Below, piece after piece: positions 1 through 64,000 of a DNA stretch of 64,000 bases. Each line of letters begins with the position of its first letter. Position 1 is the first letter of the stretch. A program made the position numbers and the translations under genes. Source of the DNA: Brevundimonas sp. SL130 (GTDB lineage Bacteria; Pseudomonadota; Alphaproteobacteria; Caulobacterales; Caulobacteraceae); NCBI RefSeq assembly GCF_026625805.1, contig NZ_CP113064.1:1674001-1738000 (forward strand). The letters run 5' to 3'. Below the pieces are notes generated by a model. It did no database searches. It was given only the letters and a program-made list of their open reading frames with translations, and had not been told where the DNA came from.

Positions 1-795
1 GAACTGGCGCCCCAGGCCTATACGGACCCGGAAAGCGACCGCATCTTCATCGGCAACCCCTATCTGGTGGACACCGAACTGCTGAACCTGGATGCGCGGT
101 ACGAATGGTACTTCGCCCGCCAGCAGTTCATCACCGCCGGCGTCTTCTACAAGGACATGGACAAGCCGGTTGAGTCCGTCATCGTCGATGTGGGCAACCA
201 GCGCCAGCAGTCGTATCTGAACGCGCCCAAGGCGACCATCATGGGCGCCGAGGTCGAGGTGAAGAAGTATTTCGACTTCCCCGACCAGGGCATGAGCTTC
301 ATCGCCAACAAGCGCTGGCTGGTGCAGGCCAACTACACCTACTCGAACTCCGAGGTTAAGGTGGGGGCGGGCGATACGGTCCTGACCCTGGGCGGTGCGG
401 GCTCGCCCGAACAGGCGTCCTTCTTCATCCAGGACGGCAGCCGTCTGCAAGGCCAGTCGGACCATGTCGCCAACCTGCAACTGGGTTGGGAAGACGATAC
501 GGCCCGCTCGCAGGCGACGATCATCGTCAACTATGTCAGCGACCGGATCACCGCCCGCGGCGCCGGCACCGGCGCGAGCCGCGAGCCGGACTTCATCCAG
601 GAGCCGGGCGTCTTCCTCGACTTCGTCTATCGCAAGGACTTCACCGTCATGGCCCACGACATGGGCTTCGCCCTGGAGCTGCGGAACCTGCTGGGGACGG
701 ACTTCGACGAGTACCAGGAGCTGGGCAACAAGATCCGGGTCAACAACTACGACCTGGGCCAGAGCGCCTCGATCAGCCTGACCGCCCGCTTCTGA
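1..795 (+). CDS. TonB-dependent receptor, C-terminal part (5' end outside window)
   Basis: The reading frame is open from base 1 (ELAPQAYTDPESDRIFIGNP...) to a TGA at 793-795, so the start lies upstream of the window. About 264 residues of the outer-membrane beta-barrel are visible. They show alternating hydrophobic/aromatic strands, phrases typical of these receptors (FYKDMDKPVE, VQANYTYSNSEV, ELRNLLGTDFDEY) and a terminal aromatic residue (SLTARF), the outer-membrane insertion signal. By family it would import a substrate using TonB energy; the substrate cannot be told because the plug is missing. A strong hairpin terminator follows, so it is transcribed separately from the gsp operon. Confidence 0.9.
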   Translation, partial: ELAPQAYTDPESDRIFIGNPYLVDTELLNLDARYEWYFARQQFITAGVFYKDMDKPVESVIVDVGNQRQQSYLNAPKATIMGAEVEVKKYFDFPDQGMSFIANKRWLVQANYTYSNSEVKVGAGDTVLTLGGAGSPEQASFFIQDGSRLQGQSDHVANLQLGWEDDTARSQATIIVNYVSDRITARGAGTGASREPDFIQEPGVFLDFVYRKDFTVMAHDMGFALELRNLLGTDFDEYQELGNKIRVNNYDLGQSASISLTARF

Positions 796-820
796 TTTCA
801 GGAACAGGCGAGACGTTTGC

Positions 821-858
821 GACCGGGGAGCCATCGGCTTCCCGGTCGTTTTCGTTTT
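821..858 (+). terminator. Rho-independent terminator after the TonB receptor
   Basis: A stem GACCGGG/CCCGGTC is extended inward by AGCC/GGCT with a tiny loop (821-847). It is followed by GTTTTCGTTTT. It lies 25 bases after the receptor stop. The remaining stretch to gspC (859-988) shows no other gene. Confidence 0.85.
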
Positions 859-988
859 GAAATGATCCGTATGGGTCGCGACTGTCACGACATGTTCTTC
901 GTGTCTTCACACTTCGGTGCGGCCCGCATACGGACGATTAGTCTAGATCGCGCCATGGCCGTGTGGGGGCCGGAACAGGCATGGCGTC

Positions 989-1834
989 GTGATCGCGGCT
1001 TTCCGTAGTTTTAGCGTCTCCTTGGCGGCCGACCGTATGCGTCGTCTGCCGCTGCGTCGCCTCGTCGAGGGCGTGCTGATCCTGTTGCTGCTGGTTCAGG
1101 CCGGGCGGTTGGTCTGGCTGTTCGTCGCTCCGTCGTCCAAGCCTTCCGAGGTCGCAACCGCGCACCCGATCCCTGCCGTCGATCTGAGCATTCTGTCGCG
1201 TTTCGACGCCTTCTTCCGCACGGGCGGGCAGGGCGCGCTGGCCGGCGCCTCGGGCGCGGACGCCAGCCAGATGCGGCTGTTCGGCGTTCGCTCGGGCGGG
1301 ATTGGCGGCGGTTCCGCCATCATCGGTCTGGCGGACGGTCGCCAAGTTTCGGTCGGTGTCGGCGAAGAGGTCGAGCCTGGGCTGGTGCTACAAGGCGTCG
1401 GACCTGATTACGTCACCCTGGCGCGGGGCCAGTCCGTCAGCCGGCTGGAGTTCGCCGACGCGCCCGTTGGAGCCGCTCCGCCCCCTCCGCCGCCCTCGAC
1501 GCCTCAAGTGGTGGGTCCGCCCGCCGCCGCTCCGGTCTCGGGGCAGGCCGCCGTCGTCGATCCGCAAAGACTGATGGCCCAGGCGTCGCTGCGGCCCCGT
1601 ATCCAGGGGCTGGGCGTCAACGGCTTCACCGTCTCGTCGGCCGGCAACGCATCCGAGTTGCGCAGCGCGGGGCTTCAGTCGGGCGACGTCATCCTGTCCG
1701 TCAACGGCGTGGCCCTGAACACCCCCCAGGCCATCGGCGCCCTGCGCGGCCAGCTGGCCAGCGCTCCCTCGGCCGAAATCCAGTATGAGCGCGCGGGCGA
1801 GACGCGCACCACCACCATAAGGACGCGTCCATGA
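989..1834 (+). CDS. gspC: Type II secretion system protein GspC
   Basis: This inner-membrane protein links the secretin GspD to the inner-membrane platform. The 281 residues hold an N-terminal membrane segment (about residues 26-48, VEGVLILLLLVQAGRLVWLF), a homology region (about 95-150: LADGRQVSVGVGEEVEPG) and a proline-rich linker (about 168-185, PPPPPPS). A C-terminal PDZ domain follows (about 205-281: GLQSGDVILSVNGVALN). First gene of the operon, overlapping gspD by four bases (ATGA). The frame opens with GTG at 989; an in-frame ATG at 1037 would still keep the membrane segment, so the start is not certain. GspC is poorly conserved, but context and PDZ layout make the call firm. Confidence 0.88.
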   Translation: MIAAFRSFSVSLAADRMRRLPLRRLVEGVLILLLLVQAGRLVWLFVAPSSKPSEVATAHPIPAVDLSILSRFDAFFRTGGQGALAGASGADASQMRLFGVRSGGIGGGSAIIGLADGRQVSVGVGEEVEPGLVLQGVGPDYVTLARGQSVSRLEFADAPVGAAPPPPPPSTPQVVGPPAAAPVSGQAAVVDPQRLMAQASLRPRIQGLGVNGFTVSSAGNASELRSAGLQSGDVILSVNGVALNTPQAIGALRGQLASAPSAEIQYERAGETRTTTIRTRP

Positions 1835-3987
1835 CCGCCTCTCTGCGCCACCGCCTGACGCGTTCCAGCGTCGGCGCGCTCGCCGCCGTCCTCGCCATCC
1901 AGGGGCCGCTGGCCGCCGCGCCCGTCCTGGCCCAGGAGGCGCGCCAGACCCTGAACGTCCAGGGCGCCGACATCCGCGCCTTCATCCAGGACGTGGCCCG
2001 CACCACCGGCCGCACCTTCATCGTCGATCCGGCCGTGACCGGGACGGTGACGGTGACCAGCGACCGGCCGCTGGGTCGCGCCCAGCTGTTCGAGGTCTTC
2101 CTATCGACGCTGCGGGCCAACGGCCTGGTCGTGACCCCGACCCAATCCGGCGCCTATCGCATCAGTCCGGCCCAGGGCGCCGCCCAGGGGCCGTCCACCG
2201 TCGGGGCGGAGCGGTTCTCGACCGAGGTCTTCCAGCTGCGCAACATCGACGCCGCCTCGGCCGCCGAGACCATCCGGCCCCTGGTCGGGGCCCAGGGCCA
2301 GGTCCTGGCCAACCCCGGCGCCAACAGCGTGGTGGTGGCCGACTTTTCCGACAATCTGGCCCGCATCCGCTCGCTGATCGCCCGGATCGACGTGGACCGG
2401 TCCAGCTATGAGGTCGTGGCGCTGGAGAACGCCTCGGCGCGCGAGATCGCGGGGGTGCTGCAACAGGTGATGGCGGCGCCGAGCGGCGGCGGGCAGGGGA
2501 TGGTCACGGTCACGGCGGTCGAGAGCTCGAACTCCATCGTCCTGCGCGGCGACGGTCAGGCCCTGGCGCGGGTGCGCGGCCTGATCCACGATCTGGACGG
2601 CCGGTCGCGCGCCAGCCAGGACGTCAATGTCGTCTTCCTGGAGCACGCCAACGCCGAGCAGTTGCTGCCGGTGCTGCAACAGGTGGTGGGTCAGCCGGTC
2701 ACGGCATCGAGCAGCGCAAGCCAGGGCCTGCGCACCGCCCCGACCGGTTCGACCAGCGGCGCATCGAGCGGCCTGTCACGAACGGCAACCAGCCTGGGAA
2801 GCGGGGACGCTGCGGGCGGCGCCATCGGCTCGACCACTGTCACCGCCACCGGCCAACGCGCCACCATCGCCCGCTTCCCCGGCGCCAACGCCCTGGTCAT
2901 CGCCGGTCCGGCCGATATGCAACGGACCCTGGCCGACGTGATCCGGCGGCTGGACGTGCGCCGCCAGCAGGTGCTGATCGAGGCCATTGTGGTCGAGTTG
3001 AGCGACAACGCCGTGCGCGAACTGGGCGTCCAGTGGCTGTACGGCGGCGAGAACGGCGTCGGCCTGACCAACTATACCGACAACGCCACCCCGCTGGTGA
3101 ATATCGCCGGCGGCGCCTATTCGGCGCAACTGGACGATGACGACCCTCTCAAGGAACAGCTGCAAACCTTGGCCCTGAACAGTCTGTCGGGCGCCAATGG
3201 CTTTGTCGGCGGCGCCGCCGTGGACGTGGGCGGCGGCCTGTTCGGCTTCATCATCAATGCGGCCAAGACGGACAAGGGCTCCAACCTGCTCCAGACCCCG
3301 TCGATCATGACGCTGGACAACGAAGAGGCCACCTTCTTGGTGGGCCAGGAGGTGCCCATCACGACGGGCCAGACCCTGCTGGACGGCAATTCCAACCCCT
3401 TCACCACGACCGACCGCAAGGACATCGGCGTGCGGCTGACGGTCAAACCCCAGATCAACGCCGGCGGCTCGATCACCCTGACGCTGCGCCAGGAGGTTTC
3501 GGCCATCAACGGCGGCCTGACCAGCAGTTCGACCGACCTTGTGCTGGACAAACGCGAATTGCAGACCACCCTGGTGGTCGACGACGGCGACATCGCGGTG
3601 GCCGGCGGCCTGCTGGACCAGAACGACATTATCCAGACGGACAAGATCCCCGGCCTGGGCGACATCCCCGGTGTCGGCGTCCTGTTCCGCTCGAACAGCC
3701 GTCAGCGGGGGCGGACCAATCTGATGGTTTTCCTGCGCCCCACCATCATCCGCACGCGCGAAGAGGCGCAAGGTCTGGCGGCCGACCGCTGGGGTTATAT
3801 GCGCGATCAGCAGCAGGCGGTGCAGCCGGATCGGGAGCCCAGCCTGGACGCCCTGGTGCGGGACTATATGCGGACCCAGGCGCCGGCCGCCCCGGCGACG
3901 GGCGAGCCGATGGTGATCGCCCCGACCGGCGTCACGGCGCCTGTGGCCCCGGTCGAGGCCGCGCCCCTGCCGCCGACCGGGAACTGA
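1831..3987 (+). CDS. gspD: Type II secretion system secretin GspD
   Basis: This is the outer-membrane channel of the type II system, with 718 residues. A signal peptide (about 1-34, ending VLAQE) precedes an N0 domain (about 40-110, LNVQGADIRAFIQDVARTTG). Three N1-N3 ring domains follow (RNIDAASAAETIRPLVG; YEVVALENASAREIAGVLQQ; NVVFLEHANAEQLLPVLQQ). N3 contains a Ser/Gly/Ala-rich insertion near 290-340. The secretin domain begins near 380 and carries the hallmark VGQEVPI near residue 505. The C-terminal tail (about 650-718) is Pro/Ala-rich with no evident pilotin-binding motif. It overlaps gspC by four bases; gspE starts five bases after its stop. Confidence 0.97.
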   Translation: MTASLRHRLTRSSVGALAAVLAIQGPLAAAPVLAQEARQTLNVQGADIRAFIQDVARTTGRTFIVDPAVTGTVTVTSDRPLGRAQLFEVFLSTLRANGLVVTPTQSGAYRISPAQGAAQGPSTVGAERFSTEVFQLRNIDAASAAETIRPLVGAQGQVLANPGANSVVVADFSDNLARIRSLIARIDVDRSSYEVVALENASAREIAGVLQQVMAAPSGGGQGMVTVTAVESSNSIVLRGDGQALARVRGLIHDLDGRSRASQDVNVVFLEHANAEQLLPVLQQVVGQPVTASSSASQGLRTAPTGSTSGASSGLSRTATSLGSGDAAGGAIGSTTVTATGQRATIARFPGANALVIAGPADMQRTLADVIRRLDVRRQQVLIEAIVVELSDNAVRELGVQWLYGGENGVGLTNYTDNATPLVNIAGGAYSAQLDDDDPLKEQLQTLALNSLSGANGFVGGAAVDVGGGLFGFIINAAKTDKGSNLLQTPSIMTLDNEEATFLVGQEVPITTGQTLLDGNSNPFTTTDRKDIGVRLTVKPQINAGGSITLTLRQEVSAINGGLTSSSTDLVLDKRELQTTLVVDDGDIAVAGGLLDQNDIIQTDKIPGLGDIPGVGVLFRSNSRQRGRTNLMVFLRPTIIRTREEAQGLAADRWGYMRDQQQAVQPDREPSLDALVRDYMRTQAPAAPATGEPMVIAPTGVTAPVAPVEAAPLPPTGN

Positions 3988-3991
3988 TCCG

Positions 3992-5488
3992 ATGATCACC
4001 CTGGTCAGCCCCAGCCTGCCCTATGGGTTCGCCAAACGGCATGGCGTCCTGCTGCTGGACGCCGGCGATGTGGCGCGGGTCGGCCTGCGCGAGGGCGCGG
4101 ACCCCCAGGGGCTGATCGAGGCGCGGCGCGTGCTGGGCCGGCCGTTGGCGATAGAGCCGCTGACACAGGCCGCCTTCGACCGGCAGCTGTCGGAGATTTA
4201 TGCGGGCGACCATCTGGCGGCGGCGGACGGCGAGGATCTGGACATGCCGGCGGGGCTGGACAGTCTGATCGACGACATCCCGGCGGCGGCCGATCTGCTG
4301 GACACGGCCGACGACGCCCCGGTGATCCGGCTGATCAACGGGATCATCGCCGAGGCGGTGCGGACCGGCGCGTCCGACATCCATCTGGAGACCTATGAGA
4401 GCGCGCTGCTGGTGCGGATGCGGATCGACGGGGTGCTGCGCGAGGCGCTAAGCCTGAACCCGCGCATCGCGCCCCTGCTGGTGTCGCGGATCAAGGTCAT
4501 GGCGCGGCTGGACATCGCCGAGAAGCGGGTGCCGCAGGACGGGCGCATCCCCCTGGCCCTGGGCGGCAAGTCGCTGGACGTGCGGGTCTCGACCCTGCCG
4601 TCGCGTGGCGGCGAGCGGGTGGTGATGCGGATCCTGGACAAGGATCAGGCGGGCTTGACCCTGGACCGGCTGGGCATGGCGCCCGACGCCCTGGCCGCTT
4701 TCCGCGCCGCCCTGGCGGAGCCGAACGGCATCATCCTGGTCACCGGGCCTACGGGATCGGGCAAGACCACCAGCCTATATGCCGGCCTGGCCCTGCTGAA
4801 CGACCAGACCCGCAATATTCTGACGGTCGAGGACCCGGTCGAATACGCCATCGACGGCGTCGGCCAGACCCAGGTCAACACCAAGGTCGGCATGACCTTC
4901 GCCGCGGGCCTGCGGGCCATCCTGCGCCAGGACCCGGACGTGGTCATGGTGGGGGAAATCCGCGACGTGGAGACGGCGGGGGTCGCGGTCCAGGCCGCCC
5001 TGACCGGCCACCTGGTCCTGTCCACCGTCCACACCAATGATGCGGCGGGGGCGGTGACGCGGCTGCGCGACATGGGGGTGGAGCCCTTCCTGCTGGCCTC
5101 GACCCTGAGGCTGATTGTGGCCCAGCGGCTGGTGCGCCGCCTGTGCGACCATTGCCGCACGCCGGAGACGGCCGACCAGGCGACGGCGAAACTGATCGGC
5201 GCCAAGGCCGGGGTGCGGGTCTGGCGTCCGCACGGCTGCGCCCATTGCGGCCATACCGGCTATGTCGGCCGGGTCGGCCTGTATGAGGTGCTGAAGATCG
5301 ACGACCGGGTGCGCCGCCTGATCGCGGCCGAGGCGGACGAGGACGCCGTGGTCGCCGCCGCCTTCGCCGGGGGCGGAACCCTGACGGAACGCGCGCGCGC
5401 CCTGGTGCTGGACGGCGTCACCTCGGTCGAGGAGGCGGTGCGCGTCGCCCGCCAGGAGACCGCGACCGATCCGGCGGAGGCGGCCTGA
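3992..5488 (+). CDS. gspE: Type II secretion ATPase GspE
   Basis: This cytoplasmic hexameric ATPase powers pseudopilus assembly. The 498 residues hold an N-terminal MshEN-like region (1-90) and a catalytic domain with Walker A GPTGSGKTT (about 252-260), an Asp box/Walker B region (DPDVVMVGEIRD) and a His box (LTGHLVLSTVHTNDA). A tetracysteine zinc motif is seen at C385/C388 and C416/C419. The last is a GspE/PilB-type feature that separates it from other AAA ATPases. Start codon ATG lies five bases after gspD; the stop overlaps the gspF start by one base (TGATG). Confidence 0.97.
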   Translation: MITLVSPSLPYGFAKRHGVLLLDAGDVARVGLREGADPQGLIEARRVLGRPLAIEPLTQAAFDRQLSEIYAGDHLAAADGEDLDMPAGLDSLIDDIPAAADLLDTADDAPVIRLINGIIAEAVRTGASDIHLETYESALLVRMRIDGVLREALSLNPRIAPLLVSRIKVMARLDIAEKRVPQDGRIPLALGGKSLDVRVSTLPSRGGERVVMRILDKDQAGLTLDRLGMAPDALAAFRAALAEPNGIILVTGPTGSGKTTSLYAGLALLNDQTRNILTVEDPVEYAIDGVGQTQVNTKVGMTFAAGLRAILRQDPDVVMVGEIRDVETAGVAVQAALTGHLVLSTVHTNDAAGAVTRLRDMGVEPFLLASTLRLIVAQRLVRRLCDHCRTPETADQATAKLIGAKAGVRVWRPHGCAHCGHTGYVGRVGLYEVLKIDDRVRRLIAAEADEDAVVAAAFAGGGTLTERARALVLDGVTSVEEAVRVARQETATDPAEAA

Positions 5489-6705
5489 TGGCGGCCTTCG
5501 ACTATGTGGCCGTGGATGCGGCGGGCCGCACGGTGTCCGGCGCCGTGACGGCGCCGGACGAGACGGCGGCGCGAGGACGACTGAAGAAACGCCGGCTGAT
5601 GCCGCTGGAGCTGACGCCGGCGCGGATCGCGCCGCGCGCGGAGTGGACGACCGGTTCCGGACAAGGCGACCGGCTGAACGCCAAAACCCTGGCCCTGACT
5701 ACCCGCCAGTTGGCGACCCTGATTTCGGTCTCGCCGATGGAGGAGGCCCTGCGCACCCTGGCGCTTCAGGCCGACCGGCCGGTGGTGCGGCGTGTGCTGG
5801 AAGGGGTTCACGCCGGGGTTATGGAGGGGCGGCGCCTGTCGGACGCCATGGCCTTGCAGGGCCAGGCCTTTCCGCCGCTGTACCGGGCCATGGTCTCGGC
5901 TGGCGAACAGTCGGGCGCGCTGCAACCGATCCTGGAACGTCTGGCCGACGGGCTGGAGCGGGACCAGCAGGTGCGCGGCAAGGTGATCACCGCCGTGGTC
6001 TATCCCAGCGTCCTGGCCGTGGTGGCCCTGGGCGTGATCGCTATTCTGATGACCTTCGTCGTGCCCAAGGTGGTCGATCAGTTCGAAAGCATGAACCAGA
6101 CCCTGCCGCTGCTGACGCGGCTGGTGATCGGGGTGTCGGATCTGATGCGGAACTGGGGCTGGCTGTTCCTGTTGCTGCTGGCCGGGCTGGTGGTCGCCGG
6201 TGTGTTCGCGCGGCGTGATCCGGCGATCCGGCTGCGGATCGACCAGATGATGCTGAGGCTGCCGGTCGTCGGCCGCCTGACTCGCGACCTGCACGGGGCG
6301 CGGATGGCGCGAACCCTGTCGACCATGATCGCCGCCGGCCTGCCGGTGCTGGAAGGCCTGACCATCACCGCCCGCACCGTGTCCAACATGGCCCTGCGTC
6401 AGGCCACGGAATCCATGGGCGAGGCGGTGCGCGAGGGCGGGGGGCTGTCGGCCGCCATGCGCCGTGCCGACGTGTTTCCCCCGCTGCTGGTCTATATGAC
6501 CGCCTCGGGCGAGAGCAGCGGCCGGCTGGAGCCGATGCTGGAGCGCGCCGCCGACTATCTGGAGCGCGAGTTCGCCACCTTTACCGCCGTGATGCTGAGC
6601 CTGCTAGAGCCGGCCATTATCGTGGTCATGGGCGGGGTGGTCGCGATGATCGTCCTGTCGATCCTGCTGCCCATTCTTCAGATCAACACCCTGGCCATGG
6701 GGTGA
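5488..6705 (+). CDS. gspF: Type II secretion inner-membrane platform protein GspF
   Basis: This polytopic platform protein contacts GspE and GspL. The 405 residues have two T2SSF cytoplasmic domains (about 70-190 and 270-395), each with the family signature (MVSAGEQSGALQPILERLA and MTASGESSGRLEPMLERAA). Membrane segments are near 170-192 (VVALGVIAILMTFVVP), 222-243 (WGWLFLLLLAGLVVAGVFA) and the C terminus (IIVVMGGVVAMIVLSILLPI). Length is normal for GspF. The start ATG overlaps the gspE stop. It lies in the same operon with no internal promoter seen. Confidence 0.96.
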   Translation: MAAFDYVAVDAAGRTVSGAVTAPDETAARGRLKKRRLMPLELTPARIAPRAEWTTGSGQGDRLNAKTLALTTRQLATLISVSPMEEALRTLALQADRPVVRRVLEGVHAGVMEGRRLSDAMALQGQAFPPLYRAMVSAGEQSGALQPILERLADGLERDQQVRGKVITAVVYPSVLAVVALGVIAILMTFVVPKVVDQFESMNQTLPLLTRLVIGVSDLMRNWGWLFLLLLAGLVVAGVFARRDPAIRLRIDQMMLRLPVVGRLTRDLHGARMARTLSTMIAAGLPVLEGLTITARTVSNMALRQATESMGEAVREGGGLSAAMRRADVFPPLLVYMTASGESSGRLEPMLERAADYLEREFATFTAVMLSLLEPAIIVVMGGVVAMIVLSILLPILQINTLAMG

Positions 6706-6718
6706 GGAGAGTTTAGTG

Positions 6719-7168
6719 ATGACCTCAGAAAACCAGAACAAGCGACGCAAACGCCAGGGTTTCACCCTCGTCGAGCTGATGGTGGTCATCGTCATCATCG
6801 GCCTGTTGGCGACCGTGGTGGCGCTGAACGTCCTGCCCAGCCAGGACCGGGCCATGGTCGGCAAGGCCAAGGCGGACATCTCGGTTCTGGAACAGGCGAT
6901 CGAGACCTATCGCCTCGACAATCTGAACTTCCCGACTGACCAGCAGGGGCTTCAGGCCCTGGTCGCCGCGCCCGCCGGCCTGGCCCAGCCGGAACGCTAT
7001 CGCGAGGGCGGCTATGTGCGCCGCCTGCCCGAAGACCCGTGGGGCAACCCCTACCGCTACCGTCGTCAGAGCACGCACGGCCAGCAGTTCGACGTCTTCT
7101 CCCTGGGAGCGGACGGCAAGGAAGGGGGCGAGGGCAATGACGCGGACCTCGGCAACTGGCAGGGCTAG
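6719..7168 (+). CDS. gspG: Type II secretion major pseudopilin GspG
   Basis: This is the major subunit of the pseudopilus. After a basic leader it has the prepilin peptidase motif RQGFTLVELMVVIVIIG, with cleavage after Gly and Glu at +5. The GspG core follows (LPSQDRAMVGKAKADISVLE; a Trp-Gly-Asn-Pro loop in DPWGNPYRYR; a C-terminal Asp-rich calcium-site-like stretch GADGKEGGEGNDADLG). AGGAGA at 6705-6710 sits eight bases before ATG 6719, which favours this start over the adjacent GTG at 6716. That gives 149 residues. The 3' end overlaps the start of gspH. Confidence 0.97.
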   Translation: MTSENQNKRRKRQGFTLVELMVVIVIIGLLATVVALNVLPSQDRAMVGKAKADISVLEQAIETYRLDNLNFPTDQQGLQALVAAPAGLAQPERYREGGYVRRLPEDPWGNPYRYRRQSTHGQQFDVFSLGADGKEGGEGNDADLGNWQG

Positions 7169-7637
7169 CCGCGCTCAAGCAGCGCGCCGCCGCGCGGCGA
7201 ACGGTAGCGAAAAAACAAGATCGGGTTTTACGCTTGTCGAGCTGATGGTCACCATCACGGTGATCGGATTGGCGGCCGGGGCGGTGGTGCTGTCGATGCC
7301 GGACCCCCGGCCGGCCGTGGGGCTGGAGGCGGAGCAGTTCGCCGCGCGGCTGTCGCGCGCGCGTGAAGAGGCGATCCTGACCAACCGCCCGGTGGCGGTG
7401 GAGGCGGACGCTTCGGGTTACGGATTCGCCAGCTTCGACGGCGCGGCCTGGACGCCTTTGACCGGTGTCTTCGTCGCCCGGACCTGGGGCGAAGGCGTCG
7501 CTGCGCCCGCTGAGCCAGTGCGCATCGTCTTTGATCCGACCGGGATCGCCGACCCGGCGCAGGTGCGCCTGACCCGTGACAACCAGTCCCGCACGGTGGC
7601 GGTCGACGGCGCGGGCGAGGTGTCGATCAATGATTGA
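7137..7637 (+). CDS. gspH: Type II secretion minor pseudopilin GspH
   Basis: This minor pseudopilin of the pseudopilus tip has 166 residues. The prepilin signal SGFTLVELMVTITVIG lies unusually deep (about residue 28), after a long basic leader (TRTSATGRASRAQAARRRAA). A GspH/FimT-type beta domain follows (AARLSRAREEAILTNRPVAVEA). The start is the ATG at 7137, inside the end of gspG, because a purine-rich ribosome site (GGAAGGGGGCGAGGG) stands directly before it. The gene thus overlaps gspG by 32 bases and ends overlapping gspI by eight. A shorter start cannot be excluded. Confidence 0.9.
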   Translation: MTRTSATGRASRAQAARRRAANGSEKTRSGFTLVELMVTITVIGLAAGAVVLSMPDPRPAVGLEAEQFAARLSRAREEAILTNRPVAVEADASGYGFASFDGAAWTPLTGVFVARTWGEGVAAPAEPVRIVFDPTGIADPAQVRLTRDNQSRTVAVDGAGEVSIND

Positions 7638-8022
7638 TGAAATTTCTCTCCGAGCCGCGAAATGCTCTGCGTCGCGCCTTGGCTTCACCTTGATCGAAAT
7701 GCTGGTGGCTCTGGCGGTCTTCGCCCTGGCGGCCATGGCCCTGCTGAACCTGTCGGGCGAAAGCACCCGGTCGGCGGTGCGTGTCGAGGCCCGCACCCTG
7801 GGCGGGGTGGTGGCCGAGAACATCGCCGCCGAGGCCATGATCGCGCCCAGCCTGCCGGTCGGGGAAACCGCCGGGGAGGTTGAGATGGCCGGTCGCGTTT
7901 GGCGCTGGCGTCGGGTCGTCACCGGAACAGAAGTCCCCGGCATGGGGCGGATCGACGTGCGGGTCTCCACCGACGAGGGCCAGGTGGCGGACCGCGTCCT
8001 GTTCCGGGCGGCCGGATCATGA
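7630..8022 (+). CDS. gspI: Type II secretion minor pseudopilin GspI
   Basis: 130 residues. It has a short leader, then LGFTLIEMLVALAVFALAAMALL, the prepilin peptidase site and hydrophobic helix of GspI, then the family core (ARTLGGVVAENIAAEAM and AGRVWRWRRVVTGTEVPGMGRIDV, here only partly quoted). The start is ATG 7630, overlapping the last codons of gspH. GspI, J and K form the helical tip of the pseudopilus in well-studied systems. The stop overlaps the gspJ start as ATGA. Confidence 0.94.
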   Translation: MIDEISLRAAKCSASRLGFTLIEMLVALAVFALAAMALLNLSGESTRSAVRVEARTLGGVVAENIAAEAMIAPSLPVGETAGEVEMAGRVWRWRRVVTGTEVPGMGRIDVRVSTDEGQVADRVLFRAAGS

Positions 8023-8603
8023 GGCGGGGCGGCTTCACCCTGGTCGAAGTGCTGGTCTCGCTGGCCATCTTCGCCATGCTGGCCGGCGCCGGCGCCCTAA
8101 TGCTGAGCCAGACCATCGACACCCGGTTCGCCGTGCGGGCCGAGACCGACCGGGTCGGCGACATCCAACGAATGCGGGCTCTGCTGAAGGCCGACCTGGC
8201 CCAGGCCGCGCCACGCCGCACCCGCGCGCCGACCGGCCGCCCCCTGCCGCGCGCCCTGATGGGGCAGGAGACGCCGGGCGATCCGATCCTGACCCTGGTG
8301 CGCAACGGCTGGTCCAACCCCGGCGAGGCCGCGCGACCGTCGTTGCAGCGGGTCGAATACCGGGTGGTGGACGGGCGGCTGGAGCGACGGGTCTCGCCCT
8401 ATCTGGACGGCGCCCGCGCCGGTCCGCCCCAGGTGCTGTGCCGGGGGGTCAAGGACGCCGCCGTGACCTTCATCCAGAACGGTTCGGAGGCCCAGGCCTT
8501 CTCCGCCTCGAGCGACCGGCCCCTGCCGGACGCGGTGCGCATCGTCATGACCCTGGACGGCGTCGGCCGGCTGGAACAGCTGTTCCTGGTGGCGTCGGCA
8601 TGA
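8019..8603 (+). CDS. gspJ: Type II secretion minor pseudopilin GspJ
   Basis: 194 residues. The start MRRGGFTLVEVLVSLAIFAM gives a very short leader, a prepilin cleavage site after Gly and Glu at +5. The GspJ core follows (DIQRMRALLKADLAQAAPR; RVEYRVVDGRLERRVSPYLD; VTFIQNGSEAQAFS). Start ATG 8019 overlaps the gspI stop. In related systems GspJ sits between GspI and GspK at the tip of the pseudopilus. The stop overlaps the gspK start by four bases (ATGA). Confidence 0.94.
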   Translation: MRRGGFTLVEVLVSLAIFAMLAGAGALMLSQTIDTRFAVRAETDRVGDIQRMRALLKADLAQAAPRRTRAPTGRPLPRALMGQETPGDPILTLVRNGWSNPGEAARPSLQRVEYRVVDGRLERRVSPYLDGARAGPPQVLCRGVKDAAVTFIQNGSEAQAFSASSDRPLPDAVRIVMTLDGVGRLEQLFLVASA

Positions 8604-9586
8604 GCCGGGGGCGGGCGTCGCGCGAGGGCATGGCCCTGTTGACCGTCCTGCTGCTGGTGGCGGTGATGGCGGTGGTGGCGGTCGCCATTCTGGACGACGT
8701 CCGCTTCTCGGTGCGCCGCACGACCAATGCCGAGACCCAGGCCCAGGCCCAGTGGTACGCCGCCGGCGCCGAGAGCCTGGCCCGGCGTCAGATCGCCGAT
8801 CTGCTCAAGGCCGACGCGGCGCGCACCCCGCTGGAGCCGCGCTGGAACGGCCGCGTGATGGAATTCCCGGTCGAGGAGGGGGCGATCCGCGCGGTCGTTA
8901 CCGACGGCCAGAACTGTTTCAACCTGAATTCCCTGGTCTATGGCCAGGGCGAGGATCTGTTCGCCCGGCCCGAGGGGACGACCCAGTTCATCGCCTTGGG
9001 GACCGCGCTGGGCCTTTCGCGGGCCCGCATGGCCTCAGCCGCCGCCGCCCTGACCGACTGGATGGACAATGACGCCGAGGCCTCGGCCGGCGGGGCGGAG
9101 GATGCGCGCTACGCCGGTCTGGCGACCCCCTATCGCACCGGCGGCGTCATGCTGGCCGACGTCAGCGAGATGCGCGCGGTCGCAGGCGTCGATGCGGATC
9201 TGTACCGGCGGCTGCGGCCCTATGTCTGCGCCCTGCCGACCACGGCCCAGGCCCGGCTGAACCCCAACACCCTGACCGAGGCCCAGGCGCCCCTGCTGGT
9301 CATGCTGGCGCAGGGGGCGGTGGGGCTTCAGACCGCCCGCGCTGCGGTCGCCGCCCGGCCTGTGTCCGGCTGGTCCAGCGCCGACGCCTTCTGGGCGCAA
9401 CCGGCCCTGGACGACTTCACCCCCGATGAGGAAACCCAGGGACAAGTCTCTCTGCTGACGCGCTATTTCGATCTTCGGGTCGATATCGACTACGGCGGCG
9501 CCCACGCCGTCCGCACCGCTCTTTTGTACGCTGCGCCGGACGGCGCCGTGCGCACCGTCATTCGCCGCTGGACCCCTGAAGAATGA
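8600..9586 (+). CDS. gspK: Type II secretion minor pseudopilin GspK
   Basis: 328 residues; the largest pseudopilin, expected to cap the pseudopilus. The leader REGMALLTVLLLVAVMAVVA lacks the Glu at +5 found in the other pseudopilins, a normal trait of GspK. The SAM-like alpha domain is recognisable (GQNCFNLNSLVYG; ALTDWMDNDAEAS; MLADVSEMRAVAGVD; RLNPNTLTEAQAPLLVML). The start is ATG 8600, overlapping the gspJ stop; the reading frame is open further upstream but that part has no family similarity. The stop overlaps gspL as ATGA. Confidence 0.95.
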   Translation: MSRGRASREGMALLTVLLLVAVMAVVAVAILDDVRFSVRRTTNAETQAQAQWYAAGAESLARRQIADLLKADAARTPLEPRWNGRVMEFPVEEGAIRAVVTDGQNCFNLNSLVYGQGEDLFARPEGTTQFIALGTALGLSRARMASAAAALTDWMDNDAEASAGGAEDARYAGLATPYRTGGVMLADVSEMRAVAGVDADLYRRLRPYVCALPTTAQARLNPNTLTEAQAPLLVMLAQGAVGLQTARAAVAARPVSGWSSADAFWAQPALDDFTPDEETQGQVSLLTRYFDLRVDIDYGGAHAVRTALLYAAPDGAVRTVIRRWTPEE

Positions 9587-10683
9587 GCCAGACTCGTATC
9601 GTCATCATCCCGCCGGCGGCCTCGATGCCGGCCAATTTCCTGACGTTCGACGCGAACGGACGGGTCCTGCAACGCGGGGCGCTGCTGCTGGAGGACGCGG
9701 CGACGACGCCGGACGTCCGCACCGTGGCCGTGGCCCCCGGCGCCGACGTCCTGGTCCGCTGGCTGGACCTGCCCGTCGGCGGCGCGGCCCAGGTGCGAGC
9801 CGCAGCCCGCTGGGCCCTGAAGGACGATCTGGCCGGGGATCCGGAACGGACCGTGGTGGCGCTCGGACCCGTCACGGCCGAAGGGTCGCGTCTGGTCGCC
9901 GCCGTCGGGGCGGGTCTGCTGGAGGCCTGGATCGATTATCTGGCCGGGCTGGGGATTACGCCGGTCGCCATCGTGCCCGACTGTCTGGCGCTGCCGGAAC
10001 CGGAGGGGGAGGGGCTGAACGCCGCCGCCTTCGGCGCCGACATCGCCCTGCGCGGCCATCGTTTTGCGGCCACGGTCCAGCCGGACCTGGTCGAGGCGGT
10101 GGCGGCCGGCCGCGCCGTGGTCGGCATCGAGGATCGCGAGACGCTGGAGCGGCTGCTGGCCGTCGCCGCTGCGGCTCCGGCCATAGACCTGCTGTCCGGC
10201 GTTGAGCGTCGGCGCGAGGCTGCGCGGGGCGGCTGGCGGTTGGCGGCGGTTCTGGCGGCCGCGCTCGTCGTTTCGCCCCTGATCCTGACGGTCGCGGCGG
10301 GCGCGCGCGACCAGATCGCCGCCGACCGGGCCGAGGCGCGCACCCTGGCCCTGATCGCTGAAATCATGCCGGACGCAGCCCAGGCCGCCGATCCGATGGA
10401 GGAGGCGCGTCGCCGTCTGGCCGTCGCTCCGCCGCCCGGTGGGCTGACGACGGTCGCCGCCGCCCTGTTCGCCGCGGTGGAACAGGTCGAGGGAGCGGAA
10501 CTGGACAGTCTCAGCGCTGATCCCGCCAAGGGGGTGCGCGCCACCGTCAGCTATCCGTCCTTCTCGGATCTGGAGACCCTGCGCGCGGCCATGGCGACGG
10601 CGGGCCTGTCGATGTCGGACGCCTCGACCGTCGAGGACGGCGGCCGGGTGGTCAGTGAAGTCGTGATCGGAGGCGCCGCATGA
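9583..10683 (+). CDS. gspL: Type II secretion protein GspL
   Basis: This bitopic inner-membrane protein recruits the ATPase GspE. The 366 residues hold an N-terminal actin-like cytoplasmic domain (about 1-200: VRWLDLPVGGAAQVRAAARW, typical GspL/PilM-like wording). One membrane segment lies near 220-243 (AAVLAAALVVSPLILTVAAG), followed by a periplasmic ferredoxin-like domain with coiled helix (about 250-366). It overlaps gspK and gspM by four bases each, so translation is probably coupled. Confidence 0.93.
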   Translation: MSQTRIVIIPPAASMPANFLTFDANGRVLQRGALLLEDAATTPDVRTVAVAPGADVLVRWLDLPVGGAAQVRAAARWALKDDLAGDPERTVVALGPVTAEGSRLVAAVGAGLLEAWIDYLAGLGITPVAIVPDCLALPEPEGEGLNAAAFGADIALRGHRFAATVQPDLVEAVAAGRAVVGIEDRETLERLLAVAAAAPAIDLLSGVERRREAARGGWRLAAVLAAALVVSPLILTVAAGARDQIAADRAEARTLALIAEIMPDAAQAADPMEEARRRLAVAPPPGGLTTVAAALFAAVEQVEGAELDSLSADPAKGVRATVSYPSFSDLETLRAAMATAGLSMSDASTVEDGGRVVSEVVIGGAA

Positions 10684-11150
10684 ACGGCCTGATGTCTCAA
10701 GCCGCCGCCTGGTGGGACGGCCGCACCCTGCGCGAGCAGCGGATGCTGGCGGTCATGGGGCTGGCGGTCGCCGCCGTTCTGGTCTGGCTGCTGATCGTGC
10801 GGCCGGTCTGGGCTTGGCGCGCGGACGCCGCCGATGCGCGCGTCGTCGCCGAGGCGGACCTGGCCCTGGTCCAGGCGGCCAGCGGTCGGTTGTCGCCCGC
10901 CGCTGCGCCAGGCGACTTCGATGTGGCGGCCGTGGTCGCTGAGGTCGGGTCGATGACGGGTCTGACGCCGGTCATGGGCATGTCGGCGGACGGCGGCCTG
11001 GGCTTCAGCCTGACCAATGTCTCCTCGACGGCCGCCTTCGGCTGGCTGGCGGCCCTGCACGACCGCAAGGTTCAGGCGACCGCCCTCAATGTCGTCGAAA
11101 ACGCCGATGCGACCCTGAGCCTGGAAGGGACGCTGGCGCCCGCCCCCTGA
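10680..11150 (+). CDS. gspM: Type II secretion protein GspM
   Basis: 156 residues. It has a short cytoplasmic N terminus (WWDGRTLREQRMLAVMG), one membrane segment (about 24-43, LAVAAVLVWLLIVRPVW) and a periplasmic ferredoxin-like domain (AAFGWLAALHDRKVQATALNV). This is the GspM pattern and position. It is the last gene of the operon. GspN and the prepilin peptidase GspO are not encoded here, so maturation of the five pseudopilins must depend on a peptidase elsewhere. A palindromic terminator overlaps its stop. Confidence 0.93.
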   Translation: MNGLMSQAAAWWDGRTLREQRMLAVMGLAVAAVLVWLLIVRPVWAWRADAADARVVAEADLALVQAASGRLSPAAAPGDFDVAAVVAEVGSMTGLTPVMGMSADGGLGFSLTNVSSTAAFGWLAALHDRKVQATALNVVENADATLSLEGTLAPAP

Positions 11151-11171
11151 CCGCTTAGCCGCGGGTCAGGG
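11145..11171. terminator. Bidirectional terminator-like palindrome between gspM and the lactonase gene
   Basis: CCCTGACCGC at 11145-11154 pairs with GCGGGTCAGGG at 11161-11171 (one bulged G) around a TTAGCC loop. The hairpin contains the gspM stop and the stop of the facing gene, which converge with a four-base gap. No long T tract on either side, hence moderate confidence. Confidence 0.55.
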
Positions 11172-12171
11172 TGCACAGTTTCAGCAGCCGGTCGCCCGCC
11201 GTGATGAACAGGGTGCGGCCGTCCTCGCCGAAGGTGCAGTTGGCCGCCGCGCCACCGGTGCGGATCAGTCCCAGCGCCCGGCCGTCGGTCGTCAGGACAT
11301 GAACTCCGCCCGGCCCGGTCACGAACAGATGGCCGTCACGGTCCACGGCCATGCCGTCGGGCAGGCCGGGATTGGCCGGGCCGACCAGATCGGTGAAGTC
11401 CTTCAGCACCCGTCCGCTGGCGGCGATGTCTGATGCGGTCAGGTCATAGGCCATAAGCACGGCGCGCGCCGGGTCCGACACAGCGACATAGAGGGTGCGC
11501 TGATCGGGCGACAGGGCGACGCCGTTGGGGAAGGTCAGGTCGCGGACCAGCAGGGTGACGCCGCCGTCGGGGGCCAGCCGATAGACGCCGTTCTGCGCCT
11601 GCTCCTTCAGCGGCGACTGATCCATGTCCTTCAGCCCATAGGGCGGGTCGGTGAAGACAATCGCGCCGTCTGACGCCTGAACCAGGTCATTGGGCGAGTT
11701 GAACCGCTTGCCCTCGTAGCGGGTCGCCAGCAGGGTCTTGGCCCGCGTGGCCAGATCGACCCGCGCCACGGCGCGGTTGCCGTGGTCCGCCATCAGGATC
11801 GAACCCGCCGGACCGAGGATCAGGCCGTTCGACCCCGGCTCGCGGAAGCCCGAGGCGTCCGGGCCGTCATAGCCGGACGGGTCCATGAAGACCGACGCGC
11901 CGTCCTGTTCTGACCAGCGATGGATGCGGTTGTTCGGCACGTCGCTGAACAGCAGATAGGCGCCCTCTGCGATCCAGACGGGCCCTTCGGACCAGGTGAA
12001 GCCGGACGCCAACGTGTCGATCTGCGCGTCCAGGGCGATCAGCCCGTCCAGCGCCGGATCCAGGCGCACGACGCCGATGGCGGGCGGCGACGCCTTCGCC
12101 TGCGCCAGGGTCGAAAGGCCGGCCGCGCCGGCGACACCGCCGGCGAGAACAAGGCGACGCGAAAGGGGCAA
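11155..12171 (-). CDS. SMP-30/gluconolactonase family lactonase, exported
   Basis: 338 residues. A Tat-like leader (MPLSRRLVLAGGVAGAAGL) is followed by a six-bladed SMP-30 propeller. Family phrases are seen: SGFTWSEGPVWIAEGAYLLF, RFNSPNDLVQASDGAIVFTD, FPNGVALSPDQRTLYVAVSD, LPDGMAVDRDGHLFVTGPGG. The Glu, Asn and Asp residues of the divalent-metal site are in these phrases. Such enzymes open sugar lactones to aldonic acids. It lies 32 bases downstream of a Tat-type Gfo/Idh oxidoreductase, so the two probably oxidise a sugar and open its lactone in the periplasm. The sugar is unknown. It could alternatively serve as a second L-rhamnonolactonase. Confidence 0.85.
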   Translation of the reverse strand: MPLSRRLVLAGGVAGAAGLSTLAQAKASPPAIGVVRLDPALDGLIALDAQIDTLASGFTWSEGPVWIAEGAYLLFSDVPNNRIHRWSEQDGASVFMDPSGYDGPDASGFREPGSNGLILGPAGSILMADHGNRAVARVDLATRAKTLLATRYEGKRFNSPNDLVQASDGAIVFTDPPYGLKDMDQSPLKEQAQNGVYRLAPDGGVTLLVRDLTFPNGVALSPDQRTLYVAVSDPARAVLMAYDLTASDIAASGRVLKDFTDLVGPANPGLPDGMAVDRDGHLFVTGPGGVHVLTTDGRALGLIRTGGAAANCTFGEDGRTLFITAGDRLLKLCTLTRG

Positions 12172-12203
12172 GGCGGATCTCCGAAAGAGGCGAGAGGTCT
12201 GGG

Positions 12204-13313
12204 TCAGAGCGAGACGGCGCGGTTTTCACGCGCGGACAGATATATGGCCTCGATGATCCGCATGTCCCGCAGGCCTTCTTCGCCGGGAACAATGGGCTCG
12301 GCGCCGGTCATGACGCACTGCGACAGATGGTCCAGCTGGGCCGAGAACTGGTTCTGCGGCGCTTCCGGAACGGGGTGGTCCTCGGTGCGCCAGTCCTTGA
12401 GCCGGCGCAGTCGATTGCCCGAATAGGCCGTCGCCGGCTCGGCGTCGACCCAGCCCTTGTCGCCGACCACGCGGAAGCGGTTGTGGTTCGACCCATAGGA
12501 GGAGACGCAGTTGGCCAGGGCGCCCGATGGAAACCGCAGCTGGAAATTGATCATGTCCTCGACCTCGCGGAACTTCGGGTCCGACCGGTCCGTGGATTCT
12601 GTCGCCATCACCTCGACCGGCTCTTCGCCCGTCAGATAGCGCGCGGCCTGGAGGCTGTAGATGCCGATGTCCATCATGGAGCCGCCGCCGGCCAGGGCGC
12701 GGTTCAACCGCCATTGGGTTGGATCGCCGATGGTGAACCCATGCTCGGCCGTGACCACGCGAGGGCGGCCGATCTCACCCGAGCGGGCGATCCGCATGGC
12801 CTCGCGATTGGCCGCTTCGAAATGGCAGCGATAGCCGATCATCAGCTTGCGGCCGGCCGCCCGGCAGGCGGCGATCATCTCTTCGGCCTCGGCCGCCGTA
12901 TTGGCCATCGGCTTTTCGCACATGACGTGCTTGCCGGCGGCGGCGGCGCGCAGGGTGTATTCGTGGTGCATCCCGTTGGGCAGGATCACATAGACGATGT
13001 CCACGTCAGGATTGTCGCGGATCGTGTCGAAGGTCTCGTAGGTATAGAGGCCACGCTCGGGCACGCCGTATTTCGCGGCGTAGCGCCGCGCCTTTTCCGG
13101 CGAACCGCTGACCAGGGCCGTGACGCGCGAATGGCGGCATTCGGCGAAGCGCGGCAGGATGACGTCGGCATAGCCGCCCAGACCGACGATGGCGTAGCCC
13201 AACCGCCGGTCCGTCGCCTGTGCGGCCAGGGCCGAGGCGGGGGCCAGGCCGGCTGCGGCGGCGCCGAGTTTCATCAGGGATCGGCGCGTTGCATTCATGA
13301 TCTTCGGGCTCAT
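12204..13313 (-). CDS. Gfo/Idh/MocA family oxidoreductase, Tat-exported, GFOR-like
   Basis: 369 residues. A twin-arginine leader (NATRRSLMKLGAAAAGLAPA) precedes a Rossmann domain (YAIVGLGGYADVILPRF, about 40-56). The family motif CEKPMANTAAEAEEM lies near 130 and the C-terminal alpha/beta substrate domain holds GGGSMMDIGIYSLQAARYLTG. This arrangement (Tat signal plus tightly bound NADP) is known from Zymomonas glucose-fructose oxidoreductase. It is followed after 32 bases by an SMP-30 lactonase, consistent with a dehydrogenase/lactonase pair. Start taken at 13313; ATG 13298 (MNATRRS) is also possible. The true sugar substrate cannot be read from sequence. Confidence 0.85.
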   Translation of the reverse strand: MSPKIMNATRRSLMKLGAAAAGLAPASALAAQATDRRLGYAIVGLGGYADVILPRFAECRHSRVTALVSGSPEKARRYAAKYGVPERGLYTYETFDTIRDNPDVDIVYVILPNGMHHEYTLRAAAAGKHVMCEKPMANTAAEAEEMIAACRAAGRKLMIGYRCHFEAANREAMRIARSGEIGRPRVVTAEHGFTIGDPTQWRLNRALAGGGSMMDIGIYSLQAARYLTGEEPVEVMATESTDRSDPKFREVEDMINFQLRFPSGALANCVSSYGSNHNRFRVVGDKGWVDAEPATAYSGNRLRRLKDWRTEDHPVPEAPQNQFSAQLDHLSQCVMTGAEPIVPGEEGLRDMRIIEAIYLSARENRAVSL

Positions 13314-13424
13314 TCCACCGGCTGTCGCCGCATCAGGGACGCGGCGACATACTGGACGGCCTCTCCCACGGGGAGCAAGTCACGATCTCGGCGGCCCGAC
13401 GCAGGGCGTGGGCCGCCGAGAGGC

Positions 13425-15509
13425 CTATAGGGCCAGCCGCAGCGAGGCGCGGATGCTGCGCGGCGCGCCGGGGAAGATCCATAGTGCGCTGTACGAGCTG
13501 GCGGCGTAGCGTTCGTCGAACAGGTTGTCGACCTCGACCCGCGCCGTAACCTGGGGCGTGATCCCGTACTCGACCGCCGCCTTGGCCTTCCAATAGGCGG
13601 GCAGGCGCACCCCGTCGGTGGTCAGGGTCGCGGCCCGATCGCCCATATAGGCGGCGCCGGCCGTCATCGACCAATCCGTGCCGTGACCCGTGGCGAAACG
13701 CCCCACCACGAACAGCGAGCCCGAATGTTCCGGCACGTTCAGCACATTGTCGGTGGCGAAGGCGGCGTCGTCGGCCTTGGCGTCGGTCCAGGCATAGTTG
13801 GCGACCACCTGCCAGGCCTCGCCGACCCGCACCGATCCGTCCAGCTCGATCCCCCGCGAGGTCAGCTTGCCGACCGGGGCCAGATAGTTGGAATCGACCG
13901 GGTCGCTGGTCAGGATATTCGCCTTTTCGATGTCGAAGACGGTGGCGGCGACGTCGATGCCGTCCCATGCGCCCGACAGGCCGATCTCGTATCCCTTGCC
14001 CTCTTCCGGGGCGAAGCCGGCGCCGGTCCGGCCCGTGCCTGAGTTCAGGACGAAGGATTCGCCATAGCTGGCGTGGGCCGTCAGGGCGTCGGTCAGGCGA
14101 TAGCGGGCGGCGAAGCGATAATCGATCGGGCTGTCCTTATTCTCCCCCACGGCGCCGGTCAGGTTGTTGCGGATGGTCTGGCTGTAGTCGTCGTAGCGCA
14201 GGCCGGCGACCAGGCTGAGACGGTCGTTCACCTCCCACATGTCCTGAGCGTAGAGGGTGACGACGCTGCGGGTCTCCAGATTATCGGTGAAGGGCAGGGG
14301 CGTCGGCCCGGTCGCGCCATAGACGGGGGTGAAGATATTGATGGCGTAGGGGTTGGCGGCGTTGGGGCTGGCTCGCAGCAGGCGCTCACCATAGGTCAGC
14401 TCATAGGCCTTGACCCCGAAGCCGAGATTATGGACGCCCAGGCCGGCGGCCACCACGCCGTTCAACTCCAGCCGCGCCGACAGGTCTTCGACGGTGTAAT
14501 CGCGCAGCCTGTGCTGGCGCCACAAGGTGTCGCCGACCAGCCTGTTGTGATCGCTGGACAGGCCGCGCAATGAACCACCCCGCCAGGCCACGCCGCCGTT
14601 CAGGCTCCAGTCCGCGTTGATCTGATATTCGCCGGTGATCTGGTGGCGTTCGTTGCGGAACCGGGTCGGGCCGTCGCTGGGCTCGCCATAGTAGTTCGAT
14701 TCCGGCAGGGCCAGGGCGTCGCCGTTGACCGCCGGCATGCCCCGATCAAACAGGGTCGAGAAGACGGTGAACTCGCCCACATAGGTCAGGCGCAGGGCGT
14801 CATTGGGCCGCCAGGTCAGGGACGGGGCGATAGAGGTGCGGTCCAGGCCGACATAGTCGCGCCAGCCCTCGCTGGTCTCGCCCGCCAGCACCAGCCGCCC
14901 GGCCAGGGTGTCAGAGATCGGGCCGGTCACGTCCAGTTCGCCACGCCGCAGGCCGAAGGAGCCGACCGTGCCGGTGAAGACGGCGTCGGTGGTGAACTTC
15001 GGGGTCTTGGAGACGATATTGATCCGGCCGGCCGCGTCGATGTCGCCGAACAGGGCGCCGGCCGGCCCCTTCAGCACCTCGATTCGTTCAGCCGTGGCGG
15101 GGTCGCGTGGCGGCGCCATGCCCCGGTTGGCCAGGAAGCCGTCGACATAATATTCGGCCCCGCCGTCGGGCGTGCCCAGGAAGCCGCGAATGGCGAAATT
15201 GTCCATCACCCCGCCGCGATTGTTCTGCTGGCTGACGCCGCTGACCAGCTCAAGGGCGTCGGACAGGCGGGTGGCCCCGACGGCGTCCAGCAGGTCGCTT
15301 TCGATGGAGCGGCTGGACGGAGACATCCGCTCGGTCACCGCGCCGACGCCCAGGGTGCGGTCGTGCGGGGCCGTGCGACGGCCCAGAACCACGATCTCGC
15401 TAACGGTCGCGGTCTCGCCCGACTCCAGGGGCGGCTCCAAGACGGCAGGGGATTCGGCGTTGGCGGCCGCCAGCAGGCACAGGCTGGCGCAGCTCGAAAG
15501 CAGGGACAC
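13425..15509 (-). CDS. TonB-dependent receptor, siderophore-receptor type
   Basis: 694 residues beginning with a GTG. A short signal peptide (SSCASLCLLAAANAE) is followed by a TonB-box-like stretch (VSEIVVLGRRT). The plug (about 50-190) has the marks FAIRGFLGTPDGGAEYYVDG and RIEVLKGPAGALFGDIDAAG. A beta-barrel follows, ending in RASLRLAL with a C-terminal NLFDERYAASSYS box. The plug resembles ferrichrome/coprogen-type siderophore receptors rather than the long sugar receptors. Yet it sits inside the pectin region, 111 bases before the Gfo/Idh gene and behind its own regulatory region. Substrate therefore uncertain: an iron chelate or a plant-derived ligand. Confidence 0.88.
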   Translation of the reverse strand: MSLLSSCASLCLLAAANAESPAVLEPPLESGETATVSEIVVLGRRTAPHDRTLGVGAVTERMSPSSRSIESDLLDAVGATRLSDALELVSGVSQQNNRGGVMDNFAIRGFLGTPDGGAEYYVDGFLANRGMAPPRDPATAERIEVLKGPAGALFGDIDAAGRINIVSKTPKFTTDAVFTGTVGSFGLRRGELDVTGPISDTLAGRLVLAGETSEGWRDYVGLDRTSIAPSLTWRPNDALRLTYVGEFTVFSTLFDRGMPAVNGDALALPESNYYGEPSDGPTRFRNERHQITGEYQINADWSLNGGVAWRGGSLRGLSSDHNRLVGDTLWRQHRLRDYTVEDLSARLELNGVVAAGLGVHNLGFGVKAYELTYGERLLRASPNAANPYAINIFTPVYGATGPTPLPFTDNLETRSVVTLYAQDMWEVNDRLSLVAGLRYDDYSQTIRNNLTGAVGENKDSPIDYRFAARYRLTDALTAHASYGESFVLNSGTGRTGAGFAPEEGKGYEIGLSGAWDGIDVAATVFDIEKANILTSDPVDSNYLAPVGKLTSRGIELDGSVRVGEAWQVVANYAWTDAKADDAAFATDNVLNVPEHSGSLFVVGRFATGHGTDWSMTAGAAYMGDRAATLTTDGVRLPAYWKAKAAVEYGITPQVTARVEVDNLFDERYAASSYSALWIFPGAPRSIRASLRLAL

Positions 15510-15570
15510 GTGATACTCCGTTGAAACGTTATAATGTATCGGCTATCCGCTTCCGCCTGATGATGTCAAC

Positions 15571-15580
15571 TGTTGCAACA
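15571..15580. promoter_or_regulatory. Palindrome upstream of the 13425-15509 receptor gene, candidate operator
   Basis: TGTTGCAACA is a perfect 10-base palindrome. Widened by four bases each side (CAAC...CTTG) it matches its reverse complement at 16 of 18 positions. On the minus strand it is directly followed by GTTGACA, a good -35, so a repressor bound here would overlap the promoter of the receptor. The rest of 15510-15804 (295 bases) holds no gene that I can support. Confidence 0.45.
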
Positions 15581-15804
15581 CTTGCGCCCGCCTCTGTCGT
15601 CCCGCCCAAACAGGTCCGTTCATCGACTGGTCGCGCTCCCGCCTGTCGTTATCGCCTCTGAATTCTGGCCTCCGGGTCTCGATCCTTATGAGAGCCGGAG
15701 GCTTTGAGGCCGCTGGGCTTCGCCGGCGGGCGCGGCCGTGCGGCGCTGATCAGGTGCCGTTGCACCGTTCTGCGGACGGTCATCCCCCATATGCCGAGTA
15801 CGGC

Positions 15805-16788
15805 TCAGCGGGCGGTGTTCAGAAAACCATCCAGCAACGCCATCCAGGCCGGCCGTCCGCCTGAAGCCGGGTCCGCCAGGCCGTGGCCGCCCTTTTCGAA
15901 CAGATGAAGTTCGCAGGGGAGATTCTGGGCGCGGCACGCCTGCCAGAGGAGAAGGCTGTTTTCGGCGGACACCACGCGGTCGTCCGCTGCGGCCGCGAGA
16001 AAGAGTGGAGGCGCATTCGACGGCACATGGCGCTCGACCGAATAGGCGTCGCGCAGGGTAGCGGGCGGCGTCGTTCCCAACAGGGCCCGCGCCGAGACCT
16101 TATGGGCGTGAGGCTCCATCATCGTCACGACGGGGAACATCAGTCCGGCCGCGTCGGGGCGCGTCGGAAGTCGATCGATCTCGTCGGCGGGGTCATAGGC
16201 GTCCCGATCAAAGGTGGTCGCCAAGCGGCCGGCGACATGGCCCCCGGCCGAAAACCCCGCCACGGCGACGCGGGTCGGATCAAAGCCGAGCTCGTCCGCC
16301 CGCGCCCGAACCATGCGGATCGCGCGCTGGGCGTCCTGAAGCGAAACATCAGGGCCGGCGGCCCATCCGTCGGCCGGGAGGCGATAGTTCATGACGAAGA
16401 CGGTGAAGCCCAGATCGGCCAGGCCGGCGTCTATGGATCCGCCGGCCTTGCTGACGGCCACCCGCTGGTATCCGCCGCCGGGGATCATCAGGATCGCTGC
16501 GCCGTTGGGACGCGCCGGGCGACGCACCGCCAGCCAGGGATCGCGGATGTGCAGATAGGCGGTGTCGTTGGGATCGCCGCCGGGGGTGCGCAGGATGATC
16601 TGTTCCTGGACCGTGACCTGTTCGCCGCCGGGCGCGCCGTTGGGCCAGAGGGGGTGAACCTCCAGACCGGTCTGGGCTGAATGCCGCGCCATATCCTGAG
16701 CGCGGACAGGAAGCGCGGGCGTCAGAGCGGCGCCGGCGGCAAGGCCGAGCAGGGCGCGACGTTCGATCAGAGAGAAAGGTGTCTTCAT
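15805..16788 (-). CDS. Alpha/beta hydrolase, carbohydrate (acetyl) esterase-like, exported
   Basis: 327 residues. N-terminal leader IERRALLGLAAGAALTPALP is Tat-like or Sec-like. The oxyanion region is MIPGGGYQRVAVSK (about 101-114) and the nucleophile elbow is GFSAGGH with S180. An acid region (AAADDRVVSAENSLLLW) and the catalytic His (FEKGGHGLAD) complete the triad. The protein resembles the BD-FAE/acetylxylan esterase type of hydrolase found in plant polysaccharide loci. It lies 16 bases after the GH35 gene in an apparent rhaM-GH35-esterase operon, so it likely removes acetyl (or other acyl) groups from pectin side chains. Exact substrate inferred only. Confidence 0.8.
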   Translation of the reverse strand: MKTPFSLIERRALLGLAAGAALTPALPVRAQDMARHSAQTGLEVHPLWPNGAPGGEQVTVQEQIILRTPGGDPNDTAYLHIRDPWLAVRRPARPNGAAILMIPGGGYQRVAVSKAGGSIDAGLADLGFTVFVMNYRLPADGWAAGPDVSLQDAQRAIRMVRARADELGFDPTRVAVAGFSAGGHVAGRLATTFDRDAYDPADEIDRLPTRPDAAGLMFPVVTMMEPHAHKVSARALLGTTPPATLRDAYSVERHVPSNAPPLFLAAAADDRVVSAENSLLLWQACRAQNLPCELHLFEKGGHGLADPASGGRPAWMALLDGFLNTAR

Positions 16789-16804
16789 CTAAATCAGTCC
16801 CCGC

Positions 16805-19795
16805 TCACTGGGCCTGGGCGCGGGTGGTGACGTCCACTCCGCCCCGCACGTTTCGCAAGGTCACCAGCCGCACATCTTCCAGCACATTGCCCGGCGCGCC
16901 GTCGGTGGAGACCACCAGGGCGATGCTGTTCTGGCCGCGATGATTCAAGATGTGTTCGGGCAGGGAGAAGACCCGTTGCGGACCGACGTTGGCGATGAAC
17001 TGGCCCATATGCCATCCATTGACGAAGATCAGCACCCGGTAGGCCCGGTCGGATCGGGGCGTGTCCGTATCGCCGAAGGCAAGGCCGATTGAGGCGTCCT
17101 GGCCCGCCGGAACGTCCAGATCGAAGCGCGTCCGGTACCAGGTCACACCCGGCTGGAGGGGCTCGCCGACCAGGCCGGGTCGCCAATCCCCATCCTTGAA
17201 TTCGGGCAGGTGCCAGCCGTGGCGTTCCCCGAACAGGCCGCCATTGTTGGGCACGCCGCGAAGCGTGTCGGCGAAATCCTCGCCTCCGGCGCGGCCCTGG
17301 ATCTTCCACGATATCGGCACGGCGAAGCCGGGACCGACACGCGGCGCGACCGAAACCGACACCAGACCGCGCGCCTCCTTGTGGAAGTCGTTGGCGTCCA
17401 GATTCCAGTTGTGGCCGTTGTTGCGGACCATCACCGACACGACATGAGGTCCGGGCGTGCGGGCCGCCTCGGGCAGATCGAAGGCCGCGACGCCGGTGGT
17501 GATCGGGCGGGGGATGCCGCTGGGCAGTTCGTGTTGCCCCACAAAGACGCCGTCGAGGAAGACCTGCGCCATGCCTGCGCCGCCCGCGCCATAGAAGAGG
17601 TTGATCGTCTCGGCCTCAGGCCCGCCCTCGAACCGGCCGCGATACCAGACGTCGCCCTCGTGGAAGCCATAGGCGTCCATCAGCATATTGGGCTGACCGT
17701 CCGGCCGCAGGGTGTTGCTGGCGTAAGGACGGCTGTCGATGGCTTGCCAGTCGCTGTCGTCGAACTCGGGGCGGGCCTCGGGCGATTCCGGGGCGACACG
17801 CCAGTCGCTTAAGACGGGCAGGGCGAAGGCCGTCGGCCCGGCCAGGGGCGTCCGGGCCTCTAGGCTGCCTGACGCGGTGGCGCGGGTGGCGACGGCGGCG
17901 CCGTTCCACAGGACCGACGACGTCGGGGCCGTCGACCAGATTTCCAAGGGCGTGGGCTCGCGCGTGTCCCCGGTCAGCAGCAGCCGTCCGCGCTCGGTCC
18001 GGGCATGTCGCACCAGGGCCGGGCCGCGCACCAGGACATCGCCTTGGCGCCAGAACCGTACGGCTTCCTTCTCTTCTCCGATCAGCAGCAGCAGATCAGG
18101 CCGACCGCCGCCGCTGATCCGCACGCGGCTGAGCCCAATGTGATCATAGTCGAGCTTCAGATCGCCGCGCGCCGGGTCGAACGTCGAACGCACATCGCCG
18201 TCCAGCACTGTTACGTCGGGTTGCGAGGAGAAGCGAAGAATGGTCTCGCCCGGCTCCTGCTTGCGCCCATACATAAGCAGGACGTCCTGTTGGGCTGTCG
18301 GCAAGACCGCCTGCAATTCCGACGTTGAATAGACCAGTCTCTGGCCCGCCAGATCGACCCCGGCCACCAGCCATTTGGCGTCGAAACCGTTCAGGGTCAT
18401 GGGCATGACGTAGCGCCCGTCGGGCAGGTCGGCCGTAACGGTGAACTGGTCGTTGGTCTGGCCGTTCGACGGCTTGTGCGTCACCAGCAGGAAGCGGGCG
18501 TCCGTCTCCGGGCTGCGGTTGTGATAGACTTGGATATTGGGCGATGAGATCGCCGGGACGCCCGCCGGGACCATGCCGGCCAGGTCGGGGACTGAGGCGA
18601 TCAGGCCCGCGAGCTGCTTCATCTCCTCGGCCTTGGGCCGCAGCTCGCGCGTCTCCGAGATCGCTGCGCCATAGTCATAGCTGGTGAAGACGACCGGCGC
18701 CGCCAGCCATCCCCAGCTGGTCCCCCCGAATCCGACATAGATGCTCTGCAACGAGATGCCGTTGGCCAGGTTGACGCCGTAGAAGACGCGCTGGAAACGC
18801 TCGCCGCGTTGAACGGCGTTGCACTCATAGCCGCCGTTGGATCCCCAATAGTCGAACCAGCCGCCGCCGATCTCGGCCATGAAGCCCGGCGTCGCCGGAG
18901 ACGCCGAGGCGCCCCCCTTGGCGCCGCCCGGACCATAGAAGCCCCAGTCAGGCGCTGCGGCGCCGCGCGTCGTGCGGCCCTGGACGGTGCAGGTGCCGCC
19001 GGGATAGCCGTCGAAAGCGTACAGATCGACCGGTCCGGGAACGACCTTGTCCACCGGGGAATCTTCGGGCGTCCAGTAGCCGTTGCGGCCCTGGTCGTTA
19101 TGGAAGATGGGCACGTTGACGCCGTCCGCCCGCGCCTTGGCGTACAGATGGTCCATATAGCGGCGGTGGGCCGGGGTGGTGGCCGCCAGCTCGTTCTCGA
19201 TCTGATAGAGGATGACCGATCCCTGGTTGCCCCTGCCGTCGCCGTTGATCTGGTGGCGAGCGATGATGGCGTTGACCTGGGTCAGCCATTCGTCGGCGGC
19301 GGCGAGATATTCGGGCGAGTCCGTTCGGGACGGCGCGCGCTGGTTGACCAGCCATCCGGGGAAGCCCCCGCGCGTCAGTTCGGCGTTGGCGTAGGGGCCG
19401 GGCCGGACGATGACATAGAGGCCCTCTTCTGCGGACATCTGTAGCAACCGATCCAGGTCGCGGATGCCGGTGAAGTCGTAAACCCCCTGTTTTGGGCTGT
19501 GGTAGCCCCAGTCGAAATAGAAGGCGACGGTGTTGAATCCGCTGGCCTTCATCTTCTGTAGGATGTCCCGCCACAGTTCCGGGCTGGGCAGGCGGAACGG
19601 GTGCATTTCGCTGGACCAGATCACCAGCCGCTCGCCGTCGATCATCAGGGATCGGGCGTCGAACGAGACGCGGCCGAAGGTCTGAGCCGGCGCGGTGAAG
19701 TCGGCCGTGGCGCGGGCCTCTTGCGCCGTGACGGGCGCCGAAGACAGGAGGGGGGCGGCGGCCACGGCGGCCGCGAACAACAGGGCGCGGCGCAT
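16805..19795 (-). CDS. GH35 beta-galactosidase, large multi-domain, exported
   Basis: 996 residues from ATG 19795, whose first bases overlap the rhaM stop (ATGA). A signal peptide (MRRALLFAAAVAAAPLLSSA) precedes the GH35 TIM barrel (about 40-380). The acid/base Glu is in ILYQIENELAA and the nucleophile Glu in FMAEIGGGWFDYWGSNGGYE. YVGFGGTSWGWLAAPVVFTSYDYG is typical of the family (quoted in part). Beta-sandwich and jelly-roll domains follow (about 400-1000), giving the roughly 1000-residue domain order best known from fungal LacA-type enzymes. Expected role: trimming galactose or galactan side chains of rhamnogalacturonan-I. An upstream in-frame ATG at 19828 lies inside rhaM and is not preferred. 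Confidence 0.92.
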   Translation of the reverse strand: MRRALLFAAAVAAAPLLSSAPVTAQEARATADFTAPAQTFGRVSFDARSLMIDGERLVIWSSEMHPFRLPSPELWRDILQKMKASGFNTVAFYFDWGYHSPKQGVYDFTGIRDLDRLLQMSAEEGLYVIVRPGPYANAELTRGGFPGWLVNQRAPSRTDSPEYLAAADEWLTQVNAIIARHQINGDGRGNQGSVILYQIENELAATTPAHRRYMDHLYAKARADGVNVPIFHNDQGRNGYWTPEDSPVDKVVPGPVDLYAFDGYPGGTCTVQGRTTRGAAAPDWGFYGPGGAKGGASASPATPGFMAEIGGGWFDYWGSNGGYECNAVQRGERFQRVFYGVNLANGISLQSIYVGFGGTSWGWLAAPVVFTSYDYGAAISETRELRPKAEEMKQLAGLIASVPDLAGMVPAGVPAISSPNIQVYHNRSPETDARFLLVTHKPSNGQTNDQFTVTADLPDGRYVMPMTLNGFDAKWLVAGVDLAGQRLVYSTSELQAVLPTAQQDVLLMYGRKQEPGETILRFSSQPDVTVLDGDVRSTFDPARGDLKLDYDHIGLSRVRISGGGRPDLLLLIGEEKEAVRFWRQGDVLVRGPALVRHARTERGRLLLTGDTREPTPLEIWSTAPTSSVLWNGAAVATRATASGSLEARTPLAGPTAFALPVLSDWRVAPESPEARPEFDDSDWQAIDSRPYASNTLRPDGQPNMLMDAYGFHEGDVWYRGRFEGGPEAETINLFYGAGGAGMAQVFLDGVFVGQHELPSGIPRPITTGVAAFDLPEAARTPGPHVVSVMVRNNGHNWNLDANDFHKEARGLVSVSVAPRVGPGFAVPISWKIQGRAGGEDFADTLRGVPNNGGLFGERHGWHLPEFKDGDWRPGLVGEPLQPGVTWYRTRFDLDVPAGQDASIGLAFGDTDTPRSDRAYRVLIFVNGWHMGQFIANVGPQRVFSLPEHILNHRGQNSIALVVSTDGAPGNVLEDVRLVTLRNVRGGVDVTTRAQAQ

Positions 19796-20112
19796 CAGGA
19801 CAGATGGAACATCTGGCGCAGCGGCCATTCGCTGGGCTTGTCGTCCGCCTCAACCTCCATCAGGGGCGCCATCGACGTCCACCATTTTCGCATCAGCGGA
19901 TGGTTGGGCAACTGGTCCAGTGTGTGGTCGTCCGCGCGGCGCATGACGGCGAACAGCGACAGGGTCTCTTCGTCCAGAAAGATCGAATAGTCGCTCACGC
20001 CGCTGGCCTTCAGAAGGTCGGCCAGCTCGGGCCAGATGTCGTCGTGGCGCGCCTTGTAGGCGTCGACAGTCCCGGGTTTCAGCTGCATCCGAAAGGCGTG
20101 TAGCGCGCTCAT
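19795..20112 (-). CDS. rhaM: L-rhamnose mutarotase
   Basis: 105 residues; interconverts alpha and beta anomers of L-rhamnose. The full small-protein pattern is present: AFRMQLKPGTVDAYKARHDDIWPEL (quoted in part), LLKASGVSDYSIFLDEETLS, a Tyr and His set in the N-terminal half and a C-terminal Trp-Trp helix (HPLMRKWWTSMAPLME). Length matches RhaM. First gene of a leftward unit with GH35 and an esterase. Upstream, 20113-20213 carries an AT-rich promoter-like stretch (AGTGAAATAATG) but no gene. Its presence supports L-rhamnose as a product of this locus. Confidence 0.93.
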   Translation of the reverse strand: MSALHAFRMQLKPGTVDAYKARHDDIWPELADLLKASGVSDYSIFLDEETLSLFAVMRRADDHTLDQLPNHPLMRKWWTSMAPLMEVEADDKPSEWPLRQMFHLS

Positions 20113-20213
20113 GAATCCTCCAGACCGATTATTCGGTACATTATTTCACTATGTGGTAACTCGCTTCGATCGGGGGGTCAAACCTCAAGGCGGCGGCGAT
20201 GCGTCGCGGGCCT

Positions 20214-21431
20214 TCAGTCGCCGCGCGGGCGCTGTCGGCTATAGGCGTCGCTGGCGACGATCCCGGTCTCGTCCATCATCGCGGCGTCCGGAACGAACTG
20301 CCTCGCCTCGGACGCCACGTGATCACGCAGTGTCGGAATCTCGAGTGCGATCTGCGCCGCGACGGCCCGCGCCAGCAGCCAGGCCCCGGCGTTGTTGTGG
20401 TGGGTCCGGTCTGCGCCGCCGTCGTTGAACAGGGCGGCCGAACCGTCGGGGCCCAGGACTTCGTAGATCTCGCGCGAACTATGGTTCAGGTCGATCAGGG
20501 GCACGGCTTCTTCCTGCGCGACGCGGCGCACGGCGTCTGGATAGTCGCCCAGGCTGTCTGCGATGCGACCGTCGTGGAAGGTTCGACGCTCAGGCGAGGT
20601 GACCAGTACCGGGTGTGCGCCCCTTTGGCGGGCCTCGGCGATGAAAACCCGAAGATAGGCGGGATAGGTGGTCTGCGGGTCGGCATAGGTCTGGGGCCAT
20701 TGCGTCTTCTGGTCATTGTGACCGAACTGAATGAACAGCCAGTCGTCGGCCTTCAGCGTGGACAGGATCTTGGCCAGTCGCAGTTCGCTGATGAAGGACT
20801 TCAGCGTCTCGCCGGAGTGGGCGTAGTTGGCGACGACGATATCCGGGGTCAGCAGCGCGGGCAGCATCTGGCCCCAGCTTGCCGCCGGCTCCGCAGCTTG
20901 GTCCGTCACGGTGGAGTCGCCGGCCAGATAGATGACCGGCGCCGTCGCCGGCTCGATATCGATCGAGGCGACGCGCGGTCGGCCCAGGAATTCCAGCGTC
21001 AACTTGTCGTCCCAGGTCAGACTGTTCGCCTCCTGGTCGGACAGTCTGACGGCGGATCCGCCCGGCGCATTGGCGGGGGGCTGGGGCAGGGCGGGGCCGC
21101 GCACGTGCACCAGGAAGCTGCGGGTGACGGCCGCATTCGCCTGGGTGACCACGTCGCGCGCCATCAGTCTGCGTGCTTCCGCCTTGACGGTCGTCTGTCC
21201 GGCTTCGCGGCCGCCGAACCGGATCGTCACCCGATAAACCCCTTCGGGCACGGCGACCGAAAACAGAAAGCCGTCGTCCGATCCCCCCGGCTCATAGCCG
21301 TACTGCCCTTGGGTATAGACCTGGTGCGGCGCGACCGCGACACGGCCGGGTTCGCTGGTGGGGGCAGAGAGATCGAACCGCCAGGTCGACAAGGCCGTCG
21401 CCGTCGCCATCGCCATCGCCGTCAACATCAT
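20214..21431 (-). CDS. Rhamnogalacturonan acetylesterase, CE12-type SGNH hydrolase
   Basis: 405 residues. An N-terminal beta-sandwich-like domain (about 15-160: WRFDLSAPTSEPGRVAV; EGVYRVTIRFGGREAG) precedes an SGNH domain. Its blocks are GDST (171-174, Ser173 nucleophile), FGHND and the C-terminal DRTHHNNAGA with the catalytic Asp/His. This two-domain layout is usual for bacterial rhamnogalacturonan acetylesterases, which remove acetyl groups from the galacturonate residues so that lyases can act. The N terminus is hydrophobic-poor (MMLTAMAMATATALST), a weak signal peptide. It lies 56 bases downstream of kdgK on the same strand. Confidence 0.88.
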   Translation of the reverse strand: MMLTAMAMATATALSTWRFDLSAPTSEPGRVAVAPHQVYTQGQYGYEPGGSDDGFLFSVAVPEGVYRVTIRFGGREAGQTTVKAEARRLMARDVVTQANAAVTRSFLVHVRGPALPQPPANAPGGSAVRLSDQEANSLTWDDKLTLEFLGRPRVASIDIEPATAPVIYLAGDSTVTDQAAEPAASWGQMLPALLTPDIVVANYAHSGETLKSFISELRLAKILSTLKADDWLFIQFGHNDQKTQWPQTYADPQTTYPAYLRVFIAEARQRGAHPVLVTSPERRTFHDGRIADSLGDYPDAVRRVAQEEAVPLIDLNHSSREIYEVLGPDGSAALFNDGGADRTHHNNAGAWLLARAVAAQIALEIPTLRDHVASEARQFVPDAAMMDETGIVASDAYSRQRPRGD

Positions 21432-21487
21432 GGGGTAGGCTCCAGATCAGCTTGGGGGTGTTTCGATCCGCGTTAAGGCCGCGCGGT

Positions 21488-22531
21488 CTACCGTCGGATA
21501 TCGAACCCATTATCCTGCATGGCGGTTTTCACATCCTCTGCCGAAAACAGGTTGAAGTCGCCGGGGACGGAGTGTTTGAGGCCGGCGGCGGCCAGGCCGA
21601 AGTCGAGGGCCTGTTGGTCCTTCCATCCGCTCCAAAGACCGAACAGGACGCCGGAGGCGAAGGCGTCGCCGCCGCCGACGCGGTCGATGACGCCGGCCAG
21701 CTGAATGGCCTCGGCCTGGGTCTCGATCACGCCGTCTGGGCTGCGGGTCAGCATGACGGCGGACAGGGCCTGGTCGGCGACGCTGTCCTGGACGCGCAGG
21801 GTGCAGGCGATGCGTTGCAGGCGGGGGAAGGCGGCGAAGGCGGCGGCTGCGGCCTGACGGCGGCGCACGGCGGGATCGGGGTCGTCGAACTTGGTCTTCA
21901 GCACCAGGGCGAAGTCGCGGTCGTCGGCGAAGGCGAGCGTGGCGCCGGCCAGCATCCGGCCCAGGGTGGTGGGCGGATCGCCGTCCCACTGCTCCCACAG
22001 CTTGCCGCGGAAATTGCCGTCATAGCTGACCTTGACCCCCTTGCGGACAGCGGTCTCGATCAGGGCGACGGCGGCGGCCGAGCCGTTCGGTCCCGTCGCC
22101 GGGGTCACGCCCGAGGCGTGCAGCCATTCGACCCCGTCCAGCAACGGGTCCCAGTCGAAGGCGGTATGGACGTGTTCGACGAAGGCCGAGCCGGCGCGGT
22201 CGTACAGAACCTCGGACGGGCGTCGCACCGCGCCGGGCGTCAGGAAATACAGCCCCATCCGGCCCGGCTTGAACACGACCGGGCTGGCGTCGACCCCGTG
22301 TTTGCGCACCTCGTCCCGCGCCGCCCGGCCCAGGGGGTTGTCGGCCAGGACGGTGGCCAGGCTGGTCGGGGCGCCGAACTGGGCCAGGGACACGGCCACG
22401 TTCGCCTCGGCCCCCGCCGGACGGACCGTCAGGGCGGGGGACTGGAGCAGGAGCTCGTTCTGGTTCGGCGAGAACCGCAGCAGCATCTCGCCGAAGCAGA
22501 GAATGCGGTTGGAGGGGGCGTTGTGGGACAT
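21488..22531 (-). CDS. kdgK: 2-dehydro-3-deoxygluconokinase (KDG kinase)
   Basis: 347 residues, PfkB/ribokinase fold. An N-terminal substrate region (ILCFGEMLLRFSPN; GAEANVAVSLAQFG) is followed by a lid (GLYFLTPGAVRRPSEVLYDR). The C-terminal ATP/anion-hole motif is DRVGGGDAFASGVLFG, with the catalytic Asp in GGGDAF. KdgK phosphorylates 2-keto-3-deoxygluconate, the product of KduD, to KDPG. It is separated from kduD by 242 bases containing a dispersed palindromic repeat, so it may have its own promoter or depend on readthrough. The KDPG aldolase (eda) that would follow is not in the window. Confidence 0.93.
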   Translation of the reverse strand: MSHNAPSNRILCFGEMLLRFSPNQNELLLQSPALTVRPAGAEANVAVSLAQFGAPTSLATVLADNPLGRAARDEVRKHGVDASPVVFKPGRMGLYFLTPGAVRRPSEVLYDRAGSAFVEHVHTAFDWDPLLDGVEWLHASGVTPATGPNGSAAAVALIETAVRKGVKVSYDGNFRGKLWEQWDGDPPTTLGRMLAGATLAFADDRDFALVLKTKFDDPDPAVRRRQAAAAAFAAFPRLQRIACTLRVQDSVADQALSAVMLTRSPDGVIETQAEAIQLAGVIDRVGGGDAFASGVLFGLWSGWKDQQALDFGLAAAGLKHSVPGDFNLFSAEDVKTAMQDNGFDIRR

Positions 22532-22614
22532 GAGACTAACCGCAGCGGGATCGGAACGGCACTGTGCATGACACGGCCGGAATGACGAATAGCGTCTCTC
22601 TCACTCACTCTCGC

Positions 22615-22760
22615 CGTCATCCTCGCCCCTCGGGTCGCGCCTGCGCGGCACGCCCGAGGGCAGGCTCTTGTGGCGAGGATCCATACTCCCGGTGCTTCCG
22701 CAGGGTGCGCCGACGTTGAAACCGGGAGTCTGGATCCTCGGGACAAGCCCGAGGATGACG
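22615..22760. repeat. Dispersed palindromic repeat, copy 1 (long form)
   Basis: The element begins CGTCATCCTCG and ends CGAGGATGACG, so its ends are inverted. The right arm (GGATCCTCGGGACAAGCCCG) is nearly the family consensus. The left arm holds an extra nested hairpin (CCTCGGGT...ACGCCCGAGG, 22627-22659). The centre is framed by ACTCCCGGT and ACCGGGAGT. It belongs to the same family as 61096-61200 and 62197-62301. It lies between kdgK and kduD. The whole can fold into a long hairpin and may weaken transcription between them. Confidence 0.85.
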
Positions 22761-22773
22761 AAAGCGGGAAGGA

Positions 22774-23532
22774 TCAGCGCGCCTGCCAGCCGCCGTCGAC
22801 CGGCAGGATGGCGCCCTGGACATAGTCCGAGGCCCGGCTGGCCAGGAAGACGGCGGCGCCGCCCAGGTCCGACGGCTCGCCCCAGCGGCCGGCCGGGATC
22901 CGGCCCAGGATCTCGGCCGAACGGACCGGATCCTCGCGCAGGGCCTGGGTGTTGGCCGTGGCGAAATAGCCGGGCGCGATGGCGTTGGCGGTGATGCGGT
23001 GGGGCGCCCACTCGTTGGCCATCAGCTTGGTCAGGCCGGCGACGCCCGACTTGGACGCCGTATAGGAGGGCACGCGGATGCCGCCCTGGAAGGACAGCAT
23101 GGAGGCGATGTTGATGATCTTGCCGCCGTCGCCCTGTTTGATGAACAGGCGGGCGACCGCCTGGCTCATGAAGAAGACGGTCTTCAGATTGATGTTCATC
23201 ACCAGGTCCCAGTCGGCCTCGGTGAAGTCCACCGCATCGGCGCGACGGATCAGGCCGGCGTTGTTCACCAGGATGTCGATCCGGCCCATGGCCGCCAGGG
23301 CTTCCTGGACCACCCGCTCCACCGGCTCGATCGAGGTCAGGTCGGCGCTGACGGCATGGGCGCGACGGCCCATGGCCTGAACCAGGGCGACGGTCTCGTC
23401 GGAATCGGACAAGGCGACGGAGACGATGTCGGCCCCGGCCTCGGCCAGAGCCAGGGCGATGCCCTGCCCCAGGCCCACATTGCCGCCGGTGACCAGGGCG
23501 ACCTTGCCGGTCAGGTCGAATGGGTTGCTCAT
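22774..23532 (-). CDS. kduD: 2-dehydro-3-deoxy-D-gluconate 5-dehydrogenase (2-deoxy-D-gluconate 3-dehydrogenase)
   Basis: 252 residues, classical short-chain dehydrogenase. The cofactor motif is TGGNVGLGQGIALALAEAG (about 15-33), followed by NNAGLIRR and the catalytic Ser/Tyr/Lys in INIASMLSFQGGIRVPSYTASKSG. The tail APGYFATANTQALREDP...YVQGAILPVDGGWQAR is typical of KduD. It reduces 2,5-diketo-3-deoxygluconate to KDG in pectin and hyaluronate breakdown. kduI lies 22 bases upstream on the same strand, the standard gene pair. Confidence 0.94.
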   Translation of the reverse strand: MSNPFDLTGKVALVTGGNVGLGQGIALALAEAGADIVSVALSDSDETVALVQAMGRRAHAVSADLTSIEPVERVVQEALAAMGRIDILVNNAGLIRRADAVDFTEADWDLVMNINLKTVFFMSQAVARLFIKQGDGGKIINIASMLSFQGGIRVPSYTASKSGVAGLTKLMANEWAPHRITANAIAPGYFATANTQALREDPVRSAEILGRIPAGRWGEPSDLGGAAVFLASRASDYVQGAILPVDGGWQAR

Positions 23533-23554
23533 GACATTTTTCCTGTTTTCCCAG

Positions 23555-24400
23555 TTACTTGAGCTGACAAATGTCGAGCTTGTTCATGTCGGTGTAGTCG
23601 AGGTTCTCGCCGCCCATGCCCCAGATGAAGGTGTAGTTGGACGTGCCCGAACCCATGTGGATAGACCAAGGGGGGCTGATCACGGCTTCGCCGTCGGCGA
23701 CGACGATGTGACGCGCCTTGTCCGGCTCACCCATGAAGTGGAAGACGCGGTCGTTCTCGCCCAGGCCGAAGTAGAGGTAGGCCTCGGAACGGCGGTCGTG
23801 CAGGTGCGGCGGCATGGTGTTCCACACCGAGCCCGGCTTCAGCACCGTAACGCCGAGCAGCAGCTGGCAGGATTTGACCTTGGCCGGCACGATATACTGG
23901 TAGATGGTTCGTTCGTTCGAGGTTTCCAGCGCGCCCATTTCCAGCGGCACGGCGTCTTCGATCGAGATTTTGGTCAGGTCGTAACGGGCATGGGCCGGCG
24001 TCGCGATCAGATAGAATTTGGCCGGTTCTGCGGGGTCTGTTGAGGCGAAGGTCACGTCGGCCGATCCCATGGGGATATAAAGCCCGTCACGGAAGCCTAG
24101 CGCCAGGGTCTTTCCGTCGACGCTCACCGAGCCGGCGCCGCCGATGTTGACGACGCCCAGCTCGCGGGCGTGCAGGAAGGGCTTGCCGGCCAGCGACGGT
24201 GGTTCGGAATGGCTGGGCAGGGGCAGGGCGACGTCGCCGGGTGTCGCGCCGCCGATGATCATCCGCTCATTGTGCGAATAGTTCAGGCTGATCTTGCCGG
24301 GGACGAACATGCCCTCGACCAGATAGCGGTCGCGCAGCTGTTGGTTCGTAGCGCCGTCCATCATGTCGGGATGGGTCGCCTGATAGACCTTGTCGTACAT
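23555..24400 (-). CDS. kduI: 5-dehydro-4-deoxy-D-glucuronate isomerase (DKI isomerase)
   Basis: 281 residues, double cupin. Metal ligands are visible as H199, H201 and E206 ([15 protein letters not shown]) and H248 ([15 protein letters not shown]). The N-terminal cupin carries [17 protein letters not shown]. The C-terminal [16 protein letters not shown] is a KduI signature. It converts the ring-opened unsaturated uronate released by GH105-type hydrolases to 2,5-diketo-3-deoxygluconate. First gene of the leftward kduI-kduD unit, divergent from the GH105 gene across a 284-base promoter region. Confidence 0.96.
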
Positions 24401-24499
24401 GGAATCTCCGAAAATCAGGGCTGGACGGTTCGAAGGGACCGAGCCTGTCTGAGGTTTGAGCTGTTCGCGAACCCGATCCTTGACCAGGTCCAGATGCTC

Positions 24500-24532
24500 A
24501 CATAATGAGAATGATATATAAAAAATGGGACG
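24500..24532 (+). promoter_or_regulatory. 33-base motif shared with the iclR start region, between kduI and the GH105 gene
   Basis: Within the 284-base divergent promoter region (24401-24684), this stretch matches 37690-37722 at 25 of 33 positions without gaps. Shared blocks are ACAT, TGAGAATGA and AAATGGGACG, with identical spacing. A further TGAGAATGGGA lies at 24551-24561. It may be the binding site of the locus regulator (candidate: the IclR protein at 37715) or the remnant of a duplicated gene start. The rest of the region holds no gene that I can see. Confidence 0.5.
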
Positions 24533-24684
24533 GCGATGCTAGCGCCGTTTTGAGAATGGGATGGAAGGCTTGGGGGCAAGGAGATGATGCGCGGGCGTGC
24601 CCGGCGCCGTCAAATCTCATGCGCGATCCCCATCCTTCGTCTCGCCTTGTTTGATTGGCGCCGCAGGCGCCTGGGAGTGCAGTC

Positions 24685-25791
24685 ATGCCGAATCTGATCC
24701 ACGACCTGCCCTATGCCGATATCCGCGACACCATCGCGCGGCTGATGGACAATCTGGTGAACATCAAGGACGAGTCGGGCGAGTTCCTGCTGCGGCTCGA
24801 CGACGGCCGTGTCATCGACACCAAGGGCTGGAACGACTGGGAATGGACCCACGGCATCGGTCTGTACGGTATCTACAAGCTGTACGAACAGACCAATGAT
24901 CCGGCGGCGCTGGACATCATGCTGAACTGGTTCCGGGACCGGTTTGCAGCCGGCACGCCGACGAAGAACATCAATACCGTCTCACCCTTTCTGACGCTGG
25001 CCTATCTGTACGAGCAGACTGGCGATCAGACCTTCATCCCCTATCTCGACACCTGGGCGGAATGGCTGATGGACGGCCTGCCGCGCACAGAGGAGGGGGG
25101 ATTCCAGCACATCGTCTTCAATGACGAGAACCCGCAAGAAATGTGGGACGACACCCTGATGATGAGCGTCCTGCCGCTGGCCAAGATCGGTCTGGTGCTG
25201 GGCCGTCCGGAGTATGTCGAGGAAGCCAAGAAGCAGTTCCTCATACATATCAAATACCTGTTCGACCGTCGGACGGGGTTGTGGTTCCACGGCTGGACAT
25301 TCCTGGGGCGGCACAATTTCGCTGACGCGCTTTGGGCGCGGGGCAATTGCTGGGTGACGATCGCCATCCCCGAGTTCATCGAACTGCTGGATCTGCCGCC
25401 GGAAGACAGTCTGCGGCGTTTCCTGATCGAGACCCTGGAGGCCCAGGTGAAGGCTCTGGCGGAACATCAGGATGAAAGCGGTCTTTGGCGCACCCTGATC
25501 AATGACCCGGACAGCTATCTGGAGGCCTCGGCCACCGCAGGCTTCGCCTATGGAATCCTGAAGGCGGTTCGCAAACGCTACATCAGCCCCGAATATGCGC
25601 CGATGGCGCTGAAGGCCGTTAAGGGCGTGCTGGCGAATGTGTCGGCCGACGGTGAACTGCGCCAGGTGTCGTTCGGCACCCCGGTCTTCGATGATCTTCA
25701 GGGTTATCGCGACATCCCGCTGACCTCCATGCCGTACGGACAGTCGCTGGCCATTCTGTGCCTGGCGGAATTCCTGCGTCAGTACATCTGA
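24685..25791 (+). CDS. GH105 unsaturated rhamnogalacturonyl/glucuronyl hydrolase, cytoplasmic
   Basis: 368 residues, no signal peptide. The alpha/alpha-barrel pattern of YteR/YesR-type enzymes is clear: GWNDWEWTHGIGLYGIYKLY (48-67), an aromatic-rich helix set, MWDDTLMMSVLPLAKIG with the candidate catalytic Asp155/156, FHGWTFLGRHNFADALWARG and DSYLEASATAGFAYGILKAV. It adds water across the double bond of the unsaturated uronate at the non-reducing end of lyase products, leaving rhamnose-ended oligomers. Start ATG 24685 is preferred (GGGAG upstream); the frame is open from 24655. The sugar symporter gene follows after 27 bases. Confidence 0.93.
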   Translation: MPNLIHDLPYADIRDTIARLMDNLVNIKDESGEFLLRLDDGRVIDTKGWNDWEWTHGIGLYGIYKLYEQTNDPAALDIMLNWFRDRFAAGTPTKNINTVSPFLTLAYLYEQTGDQTFIPYLDTWAEWLMDGLPRTEEGGFQHIVFNDENPQEMWDDTLMMSVLPLAKIGLVLGRPEYVEEAKKQFLIHIKYLFDRRTGLWFHGWTFLGRHNFADALWARGNCWVTIAIPEFIELLDLPPEDSLRRFLIETLEAQVKALAEHQDESGLWRTLINDPDSYLEASATAGFAYGILKAVRKRYISPEYAPMALKAVKGVLANVSADGELRQVSFGTPVFDDLQGYRDIPLTSMPYGQSLAILCLAEFLRQYI

Positions 25792-25818
25792 CGCGCCGCG
25801 GTTCGGGAGGGGTCCGCC

Positions 25819-27450
25819 ATGAGTGTCACGTCGTCGCCAATGCGTTCGCCGCGCTGGTACAACTATTGGGGCTGGGGCTCCGGAGACATGCTGGGGGCGG
25901 GGGCCCAGGCGGTCATCACCGGCTGGCTCTTCTATTTCTTCACCACCTTCTGCGATCTGACGCCGGTCGAGGCGGGGCTGATCCTGGGATTGCCGCGCCT
26001 GCTTGAGGCGATCACCTGTCCGTTGATCGGCTATGTGTCCGATAATCTCAGGCACACATGGATCGGTCGAAAGATCGGGCGTCGCAAGATCTTCTTGCTG
26101 ATCACCATTCCGCTGCTGCCCAGTTTTGCGCTGATCTTCGTCAGCGGTCAGACCTTCGCCTACTACCTGACGATCTTCATCTTCTTCGAGCTGCTCTACA
26201 CGATGTTCCTCATTCCGTGGGAGACGCTCGCTGCGGAGATGACGAAGGATTACAAGGAGAAAGCCAAGTTCGCAGGGGCGCGGATGCTGGTGGCCCAGTC
26301 TTCGGCGATCCTGGCCTCCTATCTTCCCACCCTGATCATCAACAGGTTCGGCGGTCAGGATTCGGCCCAGACCTTCCTGATCATGGCGACCATATTTGGG
26401 CTGCTGTTCAGCCTGGTCGTTCTGATCGTCGTGATCCTCACCTGGGAGCGGCCCTATACCGAGGACGAGAAGGCGGTGGTCGCCAAGCCGTTGGATTGGG
26501 GCGCGGCGCTGATGATCCCGGTCAAGATGTTCCGGGATCTGTCTTCGACCCTTCGCATTCGGGCCTTCCGCCAGCATCTGTCGATCTATCTGGGCGGCTA
26601 TATCTCGCAGGACATCTTCAACACGGCCTTCCCGATCTTCGTCGCCACCGTGATGGCGGGGGCGACGGTGATGATCTCGCAGATGATGACGGCCATGTAT
26701 GTCGCCCAGTTGGTCTCGGTGATGATCGCCATCCATCTGGTGATCCGCATCGGGCCTGTGGTCGCCTATCGCTCGGCCGCGGCCTTCTTCACCGTGGCCC
26801 TGCTGTTGCTGCTGGTCTTCTATTGGGTGCGGCCCGAGATGATGAGCCAGGATCTGTTCGCGGTGGTGAACCCCGCCAGCAGCGCGTTCGACCTGAGCGC
26901 CGTCTTCTGGCTGCTGACGCCGGTGATCCTGGCCGGCCTGGGCCGGGGGACGCTGAACTTCGTGCCCTGGTCGGTCTACAACTATCTGCCGGATATCGAC
27001 GAAGCGGTGACGGGCCAACGCCGCGAAGGAATATTCGCCGGCGTCATGACCCTGGTGCGCAAGCTGGCGCAGTCGGGCGCAATCATCCTGACCGGCTGGA
27101 TCATCGAGACGGGCGGCTATGTCTCGCCGGTCGCAGGGGCCGGGGTCGTTCAGACGCCCGGGGCCGTGGCGACCGTAGCGGCGCTGCTCGTCATCGGTCC
27201 GATCGCGGTCATGACGCTGGGCGCGATCCTGTCCTGGTCTTTCCGTCTCGATGCAGCCAGCCACCAGGTGCTGATGAACGAGATCGAGCGACTGCGAGCG
27301 GGCGAAGTGTCGCCCTCCAGTCCGCAGGCGCAGGCGGTGGTGGAGGACCTGACCGGCTGGCCGTACGCCAAACTTTGGGGGCGCAATCCTCTGGTCTCGG
27401 AAACCCGGCTGCAGCCGGAACCGAAGAGGCCGTCCGGGCCCGAAAATTGA
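25819..27450 (+). CDS. GPH-family (glycoside-pentoside-hexuronide:cation) symporter
   Basis: 543 residues with about twelve membrane segments. GPH marks are present: WGSGDMLGAGAQAVITGWLF, GRKIGRRKIFLLITIP in the loop after helix 2, and FFELLYTMFLIPWETLAAEM with the EMTKDYKEKAKFAGAR loop. The C-terminal tail is charged and cytoplasmic. Related transporters import melibiose, xylosides or oligogalacturonides. Co-oriented 27 bases after the cytoplasmic GH105 hydrolase, so it most likely brings unsaturated rhamnogalacturonan disaccharides across the inner membrane. Family assignment is firm; substrate is from context. Confidence 0.9.
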   Translation: MSVTSSPMRSPRWYNYWGWGSGDMLGAGAQAVITGWLFYFFTTFCDLTPVEAGLILGLPRLLEAITCPLIGYVSDNLRHTWIGRKIGRRKIFLLITIPLLPSFALIFVSGQTFAYYLTIFIFFELLYTMFLIPWETLAAEMTKDYKEKAKFAGARMLVAQSSAILASYLPTLIINRFGGQDSAQTFLIMATIFGLLFSLVVLIVVILTWERPYTEDEKAVVAKPLDWGAALMIPVKMFRDLSSTLRIRAFRQHLSIYLGGYISQDIFNTAFPIFVATVMAGATVMISQMMTAMYVAQLVSVMIAIHLVIRIGPVVAYRSAAAFFTVALLLLLVFYWVRPEMMSQDLFAVVNPASSAFDLSAVFWLLTPVILAGLGRGTLNFVPWSVYNYLPDIDEAVTGQRREGIFAGVMTLVRKLAQSGAIILTGWIIETGGYVSPVAGAGVVQTPGAVATVAALLVIGPIAVMTLGAILSWSFRLDAASHQVLMNEIERLRAGEVSPSSPQAQAVVEDLTGWPYAKLWGRNPLVSETRLQPEPKRPSGPEN

Positions 27451-27576
27451 GGCGATGTCGGCTTGTCTCGGGGGAGAGCGAGCCGGCCGTCGCGCAATGG
27501 TTTGCAGGTCTTGATCGACCGTGATCTGGGGTGCCGAGGGTGCAAATTCCCACATTGCGGAACTGCAAAATCATAT

Positions 27577-27606
27577 TTGGCACTAATGAAACGCGATGCT
27601 ATAGAT
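27577..27606 (+). promoter_or_regulatory. Candidate promoter in the 392-base gap before the large TonB receptor
   Basis: TTGGCA at 27577-27582 and GCTATAGAT at 27598-27606 resemble the -35 and GCTA-type -10 used by Caulobacter housekeeping promoters, spaced 15 bases. A TTGC/GCAA inverted repeat stands just upstream (27555-27568), and GCGTCA/TGACGC lies at 27672-27687. Nothing gene-like was found in 27451-27842. The long leader of about 230 bases before the ATG is noteworthy. Confidence 0.4.
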
Positions 27607-27842
27607 GGTCGCCAAGAGATAGAGCTCGATAAGGGCCAGCCGCAGCAGAAGGGGAGGAAGTAGTCGCCAGAGCGTCATGAGTGACGCATGGCGCGACTGA
27701 TTACGCGATGCGCCAACACCGCAATCGATCCGCTTGGCAAATCTTGCCGGGGATCTTCGCTTTTCCAGAAACTGGCCGGGACCGGTCGGGCTGCAAAAGT
27801 GTCGCTCAACAATAAGGCTACAAGCCGAGGGAGGACTTCTAA

Positions 27843-30800
27843 ATGCATACCAAGATCAAAGGGCGTTCTACGCACCGATTCATGTTTACGGCCAGCACGG
27901 CGGCCTTGTTGATTGGCTCGGCCTGTCCGGCCCTCGCTCAACAGGCGCCGGCGCCGGAGCCTCAGGCGTCGACCGAGGCGACTGTTGTTGATGAAGTGGT
28001 CGTGACGGGCATCCGCGCCAGCCTGCAATCGGCGATGGGGCGCAAGCGGAACGCCGGCACGGTGTCGGACTCCATCGTCGCCGACGACATCGGGCAGTTC
28101 CCAGACAAGAACGTCGGTGAAGCCCTGGGGCGGGTGACGGGCGTTCAGCTGTCGCGCGACTTCGGCGAAGGCAACGCCGTGTCGATCCGCGGGGTCGAGC
28201 CTGATCTGAACCGGGTCGAGGTGAACGGCGTCAGTATTCTTTCCACGGCCGGCAACAGCACTGTTTATGGCGGCGGCGGGCGTTCGAACGACTTCCGTGA
28301 ATTGCCGGCTGAAATGGTCAAGTCCATCGACGTCTTCAAGGGCTTCACCTCGGACATGACCGAGGGCAGCATCGGCGGCACGGTCGCGGTGACCACGCGC
28401 AAGCCGTTGGACTTCCGCGCGCCGACCTTCTCCCTCACGCTTTCGGGGCAGAAGCTCGATACGCTGCCGGACTGGAAGCCGCGCGCCAGCCTGTTCGGGG
28501 CCACCCAGTTGCTGGATGGGCGACTGGGGGTGATGGCCAACGTCACCTATGATCGTGTCCTGACCCGCGGCGATTTCTACGACGGCAACTCCTGGGCGCG
28601 GCTGGCGGACTTCGACAATTCAGCCGACAAAACAGTCAACTATTACAATCAGTCATACAGCCAGGCTGTGAATGATGCGCTGGCGAGCGTGGGGACGGAG
28701 GCGGAGTGCGCGACGATCTCGACGCCCGATGCAAACCTGCTCACGACGTCGGCGGCGCGCACGGCGTGCCTGACCCAGTGGTACGACTATAGCCCGAGGG
28801 TTAGCCGTTATCGGGTCTGGACGCGGGACGACGAACGGAAGTCCGGAGAGTTCACCCTTGAGTACAAGTTCAGCGACTCCCTGCGCGCCTTCGCGACCTA
28901 TCAGACCAACTCGCGCACACAGCAGCTGAACGACATCAACTACGGCACCGACTTTACGTCGTTGGATCGACTGAACTACGCTACCGGATGTCCGCGCGTC
29001 ACAACGACAACGGCCCAGGCTGTTCCGGGCGTGGTCGTGGATGAGAACCACAATGTCACCTCCTATGTCGTCGGTAGCTGCCTGGGGACGTCCGGACGGG
29101 GCGGAGATACGGCCTTCAGCATCTCGTCGCGGGACTTCCGCTACGAAGCGGAGTCCAACTATCTGACCTATGGCTTCCGCTGGGTCGGCGACCGCTTCAA
29201 GGTCGATTTCATGGGCGCCAATGCCGAGAGCGAGACGGTGAGCCAGACCAATAACGTGTCGGTCAGCTTCAATACCCCGGGTTTGGTCGTCACTCTGGAG
29301 CCCGGCACGTCCGCGCCGGTGTTCACCTTCGCCGAGGGCTATTCGCCGAGCGACGCCTCCGCCGTCAGTCAGTACCAGATCCAGTATCGCCCATCTCAGT
29401 CGGCGAATAATGAAGATCAGTACAAGCTGGATGTCGAGTTTGATCCGCGCACGACTTTCCTGACAAATATCAAATTTGGCGCTCGATATTCGGACGCTAC
29501 TAAGGAAGAATATGGCTATGGTGGGTTCATAGTCAGTAACGGCAATGATCTGGTGTCTCAAGTTGATGACATCGTCATATATACAAACTCGATCAATTCT
29601 ACGGCACGAATCAGTGACTCGGCGACGGTTGACCAAACTGCCGCTGCTTACGGTAATGCATACGCAACCAACTATTTTACGACGACAGAAACCTGGTCGC
29701 GGGCGTTCTCAAACTCGGTGTTCGACGCGGCAATGACGCCTTTGCCGGCCGAGTTCCATTATGCGGGGACCCTGCCGTCGACATGGATGTATCCGAATTA
29801 CAATAGCGTCGCCCAGTATCTCGATACGTCGAACTTCAATCTGAACAATCTGTATTCCGGCGTCGGAAACGACGGAAATACCTATGATCAGATCCCGGAT
29901 AGGGTGAAAGAGAAGTCAGACGCGCAGTACATCCGTCTGGACTGGCAGTTGCCGCTGCTGGGCCTGGATATCGTCGGCAATCTCGGACTGCGTCGCGTCC
30001 ACACGGATATCAGTACGGCAGGCAAGTATGTACGGAACGAGACGAAGCTTGTTAACAACGTGTCGACTACGGCTACGGTGTCCACAACCCTGGTCAACGA
30101 GAATAGTGAATATACGAAATGGCTGCCAAGCTTCAACATGAACGCCTGGTTGATCGACAATCAGCTGAGCATGCGCGTCGGCTACGCAAAGTTGATGGCG
30201 CGTCCGCTGTACAACTTCTTGATCCCGAACATGACGTGCACCATCAACTACGCCAACGACGGCACCTCGGACGACGGTCCTGACAGCTGCTCCGCCGGGA
30301 ACCCCGACCTGAAGCCCTATGAGGCCTCCCAGTACGATCTGTCGTTCGAATGGTATCCCAATCGAGACTCGCAGCTTTCCGCTGGTTTCTTCTACAAGGA
30401 TATCGAGACCTTCTACCTGTCCTCGCGCACCAGCCTGGGCCAGCGGGACGTCTTCGGCGACGGCGTGCTGTACTACTATAACAGCTACATCAACGGCGAA
30501 GGCGCGACGATCTCTGGCATTGAGCTGACGGCCAAGACGGCTTTCACCTTCCTGCCCGGCGTGTTCTCGGGCTTCGGCGCCGACGTCAACTATACCTACC
30601 AGGAAGCGACCGGAGTCGGCATCTACAGCCAGTTGGACGGTTCCGAACTGCCTTATCCCGGTCTGTCCACCGACAGCTATAATGCGACCCTGTGGTACGA
30701 GCGTGGTCCGATCAATGCGCGCCTAGCCTACAACTACCGCTCGGAATATCTGGTCACGGCGGCCGATAACTCGGGCAATCCGGTCATCAAGGATCCGACC

Positions 30801-30974
30801 GGCTATCTGGACGGCAAGATCTCCTGGAAGGCGCCCGTCAAGGGTCTGACCCTGTTCGCCGAGGGCAAGAACCTGACCAGCGAAGACGAAACCACCTGGG
30901 CGGGCGACATTCGCCTGATCAGCACCGGCTATTCGGGACGCCGCTTCTTCGCGGGCCTGACCTACAAATACTAG
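27843..30974 (+). CDS. TonB-dependent receptor, long Caulobacter type, likely oligosaccharide importer
   Basis: 1043 residues. A signal peptide (FMFTASTAALLIGSACPALAQ) is followed by a TonB box-like VDEVVVTGIRASLQSAMGRK. The plug (about 60-190) has FPDKNVGEALGRVTGVQLSRD and AVSIRGVEPDLNRVEVNG, both typical of the TIGR01782-like class found in Caulobacterales and sphingomonads. The barrel ends RRFFAGLTYKY with the terminal aromatic. Between the GPH symporter and the PL26 lyase, so presumably it imports rhamnogalacturonan fragments. Bases about 29397-30130 (residues about 520-760) are much more AT-rich than the rest. A good ribosome site (GGGAGG) precedes ATG 27843. Confidence 0.93.
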   Translation: MHTKIKGRSTHRFMFTASTAALLIGSACPALAQQAPAPEPQASTEATVVDEVVVTGIRASLQSAMGRKRNAGTVSDSIVADDIGQFPDKNVGEALGRVTGVQLSRDFGEGNAVSIRGVEPDLNRVEVNGVSILSTAGNSTVYGGGGRSNDFRELPAEMVKSIDVFKGFTSDMTEGSIGGTVAVTTRKPLDFRAPTFSLTLSGQKLDTLPDWKPRASLFGATQLLDGRLGVMANVTYDRVLTRGDFYDGNSWARLADFDNSADKTVNYYNQSYSQAVNDALASVGTEAECATISTPDANLLTTSAARTACLTQWYDYSPRVSRYRVWTRDDERKSGEFTLEYKFSDSLRAFATYQTNSRTQQLNDINYGTDFTSLDRLNYATGCPRVTTTTAQAVPGVVVDENHNVTSYVVGSCLGTSGRGGDTAFSISSRDFRYEAESNYLTYGFRWVGDRFKVDFMGANAESETVSQTNNVSVSFNTPGLVVTLEPGTSAPVFTFAEGYSPSDASAVSQYQIQYRPSQSANNEDQYKLDVEFDPRTTFLTNIKFGARYSDATKEEYGYGGFIVSNGNDLVSQVDDIVIYTNSINSTARISDSATVDQTAAAYGNAYATNYFTTTETWSRAFSNSVFDAAMTPLPAEFHYAGTLPSTWMYPNYNSVAQYLDTSNFNLNNLYSGVGNDGNTYDQIPDRVKEKSDAQYIRLDWQLPLLGLDIVGNLGLRRVHTDISTAGKYVRNETKLVNNVSTTATVSTTLVNENSEYTKWLPSFNMNAWLIDNQLSMRVGYAKLMARPLYNFLIPNMTCTINYANDGTSDDGPDSCSAGNPDLKPYEASQYDLSFEWYPNRDSQLSAGFFYKDIETFYLSSRTSLGQRDVFGDGVLYYYNSYINGEGATISGIELTAKTAFTFLPGVFSGFGADVNYTYQEATGVGIYSQLDGSELPYPGLSTDSYNATLWYERGPINARLAYNYRSEYLVTAADNSGNPVIKDPTGYLDGKISWKAPVKGLTLFAEGKNLTSEDETTWAGDIRLISTGYSGRRFFAGLTYKY

Positions 30975-30990
30975 ATCCCTGATCTCCTGA

Positions 30991-31025
30991 GGGCCGCTGT
31001 TCGAAAGGACGGCGGCCCAATTTTT
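30991..31025 (+). terminator. Rho-independent terminator after the large TonB receptor
   Basis: GGGCCGC (30991-30997) pairs with GCGGCCC (31012-31018) and is followed by AATTTTT. It stands 17 bases after the receptor stop and 49 bases before the lyase start, so part of the transcripts probably end here. Confidence 0.85.
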
Positions 31026-31073
31026 AGTTTTGAGTTCTGACGCCAGCGTCAGTTCGGGCGGACGGAGCATTCC

Positions 31074-33812
31074 ATGGCCTGTGTCACACCTTCTCGCCGC
31101 GCCCTTCTGCTGGGGGCGGGCGCCTTGGCGGCGGCCCAGGCCGTCAGCGGGCCGGTCCTGGCCGCAGCGCGCAACGCGCCTGTCGACACCCCGTTGCGAT
31201 GGCTGGACGGCGAGAAGCCGGGACGGCTTGAGGGCGCGACCTTCGGCGTGCCCTGGCCCCGTGGCGCGGTACGGCCGAGCCAGGCCTTCAGGATCCGCAG
31301 CGGCGACGGCCGTGAGACCCCGACCCAGTCCTGGCCGATCGCCTATTGGCCCGACGGCTCCCTGAAATGGTCCGCCCATGCGGTCACCCCAGATGCGGCG
31401 GTCGAAGGCCTGTCCATCGTACCGGGCGCGCCCAAGGCGCCGGCCCGGCCCGTGCGCGTCGTCGAAAACGGGACCGAGATCGTCGTCGCGTCCGGCGATC
31501 TGGAATGGCGTATTCCCAAGTCAGGTCCGGTCTTGGTGTCGCAGGCGTCGCGCGCCGGTCGCGTCACCGTCCAAAACCTCTCACTGGTCGCCCTGTCCCA
31601 GGACAAGGCTGAACTGGCGCCGACCGGCGTGGTGCAGTCGGCGCGCTATGCGGTTCAGATCCGCAAGGTGACGGTCGAACAGACCGGCCCGGTGCGGGCG
31701 GTGCTGAAGCTGGACGGCGTGCACAGCGACGGAAGCCGCGAATGGCTGCCGGTCTCGGTGCGCCTGTATTTCTACGCCGGCGCGGAGAGCGTTCGGATCG
31801 TGCACAGCTTCATCTTCGACGGCGATCCGGCCCGGGACTTCATCCGGGGCCTGGGCGTCGTGGTCCAGGCGCCGATGACGGACGAAAGCTATAATCGCCA
31901 TGTCCGCTTCTCCGGCGAAGGGCCTGGAGTCTGGGGCGAGGCGGTGCGGACCCTGACGGGGCTGCGCACCCGCGCCAATCCTACGCCGGCGGTGCGAAGC
32001 GCCCAGATCGAGGGTCAGGCGGTGGCCCTTGCCGATCTGCCTGAGATCCTTCGGAACGACGGTCTGCAGTGGATTCCGGAATGGGGCGATTTCACGCTTT
32101 CCCAGCTGTCGCCGGACGGCTTCACCCTGCGCAAGCGGACGTCTGAGGGGCATGCCTGGATCGATTCCAACGTCGGCGCCCGCAGCCGAGGCCTGGTCTA
32201 CGCCGGCGGCGCGACAGGCGGCGTGGCGCTTGGTCTGAAGGATTTCTGGCAAAGGGCGCCGACGGGGCTTGAGGTGCGCAACGCCCATACGGACACGGCG
32301 CAGATCACCGCCTGGCTGTGGTCGCCAGAGGCCCCGCCGATGGATATGCGCCCGTACCGCAGCGCCAACGGCATGGATACGACGGCCGAGGAAATGGTCG
32401 GCCTCAACATCACCTATGAGGACTATGAGGATGGCTGGGACGACGCGCACGGCGTCGCCCGCACCTCTGAACTGACACTATGGGCCCTGGGGGCGACGCC
32501 GTCGCACGCCGCGTTTTCGGCCATGGCCGAACAGGTGGCCGATCCAGCCCGTCTGACAGTCGAACCGGCGCGCCTGCACGCCGCCGGGGTGTTCGGAGAC
32601 TGGGGCCTGCCAGATGCGTCCACCCCCATCCGTCAGGGGCTGGAAGGCCGTCTGACCTATCTGCTTGACCACTATATGAAGGAGGCCGAGCAGAGGCGCT
32701 GGTACGGCTTCTGGTCGTATGGCGACGTCATGCACACCTATGACCCGGACCGTCACATGTGGCGGTACGACGTGGGCGGATACGCCTGGGACAACTCCGA
32801 GCTTTCGACCGATCTCTGGCTGTGGACCAGCTATCTCCGCACGGGGCGCGCCGATCTGTTCAAGTTCGCCGAGGCGATGACCCGCCACACCGGCGAGGTC
32901 GATGTCTATCATCTGGGGCGGTTCAAGGGGTTTGGAACCCGCCATGGCGTCCAGCACTGGTCCGACTCGTCGAAACAGCCGCGGGTCTCGAATGTCGCCT
33001 ATCGTCGGATCTATTATTTCCTGACCGCAGACGAGCGGGTGGGCGATCTGATGTGGGAACTGACGAGCTCAGAGCAGGCTCTGCTCAATGTGGACATCTC
33101 GCGCAAACTGCCCCCGGCGCCCGGACGGGCCGTTCCAGAGGGGCAGGTGGTGTCCGGCTTCGGAACCTCGTGGGGCGCCTTCATCGCCGCCTGGCTGACC
33201 GAATGGGAGCGAACGGGCGACCCGCGTTGGCGCGACCGTATCCTGAACGGAATGAACACGATCGCCGGCATGAAACGTCGCTGGTTCGCGGGTGAAGCGC
33301 CCTTTGACTTGGCCACCGGCCGTTATCAGGGGCAGGGCGACTATGTCGGGGTGTCGCATCTCAGCGCGGTGTTCGGGGTCGTCGAGATGACGTCCGAGTT
33401 GCTGGATCTGCTGGACGTGCCCGCCTATCGCGCCGCCTGGCTGGAATATTGCCGCTACTATAATGCGCCGCCGGCCGAAATCTCCGCCCTGCTCGGTACT
33501 GTCCCGCCGGGGCGCTCGCTGGTGGAGGGGCATTCGCGCCTGTCGGCCTACGCCGCCCATCAGGAGAATGACCACGCCCTGGCTCTACGCGCCTGGTCCG
33601 AGTTCCTGGGGCGGGACGCGCAGAGCCTGCGCGCCTTGCTGAACGCCCGGACGACCACCGTCGGCGGGGTGGATGTGTTGCGTCCCATCGAGGAAGACCC
33701 GCAGGTTTCGACCAATGACGCGGCTCAGTGGAGCCTGGCGGCCATTCAGAACCTGGCTCTGGTCGGAGACAGTCTGGAGGAAGCCGCCGTGCGGATCGGC
33801 TTCACGACATGA
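31074..33812 (+). CDS. PL26-like exo-rhamnogalacturonan lyase family protein, Tat-exported
   Basis: 912 residues. A twin-arginine leader (SRRALLLGAGALAAAQAVSG) is followed by N-terminal beta-sandwich domains (about 40-430: TPTQSWPIAYWPDGSLKWSAH; SVRLYFYAGAESVRIVHSF). A large helical domain (about 520-900) contains WYGFWSYGDVMHTYDPDRHM and WRYDVGGYAWDNSELSTDLW. These phrases are what I associate with the PcRGLX/PL26 family, first described from Penicillium exo-rhamnogalacturonan lyase, with many bacterial members. Expected action: removal of unsaturated galacturonosyl-rhamnose from chain ends. The family call comes from remembered motifs, not a search. It fits the PL11, GH105 and CE12 neighbours. 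Confidence 0.75.
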   Translation: MACVTPSRRALLLGAGALAAAQAVSGPVLAAARNAPVDTPLRWLDGEKPGRLEGATFGVPWPRGAVRPSQAFRIRSGDGRETPTQSWPIAYWPDGSLKWSAHAVTPDAAVEGLSIVPGAPKAPARPVRVVENGTEIVVASGDLEWRIPKSGPVLVSQASRAGRVTVQNLSLVALSQDKAELAPTGVVQSARYAVQIRKVTVEQTGPVRAVLKLDGVHSDGSREWLPVSVRLYFYAGAESVRIVHSFIFDGDPARDFIRGLGVVVQAPMTDESYNRHVRFSGEGPGVWGEAVRTLTGLRTRANPTPAVRSAQIEGQAVALADLPEILRNDGLQWIPEWGDFTLSQLSPDGFTLRKRTSEGHAWIDSNVGARSRGLVYAGGATGGVALGLKDFWQRAPTGLEVRNAHTDTAQITAWLWSPEAPPMDMRPYRSANGMDTTAEEMVGLNITYEDYEDGWDDAHGVARTSELTLWALGATPSHAAFSAMAEQVADPARLTVEPARLHAAGVFGDWGLPDASTPIRQGLEGRLTYLLDHYMKEAEQRRWYGFWSYGDVMHTYDPDRHMWRYDVGGYAWDNSELSTDLWLWTSYLRTGRADLFKFAEAMTRHTGEVDVYHLGRFKGFGTRHGVQHWSDSSKQPRVSNVAYRRIYYFLTADERVGDLMWELTSSEQALLNVDISRKLPPAPGRAVPEGQVVSGFGTSWGAFIAAWLTEWERTGDPRWRDRILNGMNTIAGMKRRWFAGEAPFDLATGRYQGQGDYVGVSHLSAVFGVVEMTSELLDLLDVPAYRAAWLEYCRYYNAPPAEISALLGTVPPGRSLVEGHSRLSAYAAHQENDHALALRAWSEFLGRDAQSLRALLNARTTTVGGVDVLRPIEEDPQVSTNDAAQWSLAAIQNLALVGDSLEEAAVRIGFTT

Positions 33813-33823
33813 AGACAGTGCGG

Positions 33824-33845
33824 GCGGCCGTCGTTCTGCGGCCGC
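33824..33845. terminator. Terminator-like hairpin between converging genes
   Basis: GCGGCCG (33824-33830) pairs with CGGCCGC (33839-33845) around an eight-base loop in the 43-base gap between the converging PL26 and lactonase genes. No T tract, so it is only a likely bidirectional terminator. Confidence 0.5.
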
Positions 33846-33855
33846 TCGCCCCCGT

Positions 33856-34758
33856 TCAAATGCGGTAGATCGTCTCGGCGTTGGCGGCGAACAGACGGTC
33901 GCGTTCGTCGGCCGAGAAGTCGGCTGTGATGGCGTCGAAGGCCGAATAGAAGGCGTCGAAGGTTCCGTGGACGCGCTCGACCGGGAAGTCCGAGGCGAAC
34001 ATGGCCCGCTCGGTCCCAAAGACCTCGATACATTCAAGCACCGTCGGTCGGATGGAGTCCAAGGTCCAGGCGCGGTCGGTGATGCCCAGGCCCGAGATCT
34101 TGATCGATGCCTGGGGCTGGGCGGCCAGCAGGCGCAGGCCCCTGCGCCACCGCTCCATGCCGGCTGCGTCGCGGTCGGTCGGCAGACCGGCGTGATTGAC
34201 GATGATCGGTATGTCGGGATGGCGGGCCGCGATGATGGCCGCCGTCGCCATCTGCGACGGATAGAGCTGCAGGTCGAACGACAGGCCATGGCGCGCCAGT
34301 TTGGCGAACCCCTCGACCCACTGCGGATCGCGCAGCAGGTCGCGGTCGGTATAGGTCTTCAGCGGGTCCTCGTGCCAGCAGACGATCTGACGCACGCCAC
34401 GCACGTTCGGCCGCGCGGCCTGGGCCTCCAGCAGGGCGTCCAGGTCGGGGGCCAGAAGGTCGGCGCCGGCGACGACGCCGTGGGGATAGGCTCGCTGATC
34501 GGCCATGGCCTGAAGCCAGTCCGTCTCGGACAGTTGCCAGCCCATCGGCTGGCCGGCCTCGACATGGACGATCTTGTCCACGCGCCACCCGGCCGTGTCC
34601 GACAGATAGTCGTCCAGCAGATAGTTCCTGTGCGCGATGGCGGACATGTCCCCCGCCGGATTGTTCGGCAGGGGATCGTCCTGAAGCCAGCCATAGCGCG
34701 CGCGTGACAGGTCCCACAGGTGGACGTGGGGATCGACGATGCGAAGGCCCGACGGCAC
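33856..34758 (-). CDS. Amidohydrolase-family sugar lactonase, probable L-rhamnono-1,4-lactonase
   Basis: 300 residues from a GTG at 34758, chosen because AGGG stands eight bases upstream and ten bases separate it from the preceding SDR stop; a longer frame would run into that gene. COG3618-type metal-dependent hydrolase: IVDPHVHLWDL (metal HxH), IPIIVNHAGLP, SIKISGLG and MFASDFPVERV (metal Asp). Family members open L-fucono-, L-rhamnono- or dicarboxylate lactones. Last gene of the rhmD-FAH-SDR-lactonase unit, so it probably hydrolyses the lactone made by the L-rhamnose dehydrogenase at 38545. Confidence 0.85.
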   Translation of the reverse strand: MPSGLRIVDPHVHLWDLSRARYGWLQDDPLPNNPAGDMSAIAHRNYLLDDYLSDTAGWRVDKIVHVEAGQPMGWQLSETDWLQAMADQRAYPHGVVAGADLLAPDLDALLEAQAARPNVRGVRQIVCWHEDPLKTYTDRDLLRDPQWVEGFAKLARHGLSFDLQLYPSQMATAAIIAARHPDIPIIVNHAGLPTDRDAAGMERWRRGLRLLAAQPQASIKISGLGITDRAWTLDSIRPTVLECIEVFGTERAMFASDFPVERVHGTFDAFYSAFDAITADFSADERDRLFAANAETIYRI

Positions 34759-34768
34759 GCGTCGGACC

Positions 34769-35518
34769 CTAGTAGGTCGTGCGGCCGCCGGACGTGTCGA
34801 ACGTCGAGGCGGTGGTGAAGCTGCACTCCTCGGAGGCCATGAAGCAGACCATGGCCGCACTCTCCTCGACCTCGCCCAGGCGGCCCATCGGGATCTTGGA
34901 ACGCATATAGTCGACCTGACTCTGGGGCAGTTGCTCCAGGATCGGGCTTTCGAAGGTTGCGGGCGTCAGGCTGTTGGCGATGACGCCCTTGCCCGCCAGT
35001 TCCTTGCCCAGCGACTTGGTGAAGCCGATCACCCCGGCCTTTGAGGCCGAATAGGCGCTGGCGTTCGGATTGCCCTCTTTGCCGGCGACCGAGGCGACAT
35101 TGACGATACGGCCATAGCCGTTCTCGAGCATGAAGGGCACGATGGCGCGCGAGCAGTAGAAGACGCCGTTCAGATTGATGTCGACGACCCGCTTCCAGCT
35201 GTCGATTGGGAACTCATGCACCGGAACCGTGGCGCCGGTGATCCCGGCCGAGGCGACCAGGATGTCAATCCGGCCCAGCCGCCTGGCGGATTCAGCCGCC
35301 GCCGCCGCGACCGCGTCGGGATCGGCGACGTCCAGCGCGATCACATGGGTCGCGCCGACCTCGTCTGCCGCCGCCGCCAACGCATCGGCGTTGAGGTCCC
35401 ACAGCACCACCTTGCCGCCCTCGGCGACGATGCGGGCGGCCGAGGCCCTGCCCAACCCAGAGGCGCCGCCGGTGATGACGGCGGTGCGGCCTTCGAACCG
35501 TCCTGCGTAAGCGCTCAT
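34769..35518 (-). CDS. SDR-family 2-keto-3-deoxy-L-rhamnonate 4-dehydrogenase (probable)
   Basis: 249 residues from ATG 35518, overlapping the stop of the FAH-family gene (ATGA). Short-chain dehydrogenase with TGGASGLGRASAARIVAEGG (about 14-33), Asp37 region VVLWDLNADAL suggesting NAD preference, VASAGITG and the catalytic YSASKAG. The C-terminal FTTASTFDTSGGRTTY is common in sugar-acid SDRs. Placed directly after an FAH hydrolase and rhmD, it matches LRA5 of the diketo-hydrolase L-rhamnose pathway, which oxidises 2-keto-3-deoxy-L-rhamnonate to the 2,4-diketo acid. An equivalent L-fuconate role is possible by sequence, but RhmD points to rhamnose. Confidence 0.85.
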   Translation of the reverse strand: MSAYAGRFEGRTAVITGGASGLGRASAARIVAEGGKVVLWDLNADALAAAADEVGATHVIALDVADPDAVAAAAAESARRLGRIDILVASAGITGATVPVHEFPIDSWKRVVDINLNGVFYCSRAIVPFMLENGYGRIVNVASVAGKEGNPNASAYSASKAGVIGFTKSLGKELAGKGVIANSLTPATFESPILEQLPQSQVDYMRSKIPMGRLGEVEESAAMVCFMASEECSFTTASTFDTSGGRTTY

Positions 35519-36363
35519 CGGGTCCATTCCACGAAAGTCTGGCCTTGCTCGCCCAGCTTCTGGATGCCCAGGCGAACCGTGTCGCCGGGCTTCAGATACA
35601 GCGGCGGCTTTTGGCCCAGGCCCACGCCGGGCGGGGTGCCGGTGGTGATCAGGTCGCCGGGCTCCAGCGTCATGAACTCCGACAGATAGGAGACGATCTC
35701 GGCGACGCCGAAGATCATGGTCCGGGTGTTGCCGGTCTGCATCCGCTTGCCGTTCAGGTCCAGCCACATGTCCAGGTTCTGGACGTCGCCGACCTCGTCG
35801 GTGGTGACCAGCCAGGGGCCGACGGGGCCGAAAGTGTCGCAACCCTTGCCCTTGTCCCAGGTCCCGCCGCGTTCGGTCTGGAAGGCGCGCTCGGACACGT
35901 CATTGATCAGGACATAGCCCGCGACGTGGTCCAGCGCCTCGGCCTGGGTGACGTAGGTGGCGGTCTTGCCGATGACGACGCCCAGCTCGACCTCCCAATC
36001 GGTCTTTTCAGATCCGCGCGGGATGATGACGTCGTCGTTGGGGCCGTTCAGGCAGGTGATGGCCTTGGTGAAGACCACCGGCTCGGCCGGGATGGGCAGA
36101 TTGGACTCCTCCGCATGGTCGGCGAAGTTCAGGCCGATGGCGATGAACTTGCGGCTGCCGTTCACCGGCACGCCATAGCGGGGCTGGCCTTCGACCAGGG
36201 GGAGGGTGGCCGGATCGATGGCCTTCAGGGCCTCGAGCGCCGGGCCGTACAGCTGTTCCGGCGTAATGTCGGCGATGACGCCGGACAGGTCGCGAATGCG
36301 GCCCTCGGCGTCCAGCGTGCCGGGTTTTTCGTGGCCCTTGGGGCCGTAGCGCAGCAATTTCAT
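35515..36363 (-). CDS. FAH-family 2,4-diketo-3-deoxy-L-rhamnonate hydrolase (probable)
   Basis: 282 residues, fumarylacetoacetate hydrolase fold. An N-terminal cap (MKLLRYGPKGHEKPGTLDAE) is followed by NFADHAEESN, PVVFTKAITCLNGPNDD and the metal-binding DWEVELGVVIGKTATYV, then GYVLINDVSERAFQTERGG, KGCDTFGPVGPW and DLITTGTPPGVGLG. All these blocks match active FAH-type acylpyruvase-like hydrolases. In the known route (LRA6) the diketo acid is cleaved to pyruvate and L-lactate. An lldD gene in the partner operon supports this reaction. It starts 17 bases after rhmD. Confidence 0.88.
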   Translation of the reverse strand: MKLLRYGPKGHEKPGTLDAEGRIRDLSGVIADITPEQLYGPALEALKAIDPATLPLVEGQPRYGVPVNGSRKFIAIGLNFADHAEESNLPIPAEPVVFTKAITCLNGPNDDVIIPRGSEKTDWEVELGVVIGKTATYVTQAEALDHVAGYVLINDVSERAFQTERGGTWDKGKGCDTFGPVGPWLVTTDEVGDVQNLDMWLDLNGKRMQTGNTRTMIFGVAEIVSYLSEFMTLEPGDLITTGTPPGVGLGQKPPLYLKPGDTVRLGIQKLGEQGQTFVEWTR

Positions 36364-36380
36364 GGGTGAGGTCTTTCGTC

Positions 36381-37574
36381 TTAGCGCGCGTAGGGGCGGT
36401 GCAGGGCGATGTCGCGGTTCAGTTCGACGCCGAAACCGGGGGCGTCGGGAACCTTCAGCTTGCCGTTCACGGGAACGGGTTCGCCGATCAGCTGGGGGTG
36501 GAACATGGGCACGACCTCGTCGGCGCCGGGGGCCATCATCAGGAACTCCGCGAACGGGCTGTTATGGCGCGTCACCACGAAGTGGTAGGAATAGACCGAC
36601 GATCCGTGCGGGATCATCAGCACGCCCTTGGCGTCGGCCATGGCGGAAATCTTGATCAGTTCGGTCACGCCGCCGCACCAGCCCACGTCCGGCTGGATGA
36701 TGTCGCAGCATTCCATTTCCAACAGCATGCGGAAGCCCCAGCGGGTGGCTTCATGCTCGCCGGTGGTGACCAGCATCCCCTTGGGTGCGTTCTTCTTCAG
36801 CGCCTGATAGCCCCAGTAGTCGTCGGGGCTGAGCGCCTCCTCGATCCACTTGAGGCCGAGCTTGTGCGCCTCGTGCGCCAGGCGGGTGGCGTAGTTCAGG
36901 TCCAACGCCATCCAGCAGTCGAACATCAGCCAGAAGTCGTCGCCGCAGGCGTTCCGCATCGCCTCCAGCTCGGCCAGGTTCTTGTGCAGGCCTTCTTCGC
37001 CCTCGGCCGGACCGTGGTGCAGGGGCATCTTGCCGCCGATGAAGCCCAGTTCCTTGGCTTTGTCGGGGCGGGCGCCGGTGGCGTAGAAGGTCAGTTCGTC
37101 GCGAACCGCGCCGCCCAGCATGGCGAAGACGGGTTCCTGTCGCAGGCGACCCAGCAGATCCCACAGCGCCAGATCGACGCCCGAAATGGCGTTCACCACC
37201 AGGCCCTTGCGGCCATAATACTGGGTGGAGAAATACATCTGGTCCCAGATCTTCTCGACCTCGGACGGATCGCGGCCTTCCAGGAACCGGGCCAGGTGCT
37301 TCTCGACGATATAGGCGGCGGGTTCGCCCCCGGTCGTCACCGCGAAGCCGACGACGCCGTTGTCGGCCTCGATCTCAACCACCAACGTGCCCAGAACATT
37401 GATGCCGAAGCTGCGGCGGCTCTGGCGATACTCGGGATATTTCGCCATGGGGGTGGCGATGTGGTCGTCGATCCAGTGGCCGTCGCCCTGGTCGTGATAG
37501 TCCGCGCCGCCTCCCGTACCGTCGTTCTTCACGACAAAGGCGCGCACGTGTTTTATCTTGGGGAGCCTGCTCAT
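36381..37574 (-). CDS. rhmD: L-rhamnonate dehydratase
   Basis: 397 residues, mandelate-racemase/enolase superfamily. The N-terminal cap [35 protein letters not shown] and [20 protein letters not shown] are nearly those of E. coli RhmD. Metal and catalytic blocks follow: MFDCWMALD (Asp), WIEEAL (Glu), [11 protein letters not shown] (Glu/His) and [11 protein letters not shown] (His). It dehydrates L-rhamnonate to 2-keto-3-deoxy-L-rhamnonate. First gene of the leftward rhamnose unit, divergent from iclR. Among enolase-type dehydratases this match is specific enough to set the substrate of the neighbouring genes. Confidence 0.96.
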
Positions 37575-37603
37575 CGACGCACCGTAGAAATTGGGCGATA
37601 GTT

Positions 37604-37656
37604 TCCCATATATCGGGACATCACTGGATTTCTTTCTCGAACCGCGCCAATATTGG
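37604..37656. promoter_or_regulatory. Candidate operators in the rhmD/iclR divergent promoter
   Basis: Two inverted repeats stand in the 140-base gap. TCCC-ATATATC-GGGA is at 37604-37618. The perfect palindrome CCAATATTGG is at 37647-37656. On the rhmD strand, AGTGA-N9-ATATGGGA overlaps the first, resembling sites before PL11 and beside kduI. The 33-base shared motif (37690-37722) overlaps the iclR start codon. Placement between the regulator and its likely targets suggests autoregulation and rhmD control, but no footprint can be read from sequence. Confidence 0.5.
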
Positions 37657-37714
37657 TCCCGATTTCAGGATCAACTTGCGCGCTTTGCTACATTCTGAGA
37701 ATGAGGATTACGAA

Positions 37715-38521
37715 ATGGGACGAGTGGCGTCAATCAAGACCGCGCAGGTCGATGGGGAAGAAGAGGTCGGCGCCAAGGCGTCCGGCAGCCAAACCCTGCT
37801 GCGCGGGCTGGACGTGATCGAAGCCCTTATCGATGGGCCGATGCCTCTGGCCGAACTGTCCGAAAAGCTGGAACTCACCCGCAGCACCACCCACCGTCTG
37901 GCCTCGGCCCTGGTCGATCGTCGCCTGCTGTCGTTCCGCCCGCGCGAGGGCTACAGCCTGGGTCCGAAGCTGCTGGAACTGGGCCATGCCGCCAGCCAGC
38001 AGATGCACCTGCCGCGTGTCGCCCGCCCCTGGCTGGAACAGTTGTCGGACCAGACCCAGGATACGGTTCATCTGGGCGTCCTCGACGGCCGTCACGCCCT
38101 CTACCTGGACAAGGTCGCGGGCCGGCGGCGGATCAATATCGGCTCTCGTCTGGGCGAGCGGCATCCCATCGCTTCCACGGGGCTGGGCAAGGCGTTGATC
38201 CTCGACATGTCCGAGCCTGAGTGGATCGACTTTTATGCGACGGAGGGGGTTGCGTTCGACTCGGCCGCGCGCGCCGTCTGGCTGGAGCGGATGCGCAGCT
38301 ATGCCGAAAAGGGATACGCCTTCGATCTAGAAGAGAACGAGGATCAGATCCGTTGCGTGGCCGCGCCGGTTCGCTCTGTCGATGGGCGAATTGTCGCCGC
38401 GCTGAGCGTTTCATCGGCCGCCCAGTACATGTCCGACGAGCGGATGACGGAACTGACCCGCACCGTGACCGACGCCGCCAACGCCATCAGCGCCGATCTC
38501 GGCTGGCTGCCCAAACGTTGA
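37715..38521 (+). CDS. IclR-family transcriptional regulator, probable rhamnose/pectin regulator
   Basis: 268 residues from ATG 37715 (GAGG seven bases upstream); the frame is open from a TTG at 37676 but that is less likely. The winged helix-turn-helix is ETLELTRSTTHRLASALV-like (MPLAELSEKLELTRSTTHRL, about 40-75). The IclR effector domain (about 95-265) contains HLGVLDGRHALYLDKVAG, PIASTGLGKALILDMS, GYAFDLEENEDQIRCVAAPV and AALSVSSAAQYMS. It heads a rightward unit with L-rhamnose dehydrogenase and lldD and faces rhmD, so it most likely senses L-rhamnonate, KDR or a related acid. Repressor or activator is not decided. Confidence 0.92.
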   Translation: MGRVASIKTAQVDGEEEVGAKASGSQTLLRGLDVIEALIDGPMPLAELSEKLELTRSTTHRLASALVDRRLLSFRPREGYSLGPKLLELGHAASQQMHLPRVARPWLEQLSDQTQDTVHLGVLDGRHALYLDKVAGRRRINIGSRLGERHPIASTGLGKALILDMSEPEWIDFYATEGVAFDSAARAVWLERMRSYAEKGYAFDLEENEDQIRCVAAPVRSVDGRIVAALSVSSAAQYMSDERMTELTRTVTDAANAISADLGWLPKR

Positions 38522-38544
38522 ATCAATGAACTGCCGGAGCCCCC

Positions 38545-39306
38545 ATGCTGCTTGAAGACAAGGTCGTCCTGATCACGGGCGCATCGCGGGGCATAGGCAG
38601 GGCGACGGCGGTGGAAGCCGCACGTCAGGGCGCCGACGTTGCGATCAACACCTATCGCGACGCTGACGCCGCCGCCGAAGTGATCGCCCAGGTCGAGGCC
38701 CTGGGCCGTAGGGCCGTCGCCATCGATGGGGATGTGGCCCTGCCGGAAAGCGCGACCGCCTTTGTCAGCGAGGCGGTCAGGGCCTTGGGCCGGGTCGACG
38801 TCTTCGTCTCCAATGCCGGCATCTGTCCGTTCCACGCCTTCCTCGACATGCCGGTCGAGACCCTGCGCCGCACGATGGAGGTCAATCTGCACGGGGCCTA
38901 TTTCATGGTCCAGGCGGCGGCCAACCAGATGGTGAAACAGGGGGAGGGCGGCGCCATCGTCGCCATCAGCTCCATCTCCGCCTTGGTGGGCGGCGAGATG
39001 CAGACCCACTACACGCCGACCAAGGCCGGGGTTCACAGCCTGATGCAATCCTGCGCCGTCGCCCTGGGCCGGCACGGGATCCGCTGCAATTCGGTTCTGC
39101 CGGGAACGATCGCTACGGACATCAACAAGGACGACCTCGCCGATCCGGCCAAACGCGAATACATGGAGGGCCGTATCCCCTTGGGGCGGCTGGGACGCCC
39201 TGAGGACATCGCTTCGGTCGTCGCCTTCCTGGCCTCTGACATGGCGTCCTATATGTCCGGCGCGGCCCTGCTGGTCGACGGCGGCGCCTTCGCCAACTTC
39301 CAGTAG
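38545..39306 (+). CDS. L-rhamnose 1-dehydrogenase, SDR family
   Basis: 253 residues. Cofactor motif TGASRGIGRATAVEAARQG (about 11-29), then VSNAGICPFHAFLDMPVETL, SSISALVGGEMQTHYTPTKAG with catalytic Ser/Tyr/Lys, and VLPGTIATDINKDDL. These blocks agree closely with the Azotobacter vinelandii/Sphingomonas L-rhamnose dehydrogenases I remember, more so than with generic FabG. It oxidises L-rhamnose to L-rhamnono-1,4-lactone using NAD(P), the first step of the non-phosphorylating route. It lies 23 bases after iclR and nine bases before lldD. Confidence 0.9.
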   Translation: MLLEDKVVLITGASRGIGRATAVEAARQGADVAINTYRDADAAAEVIAQVEALGRRAVAIDGDVALPESATAFVSEAVRALGRVDVFVSNAGICPFHAFLDMPVETLRRTMEVNLHGAYFMVQAAANQMVKQGEGGAIVAISSISALVGGEMQTHYTPTKAGVHSLMQSCAVALGRHGIRCNSVLPGTIATDINKDDLADPAKREYMEGRIPLGRLGRPEDIASVVAFLASDMASYMSGAALLVDGGAFANFQ

Positions 39307-39315
39307 GACGGTGCG

Positions 39316-40449
39316 GTGATCATTTCCTCGCCGAGCGACTATCGCGAAGCCGCGCGCCGCAAGCTGCCGCCTTTCCTGTTCCACTACATCGACGGCGGCG
39401 CCTATGCCGAACAGACGCTGCGCCGCAATGTCGAGGATTGGCAGGCCATCGCCCTGCGGCAGCGGGTGTTGCAGGACATGTCGAGCCTCGATCTCGAGAC
39501 CCGTCTGTTCGACGAGACCCTGCGCCTGCCGATCATATTGGCGCCCGTCGGCCTGACCGGCATGTACGCTCGACGCGGCGAGGTTCAGGCGGCCAAGGCC
39601 GCGGCCTCTCGCGGCCTGCCCTTCACCCTGTCCACCGTCTCGGTCTGCCCGATCGAGGAGGTGGCGCCGGCCATCGACCGGCCCATGTGGTTCCAGCTCT
39701 ATGTGCTGCGCGACCGTGGCTTCATGAAGAATGCGCTGGAACGCGCCAAGGCGGCGGGGGTCAAGACCCTGGTCTTCACCGTCGACATGCCCACGCCCGG
39801 CGCCCGCTATCGCGACGCCCATTCGGGCATGAGCGGCCCCCATGCCGAGATGCGCCGAATGATCCAGGCCATGACCCATCCCGCCTGGGCCTGGGACGTC
39901 GGGGTGCGCGGCACGCCGCACGACCTGGGCAATGTCTCGGCCTATCTGGGCAAGCCGACGGGCCTGGCGGACTATATCGGCTGGCTGGGCCAGAATTTCG
40001 ATCCGTCCATCTCCTGGAAGGATCTTCAGTGGATCCGCGACTTCTGGGACGGGCCCATGATCATCAAGGGCGTGCTGGATGCTCAAGACGCCCGTGACGC
40101 CGTCAGCTTCGGCGCCGACGGCATCGTCGTGTCGAACCACGGCGGGCGTCAGTTGGACGGGGTGTTGTCCTCGGCGCGGGCGCTTCCCGCCATCGCCGAG
40201 GCGGTGAAGGGCGATATCCGCATCCTGGTCGATTCCGGCATTCGCAACGGGCTGGACGTGATCCGCGCCATCGCCCTGGGCGCCGACGCGGTCATGCTGG
40301 GCCGCGCCTTCATCTACGCCCTTGCGGCGGGCGGCCAGGCCGGCGTCGAAAACCTGCTCGATCTGTTCGAGAAGGAGATGCGGGTGGCCATGACCCTGAC
40401 CGGGGCTAAGTCGGTCCAGGGCGTCAGTCGCGATATGTTGGCGATCTGA
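39316..40449 (+). CDS. lldD: L-lactate dehydrogenase, FMN-dependent, membrane-associated
   Basis: 377 residues starting with GTG ([20 protein letters not shown]). The whole sequence reads like E. coli Lld[61 protein letters not shown], and [20 protein letters not shown] with the catalytic His (parts quoted). It oxidises L-lactate to pyruvate, passing electrons to quinones. In this operon the L-lactate is best explained as the product of the FAH-family rhamnose hydrolase. Ends 22 bases before the stop of the converging SGNH gene. Confidence 0.96.
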
Positions 40450-40455
40450 TCCCTG

Positions 40456-40485
40456 CCTAACGAAACTGGGCCTAACGAAACAGGG
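40456..40485. repeat. Two 15-base tandem units across the SGNH gene stop
   Basis: CCTAACGAAACTGGG is followed at once by CCTAACGAAACAGGG, identical at 14 of 15 positions. The second unit contains the TAG stop of the minus-strand SGNH gene, so the duplication supplies a second in-phase stop. CCCTG at 40451 and CAGGG at 40481 can also form a hairpin between lldD and this gene. Confidence 0.75.
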
Positions 40486-41686
40486 TCAGATCGATCGCAT
40501 CCGCCATCGCCTTGAAGCCCGCGTCGTTGGGATGAAGGCGATCACCACTGTCATAGACAGACGCCAGATGGCCGGGGTTTTCGCGGTCGCGCATGACCGC
40601 ATCGAAGTCGATCACGCCATCTGCTTCGCCGCCGCTGCGAATCCAGGTGTTGACCGCCTGCCGGACGGCCTCGCCCGGTTCCGACCAGTAGTTGGCGCCC
40701 TCATAGGGCAGGATGGTCGCCAGAAACACCCGCAGGCCGCGCGCATGGGCGCGTGTGATCATCTGCCGATATCCGGCGATCAGGTCGGCGGCTGTCGGCG
40801 GGTGCGGGTCCTTGTCCCGCCAGGCCATGCCTATGTCGTTGACCCCCTCCAGGATGATCACATCGGTGACGCCGGGAACCGCCAGGACGTCGCGATCAAA
40901 ACGCGCCAAGGCCGCGACGCCCAGTCCGGGACGCGGATTGAGGATGCGATTGCCCGAGATCCCGGCATTGGCGACCGCCACCTCGGTCAGCCCGGCCGCC
41001 TGAAGCCGTCCCGCCAGCAGATCGGGCCATCGGCGATCTGCATTTCGGGTCCCGTTCGCGCCGTCGGTGATGGAGTCGCCTAGGGCGACGACGATGCGGC
41101 CGGGGCGTGGCCGTTCCACATCCACGCCGGACAGCAGAATGCGCTGGGTGGTGGAAACGGCGTCGGTCAGTTCAGCCGCAGAGGTCTGATCCCCGGGACT
41201 GACCCAGCTCGTCGCCAGGCCGAGCAGATGGATCGTCGGCTGCGGCGCGTCCTCCGGCAGATAAAGGCTGACCGTCAGGCGCGACAGCGCCGGCAGGTGG
41301 AGATCCACCGGATCACTGAGGATCGGCGCGCCGGCCGGCAACAAGGCGTCAGGCCGGCCGTCGAAGACCACATCCCGTTCTGACCCGGCCACCGGGCGTC
41401 CATCGTCGCCCATCAGGAAGACCGTCGCGCGTCCGAGGCGCATCGGCGTGTCTCCGAACTCGTTGGACAGCCGCAGACGAAATCTTTCTCCGCCCAGGCT
41501 GATGCGGATGGTTTGCCGGATGGTGGCGTTCTTCAGGGACGGAGGCATCCGGTCGGCGGTCGCCGCAAGCGGGGCTGCGTACCAGCTGCGCGCCCAGTGC
41601 TGTTGCGGCGCTGTTTGCTGCGCCCAGGCCGGGCCGGTGACGAGCGTCGCCAGGATGGAAAGGAATGCGACGATGAAATAGTTCAT
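40472..41686 (-). CDS. SGNH/GDSL hydrolase, exported esterase
   Basis: 404 residues. Signal peptide MNYFIVAFLSILATLVTGPAWA. An N-terminal beta-rich region (about 25-195: WARSWYAAPLAATADRMPPS; IRISLGGERFRLRLSNEFG) precedes the SGNH domain. Blocks are VALGDSITDGANGT (Ser nucleophile), NAGISGNRIL (Gly), LEGVNDIG (Asn) and SGDRLHPNDAGFKAM (Asp/His). This layout is common in GDSL esterases of plant polysaccharide loci. It lies 24 bases after a DUF6250-like gene and belongs to the PL11 unit, suggesting it deacylates rhamnogalacturonan fragments outside the cytoplasm. Exact ester unknown. Confidence 0.87.
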   Translation of the reverse strand: MNYFIVAFLSILATLVTGPAWAQQTAPQQHWARSWYAAPLAATADRMPPSLKNATIRQTIRISLGGERFRLRLSNEFGDTPMRLGRATVFLMGDDGRPVAGSERDVVFDGRPDALLPAGAPILSDPVDLHLPALSRLTVSLYLPEDAPQPTIHLLGLATSWVSPGDQTSAAELTDAVSTTQRILLSGVDVERPRPGRIVVALGDSITDGANGTRNADRRWPDLLAGRLQAAGLTEVAVANAGISGNRILNPRPGLGVAALARFDRDVLAVPGVTDVIILEGVNDIGMAWRDKDPHPPTAADLIAGYRQMITRAHARGLRVFLATILPYEGANYWSEPGEAVRQAVNTWIRSGGEADGVIDFDAVMRDRENPGHLASVYDSGDRLHPNDAGFKAMADAIDLTLFR

Positions 41687-41710
41687 GATGGGCCTTCCTG
41701 GAGTGTGCGT

Positions 41711-42457
41711 CTAACCGGCGAACGACCGGACTTCGAAGTCGCGCACGACCATGTGGTTGAAGGTGGTGCGCAGACCGAACCAGCCCTCGCGATAGGGCTG
41801 AGGGTCGTTCAGGGCGAACATCCGTCGGTCGTCACGCCAATATTCGATGCGTTCGCCCGCCGCGATCAGGCGGACCCGATACGGCCGGTTCGGCGCAATC
41901 AGATCCTCGGGCGCGCCCAGGTCGTGGACCGGGAGCAGGGGCCGCTCGCCATTGCCGACGTAACGACGGAAACGAGACGTCGTATTGCCGTTGCCGCCGA
42001 GGCCGACATAATAGGTCCGCAACAGATCGTAGTCGGCAAAGGCGCCCGAGCGCGGGCGGGCGATCAGGTCCGTGGCGCTGCGCGGATCGGTCGCCATCCA
42101 GAAGCAGTTGAGGTCGCTGACCCTGTCGTTGGGGCCTCCCGCCGACACGGCTTGAACGGTAAAGCTGATTTCGACCGGCGAAGTCAGTCGTGGCCGAAAC
42201 CAGGCGGTGGCGCCGCGCGGGGTGTCGAACCGCATCGCGCCGTCGGCGGCCGAAACCTCGCCCAGTCCGTCCTCCCGTTCGATCAGCCAGGACGCCAGAC
42301 CCTGTCGAAAGTCGTCGGCATAAAGCCGCCGGCGGACGCTGGCGGCAGTCAAAGACAGGGGGGCGGAAGACGGGGTCGCGCAGGCGGCGAGACCCACGCT
42401 CGCAACCCCGAGTCCGGCGCCGCCGCAAAGGGCGTCTCGTCTCGACCACGCCCTCAT
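41711..42457 (-). CDS. DUF6250-like lipoprotein of the rhamnogalacturonan lyase unit
   Basis: 248 residues. A twin-arginine leader (AWSRRDALCGGAGLG) ends in a lipobox LAAC at C26, so it should be a Tat-exported lipoprotein. The rest is a jelly-roll/concanavalin-like domain with many Trp, Tyr and Arg: DDFRQGLASWLIEREDG, LNCFWMATDPRS, LLRTYYVGLGGNGNTTSRFR, GWFGLRTTFNHMVVRDFEV. I associate this pattern with DUF6250/YesU-type proteins found next to rhamnogalacturonan lyases. No catalytic residues are established. It overlaps the PL11 stop by four bases (ATGA), so its expression is tied to the lyase. Confidence 0.75.
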   Translation of the reverse strand: MRAWSRRDALCGGAGLGVASVGLAACATPSSAPLSLTAASVRRRLYADDFRQGLASWLIEREDGLGEVSAADGAMRFDTPRGATAWFRPRLTSPVEISFTVQAVSAGGPNDRVSDLNCFWMATDPRSATDLIARPRSGAFADYDLLRTYYVGLGGNGNTTSRFRRYVGNGERPLLPVHDLGAPEDLIAPNRPYRVRLIAAGERIEYWRDDRRMFALNDPQPYREGWFGLRTTFNHMVVRDFEVRSFAG

Positions 42458-44370
42458 TGACCCGCCTTCAGGTCCGTTTCGGGGGCGAAGCTGGGGTGTG
42501 AGGGCTGATTATAGGCCGAGTTCTGACCCGACACCTGCGACCGATACTGGGCGTCGTGCATCAGGGTCGTGTGGCGGATCGTGGTGGGGTAGGGGGTGAC
42601 ATAGATCCGCAGGGCCGAGCTATCCTCGGTTCGCAGGACCACCTCCTCGCGCCAGTCGCCCAGAATGTCCGCCGCCAGCACCGGCGTGGCCTTTGTCCCG
42701 TTGTTCGAGGCCGCGCCTTCCGCGACCAGCAGAGGTGTGGACGCCTGGTTGGCCCAGTCCCATTTGAAGATCCGCACGCCGTCCAGCAGTTCGCGTTGGG
42801 CGTCGCCGTCCCACCAGACGGCGAAATTGACCTGGGCCGGCCGCGTGTGGGCGATCACGCGGCCGTCGGCCGCATACAGGTCCGTGCTGTTGCTGGCCCA
42901 GGCTTCGGCGCCGGGGTGGCGCGGATCGATATCGGCGGCGACCCCGCGTCCCACATCCCGATCGGACCCCGTGCGCCACAGGACTTCGCCGGAACGGGCG
43001 TCGACCATGGCGCTGCCGACGCCGCCGTTGCCGCGCATGTCTTCGTGTACGCCGAATTTTTCCAGGCCAGGACGAGCCGGGTCCAGATCGCCGACGTGCA
43101 TGGCGTCGCCGTGGCCCAGTTCGGTCGTCCACATCGGCGCGCCGTCGTCGTCGATGGCCATCGCGCCATAGAGGATCTCTTGCCGACCGTCGGCGTCCAG
43201 ATCGGCGACGCTGAACTGATGATTGCCCTGGCCGGCGAACCCCTTCGGGGCGGTGTCGCTGTCGAAGGTCCAGCGCTGTTGCAAGCGGCCGTCGCGCCAG
43301 TCCCAGGCGGCGATCACCGTGCGGGCGTAGTAGCCGCGCGCCATGATGATGCTGGGCAGGCGTCCGTCCAGAAAGGCCGTGCCGCCCAGATACCGCTCAG
43401 ACCGGTTGCCGTAGCCGTCGCCCCAAAGGGCGGCCATTTCTGCGGAGGAGGGGGTATCCGTCCCTTGTCCCCGCGACGGGACATAGGGAGCGCTGGCCAG
43501 GGCGCGTCCCGTGGCGCCGTCGAAGACGGTCAGATATTCCGGGCCGGAGAGGATGCGGCCGGTCAAGGGCGCGGTCAGGCTGCCGTCCGGTTTCCGCTCG
43601 GCGCCGGTCCTGTCCCGGCTGGCGATTTCGCCGCCCTTTTCGCGCCAGTCGGCGGTGGGGTCGCCCAGCGCCAGGCCGATCCCGTCCACTGTTCCGTCGG
43701 CCGTTTTCAAGGCCAGTTCCGCTCGACCGTCCCCGTCGAAGTCCTGAACCGCCATCTGGGTATAGTGGGCGCCGGAGCGGATATTGCTGCCCAGGTCGAT
43801 CCGCCAAAGCCGGCGGCCGTCCAGCCTATAGGCGTCGATCAGCGTCGGACCGGTATAGCCGGCGAAGGCGTTGTCCTTGGCGTTGGTCGGCGCCCACTTC
43901 AGGATGATTTCGTAACGGCCGTCGCCGTCCAGATCGCCGACCGACCCATCATTGGCGTCATACTCATAGGCCACGCCATCTGGCGTGACCCCGCCGTTCG
44001 GGCGATCCAGGGGTATCGTCAGATAGCCCTCGGTGAGGTTGAGGCCTGGAACCGGCGCGTTGCTCCCTACCGCCTTGATCGCGTAGCGAGCGTTCAACCC
44101 GCCTTCCGTATCAAGCCAGTTGGTCGCGGTGGACACCGGGCGGGGCGTGATCCTGCGTCCGTCTCTATAGACGTCGAAGCCCTGGTCTGACGGATCGGCG
44201 GCGCTCAATCGCCAATGGATAAGAACGCCGCCGTTCTGCGCCGGCACAACGACCGCCGCCCTGTCCAGAGCGTCTTGCACAGCCGATACGGGTTCACAGA
44301 ACCCCGCAAGAGGCCAAACCAAGACCGAAGCTCCCGCCAAGGCGGCGCCTGCCCATCTGAAACAATCCAT
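42454..44370 (-). CDS. PL11 rhamnogalacturonan endolyase (YesW-like)
   Basis: 638 residues. Signal peptide (about 1-25, LAGASVLVWPLAGFC). An N-terminal Fn3-like domain (VLIHWRLSAADPSDQGFDVYR, part) precedes an eight-bladed propeller. Calcium-binding repeats include GSVGDLDGDGRYEIILKW, VQDFDGDGRAELALKTADG and FSVADLDADGRQEILYG. AYEYDANDGSVGDLDG and KWAPTNAKDN are PL11 hallmarks. It cuts the galacturonate-rhamnose backbone of rhamnogalacturonan-I by beta-elimination. Start ATG 44370 with an AGCTGAGGA ribosome site. First gene of PL11-DUF6250-SGNH. Confidence 0.94.
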   Translation of the reverse strand: MDCFRWAGAALAGASVLVWPLAGFCEPVSAVQDALDRAAVVVPAQNGGVLIHWRLSAADPSDQGFDVYRDGRRITPRPVSTATNWLDTEGGLNARYAIKAVGSNAPVPGLNLTEGYLTIPLDRPNGGVTPDGVAYEYDANDGSVGDLDGDGRYEIILKWAPTNAKDNAFAGYTGPTLIDAYRLDGRRLWRIDLGSNIRSGAHYTQMAVQDFDGDGRAELALKTADGTVDGIGLALGDPTADWREKGGEIASRDRTGAERKPDGSLTAPLTGRILSGPEYLTVFDGATGRALASAPYVPSRGQGTDTPSSAEMAALWGDGYGNRSERYLGGTAFLDGRLPSIIMARGYYARTVIAAWDWRDGRLQQRWTFDSDTAPKGFAGQGNHQFSVADLDADGRQEILYGAMAIDDDGAPMWTTELGHGDAMHVGDLDPARPGLEKFGVHEDMRGNGGVGSAMVDARSGEVLWRTGSDRDVGRGVAADIDPRHPGAEAWASNSTDLYAADGRVIAHTRPAQVNFAVWWDGDAQRELLDGVRIFKWDWANQASTPLLVAEGAASNNGTKATPVLAADILGDWREEVVLRTEDSSALRIYVTPYPTTIRHTTLMHDAQYRSQVSGQNSAYNQPSHPSFAPETDLKAGQ

Positions 44371-44391
44371 TCCTCAGCTCCCAAGGCAGCC

Positions 44392-44430
44392 TCCCATTTT
44401 AGGAGTTTCACTTGGTGAGACAAGGTCTCA
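44392..44430 (-). promoter_or_regulatory. Candidate regulatory sites before PL11
   Basis: On the minus strand AGTGA-N8-AAATGGGA (44392-44412) repeats the half-sites of the kduI/iclR motif with the same spacing. Adjacent is the perfect inverted repeat TGAGAC-AAG-GTCTCA (44416-44430). Both lie within 60 bases of the PL11 start. The remaining gap to 44550 holds no gene. Confidence 0.45.
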
Positions 44431-44550
44431 TTTATGAGGCGGGGGGCGGATCTATAGGGTGGCGCAGCTGGATTGGCGGTGCACAGTCTGAGCCCCGCGT
44501 TGGCTCGGGCAGGGTCAAAAGTTCACATTTGGAGACGGCGATGCTTGACC

Positions 44551-46629
44551 TCAGAAGCGATAATCCAGGGTGACCATCACGCTGCGCGGCGGGGCGTAGA
44601 AGGCCTGGCTCCACATCAGACTGCCGTAATAGGCTTCGTCGAACAGGTTCTTGGCGTTGACCGTCGCGCGGACATGGTCGGTCAGATCGACCGCGGCGAG
44701 CAGATCGACCACGGCATAGGCGTCCTGGGTCACCGTCGTGCCCAGGTCGGTCGTGGATATATCACTCTGCCACCGGACGGCGCCGCCCAGGGTCAGGTTG
44801 TTGTACTGGGGCAGGGTGTAGGTGGTGTTCAGCTTCAGCGACTGGCGCGGAATATAAAGACGGGTGTCCGCGCCCGCGCCATCCTCGATGGACAGGTCGG
44901 TGAAGCCGCCGCCCACGGTCCACTGCGGCGTGATCCGGCCGGCCACCTCGAACTCATAGCCCTGAGCGACGGTATCGACGCCGACGTAGTAGCTGTCGAA
45001 GGTGTCGGGGATATAGCCGACGTATTCCGCCAGCCCGTCCTGCTCCGACTTGAAGATGGACGCCGTGGCGTACAGACGGCCATCGAGCCATTCGCTCTTA
45101 ACACCGGCCTCGTAGCTGCGGCCTTCGGCGGCGTCTAGCCGGTTACGATTGATGTCGCTTTCGGACTGGGGCGTGAACAGGTCCGAATAGCTGGCGTAGA
45201 GCGAGATATTGGCGTTCAGGTCATAGACCACGCCGACATAGGGGCTGACCTTGTTCTCATCTCGCGCCTGAGACACGCCGTAGGAATAGCCGGTGGTCTT
45301 CACCTCGATGGCGTTGAAGCCGAGCACGGCGGTCAGGCTGTCGGTCAGGTTCAGATGCACGGCGCCATAGGCGCGGGTCAGCCGGTCCTCGATTTCCTCG
45401 GCCAGATAGGCCTCCGGATAGGTCGGCTCCGCCGGCGCGACGATATGGGCGCCCTGATAGGCCGGATAGGCGAACAGGTCGGCGAAAGCCGACCACTTCT
45501 TGCTGTCGTTCGTCGAGGTGTTGAAGCCCAGCACCACCTGATGCCGCCGCCCGAACAGGCCGAAGTCCCCGTTGGCGATCACGTCGAACATGTTCTGCTC
45601 GAGGTCCGACGGATATTCGCCGCTCATGGCGGCTACGCCCAGGCCGGTGGCCGGGTCCGGATTGCCGTAGGCGTACAGCAGCTTGGCGTCTTCCTCGGAT
45701 TCGCGATGGGTGTAGACGCCCTTGATCGTCCAGCCGTTGTCGAACGCATAGGACAGTTCACCGAAACCGATGTCGTGGTGGGTGTCCCAGTAGGTCCAGG
45801 GCGCGCCCGTGGTTTCCGACGACTCATAATTGATCTGCGTCCCGTCCGAATAGACCAGCGGCAGGGCGCCCCAGTTCACGCCGGTCGCCAGATTGTCCTG
45901 ACGCGAGAAGCCCGCCGTGGCGTTCAGCTTGGGCGTCACGTCCCAGGTCAGGATGCCGTAGTAGAGGTTCCGGTTGACCCCATAGTAGTTGAGGTACGAG
46001 TCGCTGTCGGTGTTGGCGTAGACCACGCGGCCGCGCACCGTCCCGGAGTCATTGAGCGGTCCGGAGACGTCGGCCGTCAGGCGCGTCTCGTCCCAGGTGC
46101 CGTATCCTGCGGAGGCGGAGGCCTGGAAGTCTTCTGTCGGACGCTTGCGGATATAGTTGATCGTGGCCGAGGGATTGCCGGTGCCGGTCATCAGTCCGTT
46201 GGCGCCGCGCACGGCTTCGACCCGTTCATATTGAGCGACGTCCAGCGCGCCGGCTTGCAGGCCCCAATCCAGCGGCTGGCCCACGCCGTCCACCTGGAAG
46301 TTCACGATGTCGAAGCCGCGGGAGGTGTAATAGGTTCGGTCCGTCTCGACCGCCTCGACGTTGACGCCGGGCAGGGTCGCCAGAAGCTGGTTCACATCGG
46401 TCAGATTGAACTGTTTGATCTGGGCGGCGCCGATCACGGTCACCGACTGCGGCGTTTCACGCAGCGACAGGTCCAGACCGGTCGCGCCGGCCGACTCGCG
46501 GATCACGCGCTTGCCCATCACGACGACTTCGCTGACCTCGTCCGACGCGGCCGTTTGAGCCAGGGCGGGACCGGCGGCCAGGCCGAGCAGCGAGATCGAA
46601 GCCGAAGCGAGCAGGGCGGAGCGAAGCAT
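44551..46629 (-). CDS. TonB-dependent siderophore receptor, FhuE/FpvA-like
   Basis: 692 residues from ATG 46629 (GAGG eight bases upstream); the frame is open to 46941 but without similarity. Signal peptide MLRSALLASASISLLGLAAG. The TonB box region SEVVVMGKRVIRESAGATG is followed by the plug (about 45-180: LSLRETPQSVTVIGAAQIK; YERVEAVRGANGLMTGTGNP). The barrel ends in a NLFDEAYYGSLMWSQAFYAPP box and MVTLDYRF. The plug wording is that of ferric-siderophore receptors (coprogen, pyoverdine type). A PepSY membrane protein gene upstream, common beside such receptors, supports an iron role. Confidence 0.92.
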   Translation of the reverse strand: MLRSALLASASISLLGLAAGPALAQTAASDEVSEVVVMGKRVIRESAGATGLDLSLRETPQSVTVIGAAQIKQFNLTDVNQLLATLPGVNVEAVETDRTYYTSRGFDIVNFQVDGVGQPLDWGLQAGALDVAQYERVEAVRGANGLMTGTGNPSATINYIRKRPTEDFQASASAGYGTWDETRLTADVSGPLNDSGTVRGRVVYANTDSDSYLNYYGVNRNLYYGILTWDVTPKLNATAGFSRQDNLATGVNWGALPLVYSDGTQINYESSETTGAPWTYWDTHHDIGFGELSYAFDNGWTIKGVYTHRESEEDAKLLYAYGNPDPATGLGVAAMSGEYPSDLEQNMFDVIANGDFGLFGRRHQVVLGFNTSTNDSKKWSAFADLFAYPAYQGAHIVAPAEPTYPEAYLAEEIEDRLTRAYGAVHLNLTDSLTAVLGFNAIEVKTTGYSYGVSQARDENKVSPYVGVVYDLNANISLYASYSDLFTPQSESDINRNRLDAAEGRSYEAGVKSEWLDGRLYATASIFKSEQDGLAEYVGYIPDTFDSYYVGVDTVAQGYEFEVAGRITPQWTVGGGFTDLSIEDGAGADTRLYIPRQSLKLNTTYTLPQYNNLTLGGAVRWQSDISTTDLGTTVTQDAYAVVDLLAAVDLTDHVRATVNAKNLFDEAYYGSLMWSQAFYAPPRSVMVTLDYRF

Positions 46630-46653
46630 GGGGACGGCCTCTAGAGGAGTGGG

Positions 46654-46689
46654 AAGTTCATGTTTGCGAGTGCATCGCATTGTGAACTT
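46654..46689. promoter_or_regulatory. Nested dyad before the siderophore receptor, candidate iron-regulator site
   Basis: An outer repeat AAGTTCA/TGAACTT (46654-46660 and 46683-46689) encloses an inner repeat TGCGA-GTGCA-TCGCA (46665-46679). It lies 25 bases upstream of the receptor start. A Fur-type repressor site is the natural guess given the gene, but I cannot confirm a match to a published consensus. Confidence 0.5.
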
Positions 46690-46751
46690 TGCCAGGTCAA
46701 GGCGTCTTCCAGGGGCGTGATGGAAAAGCCGCGACTGTGACCTGAAGGGCG

Positions 46752-48272
46752 CTACTCGGCTGGGACGGTCTGGCGGGCCTTGGCCCCCGCCCTGAGCGGA
46801 AAGGCCGTCGTCGCCAGGACCACGCCGATCAGGGCCAGGGGAAGGCTGATCTGGAGGGCCGCCTGGGTCATGGACCCATGCACCAGCAGGTGGCTCGTCG
46901 GCATGGCCAGAACGGATACGCCGAGCACGAACCGCATCCACCGCGACGTCTCGGCCGCCGGTGCGTCGGTCACCCGCATGCTGACCAGAGATCCGACGCC
47001 GAGGAAGAGCATCTGGCTCCAGAAGAGGACAACGGGGTTGAGACCGGTCGGCATGGCGACCGCGAAGGTCAGGGCGATGGCCGCCGGTGCGCCATAGACC
47101 AGCACGATCCAGAGCCGGTGAAGCGCGGGGCGCGGCCGCCCCTTGCTCGCCGACTTCACCAGCCAGATGTCCATGCCGGCGGCGATCATCACCGTCAGCG
47201 CGAGGCCGAGGAGCGCATAGACGAATTTCACAGGCTGCCCGCCGAAATCGCCGAAATGCAGGCTGTAGACGCTGGCCGCCACCTGCCGGCCGGCGGGACC
47301 GTCCGACATATTATGGCTGCCGACCAGATTGCCGTCGGCGTCAAACCGCCAGGTTTCGCCATAGACCAGCCGATGGGGCGGCTTGGTGGTGATCTCGATC
47401 GATTCTTGCGGCGTGCCGACCATATGAATGGCGACGAAACTGATCGGCTGCTCCGGCTGGGCCGTGCGGATCTGCTGAATGGCCTTCAGGATGGCGGGAT
47501 CCCCCTGAAGAACCCGCCCGCCGGTCGCGGCCTCGATTTCGGACTGGGCGCCGAAGATCGGCTCATAGGGCTTCAGTACGTTTCCGTCGTAGGCGAAGCT
47601 TCCCAGCGCCAGGGCCATCAGTTGCGCCAGACCGATCATCGTCCCGGTCAGGGTGATGGCCAGGGCGAAGGGCAGGGTCCAGGTCCCCAGGCGATTGTGC
47701 ACATCGACCCGGGCCAATTGGCCCTCCTTGCGGGGCCGCAGCGAGAAGGCGTCGCGGAACATCCGGGAATGGGCCAGGGCGCCGCCGATCAGCAGCGCCA
47801 TCATGCCCACGCCGAACAGGCAGACGACGATCATGCCGAAGGTCTCCGGCAGATGCAGATAATAGTGAAGCTCGGTCAGAAAATGGGTCAGGTCATGACT
47901 GGCGTCGCCGGCATAGGCGCCCTTGGCGTCATAGGCCCGCGCCTCGTGGCCCCAGCCGCCGACGATGCGGGGCATGGCCTCCGTCGGCAGGCCGACGAAC
48001 AGATCTGTGTCCAGTGGGCCCCGGTGCGTGTCGGCCACCATGGCGCGACGGCTGTCTGAAACCGCCAGGGCGGCGGCCTCCGGCGACACGGTGGTGAACT
48101 CCGGCAGATTGGGACGCTCCCACCGCTCGACCTCGACATAATAGACCCCGATCCAGCCGGTGAGGCAGATCAGATAGAGGATGCCGCCGAGCGCCAGGCC
48201 CAGGACCTTATGCCCCGCCAGCAGGCGCCGGACGAAGCCGGGCGGCGACTTGGGCCAGATCGAGCGGGCCAT
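46752..48272 (-). CDS. PepSY-associated membrane protein (PiuB-like)
   Basis: 506 residues. Four or more strong membrane segments are visible: LGLALGGILYLICLTGWIGVYY, FGMIVVCLFGVGMMALLIGGAL, WTLPFALAITLTGTMIGLAQLM and several at the C terminus (GLALTVMIAAGMDIWLV, VLFWSQMLFLGVGSLVSMRV). The N-terminal pattern VRRLLAGHKVLGLALGGILY and the HYYLHLPE motif fit the PepSY_TM (iron-regulated membrane protein) family. Members often sit beside siderophore receptors and some act as ferric-siderophore reductases in the inner membrane. One base separates it from the upstream gene; the receptor follows after 122 bases. Confidence 0.86.
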   Translation of the reverse strand: MARSIWPKSPPGFVRRLLAGHKVLGLALGGILYLICLTGWIGVYYVEVERWERPNLPEFTTVSPEAAALAVSDSRRAMVADTHRGPLDTDLFVGLPTEAMPRIVGGWGHEARAYDAKGAYAGDASHDLTHFLTELHYYLHLPETFGMIVVCLFGVGMMALLIGGALAHSRMFRDAFSLRPRKEGQLARVDVHNRLGTWTLPFALAITLTGTMIGLAQLMALALGSFAYDGNVLKPYEPIFGAQSEIEAATGGRVLQGDPAILKAIQQIRTAQPEQPISFVAIHMVGTPQESIEITTKPPHRLVYGETWRFDADGNLVGSHNMSDGPAGRQVAASVYSLHFGDFGGQPVKFVYALLGLALTVMIAAGMDIWLVKSASKGRPRPALHRLWIVLVYGAPAAIALTFAVAMPTGLNPVVLFWSQMLFLGVGSLVSMRVTDAPAAETSRWMRFVLGVSVLAMPTSHLLVHGSMTQAALQISLPLALIGVVLATTAFPLRAGAKARQTVPAE

Positions 48273-48273
48273 C

Positions 48274-48834
48274 TTAAAGCGCCGCCGCGACGGGAACGGC
48301 GGCCGCTGCGCCGAGCAGGGTGATCAGGCCCAGTGCGCGCCAGGGCCGCACCGCGCTCAGGCCCCAGACCAGAAGGGCGGCGAAGGCGAGAAGGAAGCTG
48401 AACACGGCCAGGACGAAGCGTGTGGACTCGTGCGCCGGCGTCACGACCCAGACCAGCAGGCCCAGGCTCATGCTCACGGCGGGGGCGGCCGCAACGACCG
48501 CGAGCGTACGCGCGGCGACGCTGGGCCAGGAGGGCTTCCCGCCGGGTTCAGGGTTGGGAATGCGCCGGACGCTGGGAAACCGCGCCAGAGCGGGCAAATC
48601 GACGCCTCGACCGACCAGGCCCAGGGCGGCTGCTGTCATGGCCAGGACGGCGAAGGCCGCGCCCACGTCCGGCTGGAATGCGATCGCCCACAGGCCGATC
48701 GACACGGCCACGGCCGTCCAACTCACGGCCACCCAACCAGAGTTCTGCAGATCGCCGCGCCATCTCAGGTACAGCAAGGTCACGGCGCCGACGCCGACGA
48801 CAGACCCGAATAAGGCGAGGAGGATGGATAGCAT
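48274..48834 (-). CDS. Small membrane protein of unknown function beside the PepSY gene
   Basis: 186 residues. About five to six hydrophobic segments (ILLALFGSVVGVGAVTLLYL; VAVSWTAVAVSIGLWAIAF; AAFAVLAMTAAALGLVG; SMSLGLLVWVVTP; FVLAVFSFLLAFAALLVWG; ALGLITLLGAAAAVP), separated by short loops. No recognisable domain. It is the first gene of a leftward set with the PepSY protein (one-base gap), so it may assist iron reduction or transport; this is inference from position only. Similar small DUF-type membrane proteins occur beside PiuB-like genes. Confidence 0.75.
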   Translation of the reverse strand: MLSILLALFGSVVGVGAVTLLYLRWRGDLQNSGWVAVSWTAVAVSIGLWAIAFQPDVGAAFAVLAMTAAALGLVGRGVDLPALARFPSVRRIPNPEPGGKPSWPSVAARTLAVVAAAPAVSMSLGLLVWVVTPAHESTRFVLAVFSFLLAFAALLVWGLSAVRPWRALGLITLLGAAAAVPVAAAL

Positions 48835-48857
48835 CCCCGTGTCCTAGCAAAACCAGT

Positions 48858-48880
48858 GTCTCAAGCAAGAAATTTGAGAC
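48858..48880. promoter_or_regulatory. Inverted repeat upstream of the small membrane protein gene
   Basis: GTCTCAA and TTGAGAC stand nine bases apart, 24 bases before the gene start at 48834. It shares the GTCTCA half-site with the repeat before PL11. The rest of 48835-49121 (287 bases) has no supported gene. Confidence 0.4.
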
Positions 48881-49047
48881 GCATTCGCATCGAAGGCGCG
48901 CGGTTTGTTCATCGCGTTGTGGTTTCAGGCCCGATGTCGCGACTGCGGATGGTCAGGAGGCGATGCTATAGATCCTATCTATGCACCTTGTCTCGGGAGG
49001 ACCCGGCGACGCGGGCCGCCGACAGCCCCAAAATCGACCGTCTTTTT

Positions 49048-49076
49048 CACCGTTTTTCTCTATCCGAGAAACGGTG
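49048..49076. other. Stable hairpin between the tRNA and the membrane protein gene
   Basis: CACCGTTT (49048-49055) and AAACGGTG (49069-49076) pair, with an inner CTC/GAG stem and a TATCC loop. It lies 46 bases beyond the tRNA 3' end in the direction of tRNA transcription and may stop it, though no T tract follows on that strand. Confidence 0.4.
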
Positions 49077-49121
49077 GTCCGGGAGGTTGGGTAAAAATTT
49101 TCAATGAAATCAAGAAGACGA

Positions 49122-49197
<76 letters not shown>

Positions 49198-49353
49198 GAC
49201 CGGTCGTCTTGTCTGCGGCGGAGGCGGTTGCCTTGCCGAAGGGCGCTCCTACTACCCAGCCGCCGGGGGGTTGGCAAGCGCTTTCGAAAACTTTCTTTGA
49301 CGGGCATGGTCCGCACGGAATCGGTCGCGTGGGGCGGCGGGGGAGTGAACATC

Positions 49354-50775
49354 ATGGCCTTCTGGAACCGGCGTCGTTCGATCGACGTCATGACGGCGCC
49401 GCACGACGGGCCGGCGTTGAAGAAGACCCTGGGCTGGCCGCATCTGATGCTGCTGGGCATCGGGGCCATCGTGGGCACGGGCATCTATACGCTGACGGGC
49501 GTAGGGGTGGAAAAGGCGGGACCGGGGATCATTGTGGCCTTCGCCATCGTGGGCGTGATCTGCGCCTGCGTCGCCCTGGCCTATGCCGAACTGGCGACCA
49601 TGATGCCGGCCTCAGGCGGGGCCTATACCTATAGCTATGCGGCGCTCGGCGAGGCGATCGCCTGGATCATCGGCTGGAGTCTGATCCTGGAATATTCGCT
49701 GGTGGTCAGCGCCGTGGCCGTCGGCTGGTCCGAATATGCGGTCGGTTTCCTGCGAACGCTCGACATCATCATTCCCCAGGCCCTGGCGGCGGGGCCTCAT
49801 GCGGACGGGATCATCAATGTCCCGGCTATCGCCATCATCCTGGCCGTGACCGGCCTTCTGCTGCTCGGCACCAAGGAGAGCGCAACGGTCAACGCCGTGC
49901 TGGTGGTGATCAAGTGCAGCGCGCTGTTGGTCTTCATCGCCGTGGTCGCGCCCGCGTTCGACCCGGCCAATTTCGAGCCGCTGATGCCCTACGGCTTCAA
50001 CAAGAACGGCCCGGCGGGGGCGGAGGTCGGGGTCATGGCGGGGGCGGCCATCGTCTTCTTCGCCTTCTACGGCTTCGACGCCGTGGCGACCGCGGCGGAG
50101 GAAACGCGCAATCCGGCCCGCGACCTGACCATCGGCATCCTGGGCTCAATGATCATCTGCACCATATTGTACATGCTGGTGGCTGCCCTGGCGGTCGGTT
50201 CCATGCCGTTCGGCCAGTTCGCCGACAGTGGCGAGCCCCTGGCCCTGATCCTGCGCATCCTGAATCAGCCGCTGGCGGCCCAGATCGTGGCCGCCGCCGT
50301 CATCGTCGGCGTGCCGACAGTGATCCTGGCCTTCTTCTATGGCCAGACCCGCATCTTCTACGTCATGGCGCGCGACGGCCTGCTGCCGCGCCGTCTGGGC
50401 CGGGTGTCGCAGCGCGGGGTGCCGGTGGTGGTCACCCTGTTCACGGCCGTGATCGTCAGCATCCTGGCCGGCCTTCTGCCTCTGGACGAGATCGCGGCCC
50501 TGGCCAATGCGGGGACGCTGGCGGCCTTCACCGCCGTCTGCGCCAGCCTGCTGGTCTTGAGGGTCCGCGACGCGATGCGCACGCGGGTGTTTAAGGCTCC
50601 GCTGGCCTGGATCATCGGTCCGCTCGGCATCGCGGGTTGCCTTTATCTGCTGTTCAGCCTGCCGCAGAAGACCCAGGAATGGTTCCTGATCTGGAACCTC
50701 GCCGGCTTGGTCGTCTATTTCGCCTGGTCGTCCCGGCATTCCCGCCTGGCCAAGGGCGAGGAAGAGGCCGCCTGA
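49354..50775 (+). CDS. APC-family amino acid permease (cationic amino acid transporter type)
   Basis: 473 residues from ATG 49354, preceded by GGGGGAGTG; the frame is open from 49228 but the upstream part has no similarity. About twelve membrane segments follow a short basic N terminus. Family motifs: LGIGAIVGTGIYTLTGVGVEK in helix 1, AYAELATMMPASGGAYTYSY, FFAFYGFDAVATAAEETRNP in helix 6, and AFFYGQTRIFYVMARDGLLP. The last two are typical of the CAT (YfnA-like) branch. It would import amino acids by proton symport; the precise amino acid is not evident. Stop overlaps the Hpt gene start by one base. Confidence 0.92.
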   Translation: MAFWNRRRSIDVMTAPHDGPALKKTLGWPHLMLLGIGAIVGTGIYTLTGVGVEKAGPGIIVAFAIVGVICACVALAYAELATMMPASGGAYTYSYAALGEAIAWIIGWSLILEYSLVVSAVAVGWSEYAVGFLRTLDIIIPQALAAGPHADGIINVPAIAIILAVTGLLLLGTKESATVNAVLVVIKCSALLVFIAVVAPAFDPANFEPLMPYGFNKNGPAGAEVGVMAGAAIVFFAFYGFDAVATAAEETRNPARDLTIGILGSMIICTILYMLVAALAVGSMPFGQFADSGEPLALILRILNQPLAAQIVAAAVIVGVPTVILAFFYGQTRIFYVMARDGLLPRRLGRVSQRGVPVVVTLFTAVIVSILAGLLPLDEIAALANAGTLAAFTAVCASLLVLRVRDAMRTRVFKAPLAWIIGPLGIAGCLYLLFSLPQKTQEWFLIWNLAGLVVYFAWSSRHSRLAKGEEEAA

Positions 50776-51128
50776 TGGCGCGTCGCGACCTGACCGGCGC
50801 CGTCGACTTCAGCGTGCTGGAGGGCATGACCGGCGGCGACGCCTCGATTTCGGAAGAGGTGCTGGGCCTGTTCGTCGAACAGGCCGCCCTCTGGTCCGCC
50901 CTGCTGAATCCCAAGGTCGAGGGCTGGCGGGACGGAGTCCACACGATCCGGGGCGCGGCGGCGGGGATCGGGGCCGGCGATCTGGCCGCGATCTGCGCCG
51001 AGGCGGAAGCCGCAGAACAGGCCCTGGCGGCGCCGGCGCTGGAGCGGGTCCGAACGGCGATGGACGCCGCTCTGGCAGACGTCGCCGCCTATCGGCACGA
51101 GCTGATGCTGCGGGGGTTGCGGGGTTAG
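50775..51128 (+). CDS. Hpt-domain phosphotransfer protein
   Basis: 117 residues, single helical-bundle domain. The phosphoacceptor context WRDGVHTIRGAAAGIGAGDL places the likely active His at residue 56. The upstream helices (SEEVLGLFVEQAALWSALL) and downstream helices (ICAEAEAAEQALAAPALERV) fit an Hpt four-helix bundle. It probably relays phosphate between a hybrid kinase and a response regulator; no kinase or regulator is encoded nearby. Its ATG overlaps the permease stop (TGATG), suggesting translational coupling, although a functional link to amino acid uptake is not obvious. Its stop shares TTAG with the converging antitoxin-like gene. Confidence 0.8.
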   Translation: MARRDLTGAVDFSVLEGMTGGDASISEEVLGLFVEQAALWSALLNPKVEGWRDGVHTIRGAAAGIGAGDLAAICAEAEAAEQALAAPALERVRTAMDAALADVAAYRHELMLRGLRG

Positions 51129-51310
51129 TCTAGGCCCCAGGACTCAGGCGGCGGGCCTTCTTCAGGCGTGCCCCACGTCTGAACCCACTTCATGACTTCC
51201 TCGTTTGGGATGACCCGGCCGGCCGCGAAATCCGCTTCCGCCTCTTCCAGAGATCGGGCGTCCGCCTCGGAGTCAGGCCGGCTGAAGATGGAAGGTTCCT
51301 GATGTGCCAC
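51125..51310 (-). CDS. Small antitoxin-like protein without toxin partner
   Basis: 61 residues, acidic. The core AEADFAAGRVIPNEEVMKWVQTWG resembles the short antitoxins annotated beside ParE/RelE toxins (pattern GR-VP-x-EEV-x-x-W-x-x-x-WG). No toxin gene is present: downstream the gene converges on the Hpt gene, sharing the bases TTAG for both stops. Upstream lies chorismate mutase. So it is either an orphan antitoxin or a small regulator of other function. Ribosome site AGGAACCTTCC-like is weak. Confidence 0.6.
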   Translation of the reverse strand: MAHQEPSIFSRPDSEADARSLEEAEADFAAGRVIPNEEVMKWVQTWGTPEEGPPPESWGLD

Positions 51311-51335
51311 GCCAACAGGATAACACCGTTAGGCG

Positions 51336-51668
51336 TTAGCTTCGAGTCCGGTCGTAGGCGGCGAACTCATGCGCGATGCACCGGTCGATCAGCAGGCGCC
51401 AGACCGGCTCGGCGATGTCGGGCGACAGGTGATGGGCCTCGGCGGCGGTCAGGACCTTGGCCACCACGTCGTCGATGCGGGCCTGGTCGAAGACGGCGTC
51501 GCGGTCGGGCTTGATGCGGGCGGCCGCCTCCATATAGCGCTGACGTTCGGCCAGCAGGGCGACCAGGGCGCGGTCCAGGGCGTCGACGCCCTGACGGACC
51601 TCGGCCATCGACTGGCATTCGGCGGGATCGACGCGGGCGTCAACAGCGACAAGGGCAGGGTGGTGCAT
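51336..51668 (-). CDS. Chorismate mutase, AroQ type
   Basis: 110 residues from ATG 51668. All-helical AroQ fold: CQSMAEVRQGVDALDRALVALLAERQRYMEAAARIK (quoted in parts: VDALDRALVALLAERQRYM), with active-site Arg/Lys/Glu residues in the ERQRYMEAAARIK stretch and DDVVAKVLTAAEAHHLSP. It converts chorismate to prephenate for Phe/Tyr synthesis, or acts as an isochorismate-pyruvate lyase-like variant. Frame open to 51704, but that extension (IPAKAGAM) is encoded by a palindromic repeat. It follows the ferredoxin reductase gene by 39 bases. Confidence 0.85.
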   Translation of the reverse strand: MHHPALVAVDARVDPAECQSMAEVRQGVDALDRALVALLAERQRYMEAAARIKPDRDAVFDQARIDDVVAKVLTAAEAHHLSPDIAEPVWRLLIDRCIAHEFAAYDRTRS

Positions 51669-51671
51669 GGC

Positions 51672-51687
51672 CCCGGCTTTCGCCGGG
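51672..51687. repeat. Short palindromic repeat (CCCGGCTTTCGCCGGG type)
   Basis: CCCGGC-TTTC-GCCGGG with flanking GATGAG is a member of the widespread short intergenic palindromes whose reverse reading is ATCCCGGCGAAAGCCGGG. It occupies most of the gap between the ferredoxin reductase and chorismate mutase genes. Confidence 0.7.
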
Positions 51688-51707
51688 ATGAGCGGATTAT
51701 TCAAGTC

Positions 51708-52523
51708 TCAACCGACGAAGGCGCGTTCCAGCACATAGTCGGCGGGTTCGGCGTTGGAGCCTTCCTTCAGCCCATAGGTCTCCAGCAGTTCGCCGGCTTC
51801 CTTGATCATAGCCATCGATCCGCACAGCATGACCCGGTCCTTGGCTGGATCGAAACCGTCGGGAAGGCCCAGGTCGCGGAAGAAGTCGCCGGACTTGATC
51901 CGGTCGGTGATCCGGCCCGGATTTTCAAAGGCTTCGCGCGTAACCGTCGGATAATAGGTCAGCTGGGCCTGGGCTTCTTCGCCGATCAGCGGATCGTCAT
52001 GGATCTCGCGGGTGAAGAAGTCGCGATAGGCCAGGTCGGCGACGCTGCGCACCGTGTGGATCACATAGACATGGCCGAAGCGGGAATAGGTTTCAGGATC
52101 GCGCGCGACGCTGAGCCAGGGCGCCAGACCCGTGCCGGTGCCGATCAGGAACAGCCGCTCGCCGCCGGTCAGGGCGTCCAGCACCAGGGTGCCGGTCGGC
52201 TTCTTGCCCATCAGCACCGTGTCCCCGGCCACGATCTTTTGCAGCCGCGAGGTCAGGGGCCCGTCGGCGACCTTGATGGAGAAGAACTCCAGTTCCTCGG
52301 CCCAGCAGGGGCTGGCGATGGAATAGGCGCGCAACACGGGCTTGCCGCCGTCTTCTCCCGGCAGGCCGATCATCACGAACTCGCCCGAGCGGAAGCGGAA
52401 ATCCTCGGGCCGTTTCACGGCGAAACTGAACAGGCTGTCGGTCCAGTGGCGGACCCACAGAACCTCCAGTTCGTTGAACGGGCTGGCCTTAACCGGGGCG
52501 GGGGAGAGGGCGGCGTCTGTCAT
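51708..52523 (-). CDS. fpr: Ferredoxin/flavodoxin-NADP+ reductase
   Basis: 271 residues from ATG 52523. FAD domain: FRFRSGEFVMIGLPGEDGGKP and RAYSIASPCWAEELEFFSIKV (RxYS FAD motif), then VLMGKKPTGTLVLD. NADP domain: LFLIGTGTGLAPWLSVARDP, YVIHTVRSVADLAYRDFF and VMLCGSMAMIKEAGELL. The C terminus EPADYVLERAFVG matches bacterial subclass I reductases with an extension. It exchanges electrons between NADPH and ferredoxin/flavodoxin, often in oxidative stress. Divergent from the S9 peptidase gene across 109 bases. Confidence 0.94.
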   Translation of the reverse strand: MTDAALSPAPVKASPFNELEVLWVRHWTDSLFSFAVKRPEDFRFRSGEFVMIGLPGEDGGKPVLRAYSIASPCWAEELEFFSIKVADGPLTSRLQKIVAGDTVLMGKKPTGTLVLDALTGGERLFLIGTGTGLAPWLSVARDPETYSRFGHVYVIHTVRSVADLAYRDFFTREIHDDPLIGEEAQAQLTYYPTVTREAFENPGRITDRIKSGDFFRDLGLPDGFDPAKDRVMLCGSMAMIKEAGELLETYGLKEGSNAEPADYVLERAFVG

Positions 52524-52632
52524 GGTGCGGCCTCTGTAATCTGAGACCCGCTCGCAGGGAAGGAAAAGCCAGAGGCGCAACGGCGACTTTTCCTCGTGAC
52601 GGCTTGCAGAAGGGCCGCTAGCGTCGCCGACC

Positions 52633-54891
52633 ATGCGCACAGTTCTTCTTGCTTCGACCATCCTCCTGTCGGCCGGTTCGGCGTTCGCCCAAACCACCCC
52701 TCAGCAGACGCCCTCCAACATCCTGACGCCCGAGCGGGTCTTCTCCAGCCCCAGCCTGAACGGCCCGGTGGCCAAGGGGGTCAGCCTGTCGCCGGACGGC
52801 CAACTGGTCGCCTTCCTGCGTTCGCGCGAAGACAATGTGGATGTCCAGGACCTGTGGGCCGCCCCGACCGGCGAGGGCGAGGCCTACAAGCTGATCGACG
52901 CCCGCGCCCTGGTCCCCGACGCCGGCGAACTGTCCGAGGCCGAGAAGGCGCGGCGCGAGCGGATGCGCATCAGCGCCCGCGGCGTCGTCGACTATTCCTG
53001 GGACCAGCAGGGCCGCTACATCCTGGCGCCGCTGGAGGGCGACATCTTCCTGGCCAGCCGCGCCGACGGCAAGGTGCGCCGCCTGACCGAGACCGCCGCC
53101 GACGAGATCGACGCCAAGGTCTCGCCCAAGGGCAGCTATGTCTCCTGGGTCCGCGACCAGAACCTGGTGATCTATGACCTGGCGACGGGCAAGGAGACGC
53201 CGATTACTGACGACGGCGCCGGCCTGATCACCTGGGCCACGGCCGAGTTCATCGCCCAGGAAGAGATGGATCGCGACACCGGCTATTGGTGGAGCCCCGA
53301 CGAACGCTACATCGCCCTGACCCGTGTGGACGAAAGCCCGGTGGACATCGTCCCCCGCTTCGAGATCACCGGCGCCGGCGCCACCATGGTCGAGCAGCGC
53401 TATCCCCGCGCTGGCCGCCCCAACGCCCTGGTCGAACTCTATGTCCGGAATCAGCAGACCGGCGCTCGGGTCAAGGTGGACCTGGGATCCAACACCGACA
53501 TCTATCTGGCGCGGGTTGATTGGGCCGACGACGGCAAGACCCTGTATGTCCAGCGTCACTCGCGCGACCAAAAGACGCTGGACCTGCTCAGCGTCGATCC
53601 GGCCACCGGCGCCTCGCGCGTGATCCTCAGCCAGAAGGCCCAGGCCTGGGTCGATCTGAACAACGACTTCCACGTCCTGCCGGACGGCCGCTTCATCTGG
53701 TCGAACGAGGACAGCGGCTGGCGGCACCTGTATCTATACGACCGCAACGGCCGTCAGCTGCGGGCCATCACGCGCGGCGCCTATCCGGTCAAACATCTGG
53801 ACGGCGTCAACGAAAAGACCGGCGAGGTCTATTTCACCGCCTCGATGCGCGACGGCAAGGAACTGCCGATCGAGCAGCAGATGTTCCGCGTCAGCCTGAA
53901 CCGGACCGTCGATCCGGTGGCGGTGACGCCGGCCGGCGGCTGGTGGAACGTCTCGGTCAACGGGCCGGCGACGGCCTATGTCGGCAACTATTCCGATCCC
54001 AAGACCCCGCCCCAGTCGGCCCTGTACCGGATCGACGGCACGCGGATCCGCTGGATTGAAGAGAACAAGCTCGACGCCGACCACGCCTTCGCCCCCTATG
54101 TCTCGCGCCTGCAAGCGCCCCAGTTCGGCACGATGCAGAGCCACGGCGAAACCCTGGTCTGGCGCATGACCACGCCGCCCGGCTTCGATCCGTCGAAGAA
54201 ATATCCGGTGGTGATGCAGGTCTATGGCGGCCCCGGCACCGGGGCCGGCGTGCAAAAGAGCTGGCAGCCCCTGACCAACCAGTTGCTGACCGAGGCCGGC
54301 TATATCGTCTTCCGCGTTGACAACCGCGGCGAGGGCGACCGGTCCCAGGCCTTCGAGACCAGCATCTATCGCCGCCTGGGCATTCCTGCGGTCGAGGATC
54401 AGGCCCTGGCCGCCCAATGGCTGAAGACCCTGCCCTATGTGGACGCCGATCATATCGCCATGATGGGCTGGAGCTTCGGCGGCTTCCTCAGCCTGCTGGC
54501 CGTGACCGAGCCCGAGGCCGGTCTGGCTTCCGCCCTGGCCGGCGCCGCGCCGACGGAATGGAGCCTGTACGACACCCATTACACCGAACGCTACATGTCC
54601 ACGCCCCAGGACAATCCGGAAGGTTACGCCGCCACCGACGTCCTGCCGCGCCTGGATGATCTGACCGGTCGCCTGCTGATCCTGCACGGCATGGCCGACG
54701 ACAATGTCATCTTCGGCAACGCCACCCGCGTGATCGACGCCCTCCAGGCCAAGAGCATGCCCTTCGAGATGATGCTCTATCCCGGCCAGCGGCACGGCGT
54801 CCGCGGCGAACCGAGGCAACTTCAGCAATGGCGCACCTATCTCGACTTCCTGGACCGCACGATCGGCAAGCGGGCGGAGCCGGCGGACTGA
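52633..54891 (+). CDS. Prolyl oligopeptidase family S9B (dipeptidyl peptidase IV-like), exported
   Basis: 752 residues. Signal peptide MRTVLLASTILLSAGSAFAQ. N-terminal beta-propeller (about 35-480) with GYWWSPDERYIALTRVDES and an EE motif region (FIAQEEMDRDTGYWW) that binds the peptide amino terminus in DPP-IV enzymes. The alpha/beta hydrolase domain (about 500-750) has MQVYGGPGTG, GWSFGGF with S614, the acid in HGMADDNVIFGN and the base in GQRHGV. It should remove Xaa-Pro dipeptides in the periplasm. A bidirectional terminator follows. Confidence 0.94.
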   Translation: MRTVLLASTILLSAGSAFAQTTPQQTPSNILTPERVFSSPSLNGPVAKGVSLSPDGQLVAFLRSREDNVDVQDLWAAPTGEGEAYKLIDARALVPDAGELSEAEKARRERMRISARGVVDYSWDQQGRYILAPLEGDIFLASRADGKVRRLTETAADEIDAKVSPKGSYVSWVRDQNLVIYDLATGKETPITDDGAGLITWATAEFIAQEEMDRDTGYWWSPDERYIALTRVDESPVDIVPRFEITGAGATMVEQRYPRAGRPNALVELYVRNQQTGARVKVDLGSNTDIYLARVDWADDGKTLYVQRHSRDQKTLDLLSVDPATGASRVILSQKAQAWVDLNNDFHVLPDGRFIWSNEDSGWRHLYLYDRNGRQLRAITRGAYPVKHLDGVNEKTGEVYFTASMRDGKELPIEQQMFRVSLNRTVDPVAVTPAGGWWNVSVNGPATAYVGNYSDPKTPPQSALYRIDGTRIRWIEENKLDADHAFAPYVSRLQAPQFGTMQSHGETLVWRMTTPPGFDPSKKYPVVMQVYGGPGTGAGVQKSWQPLTNQLLTEAGYIVFRVDNRGEGDRSQAFETSIYRRLGIPAVEDQALAAQWLKTLPYVDADHIAMMGWSFGGFLSLLAVTEPEAGLASALAGAAPTEWSLYDTHYTERYMSTPQDNPEGYAATDVLPRLDDLTGRLLILHGMADDNVIFGNATRVIDALQAKSMPFEMMLYPGQRHGVRGEPRQLQQWRTYLDFLDRTIGKRAEPAD

Positions 54892-54958
54892 TGCTGACGG
54901 CGACAACCTTCGTTGCATAAGGAACCCGCCCTGACAGGGGGCGTAGGGGGACATAAAC

Positions 54959-54993
54959 AAAGGCCCTCCCGCTTCTCAGCTAGGAGGGCCTTT
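54959..54993. terminator. Bidirectional terminator between the S9 peptidase and higA
   Basis: AAAGGCCCTCC (54959-54969) pairs with GGAGGGCCTTT (54983-54993) around a 13-base loop, with A runs on one side and T runs on the other, so it can serve both converging genes. Confidence 0.88.
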
Positions 54994-54997
54994 CAAA

Positions 54998-55297
54998 TCA
55001 GGCTGGTTCGGGAACACGATCCGCCAATTTACGGTCGGGATCAGCTTTGGCCTTTTTGATCGCGTAGGTCGTCATCATCTGCGTCAGCATTTCTGCATCA
55101 ACGCCGAAAGCCGACTCCAGTTGGAGCGCCAAATCGACAGTCAGCGCCGTTTTTCCATTCAGGACATTGGAAAGATTTGGACGAGCGATGCCGAGATGCT
55201 TGGCAGCTTGTCCAATTGTCCATTGGAAATGCGGCAAGATATCTTCCTTGATGAGTTCTCCGGGGTGAACAGGATCGTTCAGGGTAAAGTAGTTCAT
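54998..55297 (-). CDS. higA: HigA-type antitoxin, XRE-family helix-turn-helix
   Basis: 99 residues. The family opening DPVHPGELIKEDILPHFQW is followed by the helix-turn-helix TIGQAAKHLGIARPNLSNVLNG and a dimerisation helix (LTVDLALQLESAFGVDAEML). HigA neutralises the RNase HigB and represses the operon. The toxin gene lies upstream, but 155 bases separate them, much more than the usual few bases. The gap contains a hairpin and an inverted repeat, suggesting the antitoxin has its own promoter. Confidence 0.92.
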   Translation of the reverse strand: MNYFTLNDPVHPGELIKEDILPHFQWTIGQAAKHLGIARPNLSNVLNGKTALTVDLALQLESAFGVDAEMLTQMMTTYAIKKAKADPDRKLADRVPEPA

Positions 55298-55323
55298 GTG
55301 TCTTTCTGGCCCGATAAAGTTAG

Positions 55324-55339
55324 TGCTGGATATTCAGCA
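55324..55339. promoter_or_regulatory. Inverted repeat upstream of higA
   Basis: TGCTG-GATATT-CAGCA, a perfect five-base inverted repeat, lies 27 bases before the higA start in the unusual higB-higA gap and could be an operator for a private higA promoter. Confidence 0.4.
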
Positions 55340-55427
55340 TGATGTAGGCGGGCTTAGGATGTTAGATCTCAGGTCGTGGTCTTCTTCTACAGGCGAGTAA
55401 GTGTCTTTTTAAAATCGCGGTCAGGAA

Positions 55428-55447
55428 GGGGAGGCCGAAACCTCCCC
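55428..55447 (-). terminator. Hairpin right after higB
   Basis: GGGGAGG (55428-55434) pairs with CCTCCCC (55441-55447) around CCGAAA. It starts five bases after the higB stop and is followed, on the minus strand, by a TTTTAAAAA stretch about 15 bases on. A partial terminator is likely. Confidence 0.5.
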
Positions 55448-55452
55448 CGCCG

Positions 55453-55746
55453 TCAGTGGTAGTCCTCAAACGCCAGATCGTGGGCTTCGCCGCCGACGAA
55501 CTGGAATGTAAGCCTGTAGTTACCGGTCACGGTCATGGCCCATTTCCCAGGATATCCAGGGGTGAGTTCATGAACCTTCCAGCCGGGCATTGATGCAATC
55601 TGCTTCGGGGTTGCCGCCGCCTCGATTGCCGCGATCTGGCGCCTGATCTTTTTCGCGTCCTGGGGTTTAAGGCCCTTCACGCTGTCGCCGTCATTTGCTC
55701 GGATCAGCTGCACTAGCCGCTTATCCGAGGGGTCTCCAATTTTCAT
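55453..55746 (-). CDS. higB: HigB-type toxin (RelE/ParE superfamily)
   Basis: 97 residues from ATG 55746, directly preceded by AGGAGACGCG; the longer open frame crosses the operator and is rejected. Family blocks: VKGLKPQDAKKIRRQIAAIE, MPGWKVHELTPGYPGKWAMT and the C-terminal VTGNYRLTFQFVGGEAHDLAFEDYH (parts), which contains the HigB-like W-x-N-x-R-x-x-F core and the terminal DYH. It would cleave ribosome-bound mRNA. Paired with higA downstream. Confidence 0.92.
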   Translation of the reverse strand: MKIGDPSDKRLVQLIRANDGDSVKGLKPQDAKKIRRQIAAIEAAATPKQIASMPGWKVHELTPGYPGKWAMTVTGNYRLTFQFVGGEAHDLAFEDYH

Positions 55747-55787
55747 CGCGTCTCCTTTGCTGTTTGCGATAGGAGGACATAGTAGCG

Positions 55788-55832
55788 TGTATCGTTGCGC
55801 ATTACAATCAGAATGTAATGCGGGGCGATACA
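55788..55832. promoter_or_regulatory. Large inverted repeat, probable HigA operator
   Basis: Two 19-base arms (55788-55806 and 55814-55832) match at 16 positions around a seven-base spacer. The outer blocks are TGTATCG/CGATACA and the inner blocks GCATTACA/TGTAATGC. It is 41 bases upstream of the higB start. Its size and position fit the autoregulatory operator of a toxin-antitoxin operon. Confidence 0.7.
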
Positions 55833-55835
55833 AGC

Positions 55836-55859
55836 CCGTCCGGGCGCTGAACCGGACGG
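55836..55859. terminator. Hairpin between higB promoter and the broken gene
   Basis: CCGTCCGG (55836-55843) and CCGGACGG (55852-55859) form a perfect eight-base stem. It stands seven bases after the stop of the leftward pseudogene and may end that transcript; no T tract is seen. Confidence 0.45.
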
Positions 55860-55866
55860 CGGCCTG

Positions 55867-56049
55867 TCAGGCTGGTGCTTCGCTCTCTCGAACTTCTTTC
55901 CAGGCGCTGTGGGCATAGGCGTGCGACGGCTGCACGCTGGCGTCGAAAAACACGATGTCGCCGCTCGGCCCGATCTTGAAGGTGGAGGCCGTGATCTTCA
56001 GTTCCTGAAGGGCCGGCGTGAATAGGGGCTAGAACTGCTCACGGGCCAT
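55867..56049 (-). pseudogene. Small gene interrupted by an in-frame TAG
   Basis: Read from ATG 56049 the frame gives MAREQF, then TAG at codon 7, then an open stretch of 53 codons (LFTPALQELKITASTFKIGP ... SEAPA) to TGA at 55867-55869. The part after the stop looks protein-like and no alternative start follows the TAG closely. The frame begins one base after the stop of the unknown gene at 56051, so it was probably its operon partner. I do not recognise the family. A sequencing error at one base would restore it. Confidence 0.6.
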
Positions 56050-56050
56050 A

Positions 56051-56479
56051 TCAGTTCCTCAGGTACTCGTGTTCCTGGCAGGCTGCTTGGAAAGCCTCAA
56101 ACGATGGCCAAGAGCCTAATGTGCCCTTGGTGACTTGGCCCGATGGATGAAGGACCGCGCGAGAATATTCATCGATCCCATCGCCGCCGATGGACATGGC
56201 GTATCCGTCCAGACCAATGCCCCATGCCAAGACGGGCATTTGATCCCAGCCCATCGTCCCATCATCGTCTTGTTCGCACCACTCCAACTGATAGGTGCCG
56301 GGCTGCGCTGGGATGACCGATATGAGTTCGCGTGTGTAGCAGAGGCTCCAAGCCTTCGCCGTAGCTGTGAAATCGTCGCCGGCCTTGTTCGTGAAGTGGA
56401 CCATATCGCCCTGAGCCCAATGGCGAACGATCTCGTCGAACCTAACCGCACCACGTCCTTCGGTCGTAACAAACCCCAC
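56051..56479 (-). CDS. Unknown protein of the accessory patch
   Basis: 142 residues from a GTG at 56479, preceded by AGGAGACTTGC with good spacing. Acidic, rich in Trp and Asp (WCEQDDDGTMGWDQMPVLAW; SIGGDGIDEYSRAVLHPSG). No signal peptide, membrane segment or motif that I recognise. A central part (ELISVIPAQPGTYQLEWCE) reads like a small beta-barrel. The base composition is lower in GC than most of the window and the gene sits with higBA and a broken gene, suggesting recent acquisition. Confidence 0.7.
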   Translation of the reverse strand: MGFVTTEGRGAVRFDEIVRHWAQGDMVHFTNKAGDDFTATAKAWSLCYTRELISVIPAQPGTYQLEWCEQDDDGTMGWDQMPVLAWGIGLDGYAMSIGGDGIDEYSRAVLHPSGQVTKGTLGSWPSFEAFQAACQEHEYLRN

Positions 56480-56595
56480 GCAAGTCTCCTATGATGGTGG
56501 CCGTCGGTTCGCTGGCTGTTGTTGCCTGGTCGCCCGCCGACAGTTGCCGGGACCATAGTCGCCGCCGCTGTCGATTCGGTCGAGAACTTCTTCGT

Positions 56596-56880
56596 ATGGC
56601 TCTCCCCGACTTGATCGCCAATATCGTCGGCGCGGCGGCGGCGGTCTGCTCAGTGACCAGTTTCGCACCCCAGGCGATCAAGATCTGGAAGGCGCGCGAC
56701 GCCTTGTCGGTCAGTCTGAGGACCTATTGCCTGACCGTGACCCGTTTCGCCCTGTGGGTGGTCTATGGCGTCATGACCCAGGCCTGGCCAGTGACCGTGG
56801 CCAACGCCTGCGCCCTGGTCATGGCCTCGGGCGTGCTGGTGATGAAGTGGTGCTTCCGCGACGGCGATCCCGACGCCTGA
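56596..56880 (+). CDS. SemiSWEET-type sugar transporter
   Basis: 94 residues with three hydrophobic segments (IVGAAAAVCSVTSFAPQAIK; TVTRFALWVVYGVMTQAWPV; NACALVMASGVLVMKW). The PQ-loop motif FAPQAIKIWKARDALSVSLR after helix 1 marks the MtN3/SemiSWEET family, which work as dimers and allow sugar diffusion across the inner membrane. Start ATG 56596 is preferred over an upstream frame with no similarity. A natural substrate cannot be named. Confidence 0.88.
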   Translation: MALPDLIANIVGAAAAVCSVTSFAPQAIKIWKARDALSVSLRTYCLTVTRFALWVVYGVMTQAWPVTVANACALVMASGVLVMKWCFRDGDPDA

Positions 56881-56958
56881 GCGCCAAATCCTGAGGTTTG
56901 ATCCGGATCAAGGCGAGGCCCGAGCAGCGGCGCGAGGGTGGGGCAGAGGAGATTTTCC

Positions 56959-57069
56959 ATGCCCCATGACGCCGTTCCCTTCGTCGCCGCCATCGTCGCG
57001 GCCTTCGTCTTCTTCATGGGCGCCCTGGCCCTGGCCAGTCTCTATTCGCGCTCATCTCCCGACAAGTGA
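56959..57069 (+). CDS. 36-residue membrane protein
   Basis: ATG 56959 follows GAGGAGATTTTCC, a strong ribosome site. The product is a short polar start (MPHDAV), one hydrophobic helix (VAAIVAAFVFFMGALALASLY) and a short polar end (SRSSPDK). It looks like a real single-span small protein rather than chance. Function unknown; it lies between SemiSWEET and SCP2 genes, all rightward. Confidence 0.6.
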   Translation: MPHDAVPFVAAIVAAFVFFMGALALASLYSRSSPDK

Positions 57070-57153
57070 CGACAGCTTTACCCGACGTGATCTTGGCGCC
57101 CCGCGCGATGCGGGTTACGGCATGGGGCTCAACGTCCAAGGGAGACGCCCCCA

Positions 57154-57459
57154 ATGCCTGATCTTGCACAAGTCACAGACCATATCCGCGGCGCCGTCGG
57201 CGACAACTCCGGCCTCGGCAAGACCGTGAAGCTTGACCTCGGCGACGAGGGCAAGATCTTCATCGACGGCGCCTCGGTGCCGAACACCGTCACCAACGAA
57301 GACAAGCCCGCCGACGCCACCGTCTCGATGAAGTGGGACGACTTCATGGCTCTGTCGGAAGGCAAGCTGGATCCGATGATGGCCTTCATGCAGGGCAAGC
57401 TGAAGATCGCCGGCGACATGATGATCGCTCAGAAGCTGGCCCCGCTGCTGAAGCGTTGA
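57154..57459 (+). CDS. SCP2 sterol-binding domain protein
   Basis: 101 residues, a single SCP2 domain. VKLDLGDEGKIFIDGASVPN and ATVSMKWDDFMALSEGKLDP are followed by the family hallmark MMAFMQGKLKIAGDMMIAQKL. Such domains bind lipids or acyl-CoA esters in a hydrophobic pocket. Placed 104 bases before an acyl-CoA dehydrogenase gene, so a role in lipid or acyl-CoA handling is plausible. The ribosome site is GGGAGACGCCCCC before ATG 57154. A strong terminator follows. Confidence 0.93.
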   Translation: MPDLAQVTDHIRGAVGDNSGLGKTVKLDLGDEGKIFIDGASVPNTVTNEDKPADATVSMKWDDFMALSEGKLDPMMAFMQGKLKIAGDMMIAQKLAPLLKR

Positions 57460-57484
57460 TGCCAGACTGAGCAACAGTGGATTG

Positions 57485-57516
57485 CGGCGCGGCTCCCCCC
57501 GGAGCCGCGCCGTTTT
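57485..57516 (+). terminator. Rho-independent terminator after the SCP2 gene
   Basis: CGGCGCGGCTCC (57485-57496) pairs perfectly with GGAGCCGCGCCG (57501-57512) around CCCC and is followed by TTTT. Confidence 0.92.
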
Positions 57517-57563
57517 CGTATCAACGCCCGCCAGAGGCGTGAACGAGAAAAAGAGGAAACGAC

Positions 57564-58775
57564 ATGGACTTCAGACATTCCGACCGCGCCCTGGACTGGC
57601 ACGCCCGCGTGCGTCGTTTCCTCGACGACCAGGTGATCCCACGCGAGGCCGAGTATTTCGCCCAGGTGCGCGAGAACCCGAACCGCCAGCCCCCGGTCAT
57701 GGAGGCCATGAAGGCCGCCGCGCGCGAGGCGGGCCTGTGGAACATGTTCCTGCCGGGCGAGCATGGCGCCGGCCTGACCAACCTCGACTACGCCCCCCTG
57801 GCCGAGATGATGGGCGCCCATCTGTGGTCGTCCGAGGTGTTCAACTGCAACGCCCCCGACACCGGCAATATGGAAGTCCTGCACATGTACGGCGACGCGG
57901 CCCAGCAGGACCGCTGGCTGAAGCCCCTGATGGCCGGCCAGATCCGCTCGGCCTTCCTGATGACCGAGCCCGAGGTCGCCTCGTCCGACGCCACCAATAT
58001 CCAGACCCGGATCGAGCGCGACGGCGACCACTATGTCATCAACGGCCGCAAATGGTGGTCGACCAATATGGCCCACCCGAACGTCGCCATGACCATCGTC
58101 ATGGGCAAGACCGACCCCGACGCCGCCACCCACGCCCAGCAGTCGCAGGTCATCGTGCCGGTGGACACGCCCGGTTTCCGCGTGGAGCGGATGCTGACGG
58201 TCTTCGGCTATGACGAACGCCCCATCGGCCACGCCGAGGTGGTGCTGGAAAACGTCCGCGTCCCGGTCGAAAACCTGATCGCCGGCGAGGGCCGGGGGTT
58301 CGAGATCGCCCAGGGGCGGCTCGGCCCCGGCCGGATCCACCACTGTATGCGCGTGATCGGCGCGGCCGAACGGGCGCTGGAGCTGATGGTCGTGCGCCTG
58401 CTGAACCGCACCGCCTTCCGGAAACAGCTGGCCGAACATTCAGTGTGGGAGCAGCGGGTCGCCGACGCCCGCACCAATATCGAGATGTGCCGCCTGCTGG
58501 TGCTGAAGGCCGCCTGGATGATGGACGAGGCGGGGGCCAAGAACGCCCGCTCCGAGATCGCCCAGATCAAGGTCGCGGCGCCGCGCATGGCGCTTCAGGT
58601 CATCGACGACGCCATCCAGGCCTTTGGCGGCGCCGGCGTCTCGGGCGACACCCCCCTGGCCGAACTCTACGCCACGGTGCGCACCCTGCGGATCGCCGAC
58701 GGCCCGGACGAGGTCCACAATCGCACCATCGCCCGGCTGGAATACGCCAAACACGGCGGCAAAGCCTCTACTTGA
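57564..58775 (+). CDS. Acyl-CoA dehydrogenase family protein
   Basis: 403 residues. The N-terminal helical domain (ALDWHARVRRFLDDQVIPRE) is followed by FAD/substrate strands with AFLMTEPEVASSDATNIQTR and KWWSTNMAHPNVAMTIVMGK. The C-terminal helical domain contains RIHHCMRVIGAAERALELMV and DAIQAFGGAGVSGDTPLAEL, with RTLRIADGPDEVHNRTIARLE. The last block (GPDEVH) and the 400-residue size fit the ACAD10/11-like or medium-chain branch rather than the classic short-chain ones. It oxidises an acyl-CoA with FAD; chain length not determined. Ribosome site AAGAGGAAACGAC. Confidence 0.93.
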   Translation: MDFRHSDRALDWHARVRRFLDDQVIPREAEYFAQVRENPNRQPPVMEAMKAAAREAGLWNMFLPGEHGAGLTNLDYAPLAEMMGAHLWSSEVFNCNAPDTGNMEVLHMYGDAAQQDRWLKPLMAGQIRSAFLMTEPEVASSDATNIQTRIERDGDHYVINGRKWWSTNMAHPNVAMTIVMGKTDPDAATHAQQSQVIVPVDTPGFRVERMLTVFGYDERPIGHAEVVLENVRVPVENLIAGEGRGFEIAQGRLGPGRIHHCMRVIGAAERALELMVVRLLNRTAFRKQLAEHSVWEQRVADARTNIEMCRLLVLKAAWMMDEAGAKNARSEIAQIKVAAPRMALQVIDDAIQAFGGAGVSGDTPLAELYATVRTLRIADGPDEVHNRTIARLEYAKHGGKAST

Positions 58776-58889
58776 AAATCAACGTTACGCCATACACCTC
58801 CAGGGGAACCCCAAGCGGCGCCTGACGTTTTCCGGACTGGACGACGCGAGGCCCGCCGGGGCGCCGCAAGCGGGGACGGAACGGCTGAC

Positions 58890-61061
58890 ATGAATGCGCG
58901 CTTCGAGCCCGATACACGGGCGACCTCCGACGTGGCCCGTTTCAGGGAGATCCGGGCCGCCATGCCCGCCCTGGCCCAGGGCCTGTCGGCAGAGGATCTG
59001 TCGGCCCAGTCCATGCCGGATTGCAGTCCCGGCAAATGGCACCTGGCCCACACCAGCTGGTTCTTCGAGGCCCTGATCCTGGCGTCTGACCCGGACTACG
59101 CGCCGGTCGATCCGCGCTTCCAGCAGCTGTTCAACTCCTACTACGAGGCCCTGGGCGAGCGGGTGCCCCGCGCCCGGCGCGGCCTGATCACCCGGCCCTC
59201 GCTGGACGAGGTTCTGGCCTATCGCCGCGAGATCGATCGTCGCATGGCCGCCTGGCTGGCCTCGGGTCCGTCCAGCGGTCAGCAACTCTATCTGTTCGAA
59301 CTGGGTCTGCACCACGACCAGCAGCATCAGGAGCTGTTCCTGATGGACCTGCTGAACCTGATGGCCTGCTCGCCGCTGGACCCCGCCGCCTATGCGGTCG
59401 AGCCGCGACAGGCGCCGCGTGAGGCCCCGCGCGGCGGCGCCGTCGCCTTCGACGGCGGCCTGATCTCGATCGGTCATGACGGCGCCGGCTTCGCCTTCGA
59501 CAATGAGGGTCCGTCGCACCGGGTCTGGCTGGAGCCCTTCGCCCTGGCCGCCGACCTCGTCACCAACGGCGACTGGCTGGGCTTCATCGCCGACGGCGGC
59601 TACGCCCGGCCCGAGCTGTGGCTGTCCGACGGCTGGGCCACGGTCAAGGCCGAGGCCTGGACCGCGCCCCTCTATTGGCGCCGCGACGGCGACGACTGGA
59701 GCATCATGAGCCTGACGGGCCGCGCCCCGGTCGACCCGACCGCCCCCGTGCGCCACATCAGCGTCTATGAGGCCGACGCCTACGCCCGCTGGGCCGGCAA
59801 ACGCCTGCCGTCCGAGGCGGAATGGGAGCACGCCGCGACCACGGCCCCCGACGCCTTCTCCAACCTGTCGGGCGAGGTCTGGCAGTGGACGTCCAGCGCC
59901 TACGCCCCATACCCCGGCTTCCAGCCGACGCCCGGCACGGCGGCCGAGTACAATGGCAAGTTCATGGCCAATCAGATGGTCCTGCGCGGCGGCGCCTTCG
60001 CCACGCCCCCCGGCCACGCCCGCGTCACCTATCGCAACTTCTTCTACCCCCAACAGAGGTGGGCCTTCATGGGGCTGAGACTGGCCGAAGACGCCCCGCA
60101 CGAGCGCACCGCCTCGACCCAGGACGCCCACGAAGACGCCCAGACCGCCGCCTTCCGGCGCGACCTGGTCCAGGGCCTGTCGCGCGACCAAAAGGCCGTG
60201 CCGCCCAAATGGTTCTACGACGCCGAGGGCTCTCGCCTGTTCGAACAGATCACCGCCCTGCCGGAATATTATCCGACCCGGCAGGAGACGGCCCTGTTGC
60301 GCGACCGCGCCGCCGCCCTGACCGCCGACTTCGGCCCCGACGCCGTCCTGGTCGAGTTCGGATCGGGCGCCAGCGAGAAGACCCGTCTCCTGCTGGACGC
60401 CGCGCCCGACCTCGGCGCCTATGTGCCGCTGGACATCAGCGAGTCGGCCCTGCTGGACGCCGCGACCCGTATCCGCGCCGACTATCCCGGCCTGAGGGTC
60501 CAGCCGGTCCTGGGCGACTTCGAACATCTGTCGCCCCTGCCGGACGATTTGCCGCACGGCCGGCGCATCGGCTTCTTCCCCGGCTCGACCATCGGCAATC
60601 TGGAGCCGAACGAGGCGGTGCGGTTCCTCGCCTCGGCCCGGCGGATGCTGGGGGAGGGGGCTCTGTTCATCCTGGGCGTCGATCTGGTCAAGGATCCCGC
60701 GACCCTGGTCGCCGCCTATGACGACAGCCAGGGCGTCACCGCCGCCTTCAACCTGAACCTCCTGGCCCGCGCCAACGCCGAACTGGCCGCCGACTTCGAC
60801 CTCGACGCCTTCGCCCACCGCGCCGTCTGGAACCCGGATCAGTCGCGCATGGAGATGCACCTCCAGGCCGCGCGTCAAACCGCCGCGCATGTCGGTGAGG
60901 CCCGCTTCAACTTCATGGCCGGCGAGACGATCCACACCGAAAGCTCGCGCAAGTTCACGCGGGATTCGGTCGCCGCATTGGCCAAGGAGTCCGGCTGGTC
61001 CATGGCCGGTTTCGAGGTTTCGCCCGAACCCCGCGTGGCCCTGGCCCTGCTGCGGGGGTGA
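58890..61061 (+). CDS. EgtB-EgtD fusion: ergothioneine sulfoxide synthase plus histidine methyltransferase
   Basis: One continuous 723-residue frame. Residues about 1-403 are EgtB. The DinB-like domain has iron ligands in GKWHLAHTSWFFE and LGLHHDQQHQELFL (HxxxH). An FGE-sulfatase domain follows (GGLISIGHDGAGFAFDNEG; AGKRLPSEAEWEHAATTAPD; SGEVWQWTSSAYAPY; VLRGGAFATPPGHARVTYRN; RWAFMGLRLAED). Residues about 404-723 (320, a full EgtD) have KWFYDAEGSRLFEQITALPE, VEFGSGASEKTRLLLDA and FFPGSTIGNLEPNEA, the SAM-dependent histidine trimethylase. The protein would thus make hercynine and join it to a sulfur donor. egtA, egtC and egtE are not nearby. Confidence 0.93.
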   Translation: MNARFEPDTRATSDVARFREIRAAMPALAQGLSAEDLSAQSMPDCSPGKWHLAHTSWFFEALILASDPDYAPVDPRFQQLFNSYYEALGERVPRARRGLITRPSLDEVLAYRREIDRRMAAWLASGPSSGQQLYLFELGLHHDQQHQELFLMDLLNLMACSPLDPAAYAVEPRQAPREAPRGGAVAFDGGLISIGHDGAGFAFDNEGPSHRVWLEPFALAADLVTNGDWLGFIADGGYARPELWLSDGWATVKAEAWTAPLYWRRDGDDWSIMSLTGRAPVDPTAPVRHISVYEADAYARWAGKRLPSEAEWEHAATTAPDAFSNLSGEVWQWTSSAYAPYPGFQPTPGTAAEYNGKFMANQMVLRGGAFATPPGHARVTYRNFFYPQQRWAFMGLRLAEDAPHERTASTQDAHEDAQTAAFRRDLVQGLSRDQKAVPPKWFYDAEGSRLFEQITALPEYYPTRQETALLRDRAAALTADFGPDAVLVEFGSGASEKTRLLLDAAPDLGAYVPLDISESALLDAATRIRADYPGLRVQPVLGDFEHLSPLPDDLPHGRRIGFFPGSTIGNLEPNEAVRFLASARRMLGEGALFILGVDLVKDPATLVAAYDDSQGVTAAFNLNLLARANAELAADFDLDAFAHRAVWNPDQSRMEMHLQAARQTAAHVGEARFNFMAGETIHTESSRKFTRDSVAALAKESGWSMAGFEVSPEPRVALALLRG

Positions 61062-61095
61062 GGGGTCACTTCCCTTCTGTCTATACAACTAAGAT

Positions 61096-61200
61096 CGTCA
61101 TCCTCGGCCTTGTGCCGAGGATCCATAATCCCGGTGTCGGGCGTCGTGCCCCCTTGCAAGACCGAGCGTATGGATCCTCGGCACAAGGCCGAGGATGACG
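61096..61200. repeat. Dispersed palindromic repeat, copy 2
   Basis: 105 bases. Left arm CGTCATCCTCGGCCTTGTGC and right arm GCACAAGGCCGAGGATGACG are perfect inverse complements. Each arm also has its own small hairpin (CCTCGGC/GCCGAGG). The centre (ATAATCCCGGTGT...AAGACCGAGCGTAT) is, in reverse orientation, the same as that of copy 3. It lies after the EgtB-EgtD gene and probably also works as a terminator. Confidence 0.92.
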
Positions 61201-61284
61201 GGCTATGGGGTTGGAGTGTGCGGCAAACGAAAAAGGGCGGCGCATCATCGACGCGCCGCCCCGCAGACTTTCACTGAAACCGTA

Positions 61285-61506
61285 TCACTCGACGTCGTCC
61301 GAAGCCGCGTCCTTCTTTGGGCCGTGCGAGGCCTCGCCGCCCTTGCGTCCGGCCTGGGCCGCCAGGCTGCGGTCTTGGGAGAAGCTTCTCTTCTCGCTGG
61401 GGACGCTGGCGCCCCCCTTGCGCGCGATTTCGCGCTGACGTTCGGGATCCATCGAGGCGAAGCCTCGCTTGGAAACGCCGGAGGGTCGCGGGGTTTGGCC
61501 GTCCAT
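61285..61506 (-). CDS. KGG-motif stress-response protein (YciG-like)
   Basis: 73 residues, very basic and polar. Two KGG repeats (REIARKGGASVPSEK, Lys30-Gly32; AAQAGRKGGEASHG, Lys55-Gly57), the defining motif of the KGG stress family that includes E. coli YciG. Function in detail unknown; members are induced in stationary phase or desiccation. AAGGAACACCG precedes ATG 61506. An EcfG-like promoter (61547-61571) lies 40 bases upstream. Confidence 0.92.
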   Translation of the reverse strand: MDGQTPRPSGVSKRGFASMDPERQREIARKGGASVPSEKRSFSQDRSLAAQAGRKGGEASHGPKKDAASDDVE

Positions 61507-61546
61507 CGGTGTTCCTTTCAGTGCTGCCGTTGCGCTTGCCGAAATG

Positions 61547-61571
61547 AACCCAGTGATCCGGTGACGGTTCC
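61547..61571 (-). promoter_or_regulatory. EcfG-type (general stress sigma) promoter for the KGG gene
   Basis: On the minus strand GGAAC-N16-GGTT. The alphaproteobacterial EcfG consensus is GGAAC with CGTT 16-17 bases on. The -10 element ends 40 bases before the start codon. Confidence 0.7.
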
Positions 61572-61632
61572 GTGTGGAACCTCGTTTTGCTGTCTTCGCC
61601 CTGAACGTCTTTGTGGTTTGACTTCAAACGGC

Positions 61633-61797
61633 TCAATAGGGGCGGGAATCGCCTTCGCCGCCGCCGGGTTCCATCGGCGGCATTTCGTCCGGCGTGTCGG
61701 CCGGATCGATCTCGGGCTGGGGCTGGATCGCGGGCTGGGGCTCGGGCTGGATCTCGGGTTGCGGCGTGCCGGGGGGCGTGGGTTCGACATAGGTCAT
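61633..61797 (-). CDS. 54-residue proline-rich protein
   Basis: From ATG 61797 with GGAG seven bases upstream. The product is a Pro/Gln/Glu-rich repeat-like chain (TPQPEIQPEPQPAIQPQPEI), ending GGGEGDSRPY. PQPEI/PEPQP units recur about every six residues. No signal peptide or known domain, probably disordered. A TGAAC-N16-CGTT promoter 23 bases before the start, plus the KGG gene downstream, points to the general stress regulon. A longer frame from 61845 would swallow that promoter. Confidence 0.65.
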   Translation of the reverse strand: MTYVEPTPPGTPQPEIQPEPQPAIQPQPEIDPADTPDEMPPMEPGGGEGDSRPY

Positions 61798-61819
61798 GGT
61801 CGTTCTCCTGTGGCGGAAG

Positions 61820-61844
61820 AACGCGGCGCCGCCCGCAATGTTCA
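61820..61844 (-). promoter_or_regulatory. EcfG-like promoter for the proline-rich gene
   Basis: TGAAC-N16-CGTT on the minus strand, one base off GGAAC-N16-CGTT, 23 bases before the start codon. Confidence 0.6.
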
Positions 61845-61867
61845 CCGATCCTGCTTGAACAGATCAG

Positions 61868-61892
61868 GGAACTGGATCGGGGCGCGCCGGTT
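61868..61892 (+). promoter_or_regulatory. EcfG-type promoter for the 61919 gene
   Basis: GGAAC (61868-61872), 16 bases, GGTT (61889-61892); the same form as that of the KGG gene. It lies 26 bases before ATG 61919 and faces the opposite way to the previous one. Confidence 0.7.
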
Positions 61893-61918
61893 CAGTCTCC
61901 GAACCCCCGGAGATCATC

Positions 61919-62176
61919 ATGACCCAGACCCCCATCGCCCCGTCTTCGCCCGACGACATCGTGCTGGAAGACGCCATCCTGGCCGACGGCGAACGCCGCA
62001 GCTTTGAAGACACGACGTCCCTGCGTCAGGCCCTGCGCGACGACGCCGACCTGATTCGCAGCAAGGTGATCGGCCGGGTCGAGACGGCCCGCGACGGCAT
62101 CCGCGACGAACCGATGAGGACCACCCTCTACGCCCTGGGTCTCGGCGTCATCATCGGCATGCTGCTGCGTCGATAG
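61919..62176 (+). CDS. ElaB/DUF883-like membrane-anchored stress protein
   Basis: 85 residues. An acidic, helical N-terminal part (LRQALRDDADLIRSKVIGRVETARDGIRDEP in parts) ends in a hydrophobic C-terminal anchor with Gly spacing (TLYALGLGVIIGMLLRR). This is the layout of ElaB/YqjD-type proteins that attach to the inner membrane and, in E. coli, bind ribosomes in stationary phase. Family assignment rests on layout rather than exact motif. CCGGAG precedes the start and an EcfG-like promoter lies directly upstream. Confidence 0.72.
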   Translation: MTQTPIAPSSPDDIVLEDAILADGERRSFEDTTSLRQALRDDADLIRSKVIGRVETARDGIRDEPMRTTLYALGLGVIIGMLLRR

Positions 62177-62196
62177 ACACCTGGCCAACCAAACCT

Positions 62197-62301
62197 CGTC
62201 ATCCTAGGCCTTGTGCCTAGGATCCATACGCTCGGTCTTAGGGCGGGGCGCTGCTGCCAACACCGGGATTATGGATCCTAGGCACAAGGCCTAGGATGAC
62301 G
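62197..62301. repeat. Dispersed palindromic repeat, copy 3 (inverted relative to copy 2)
   Basis: 105 bases, the same length as copy 2. Arms CGTCATCCTAGGCCTTGTGC and GCACAAGGCCTAGGATGACG are perfect inverse complements. Compared with copy 2, C/G pairs have become A/T at matching places in all four half-stems, so both small hairpins and the long stem stay paired. The centre (ATACGCTCGGTCTTA...ACACCGGGATTAT) is the reverse orientation of copy 2. It separates two converging genes. Confidence 0.92.
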
Positions 62302-62315
62302 GACATTGGGGCGGT

Positions 62316-63017
62316 TCACGCCGGCCCCACCGGCTCCCGCTGGATCGGCGCCCTTTGCAGCGCCGCGTCCGACACGAACGGATTGGTCCGCCGCTCCTCG
62401 CCGAAGGTCGAGATCGGCCCGTGCCCCGGCACGAAGGTCACGTCGTCGCCCAGCGGCCACAGCTTTTCGACCACGGCGCGGATCAGGGCGGGCGGATCGC
62501 TCATCGGAAAATCGGTGCGGCCGACCGATCCCTTGAACAGCACGTCCCCGACCTGGGCGAATCGCGCCGCCCGATTGAAGAAGATCACATGGCCCGGCGT
62601 GTGACCGGGGCAGTGGCGCACCTCCCAGGTGGTCTCGCCCAGGCTGACCGTATCGCCGTCCTCCAGCCAGCGGTCGGGGGTGAAGGGCCGCGCGTCTGGC
62701 AGGCCGTACATTCGGCCGCTCTCGACGATCCGGTCGATCCAGAACTGATCGGCCTTCTGCGGCCCGGTGATCTGGACCCCGGTCTTCTCCTGCATCTCGG
62801 CCGCGCCGCCGGCGTGGTCCAGGTGGCCGTGGGTGATCCAGATCTGGTCCAGGGTCAGGCCGCGTCGGGCCACCTCGCCCAGAACCGCATCCACCGACCC
62901 GCCAGGATCAATCACGGCGGCCTTGTTCGTCGCAGTGCACCAGACGGTGGTGCAGTTCTGCTGAAGCGGGGTGACGGGCGTGACGAAGACGCCGATGGGG
63001 GAGGCGGGCTGGCTCAT
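62316..63017 (-). CDS. MBL-fold metallo-hydrolase (glyoxalase II-like)
   Basis: 233 residues. The two-metal motif ITHGHLDHAGG gives H63, H65, D67 and H68. Further ligands lie in HCPGHTPGHVIFF and VFVPGHGP-like DVTFVPGHGPIS, with the bridging Asp in AQVGDVLFKGSVGRTDF. GSVGRTDFPMSDP is common to small glyoxalase II-like hydrolases (YcbL type). It likely hydrolyses a thioester such as S-lactoylglutathione or a similar compound. Leftward, converging on the 61919 gene with copy 3 of the repeat between. Confidence 0.92.
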   Translation of the reverse strand: MSQPASPIGVFVTPVTPLQQNCTTVWCTATNKAAVIDPGGSVDAVLGEVARRGLTLDQIWITHGHLDHAGGAAEMQEKTGVQITGPQKADQFWIDRIVESGRMYGLPDARPFTPDRWLEDGDTVSLGETTWEVRHCPGHTPGHVIFFNRAARFAQVGDVLFKGSVGRTDFPMSDPPALIRAVVEKLWPLGDDVTFVPGHGPISTFGEERRTNPFVSDAALQRAPIQREPVGPA

Positions 63018-63073
63018 TCAGCTAACATAACCCCCGATGCGGCGCGAAACCACCGTCCGAGGCCACGCTCACG

Positions 63074-63102
63074 TTGACCTTTGGAGCCCTTCTCGACATA
63101 AG
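63074..63102 (+). promoter_or_regulatory. Candidate promoter of tig
   Basis: TTGACC (63074-63079) and CATAAG (63097-63102) with a 17-base spacer, 108 bases before the trigger factor start. The stretch 63018-63209 holds no other supported gene. Confidence 0.45.
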
Positions 63103-63209
63103 GGCGGGCTTCGAGGCGCCGCTCCTAACGGGGCGGCCTTCTTGCTTTATCCATTCCGCGCCGACCGTTTCGACGGTCCATGCGCCCCAGAGCGTCAGAA
63201 ATCCCGACC

Positions 63210-64000
63210 ATGCAAGTCGTCGAAAAGTCGAACGAAGGCCTCAGCCGCGTGTTCGCGGTCACCATTCCCGTCGCGGAGCTGAACCAGAAGCTCGAAGCCC
63301 GCGTCAAGGAAGTCGCCCCCCAGGTGAAGCTGAAGGGCTTCCGTCCTGGCAAGGTGCCGGTCGCCCACGTCAAGAAGACCTTCGGCCGCGAGTTCATGGG
63401 CGAGATCATCAACGCCGAACTGAACGAGACCAGCCAGAAGGCCCTCGACGAGGCCAAGATCCGTCCGGCCGCCCCGGCCGAGATGAAGCTGACCTCCGAC
63501 ATGGACAAGGTCATGGCCGGTCAGGAAGACCTGGCCTATGAAATGGCCCTGGAAATCATGCCGGACTTCACCCCGGTCGATCCCAAGACCCTGAAGCTGG
63601 ACCGCCCGACCTATGAAGCCTCGGACGCCGATCTGGACGAGGCTCTGACCGAGCTGGCCGGCCAGGCCAAGTCCTACGAGGACAAGAAGGGCAAGACCGT
63701 CAAGGCCGCCGAGGGCGACCAACTGACCATCGACTTCCTGGGCAAGCTGGACGGCGAACCCTTCGACGGCGGCGCCGCCGAGGACGCGGACCTGGTCATC
63801 GGCTCGGGCCGTTTCATCCCCGGCTTCGAAGAACAACTGACCGGCGCCAAGGTCGGTGAAGAGAAGACCATCGAGGTCACCTTCCCCGAGAACTACCAAG
63901 CCGCCCACCTGGCCGGCAAACTGGCCACCTTCGACGTCAAGGTGAAGGCCATCAAGGCCGAGGTCGAAGCCAAGGTGGACGACGAGTTCGCCAAGCGCAT
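63210..64000 (+). CDS. tig: Trigger factor, N-terminal part (3' end outside window)
   Basis: The 263 visible residues cover the ribosome-binding domain with the signature GFRPGKVP (43-50) and FGREFMGEIINAELNE. The peptidyl-prolyl isomerase domain follows (AAEGDQLTIDFLGKLDGEPF; LVIGSGRFIPGFEEQLTGAK), then the start of the C-terminal substrate arm (KAEVEAKVDDEFAKR). Trigger factor binds nascent chains at the ribosome exit. Its usual neighbours clpP/clpX would lie beyond the window. Start ATG 63210 with a weak ribosome site (AGCGTCAG). Confidence 0.97.
   Translation, partial: MQVVEKSNEGLSRVFAVTIPVAELNQKLEARVKEVAPQVKLKGFRPGKVPVAHVKKTFGREFMGEIINAELNETSQKALDEAKIRPAAPAEMKLTSDMDKVMAGQEDLAYEMALEIMPDFTPVDPKTLKLDRPTYEASDADLDEALTELAGQAKSYEDKKGKTVKAAEGDQLTIDFLGKLDGEPFDGGAAEDADLVIGSGRFIPGFEEQLTGAKVGEEKTIEVTFPENYQAAHLAGKLATFDVKVKAIKAEVEAKVDDEFAKR

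Follow-up and report, generated by a model that had tools for sequence, protein, structure and literature searches.

In Erwinia and Dickeya, RhiT imports unsaturated rhamnogalacturonide and RhiN frees L-rhamnose in the cytoplasm (PMC3870299). The Brevundimonas locus described here resembles this rhiTN system, taken together with rhiE, in combining a rhamnogalacturonan lyase, a transporter and a putative cytoplasmic hydrolase. However, it differs in its non-phosphorylated diketo route for rhamnose, in its PL26 lyase, in having an IclR-type regulator rather than RhaS, and in gathering the genes for polymer-to-pyruvate conversion into a single block that also includes a TonB receptor. The diketo-hydrolase pathway of L-rhamnose is itself known from elsewhere and has Lra1, L-rhamnonate dehydratase, a short-chain dehydrogenase (SDR) and the diketo hydrolase in common with the locus, but here these genes are embedded in a rhamnogalacturonan-I (RG-I) cassette along with genes for a mutarotase and LldD.

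A third point of comparison is the yes/yte region of Bacillus subtilis, in which yesU adjoins yesW. The cassette PL11 protein matches YesW and YesX (both PL11), and the structural model of its DUF6250 protein shares the YesU fold, without a sequence match. In contrast, the GH105 protein is far from YteR, the GH105 member of that region (83 bits, against 554 bits to 3pmm), and PL26 and TonB import are features of the cassette. As in the RG-I polysaccharide utilisation loci of Bacteroidetes, carbohydrate enzymes, an outer-membrane receptor and a regulator are co-located, but the scanned ORFs of the locus include no SusD family, so that a TonB receptor is present and a Bacteroidetes-type SusC/SusD pair is not, and an inner-membrane symporter would feed a cytoplasmic hydrolase. 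Among the titles and abstract openings of the Caulobacter, Brevundimonas and sphingomonad literature, with few subscription journals covered, no such RG-I locus was found described.

The DNA examined is from Brevundimonas sp. SL130 (GCF_026625805.1, NZ_CP113064.1, positions 1,674,001-1,738,000 of the forward strand), and all coordinates are positions in this 64,000-nt window. The RG-I unit spans 15,805-44,370 (28.6 kb) and comprises 21 genes, which are predicted to take RG-I from the polymer to pyruvate. Families were called with Pfam and NCBIfam profiles at the cut-offs of the models, and structure-linked matches to PDB sequences are given in bits:

15805..16788, minus strand: PaeX-like alpha/beta esterase (BD-FAE 67.8 bits; twin-arginine-type signal at the N-terminus)
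16805..19795, minus: exported GH35, beta-galactosidase family (Glyco_hydro_35 260 bits)
19795..20112, minus: RhaM, L-rhamnose mutarotase (PF05336 96.6 bits; 105 aa)
20214..21431, minus: GDSL esterase, CE12-type (Lipase_GDSL_2; 2o14 83.6 bits, 1deo 45.3 bits)
21488..22531, minus: KdgK-type PfkB sugar kinase (PfkB; 2afb 184.7 bits)
22774..23532, minus: KduD (TIGR01832 405 bits, over cut-off)
23555..24400, minus: KduI (NF002091 394.5 bits, over cut-off)
24655..25791, plus: GH105 (Glyco_hydro_88 350.6 bits; 3pmm 553.7 bits; YteR 83.4 bits; no evident export signal)
25819..27450, plus: GPH-type sugar symporter (MFS_2 154.9 bits)
27843..30974, plus: TonB receptor, Xanthomonas-Caulobacter type (TIGR01782 575 bits, over cut-off)
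31074..33812, plus: PL26 exo-rhamnogalacturonan lyase (PcRGLX domains; 5xq3 738.5 bits; twin-arginine-type signal)
33856..34758, minus: Amidohydrolase_2 protein, likely L-rhamnono-lactonase (PF04909; 4dlf 54 bits; start approximate)
34769..35518, minus: SDR, likely 2-keto-3-deoxy-L-rhamnonate dehydrogenase (adh_short; role by context; start approximate)
35515..36363, minus: FAH-type 2,4-didehydro-3-deoxy-L-rhamnonate hydrolase (NF053535 504.1 bits, narrowly over the cut-off of 500)
36381..37574, minus: L-rhamnonate dehydratase (PRK15440 750.5 bits, over cut-off)
37715..38521, plus: IclR-family regulator (IclR_C 122.5 bits; start possibly 37,676)
38545..39306, plus: Lra1, L-rhamnose 1-dehydrogenase (NF053807 460.4 bits, over cut-off)
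39316..40449, plus: LldD, L-lactate dehydrogenase (NF033901 762.9 bits, over cut-off)
40472..41686, minus: second GDSL/SGNH esterase, exported (Lipase_GDSL_2 103.5 bits; 9kr0 273.6 bits)
41711..42457, minus: DUF6250 protein (PF19763 217.8 bits; twin-arginine- and lipobox-like start; YesU-like fold in the model)
42454..44370, minus: PL11 rhamnogalacturonan lyase (RGL11_C 723 bits; 4cag 662.7 bits)

These family and structure matches bear out most gene names of a first-pass annotation, including the PL11 and PL26 lyases, GH35, the KduI-KduD-KdgK set and the absence of SusD from the scanned ORFs, as well as its view that uronate and rhamnose branches meet in one RG-I locus that joins a TonB receptor to an inner-membrane symporter. 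It missed the mutarotase gene, DUF6250 and the nature of the unit as a discrete block with differing neighbours. Some assignments carry qualifications. The CE12 acetylesterase it had named is the GDSL esterase that matches YxiM (83.6 bits) and rhamnogalacturonan acetylesterase (45.3 bits), and the two further esterases are the second GDSL protein and the PaeX-like one, which reaches 261 bits with the PaeX model, under the cut-off of 550. For the symporter, Pfam MFS_2 is over its cut-off while NCBIfam gph is under its own, and the 2-keto-3-deoxygluconate-type kinase, placed by PfkB and 2afb, has no NCBIfam model over cut-off. Since rhaM occupies 19,795-20,112, the GH35 start was revised to 19,795, where it overlaps the rhaM stop by one base. 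The claimed full L-rhamnose route holds for its diketo-hydrolase core of dehydrogenase, dehydratase and (narrowly) diketo hydrolase, and for LldD, all over NCBIfam cut-offs; the lactonase and the 2-keto-3-deoxyrhamnonate dehydrogenase were assigned by position, the FuconLaconase model being under cut-off for the former.

In the predicted scheme, stripping and cutting of the polymer would fall to GH35, the PL11 lyase and the exported esterases. Fragments would enter the periplasm through the TonB receptor, and PL26 would shorten them to unsaturated GalA-Rha, a disaccharide that the GPH symporter would carry into the cytoplasm, where GH105 would split it; the lack of an evident export signal on GH105 fits the cytoplasmic hydrolysis proposed earlier, and the mutarotase gene adds to the fit. 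On the uronate side, KduI, KduD and KdgK would lead to KDPG and to an aldolase encoded outside the cassette, for which the genome has two matches. The rhamnose branch is predicted to be the non-phosphorylated diketo-hydrolase route, in which RhaM, Lra1, the lactonase, L-rhamnonate dehydratase, the SDR and the FAH hydrolase would yield pyruvate and L-lactate, the latter being converted to pyruvate by LldD. NADH would be consumed by the uronate branch (KduD) and produced by the rhamnose branch (Lra1, SDR), which may be a reason for keeping both together. The IclR protein, for which the KdgR model is below cut-off, is the likely regulator of the whole unit. Upstream of the PL11 gene, six genomes carry the motif TGAGAC-NNN-GTCTCA and variants of it; a profile built from six 15-base sites and run over the window scored high only at the PL11 site (20.6), the next score (10.3) falling outside the cassette, which does not bear out a shared IclR operator.

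The first-pass annotation had drawn the locus as a unit of about 33 kb from 11,155 to 44,370, which is wrong on the left, as judged from gene distribution and from the layout in B. intermedia (G243). Outside the unit lie:

11155..15509, minus strand: block separate in G243, composed of
11,155-12,171, minus: lactonase
12,204-13,313, minus: aldose-aldose oxidoreductase (AAOR)
13,425-15,509, minus: siderophore-type TonB receptor

Of the two TonB receptors previously counted, both exist and only that at 27843..30974 belongs to the RG-I unit. It is highly improbable that the 33-kb unit was right and that these three genes oxidise periplasmic side-chain sugars in concert with the RG-I genes. The idea was attractive because the role of AAOR is called unclear in one report (PMC4628093), and the block adjoins GH35 here and has export-type N-termini. 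However, in G243 it sits on contig C11 beside type II secretion genes, with the RG-I genes elsewhere, on C3 and C7; AAOR occurs in 17 and PL26 in 11 of 131 genomes, but both in only three (G000, G243, G337); and none of the three genes is found in the cassette stretches of G122, G155, G192, G240 and G314. This distribution and the G243 layout led us to reject the oxidation module. A dedicated export system formed by the neighbouring type II secretion genes was likewise rejected, since these genes accompany the AAOR block in both G243 and G321. Nor is there much to commend a general pectin locus acting mainly on homogalacturonan, a reading of very low probability: KduI, KduD and KdgK do serve that polymer too, but the two lyases are members of rhamnogalacturonan lyase families, nine of the 21 genes are these lyases or the rhamnose route, and a genome-wide search limited to GH28, for which the positive control matches in Caulobacter vibrioides, found none. 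The GH105 family match stands, with a complication unforeseen in the first reading, namely that the protein also clears the NCBIfam model 'beta-galactosidase BglB' (491 bits against a cut-off of 420). Yet a main role as beta-galactosidase on side chains, with something else splitting the disaccharide, seems improbable for a protein that has no evident export signal, is encoded with GPH and PL26 and has GH105 proteins as its closest solved relatives, GH35 being already present for galactose.

The complete set of 21 genes recurs in six other Brevundimonas genomes, making seven species with that of the window. Gene order, the comparison of which had been proposed earlier, is identical in five of the six, and in G243, where the genes are split over two contigs, it is kept within each. 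DNA similarity to the other cassettes begins each time between 15,841 and 15,877 and ends between 44,040 and 44,433, with near-identical edges. Flanks of up to 10 kb per side were compared in five genomes (10 pairs), with 20 kb around recA and rpoB as controls. The cassette flanks were covered to 0.00-0.09 in all 10 pairs, against 0.45-0.97 for recA and 0.64-0.91 for rpoB; differing chromosomal surroundings and sharp common edges are thus found together, as in a genomic island. The same gene order with different neighbours in seven species suggests that the cassette moved as one unit. In the window, it lies within a stretch that has no counterpart at the corresponding B. intermedia site, where the counterparts of 5,365-15,621 and 49,115-54,891 are 1.45 kb apart on C11:

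15557..15621, plus strand: gene remnant, about 21 codons from an inner ATG (alignment to a 412-aa G243 gene, and reading)
15622..49114, no strand: stretch without counterpart, about 33.5 kb, likely inserted
49122..49197, minus: tRNA-Lys at the right-hand end of this stretch (G243 similarity resumes 7 bases before the tRNA 3' end)

The G243 gene behind the remnant lies at this site and encodes 412 aa (HGSNAT_cat 55.8 bits). The DNA just past tRNA-Lys differs in G155 also, which leaves the precise position of the right edge uncertain. An FhuE-like receptor and a PepSY gene, absent from the other cassette stretches, are carried on the 33.5 kb as well.

We therefore consider it probable that 15,805-44,370 is a 21-gene block for predicted RG-I breakdown that moved as a unit among Brevundimonas, and that came here within some 33.5 kb inserted beside tRNA-Lys. 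The sequences show the gene families and their order, the edges, the flanks and the remnant at the junction, while substrates, compartments, regulation and the transfer are inferred. Vertical inheritance with loss in most species, the neighbours differing merely through chromosome rearrangement, appears unlikely but keeps some weight. No integrase or transposase is found among the scanned ORFs of the stretch (at least 150 aa), no direct repeat of at least 11 bases between its edges, no second copy of the tRNA end (att repeat) and no repeats of note at the cassette edges, and the presence of PL26 in just 11 of the 131 genomes could reflect loss. Moreover, in seven of the 10 pairs the percentage identity of the cassette fails to surpass that of both control regions: it is 80.3-80.5 against 82.0-91.0 in all four pairs with the window, and G122-G155, G192-G155 and G240-G155 show no excess either. 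However, rearrangement would have to explain why the surroundings of recA and rpoB are kept and the cassette flanks are not, and the junction remnant also argues against it. So does the identity excess in G122-G192 (92.0 against 82.9 and 86.0) and G122-G240 (89.7 against 83.0 and 86.1), which points to transfer; in G192-G240 the cassette is barely higher (92.1 against 91.6 and 88.3). If movement as a unit is correct, a complex trait, the use of a branched pectin polymer, can be passed on whole, in a compact unit, between related bacteria of soil and water. More tentatively, and with somewhat less than an even chance of being right, the block may be an integrase-free transferable 'polymer-to-pyruvate' cassette that gives its recipient the whole of RG-I catabolism at once, its DUF6250 lipoprotein representing an undescribed YesU-fold, carbohydrate-active family beside polysaccharide lyases across phyla.

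DUF6250 is the least understood part of the cassette. By structure comparison, the concanavalin-like fold of its model matches 1oq1 with 18% identity in the structural alignment, 1oq1 being YesU (PMC6120924). A profile search of PDB sequences gave a chance lysozyme (E 0.4) as its sole row and hence no sequence match to YesU, and the further Foldseek/VIA-align matches are varied concanavalin-like lectins and glucanases, with no lyase family prominent among the 50 rows listed, a pattern that speaks against none of them. A literature search for 'DUF6250', mostly outside subscription journals, found no paper. Its gene neighbourhoods were surveyed for the best 80 of at least 594 relatives; three of these 80 are Brevundimonas copies of the cassette, and several loci end at contig ends. 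Any of eight core genes was matched (tblastn, at least 70 bits) at 48 of these 80 loci, and PL11 or PL26 at 38; this, with other lyases at some of the rest, ruled out that DUF6250 is exclusive to RG-I. The survey indicates that DUF6250 accompanies several kinds of lyase, while at many loci no lyase is seen adjoining; its position next to lyases for RG-I and other polysaccharides opens its function to direct testing. For the 42 of the 80 loci outside the 38 with PL11 or PL26, 138 neighbouring ORFs were collected and the nearest 74 scanned: chondroitinase-B type, PL8 and KDPG aldolase were found three times each, PL4 domains and PL22 twice each, and MFS_1 was the most frequent family, with four.

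The 21 genes between 15,805 and 44,370 of the window form a unit that is well supported as one for rhamnogalacturonan-I (RG-I) utilisation; systems of this general type are known, and RG-I is the predicted substrate. Its combination of the lyase families PL11 and PL26 with both branches to pyruvate is unusual, and there is good evidence that the cassette is a discrete, likely transferable unit. Genes were assigned by scans against Pfam, NCBIfam and PDB sequences, with a library coverage that varied from gene to gene, and the source genome is a single contig of 3.50 Mb.

Gene order in the cassette, window 15,805-44,370
Block 1, (-) strand, read right to left: kduI, kduD, kdgK, CE12-type GDSL esterase, rhaM, GH35, PaeX-like esterase
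Block 2, (+) strand: GH105, GPH symporter, TonB receptor, PL26
Block 3, (-) strand: L-rhamnonate dehydratase, FAH hydrolase, SDR, Amidohydrolase_2
Block 4, (+) strand: iclR, Lra1, lldD
Block 5, (-) strand: PL11, DUF6250, second GDSL esterase

The rhaM gene (Pfam match of 96.6 bits) occupies the DNA that separates GH35 from the esterase; the end of rhaM and the beginning of GH35 share a single base.

The predicted route begins with PL26, which matches PcRGLX over its full length (738 bits in the PDB-sequence search) and would yield unsaturated GalA-Rha. GH105 has 3pmm and 3qwt as its nearest solved relatives and no evident export signal at its N-terminus; it therefore likely acts in the cytoplasm, downstream of import by the inner-membrane symporter GPH. 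The uronate half would then be handled by KduI, KduD and KdgK. The KDPG aldolase family has two matches in the genome, both outside the cassette. The rhamnose half would follow the non-phosphorylated route with a diketo hydrolase to pyruvate and L-lactate, and the lactate would pass to LldD, whose gene adjoins Lra1; the lactonase and the SDR are placed in this route by position. Two matches fit the prediction less well: GH105 scores above the NCBIfam cut-off for the beta-galactosidase BglB, and the FAH hydrolase clears its own cut-off narrowly (504.1 versus 500).

The first-pass annotation had started the RG-I region at 11,155, which brings in three further genes.

Genes to the left of the cassette, 11,155-15,509
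11,155-12,171: exported lactonase
12,204-13,313: aldose-aldose oxidoreductase (AAOR)
following, up to 15,509: siderophore-type TonB receptor

This boundary has to be moved to the right, the three genes lying apart from the RG-I genes in B. intermedia (G243) and being absent from the stretches of five other carriers. In B. intermedia, contig C11 keeps the order T2SS, lactonase, AAOR, receptor, and the RG-I genes are found on C3 and C7; none of the three has a match in the cassette stretches of G122, G155, G192, G240 and G314. Among 131 Brevundimonas genomes, AAOR is present in 17, PL26 in 11 and both in 3 (the window's own, B. intermedia and G337). The AAOR matches 5a02 at 503 bits in the PDB-sequence search. 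In Caulobacter, AAOR adjoins an exported lactonase (CC1225-CC1224; PMC4628093); the two genes are paired likewise here, and in the window the TonB receptor then follows.

PL26 occurs in 58 of the 299 sampled Caulobacteraceae genomes, the window's own included. About 20 kb on each side of PL26 was compared in 20 of these (7 of the same genus, 13 of other genera), with Brevundimonas sp. EYE_349 (G314) added later. Six other Brevundimonas genomes, namely G122, G155, G192 (strain SH203), G240, B. intermedia and G314, have counterparts of all 21 genes with at least 68% identity, the KdgK and KduD matches of B. intermedia being cut by contig ends. The gene-order comparison proposed in the first-pass annotation gave a common arrangement for these Brevundimonas genomes: the order of the window is kept in five of these carriers, and in B. 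intermedia within each of two contigs. G122, G155 and G240 have one extra esterase-like match between the lactonase and the SDR. Rearranged subsets of the cassette genes are found in B. variabilis (G246) and in G135 of the same genus. Outside the genus, the surroundings of PL26 in G172 include GH105, GPH and the genes of the rhamnose route. In G017, PL26 is split in two and is accompanied by Lra1, LldD, DUF6250, GH35, PL11 and an esterase; KduI, GH105, FAH and L-rhamnonate dehydratase had no match around PL26 in the remaining 11 of the 13.

The shared DNA ends close to the outermost genes on both sides, and no further alignment of at least 300 bases was found beyond the cassette edges in these four stretches.

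Alignment of the window with four carriers (window positions)
G122: 15,841 to 44,049
G192: 15,844 to 44,055
G314: 15,877 to 44,040
B. intermedia: 15,872 to 21,850 and 22,967 to 44,433

In ten pairs drawn from five genomes, coverage of the cassette flanks was 0.00-0.09, versus 0.45-0.97 for 20 kb around recA and 0.64-0.91 around rpoB. Each flank measured 10 kb, apart from two on the right that were 7.4 kb long. Two short matches lie outside the cassette (455 bases in G122-G192, 551 bases in G314-G240). Cassette identity clearly exceeds both controls in G122-G192 (92.0 versus 82.9 and 86.0) and G122-G240 (89.7 versus 83.0 and 86.1), and barely in G192-G240 (92.1 versus 91.6 and 88.3). Transfer of the cassette between genomes is thereby indicated for some carriers, as judged from sequence comparison. 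The other seven pairs, including all four with the window, have no excess over both controls; the control regions of G155 align over only about half their length, which inflates their identity.

For the cassette of the window itself, the transfer reading rests on the likely insertion site. On C11 of B. intermedia, the left flank of the window (to 15,621) and its right flank (from 49,115) are 1.45 kb apart, with an HGSNAT-family gene of 412 aa between them; the counterpart of this gene in the window stops after about 21 codons, at 15,621. Similarity restarts 7 bases before the 3' end of tRNA-Lys. The exact right edge is uncertain, because DNA past tRNA-Lys also differs in G155. Between the cassette and tRNA-Lys (44,551-48,272) lie genes for an FhuE/FauA-like siderophore receptor and a PepSY_TM protein; they are within the 33.5 kb missing at the B. 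intermedia site and have no match in the cassette stretches of the other genomes. No integrase was found among the scanned ORFs of the 33.5-kb stretch, nor a repeat of at least 11 bases between its edges or a second copy of the tRNA end. In G155, a piece of an IS4/5-type transposase is found at a distance of about 1.5 kb from the cassette. Scans of nine further ORFs from the flanks in four genomes gave no match to mobility families.

Across 1-kb pieces, identity between the window and B. intermedia cassettes spreads from 72 to 98%, which points to pieces with mixed histories. Identity is 95-97% over the central segment 31,000-37,600, which spans PL26 through L-rhamnonate dehydratase, and 80-92% on either side of it, a mosaic that suggests recombination inside the cassette.

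A dispersed palindromic repeat with the core GAGGATCCATACTCCCGGTG is present at 22,675-22,739, 61,117-61,179 and 62,261-62,280 (five matches to the core with at most 3 mismatches, versus none expected). One copy, between kdgK and kduD, coincides with a break point of the B. intermedia assembly. A resembling element occurs in G192 and is absent from G122, G240 and G155. Further along, a HigB-like toxin gene and a downstream helix-turn-helix partner gene (54,998-55,833) are likely a toxin-antitoxin pair. A single ORF at 58,890-61,061 carries a DinB_2, an FGE-sulfatase and a histidine-specific methyltransferase domain, a make-up like that of ergothioneine/ovothiol-type synthases. About 24 kb past the window end, at genome positions 1,761,842-1,762,822, a GH78-type rhamnosidase domain scores above its family cut-off.
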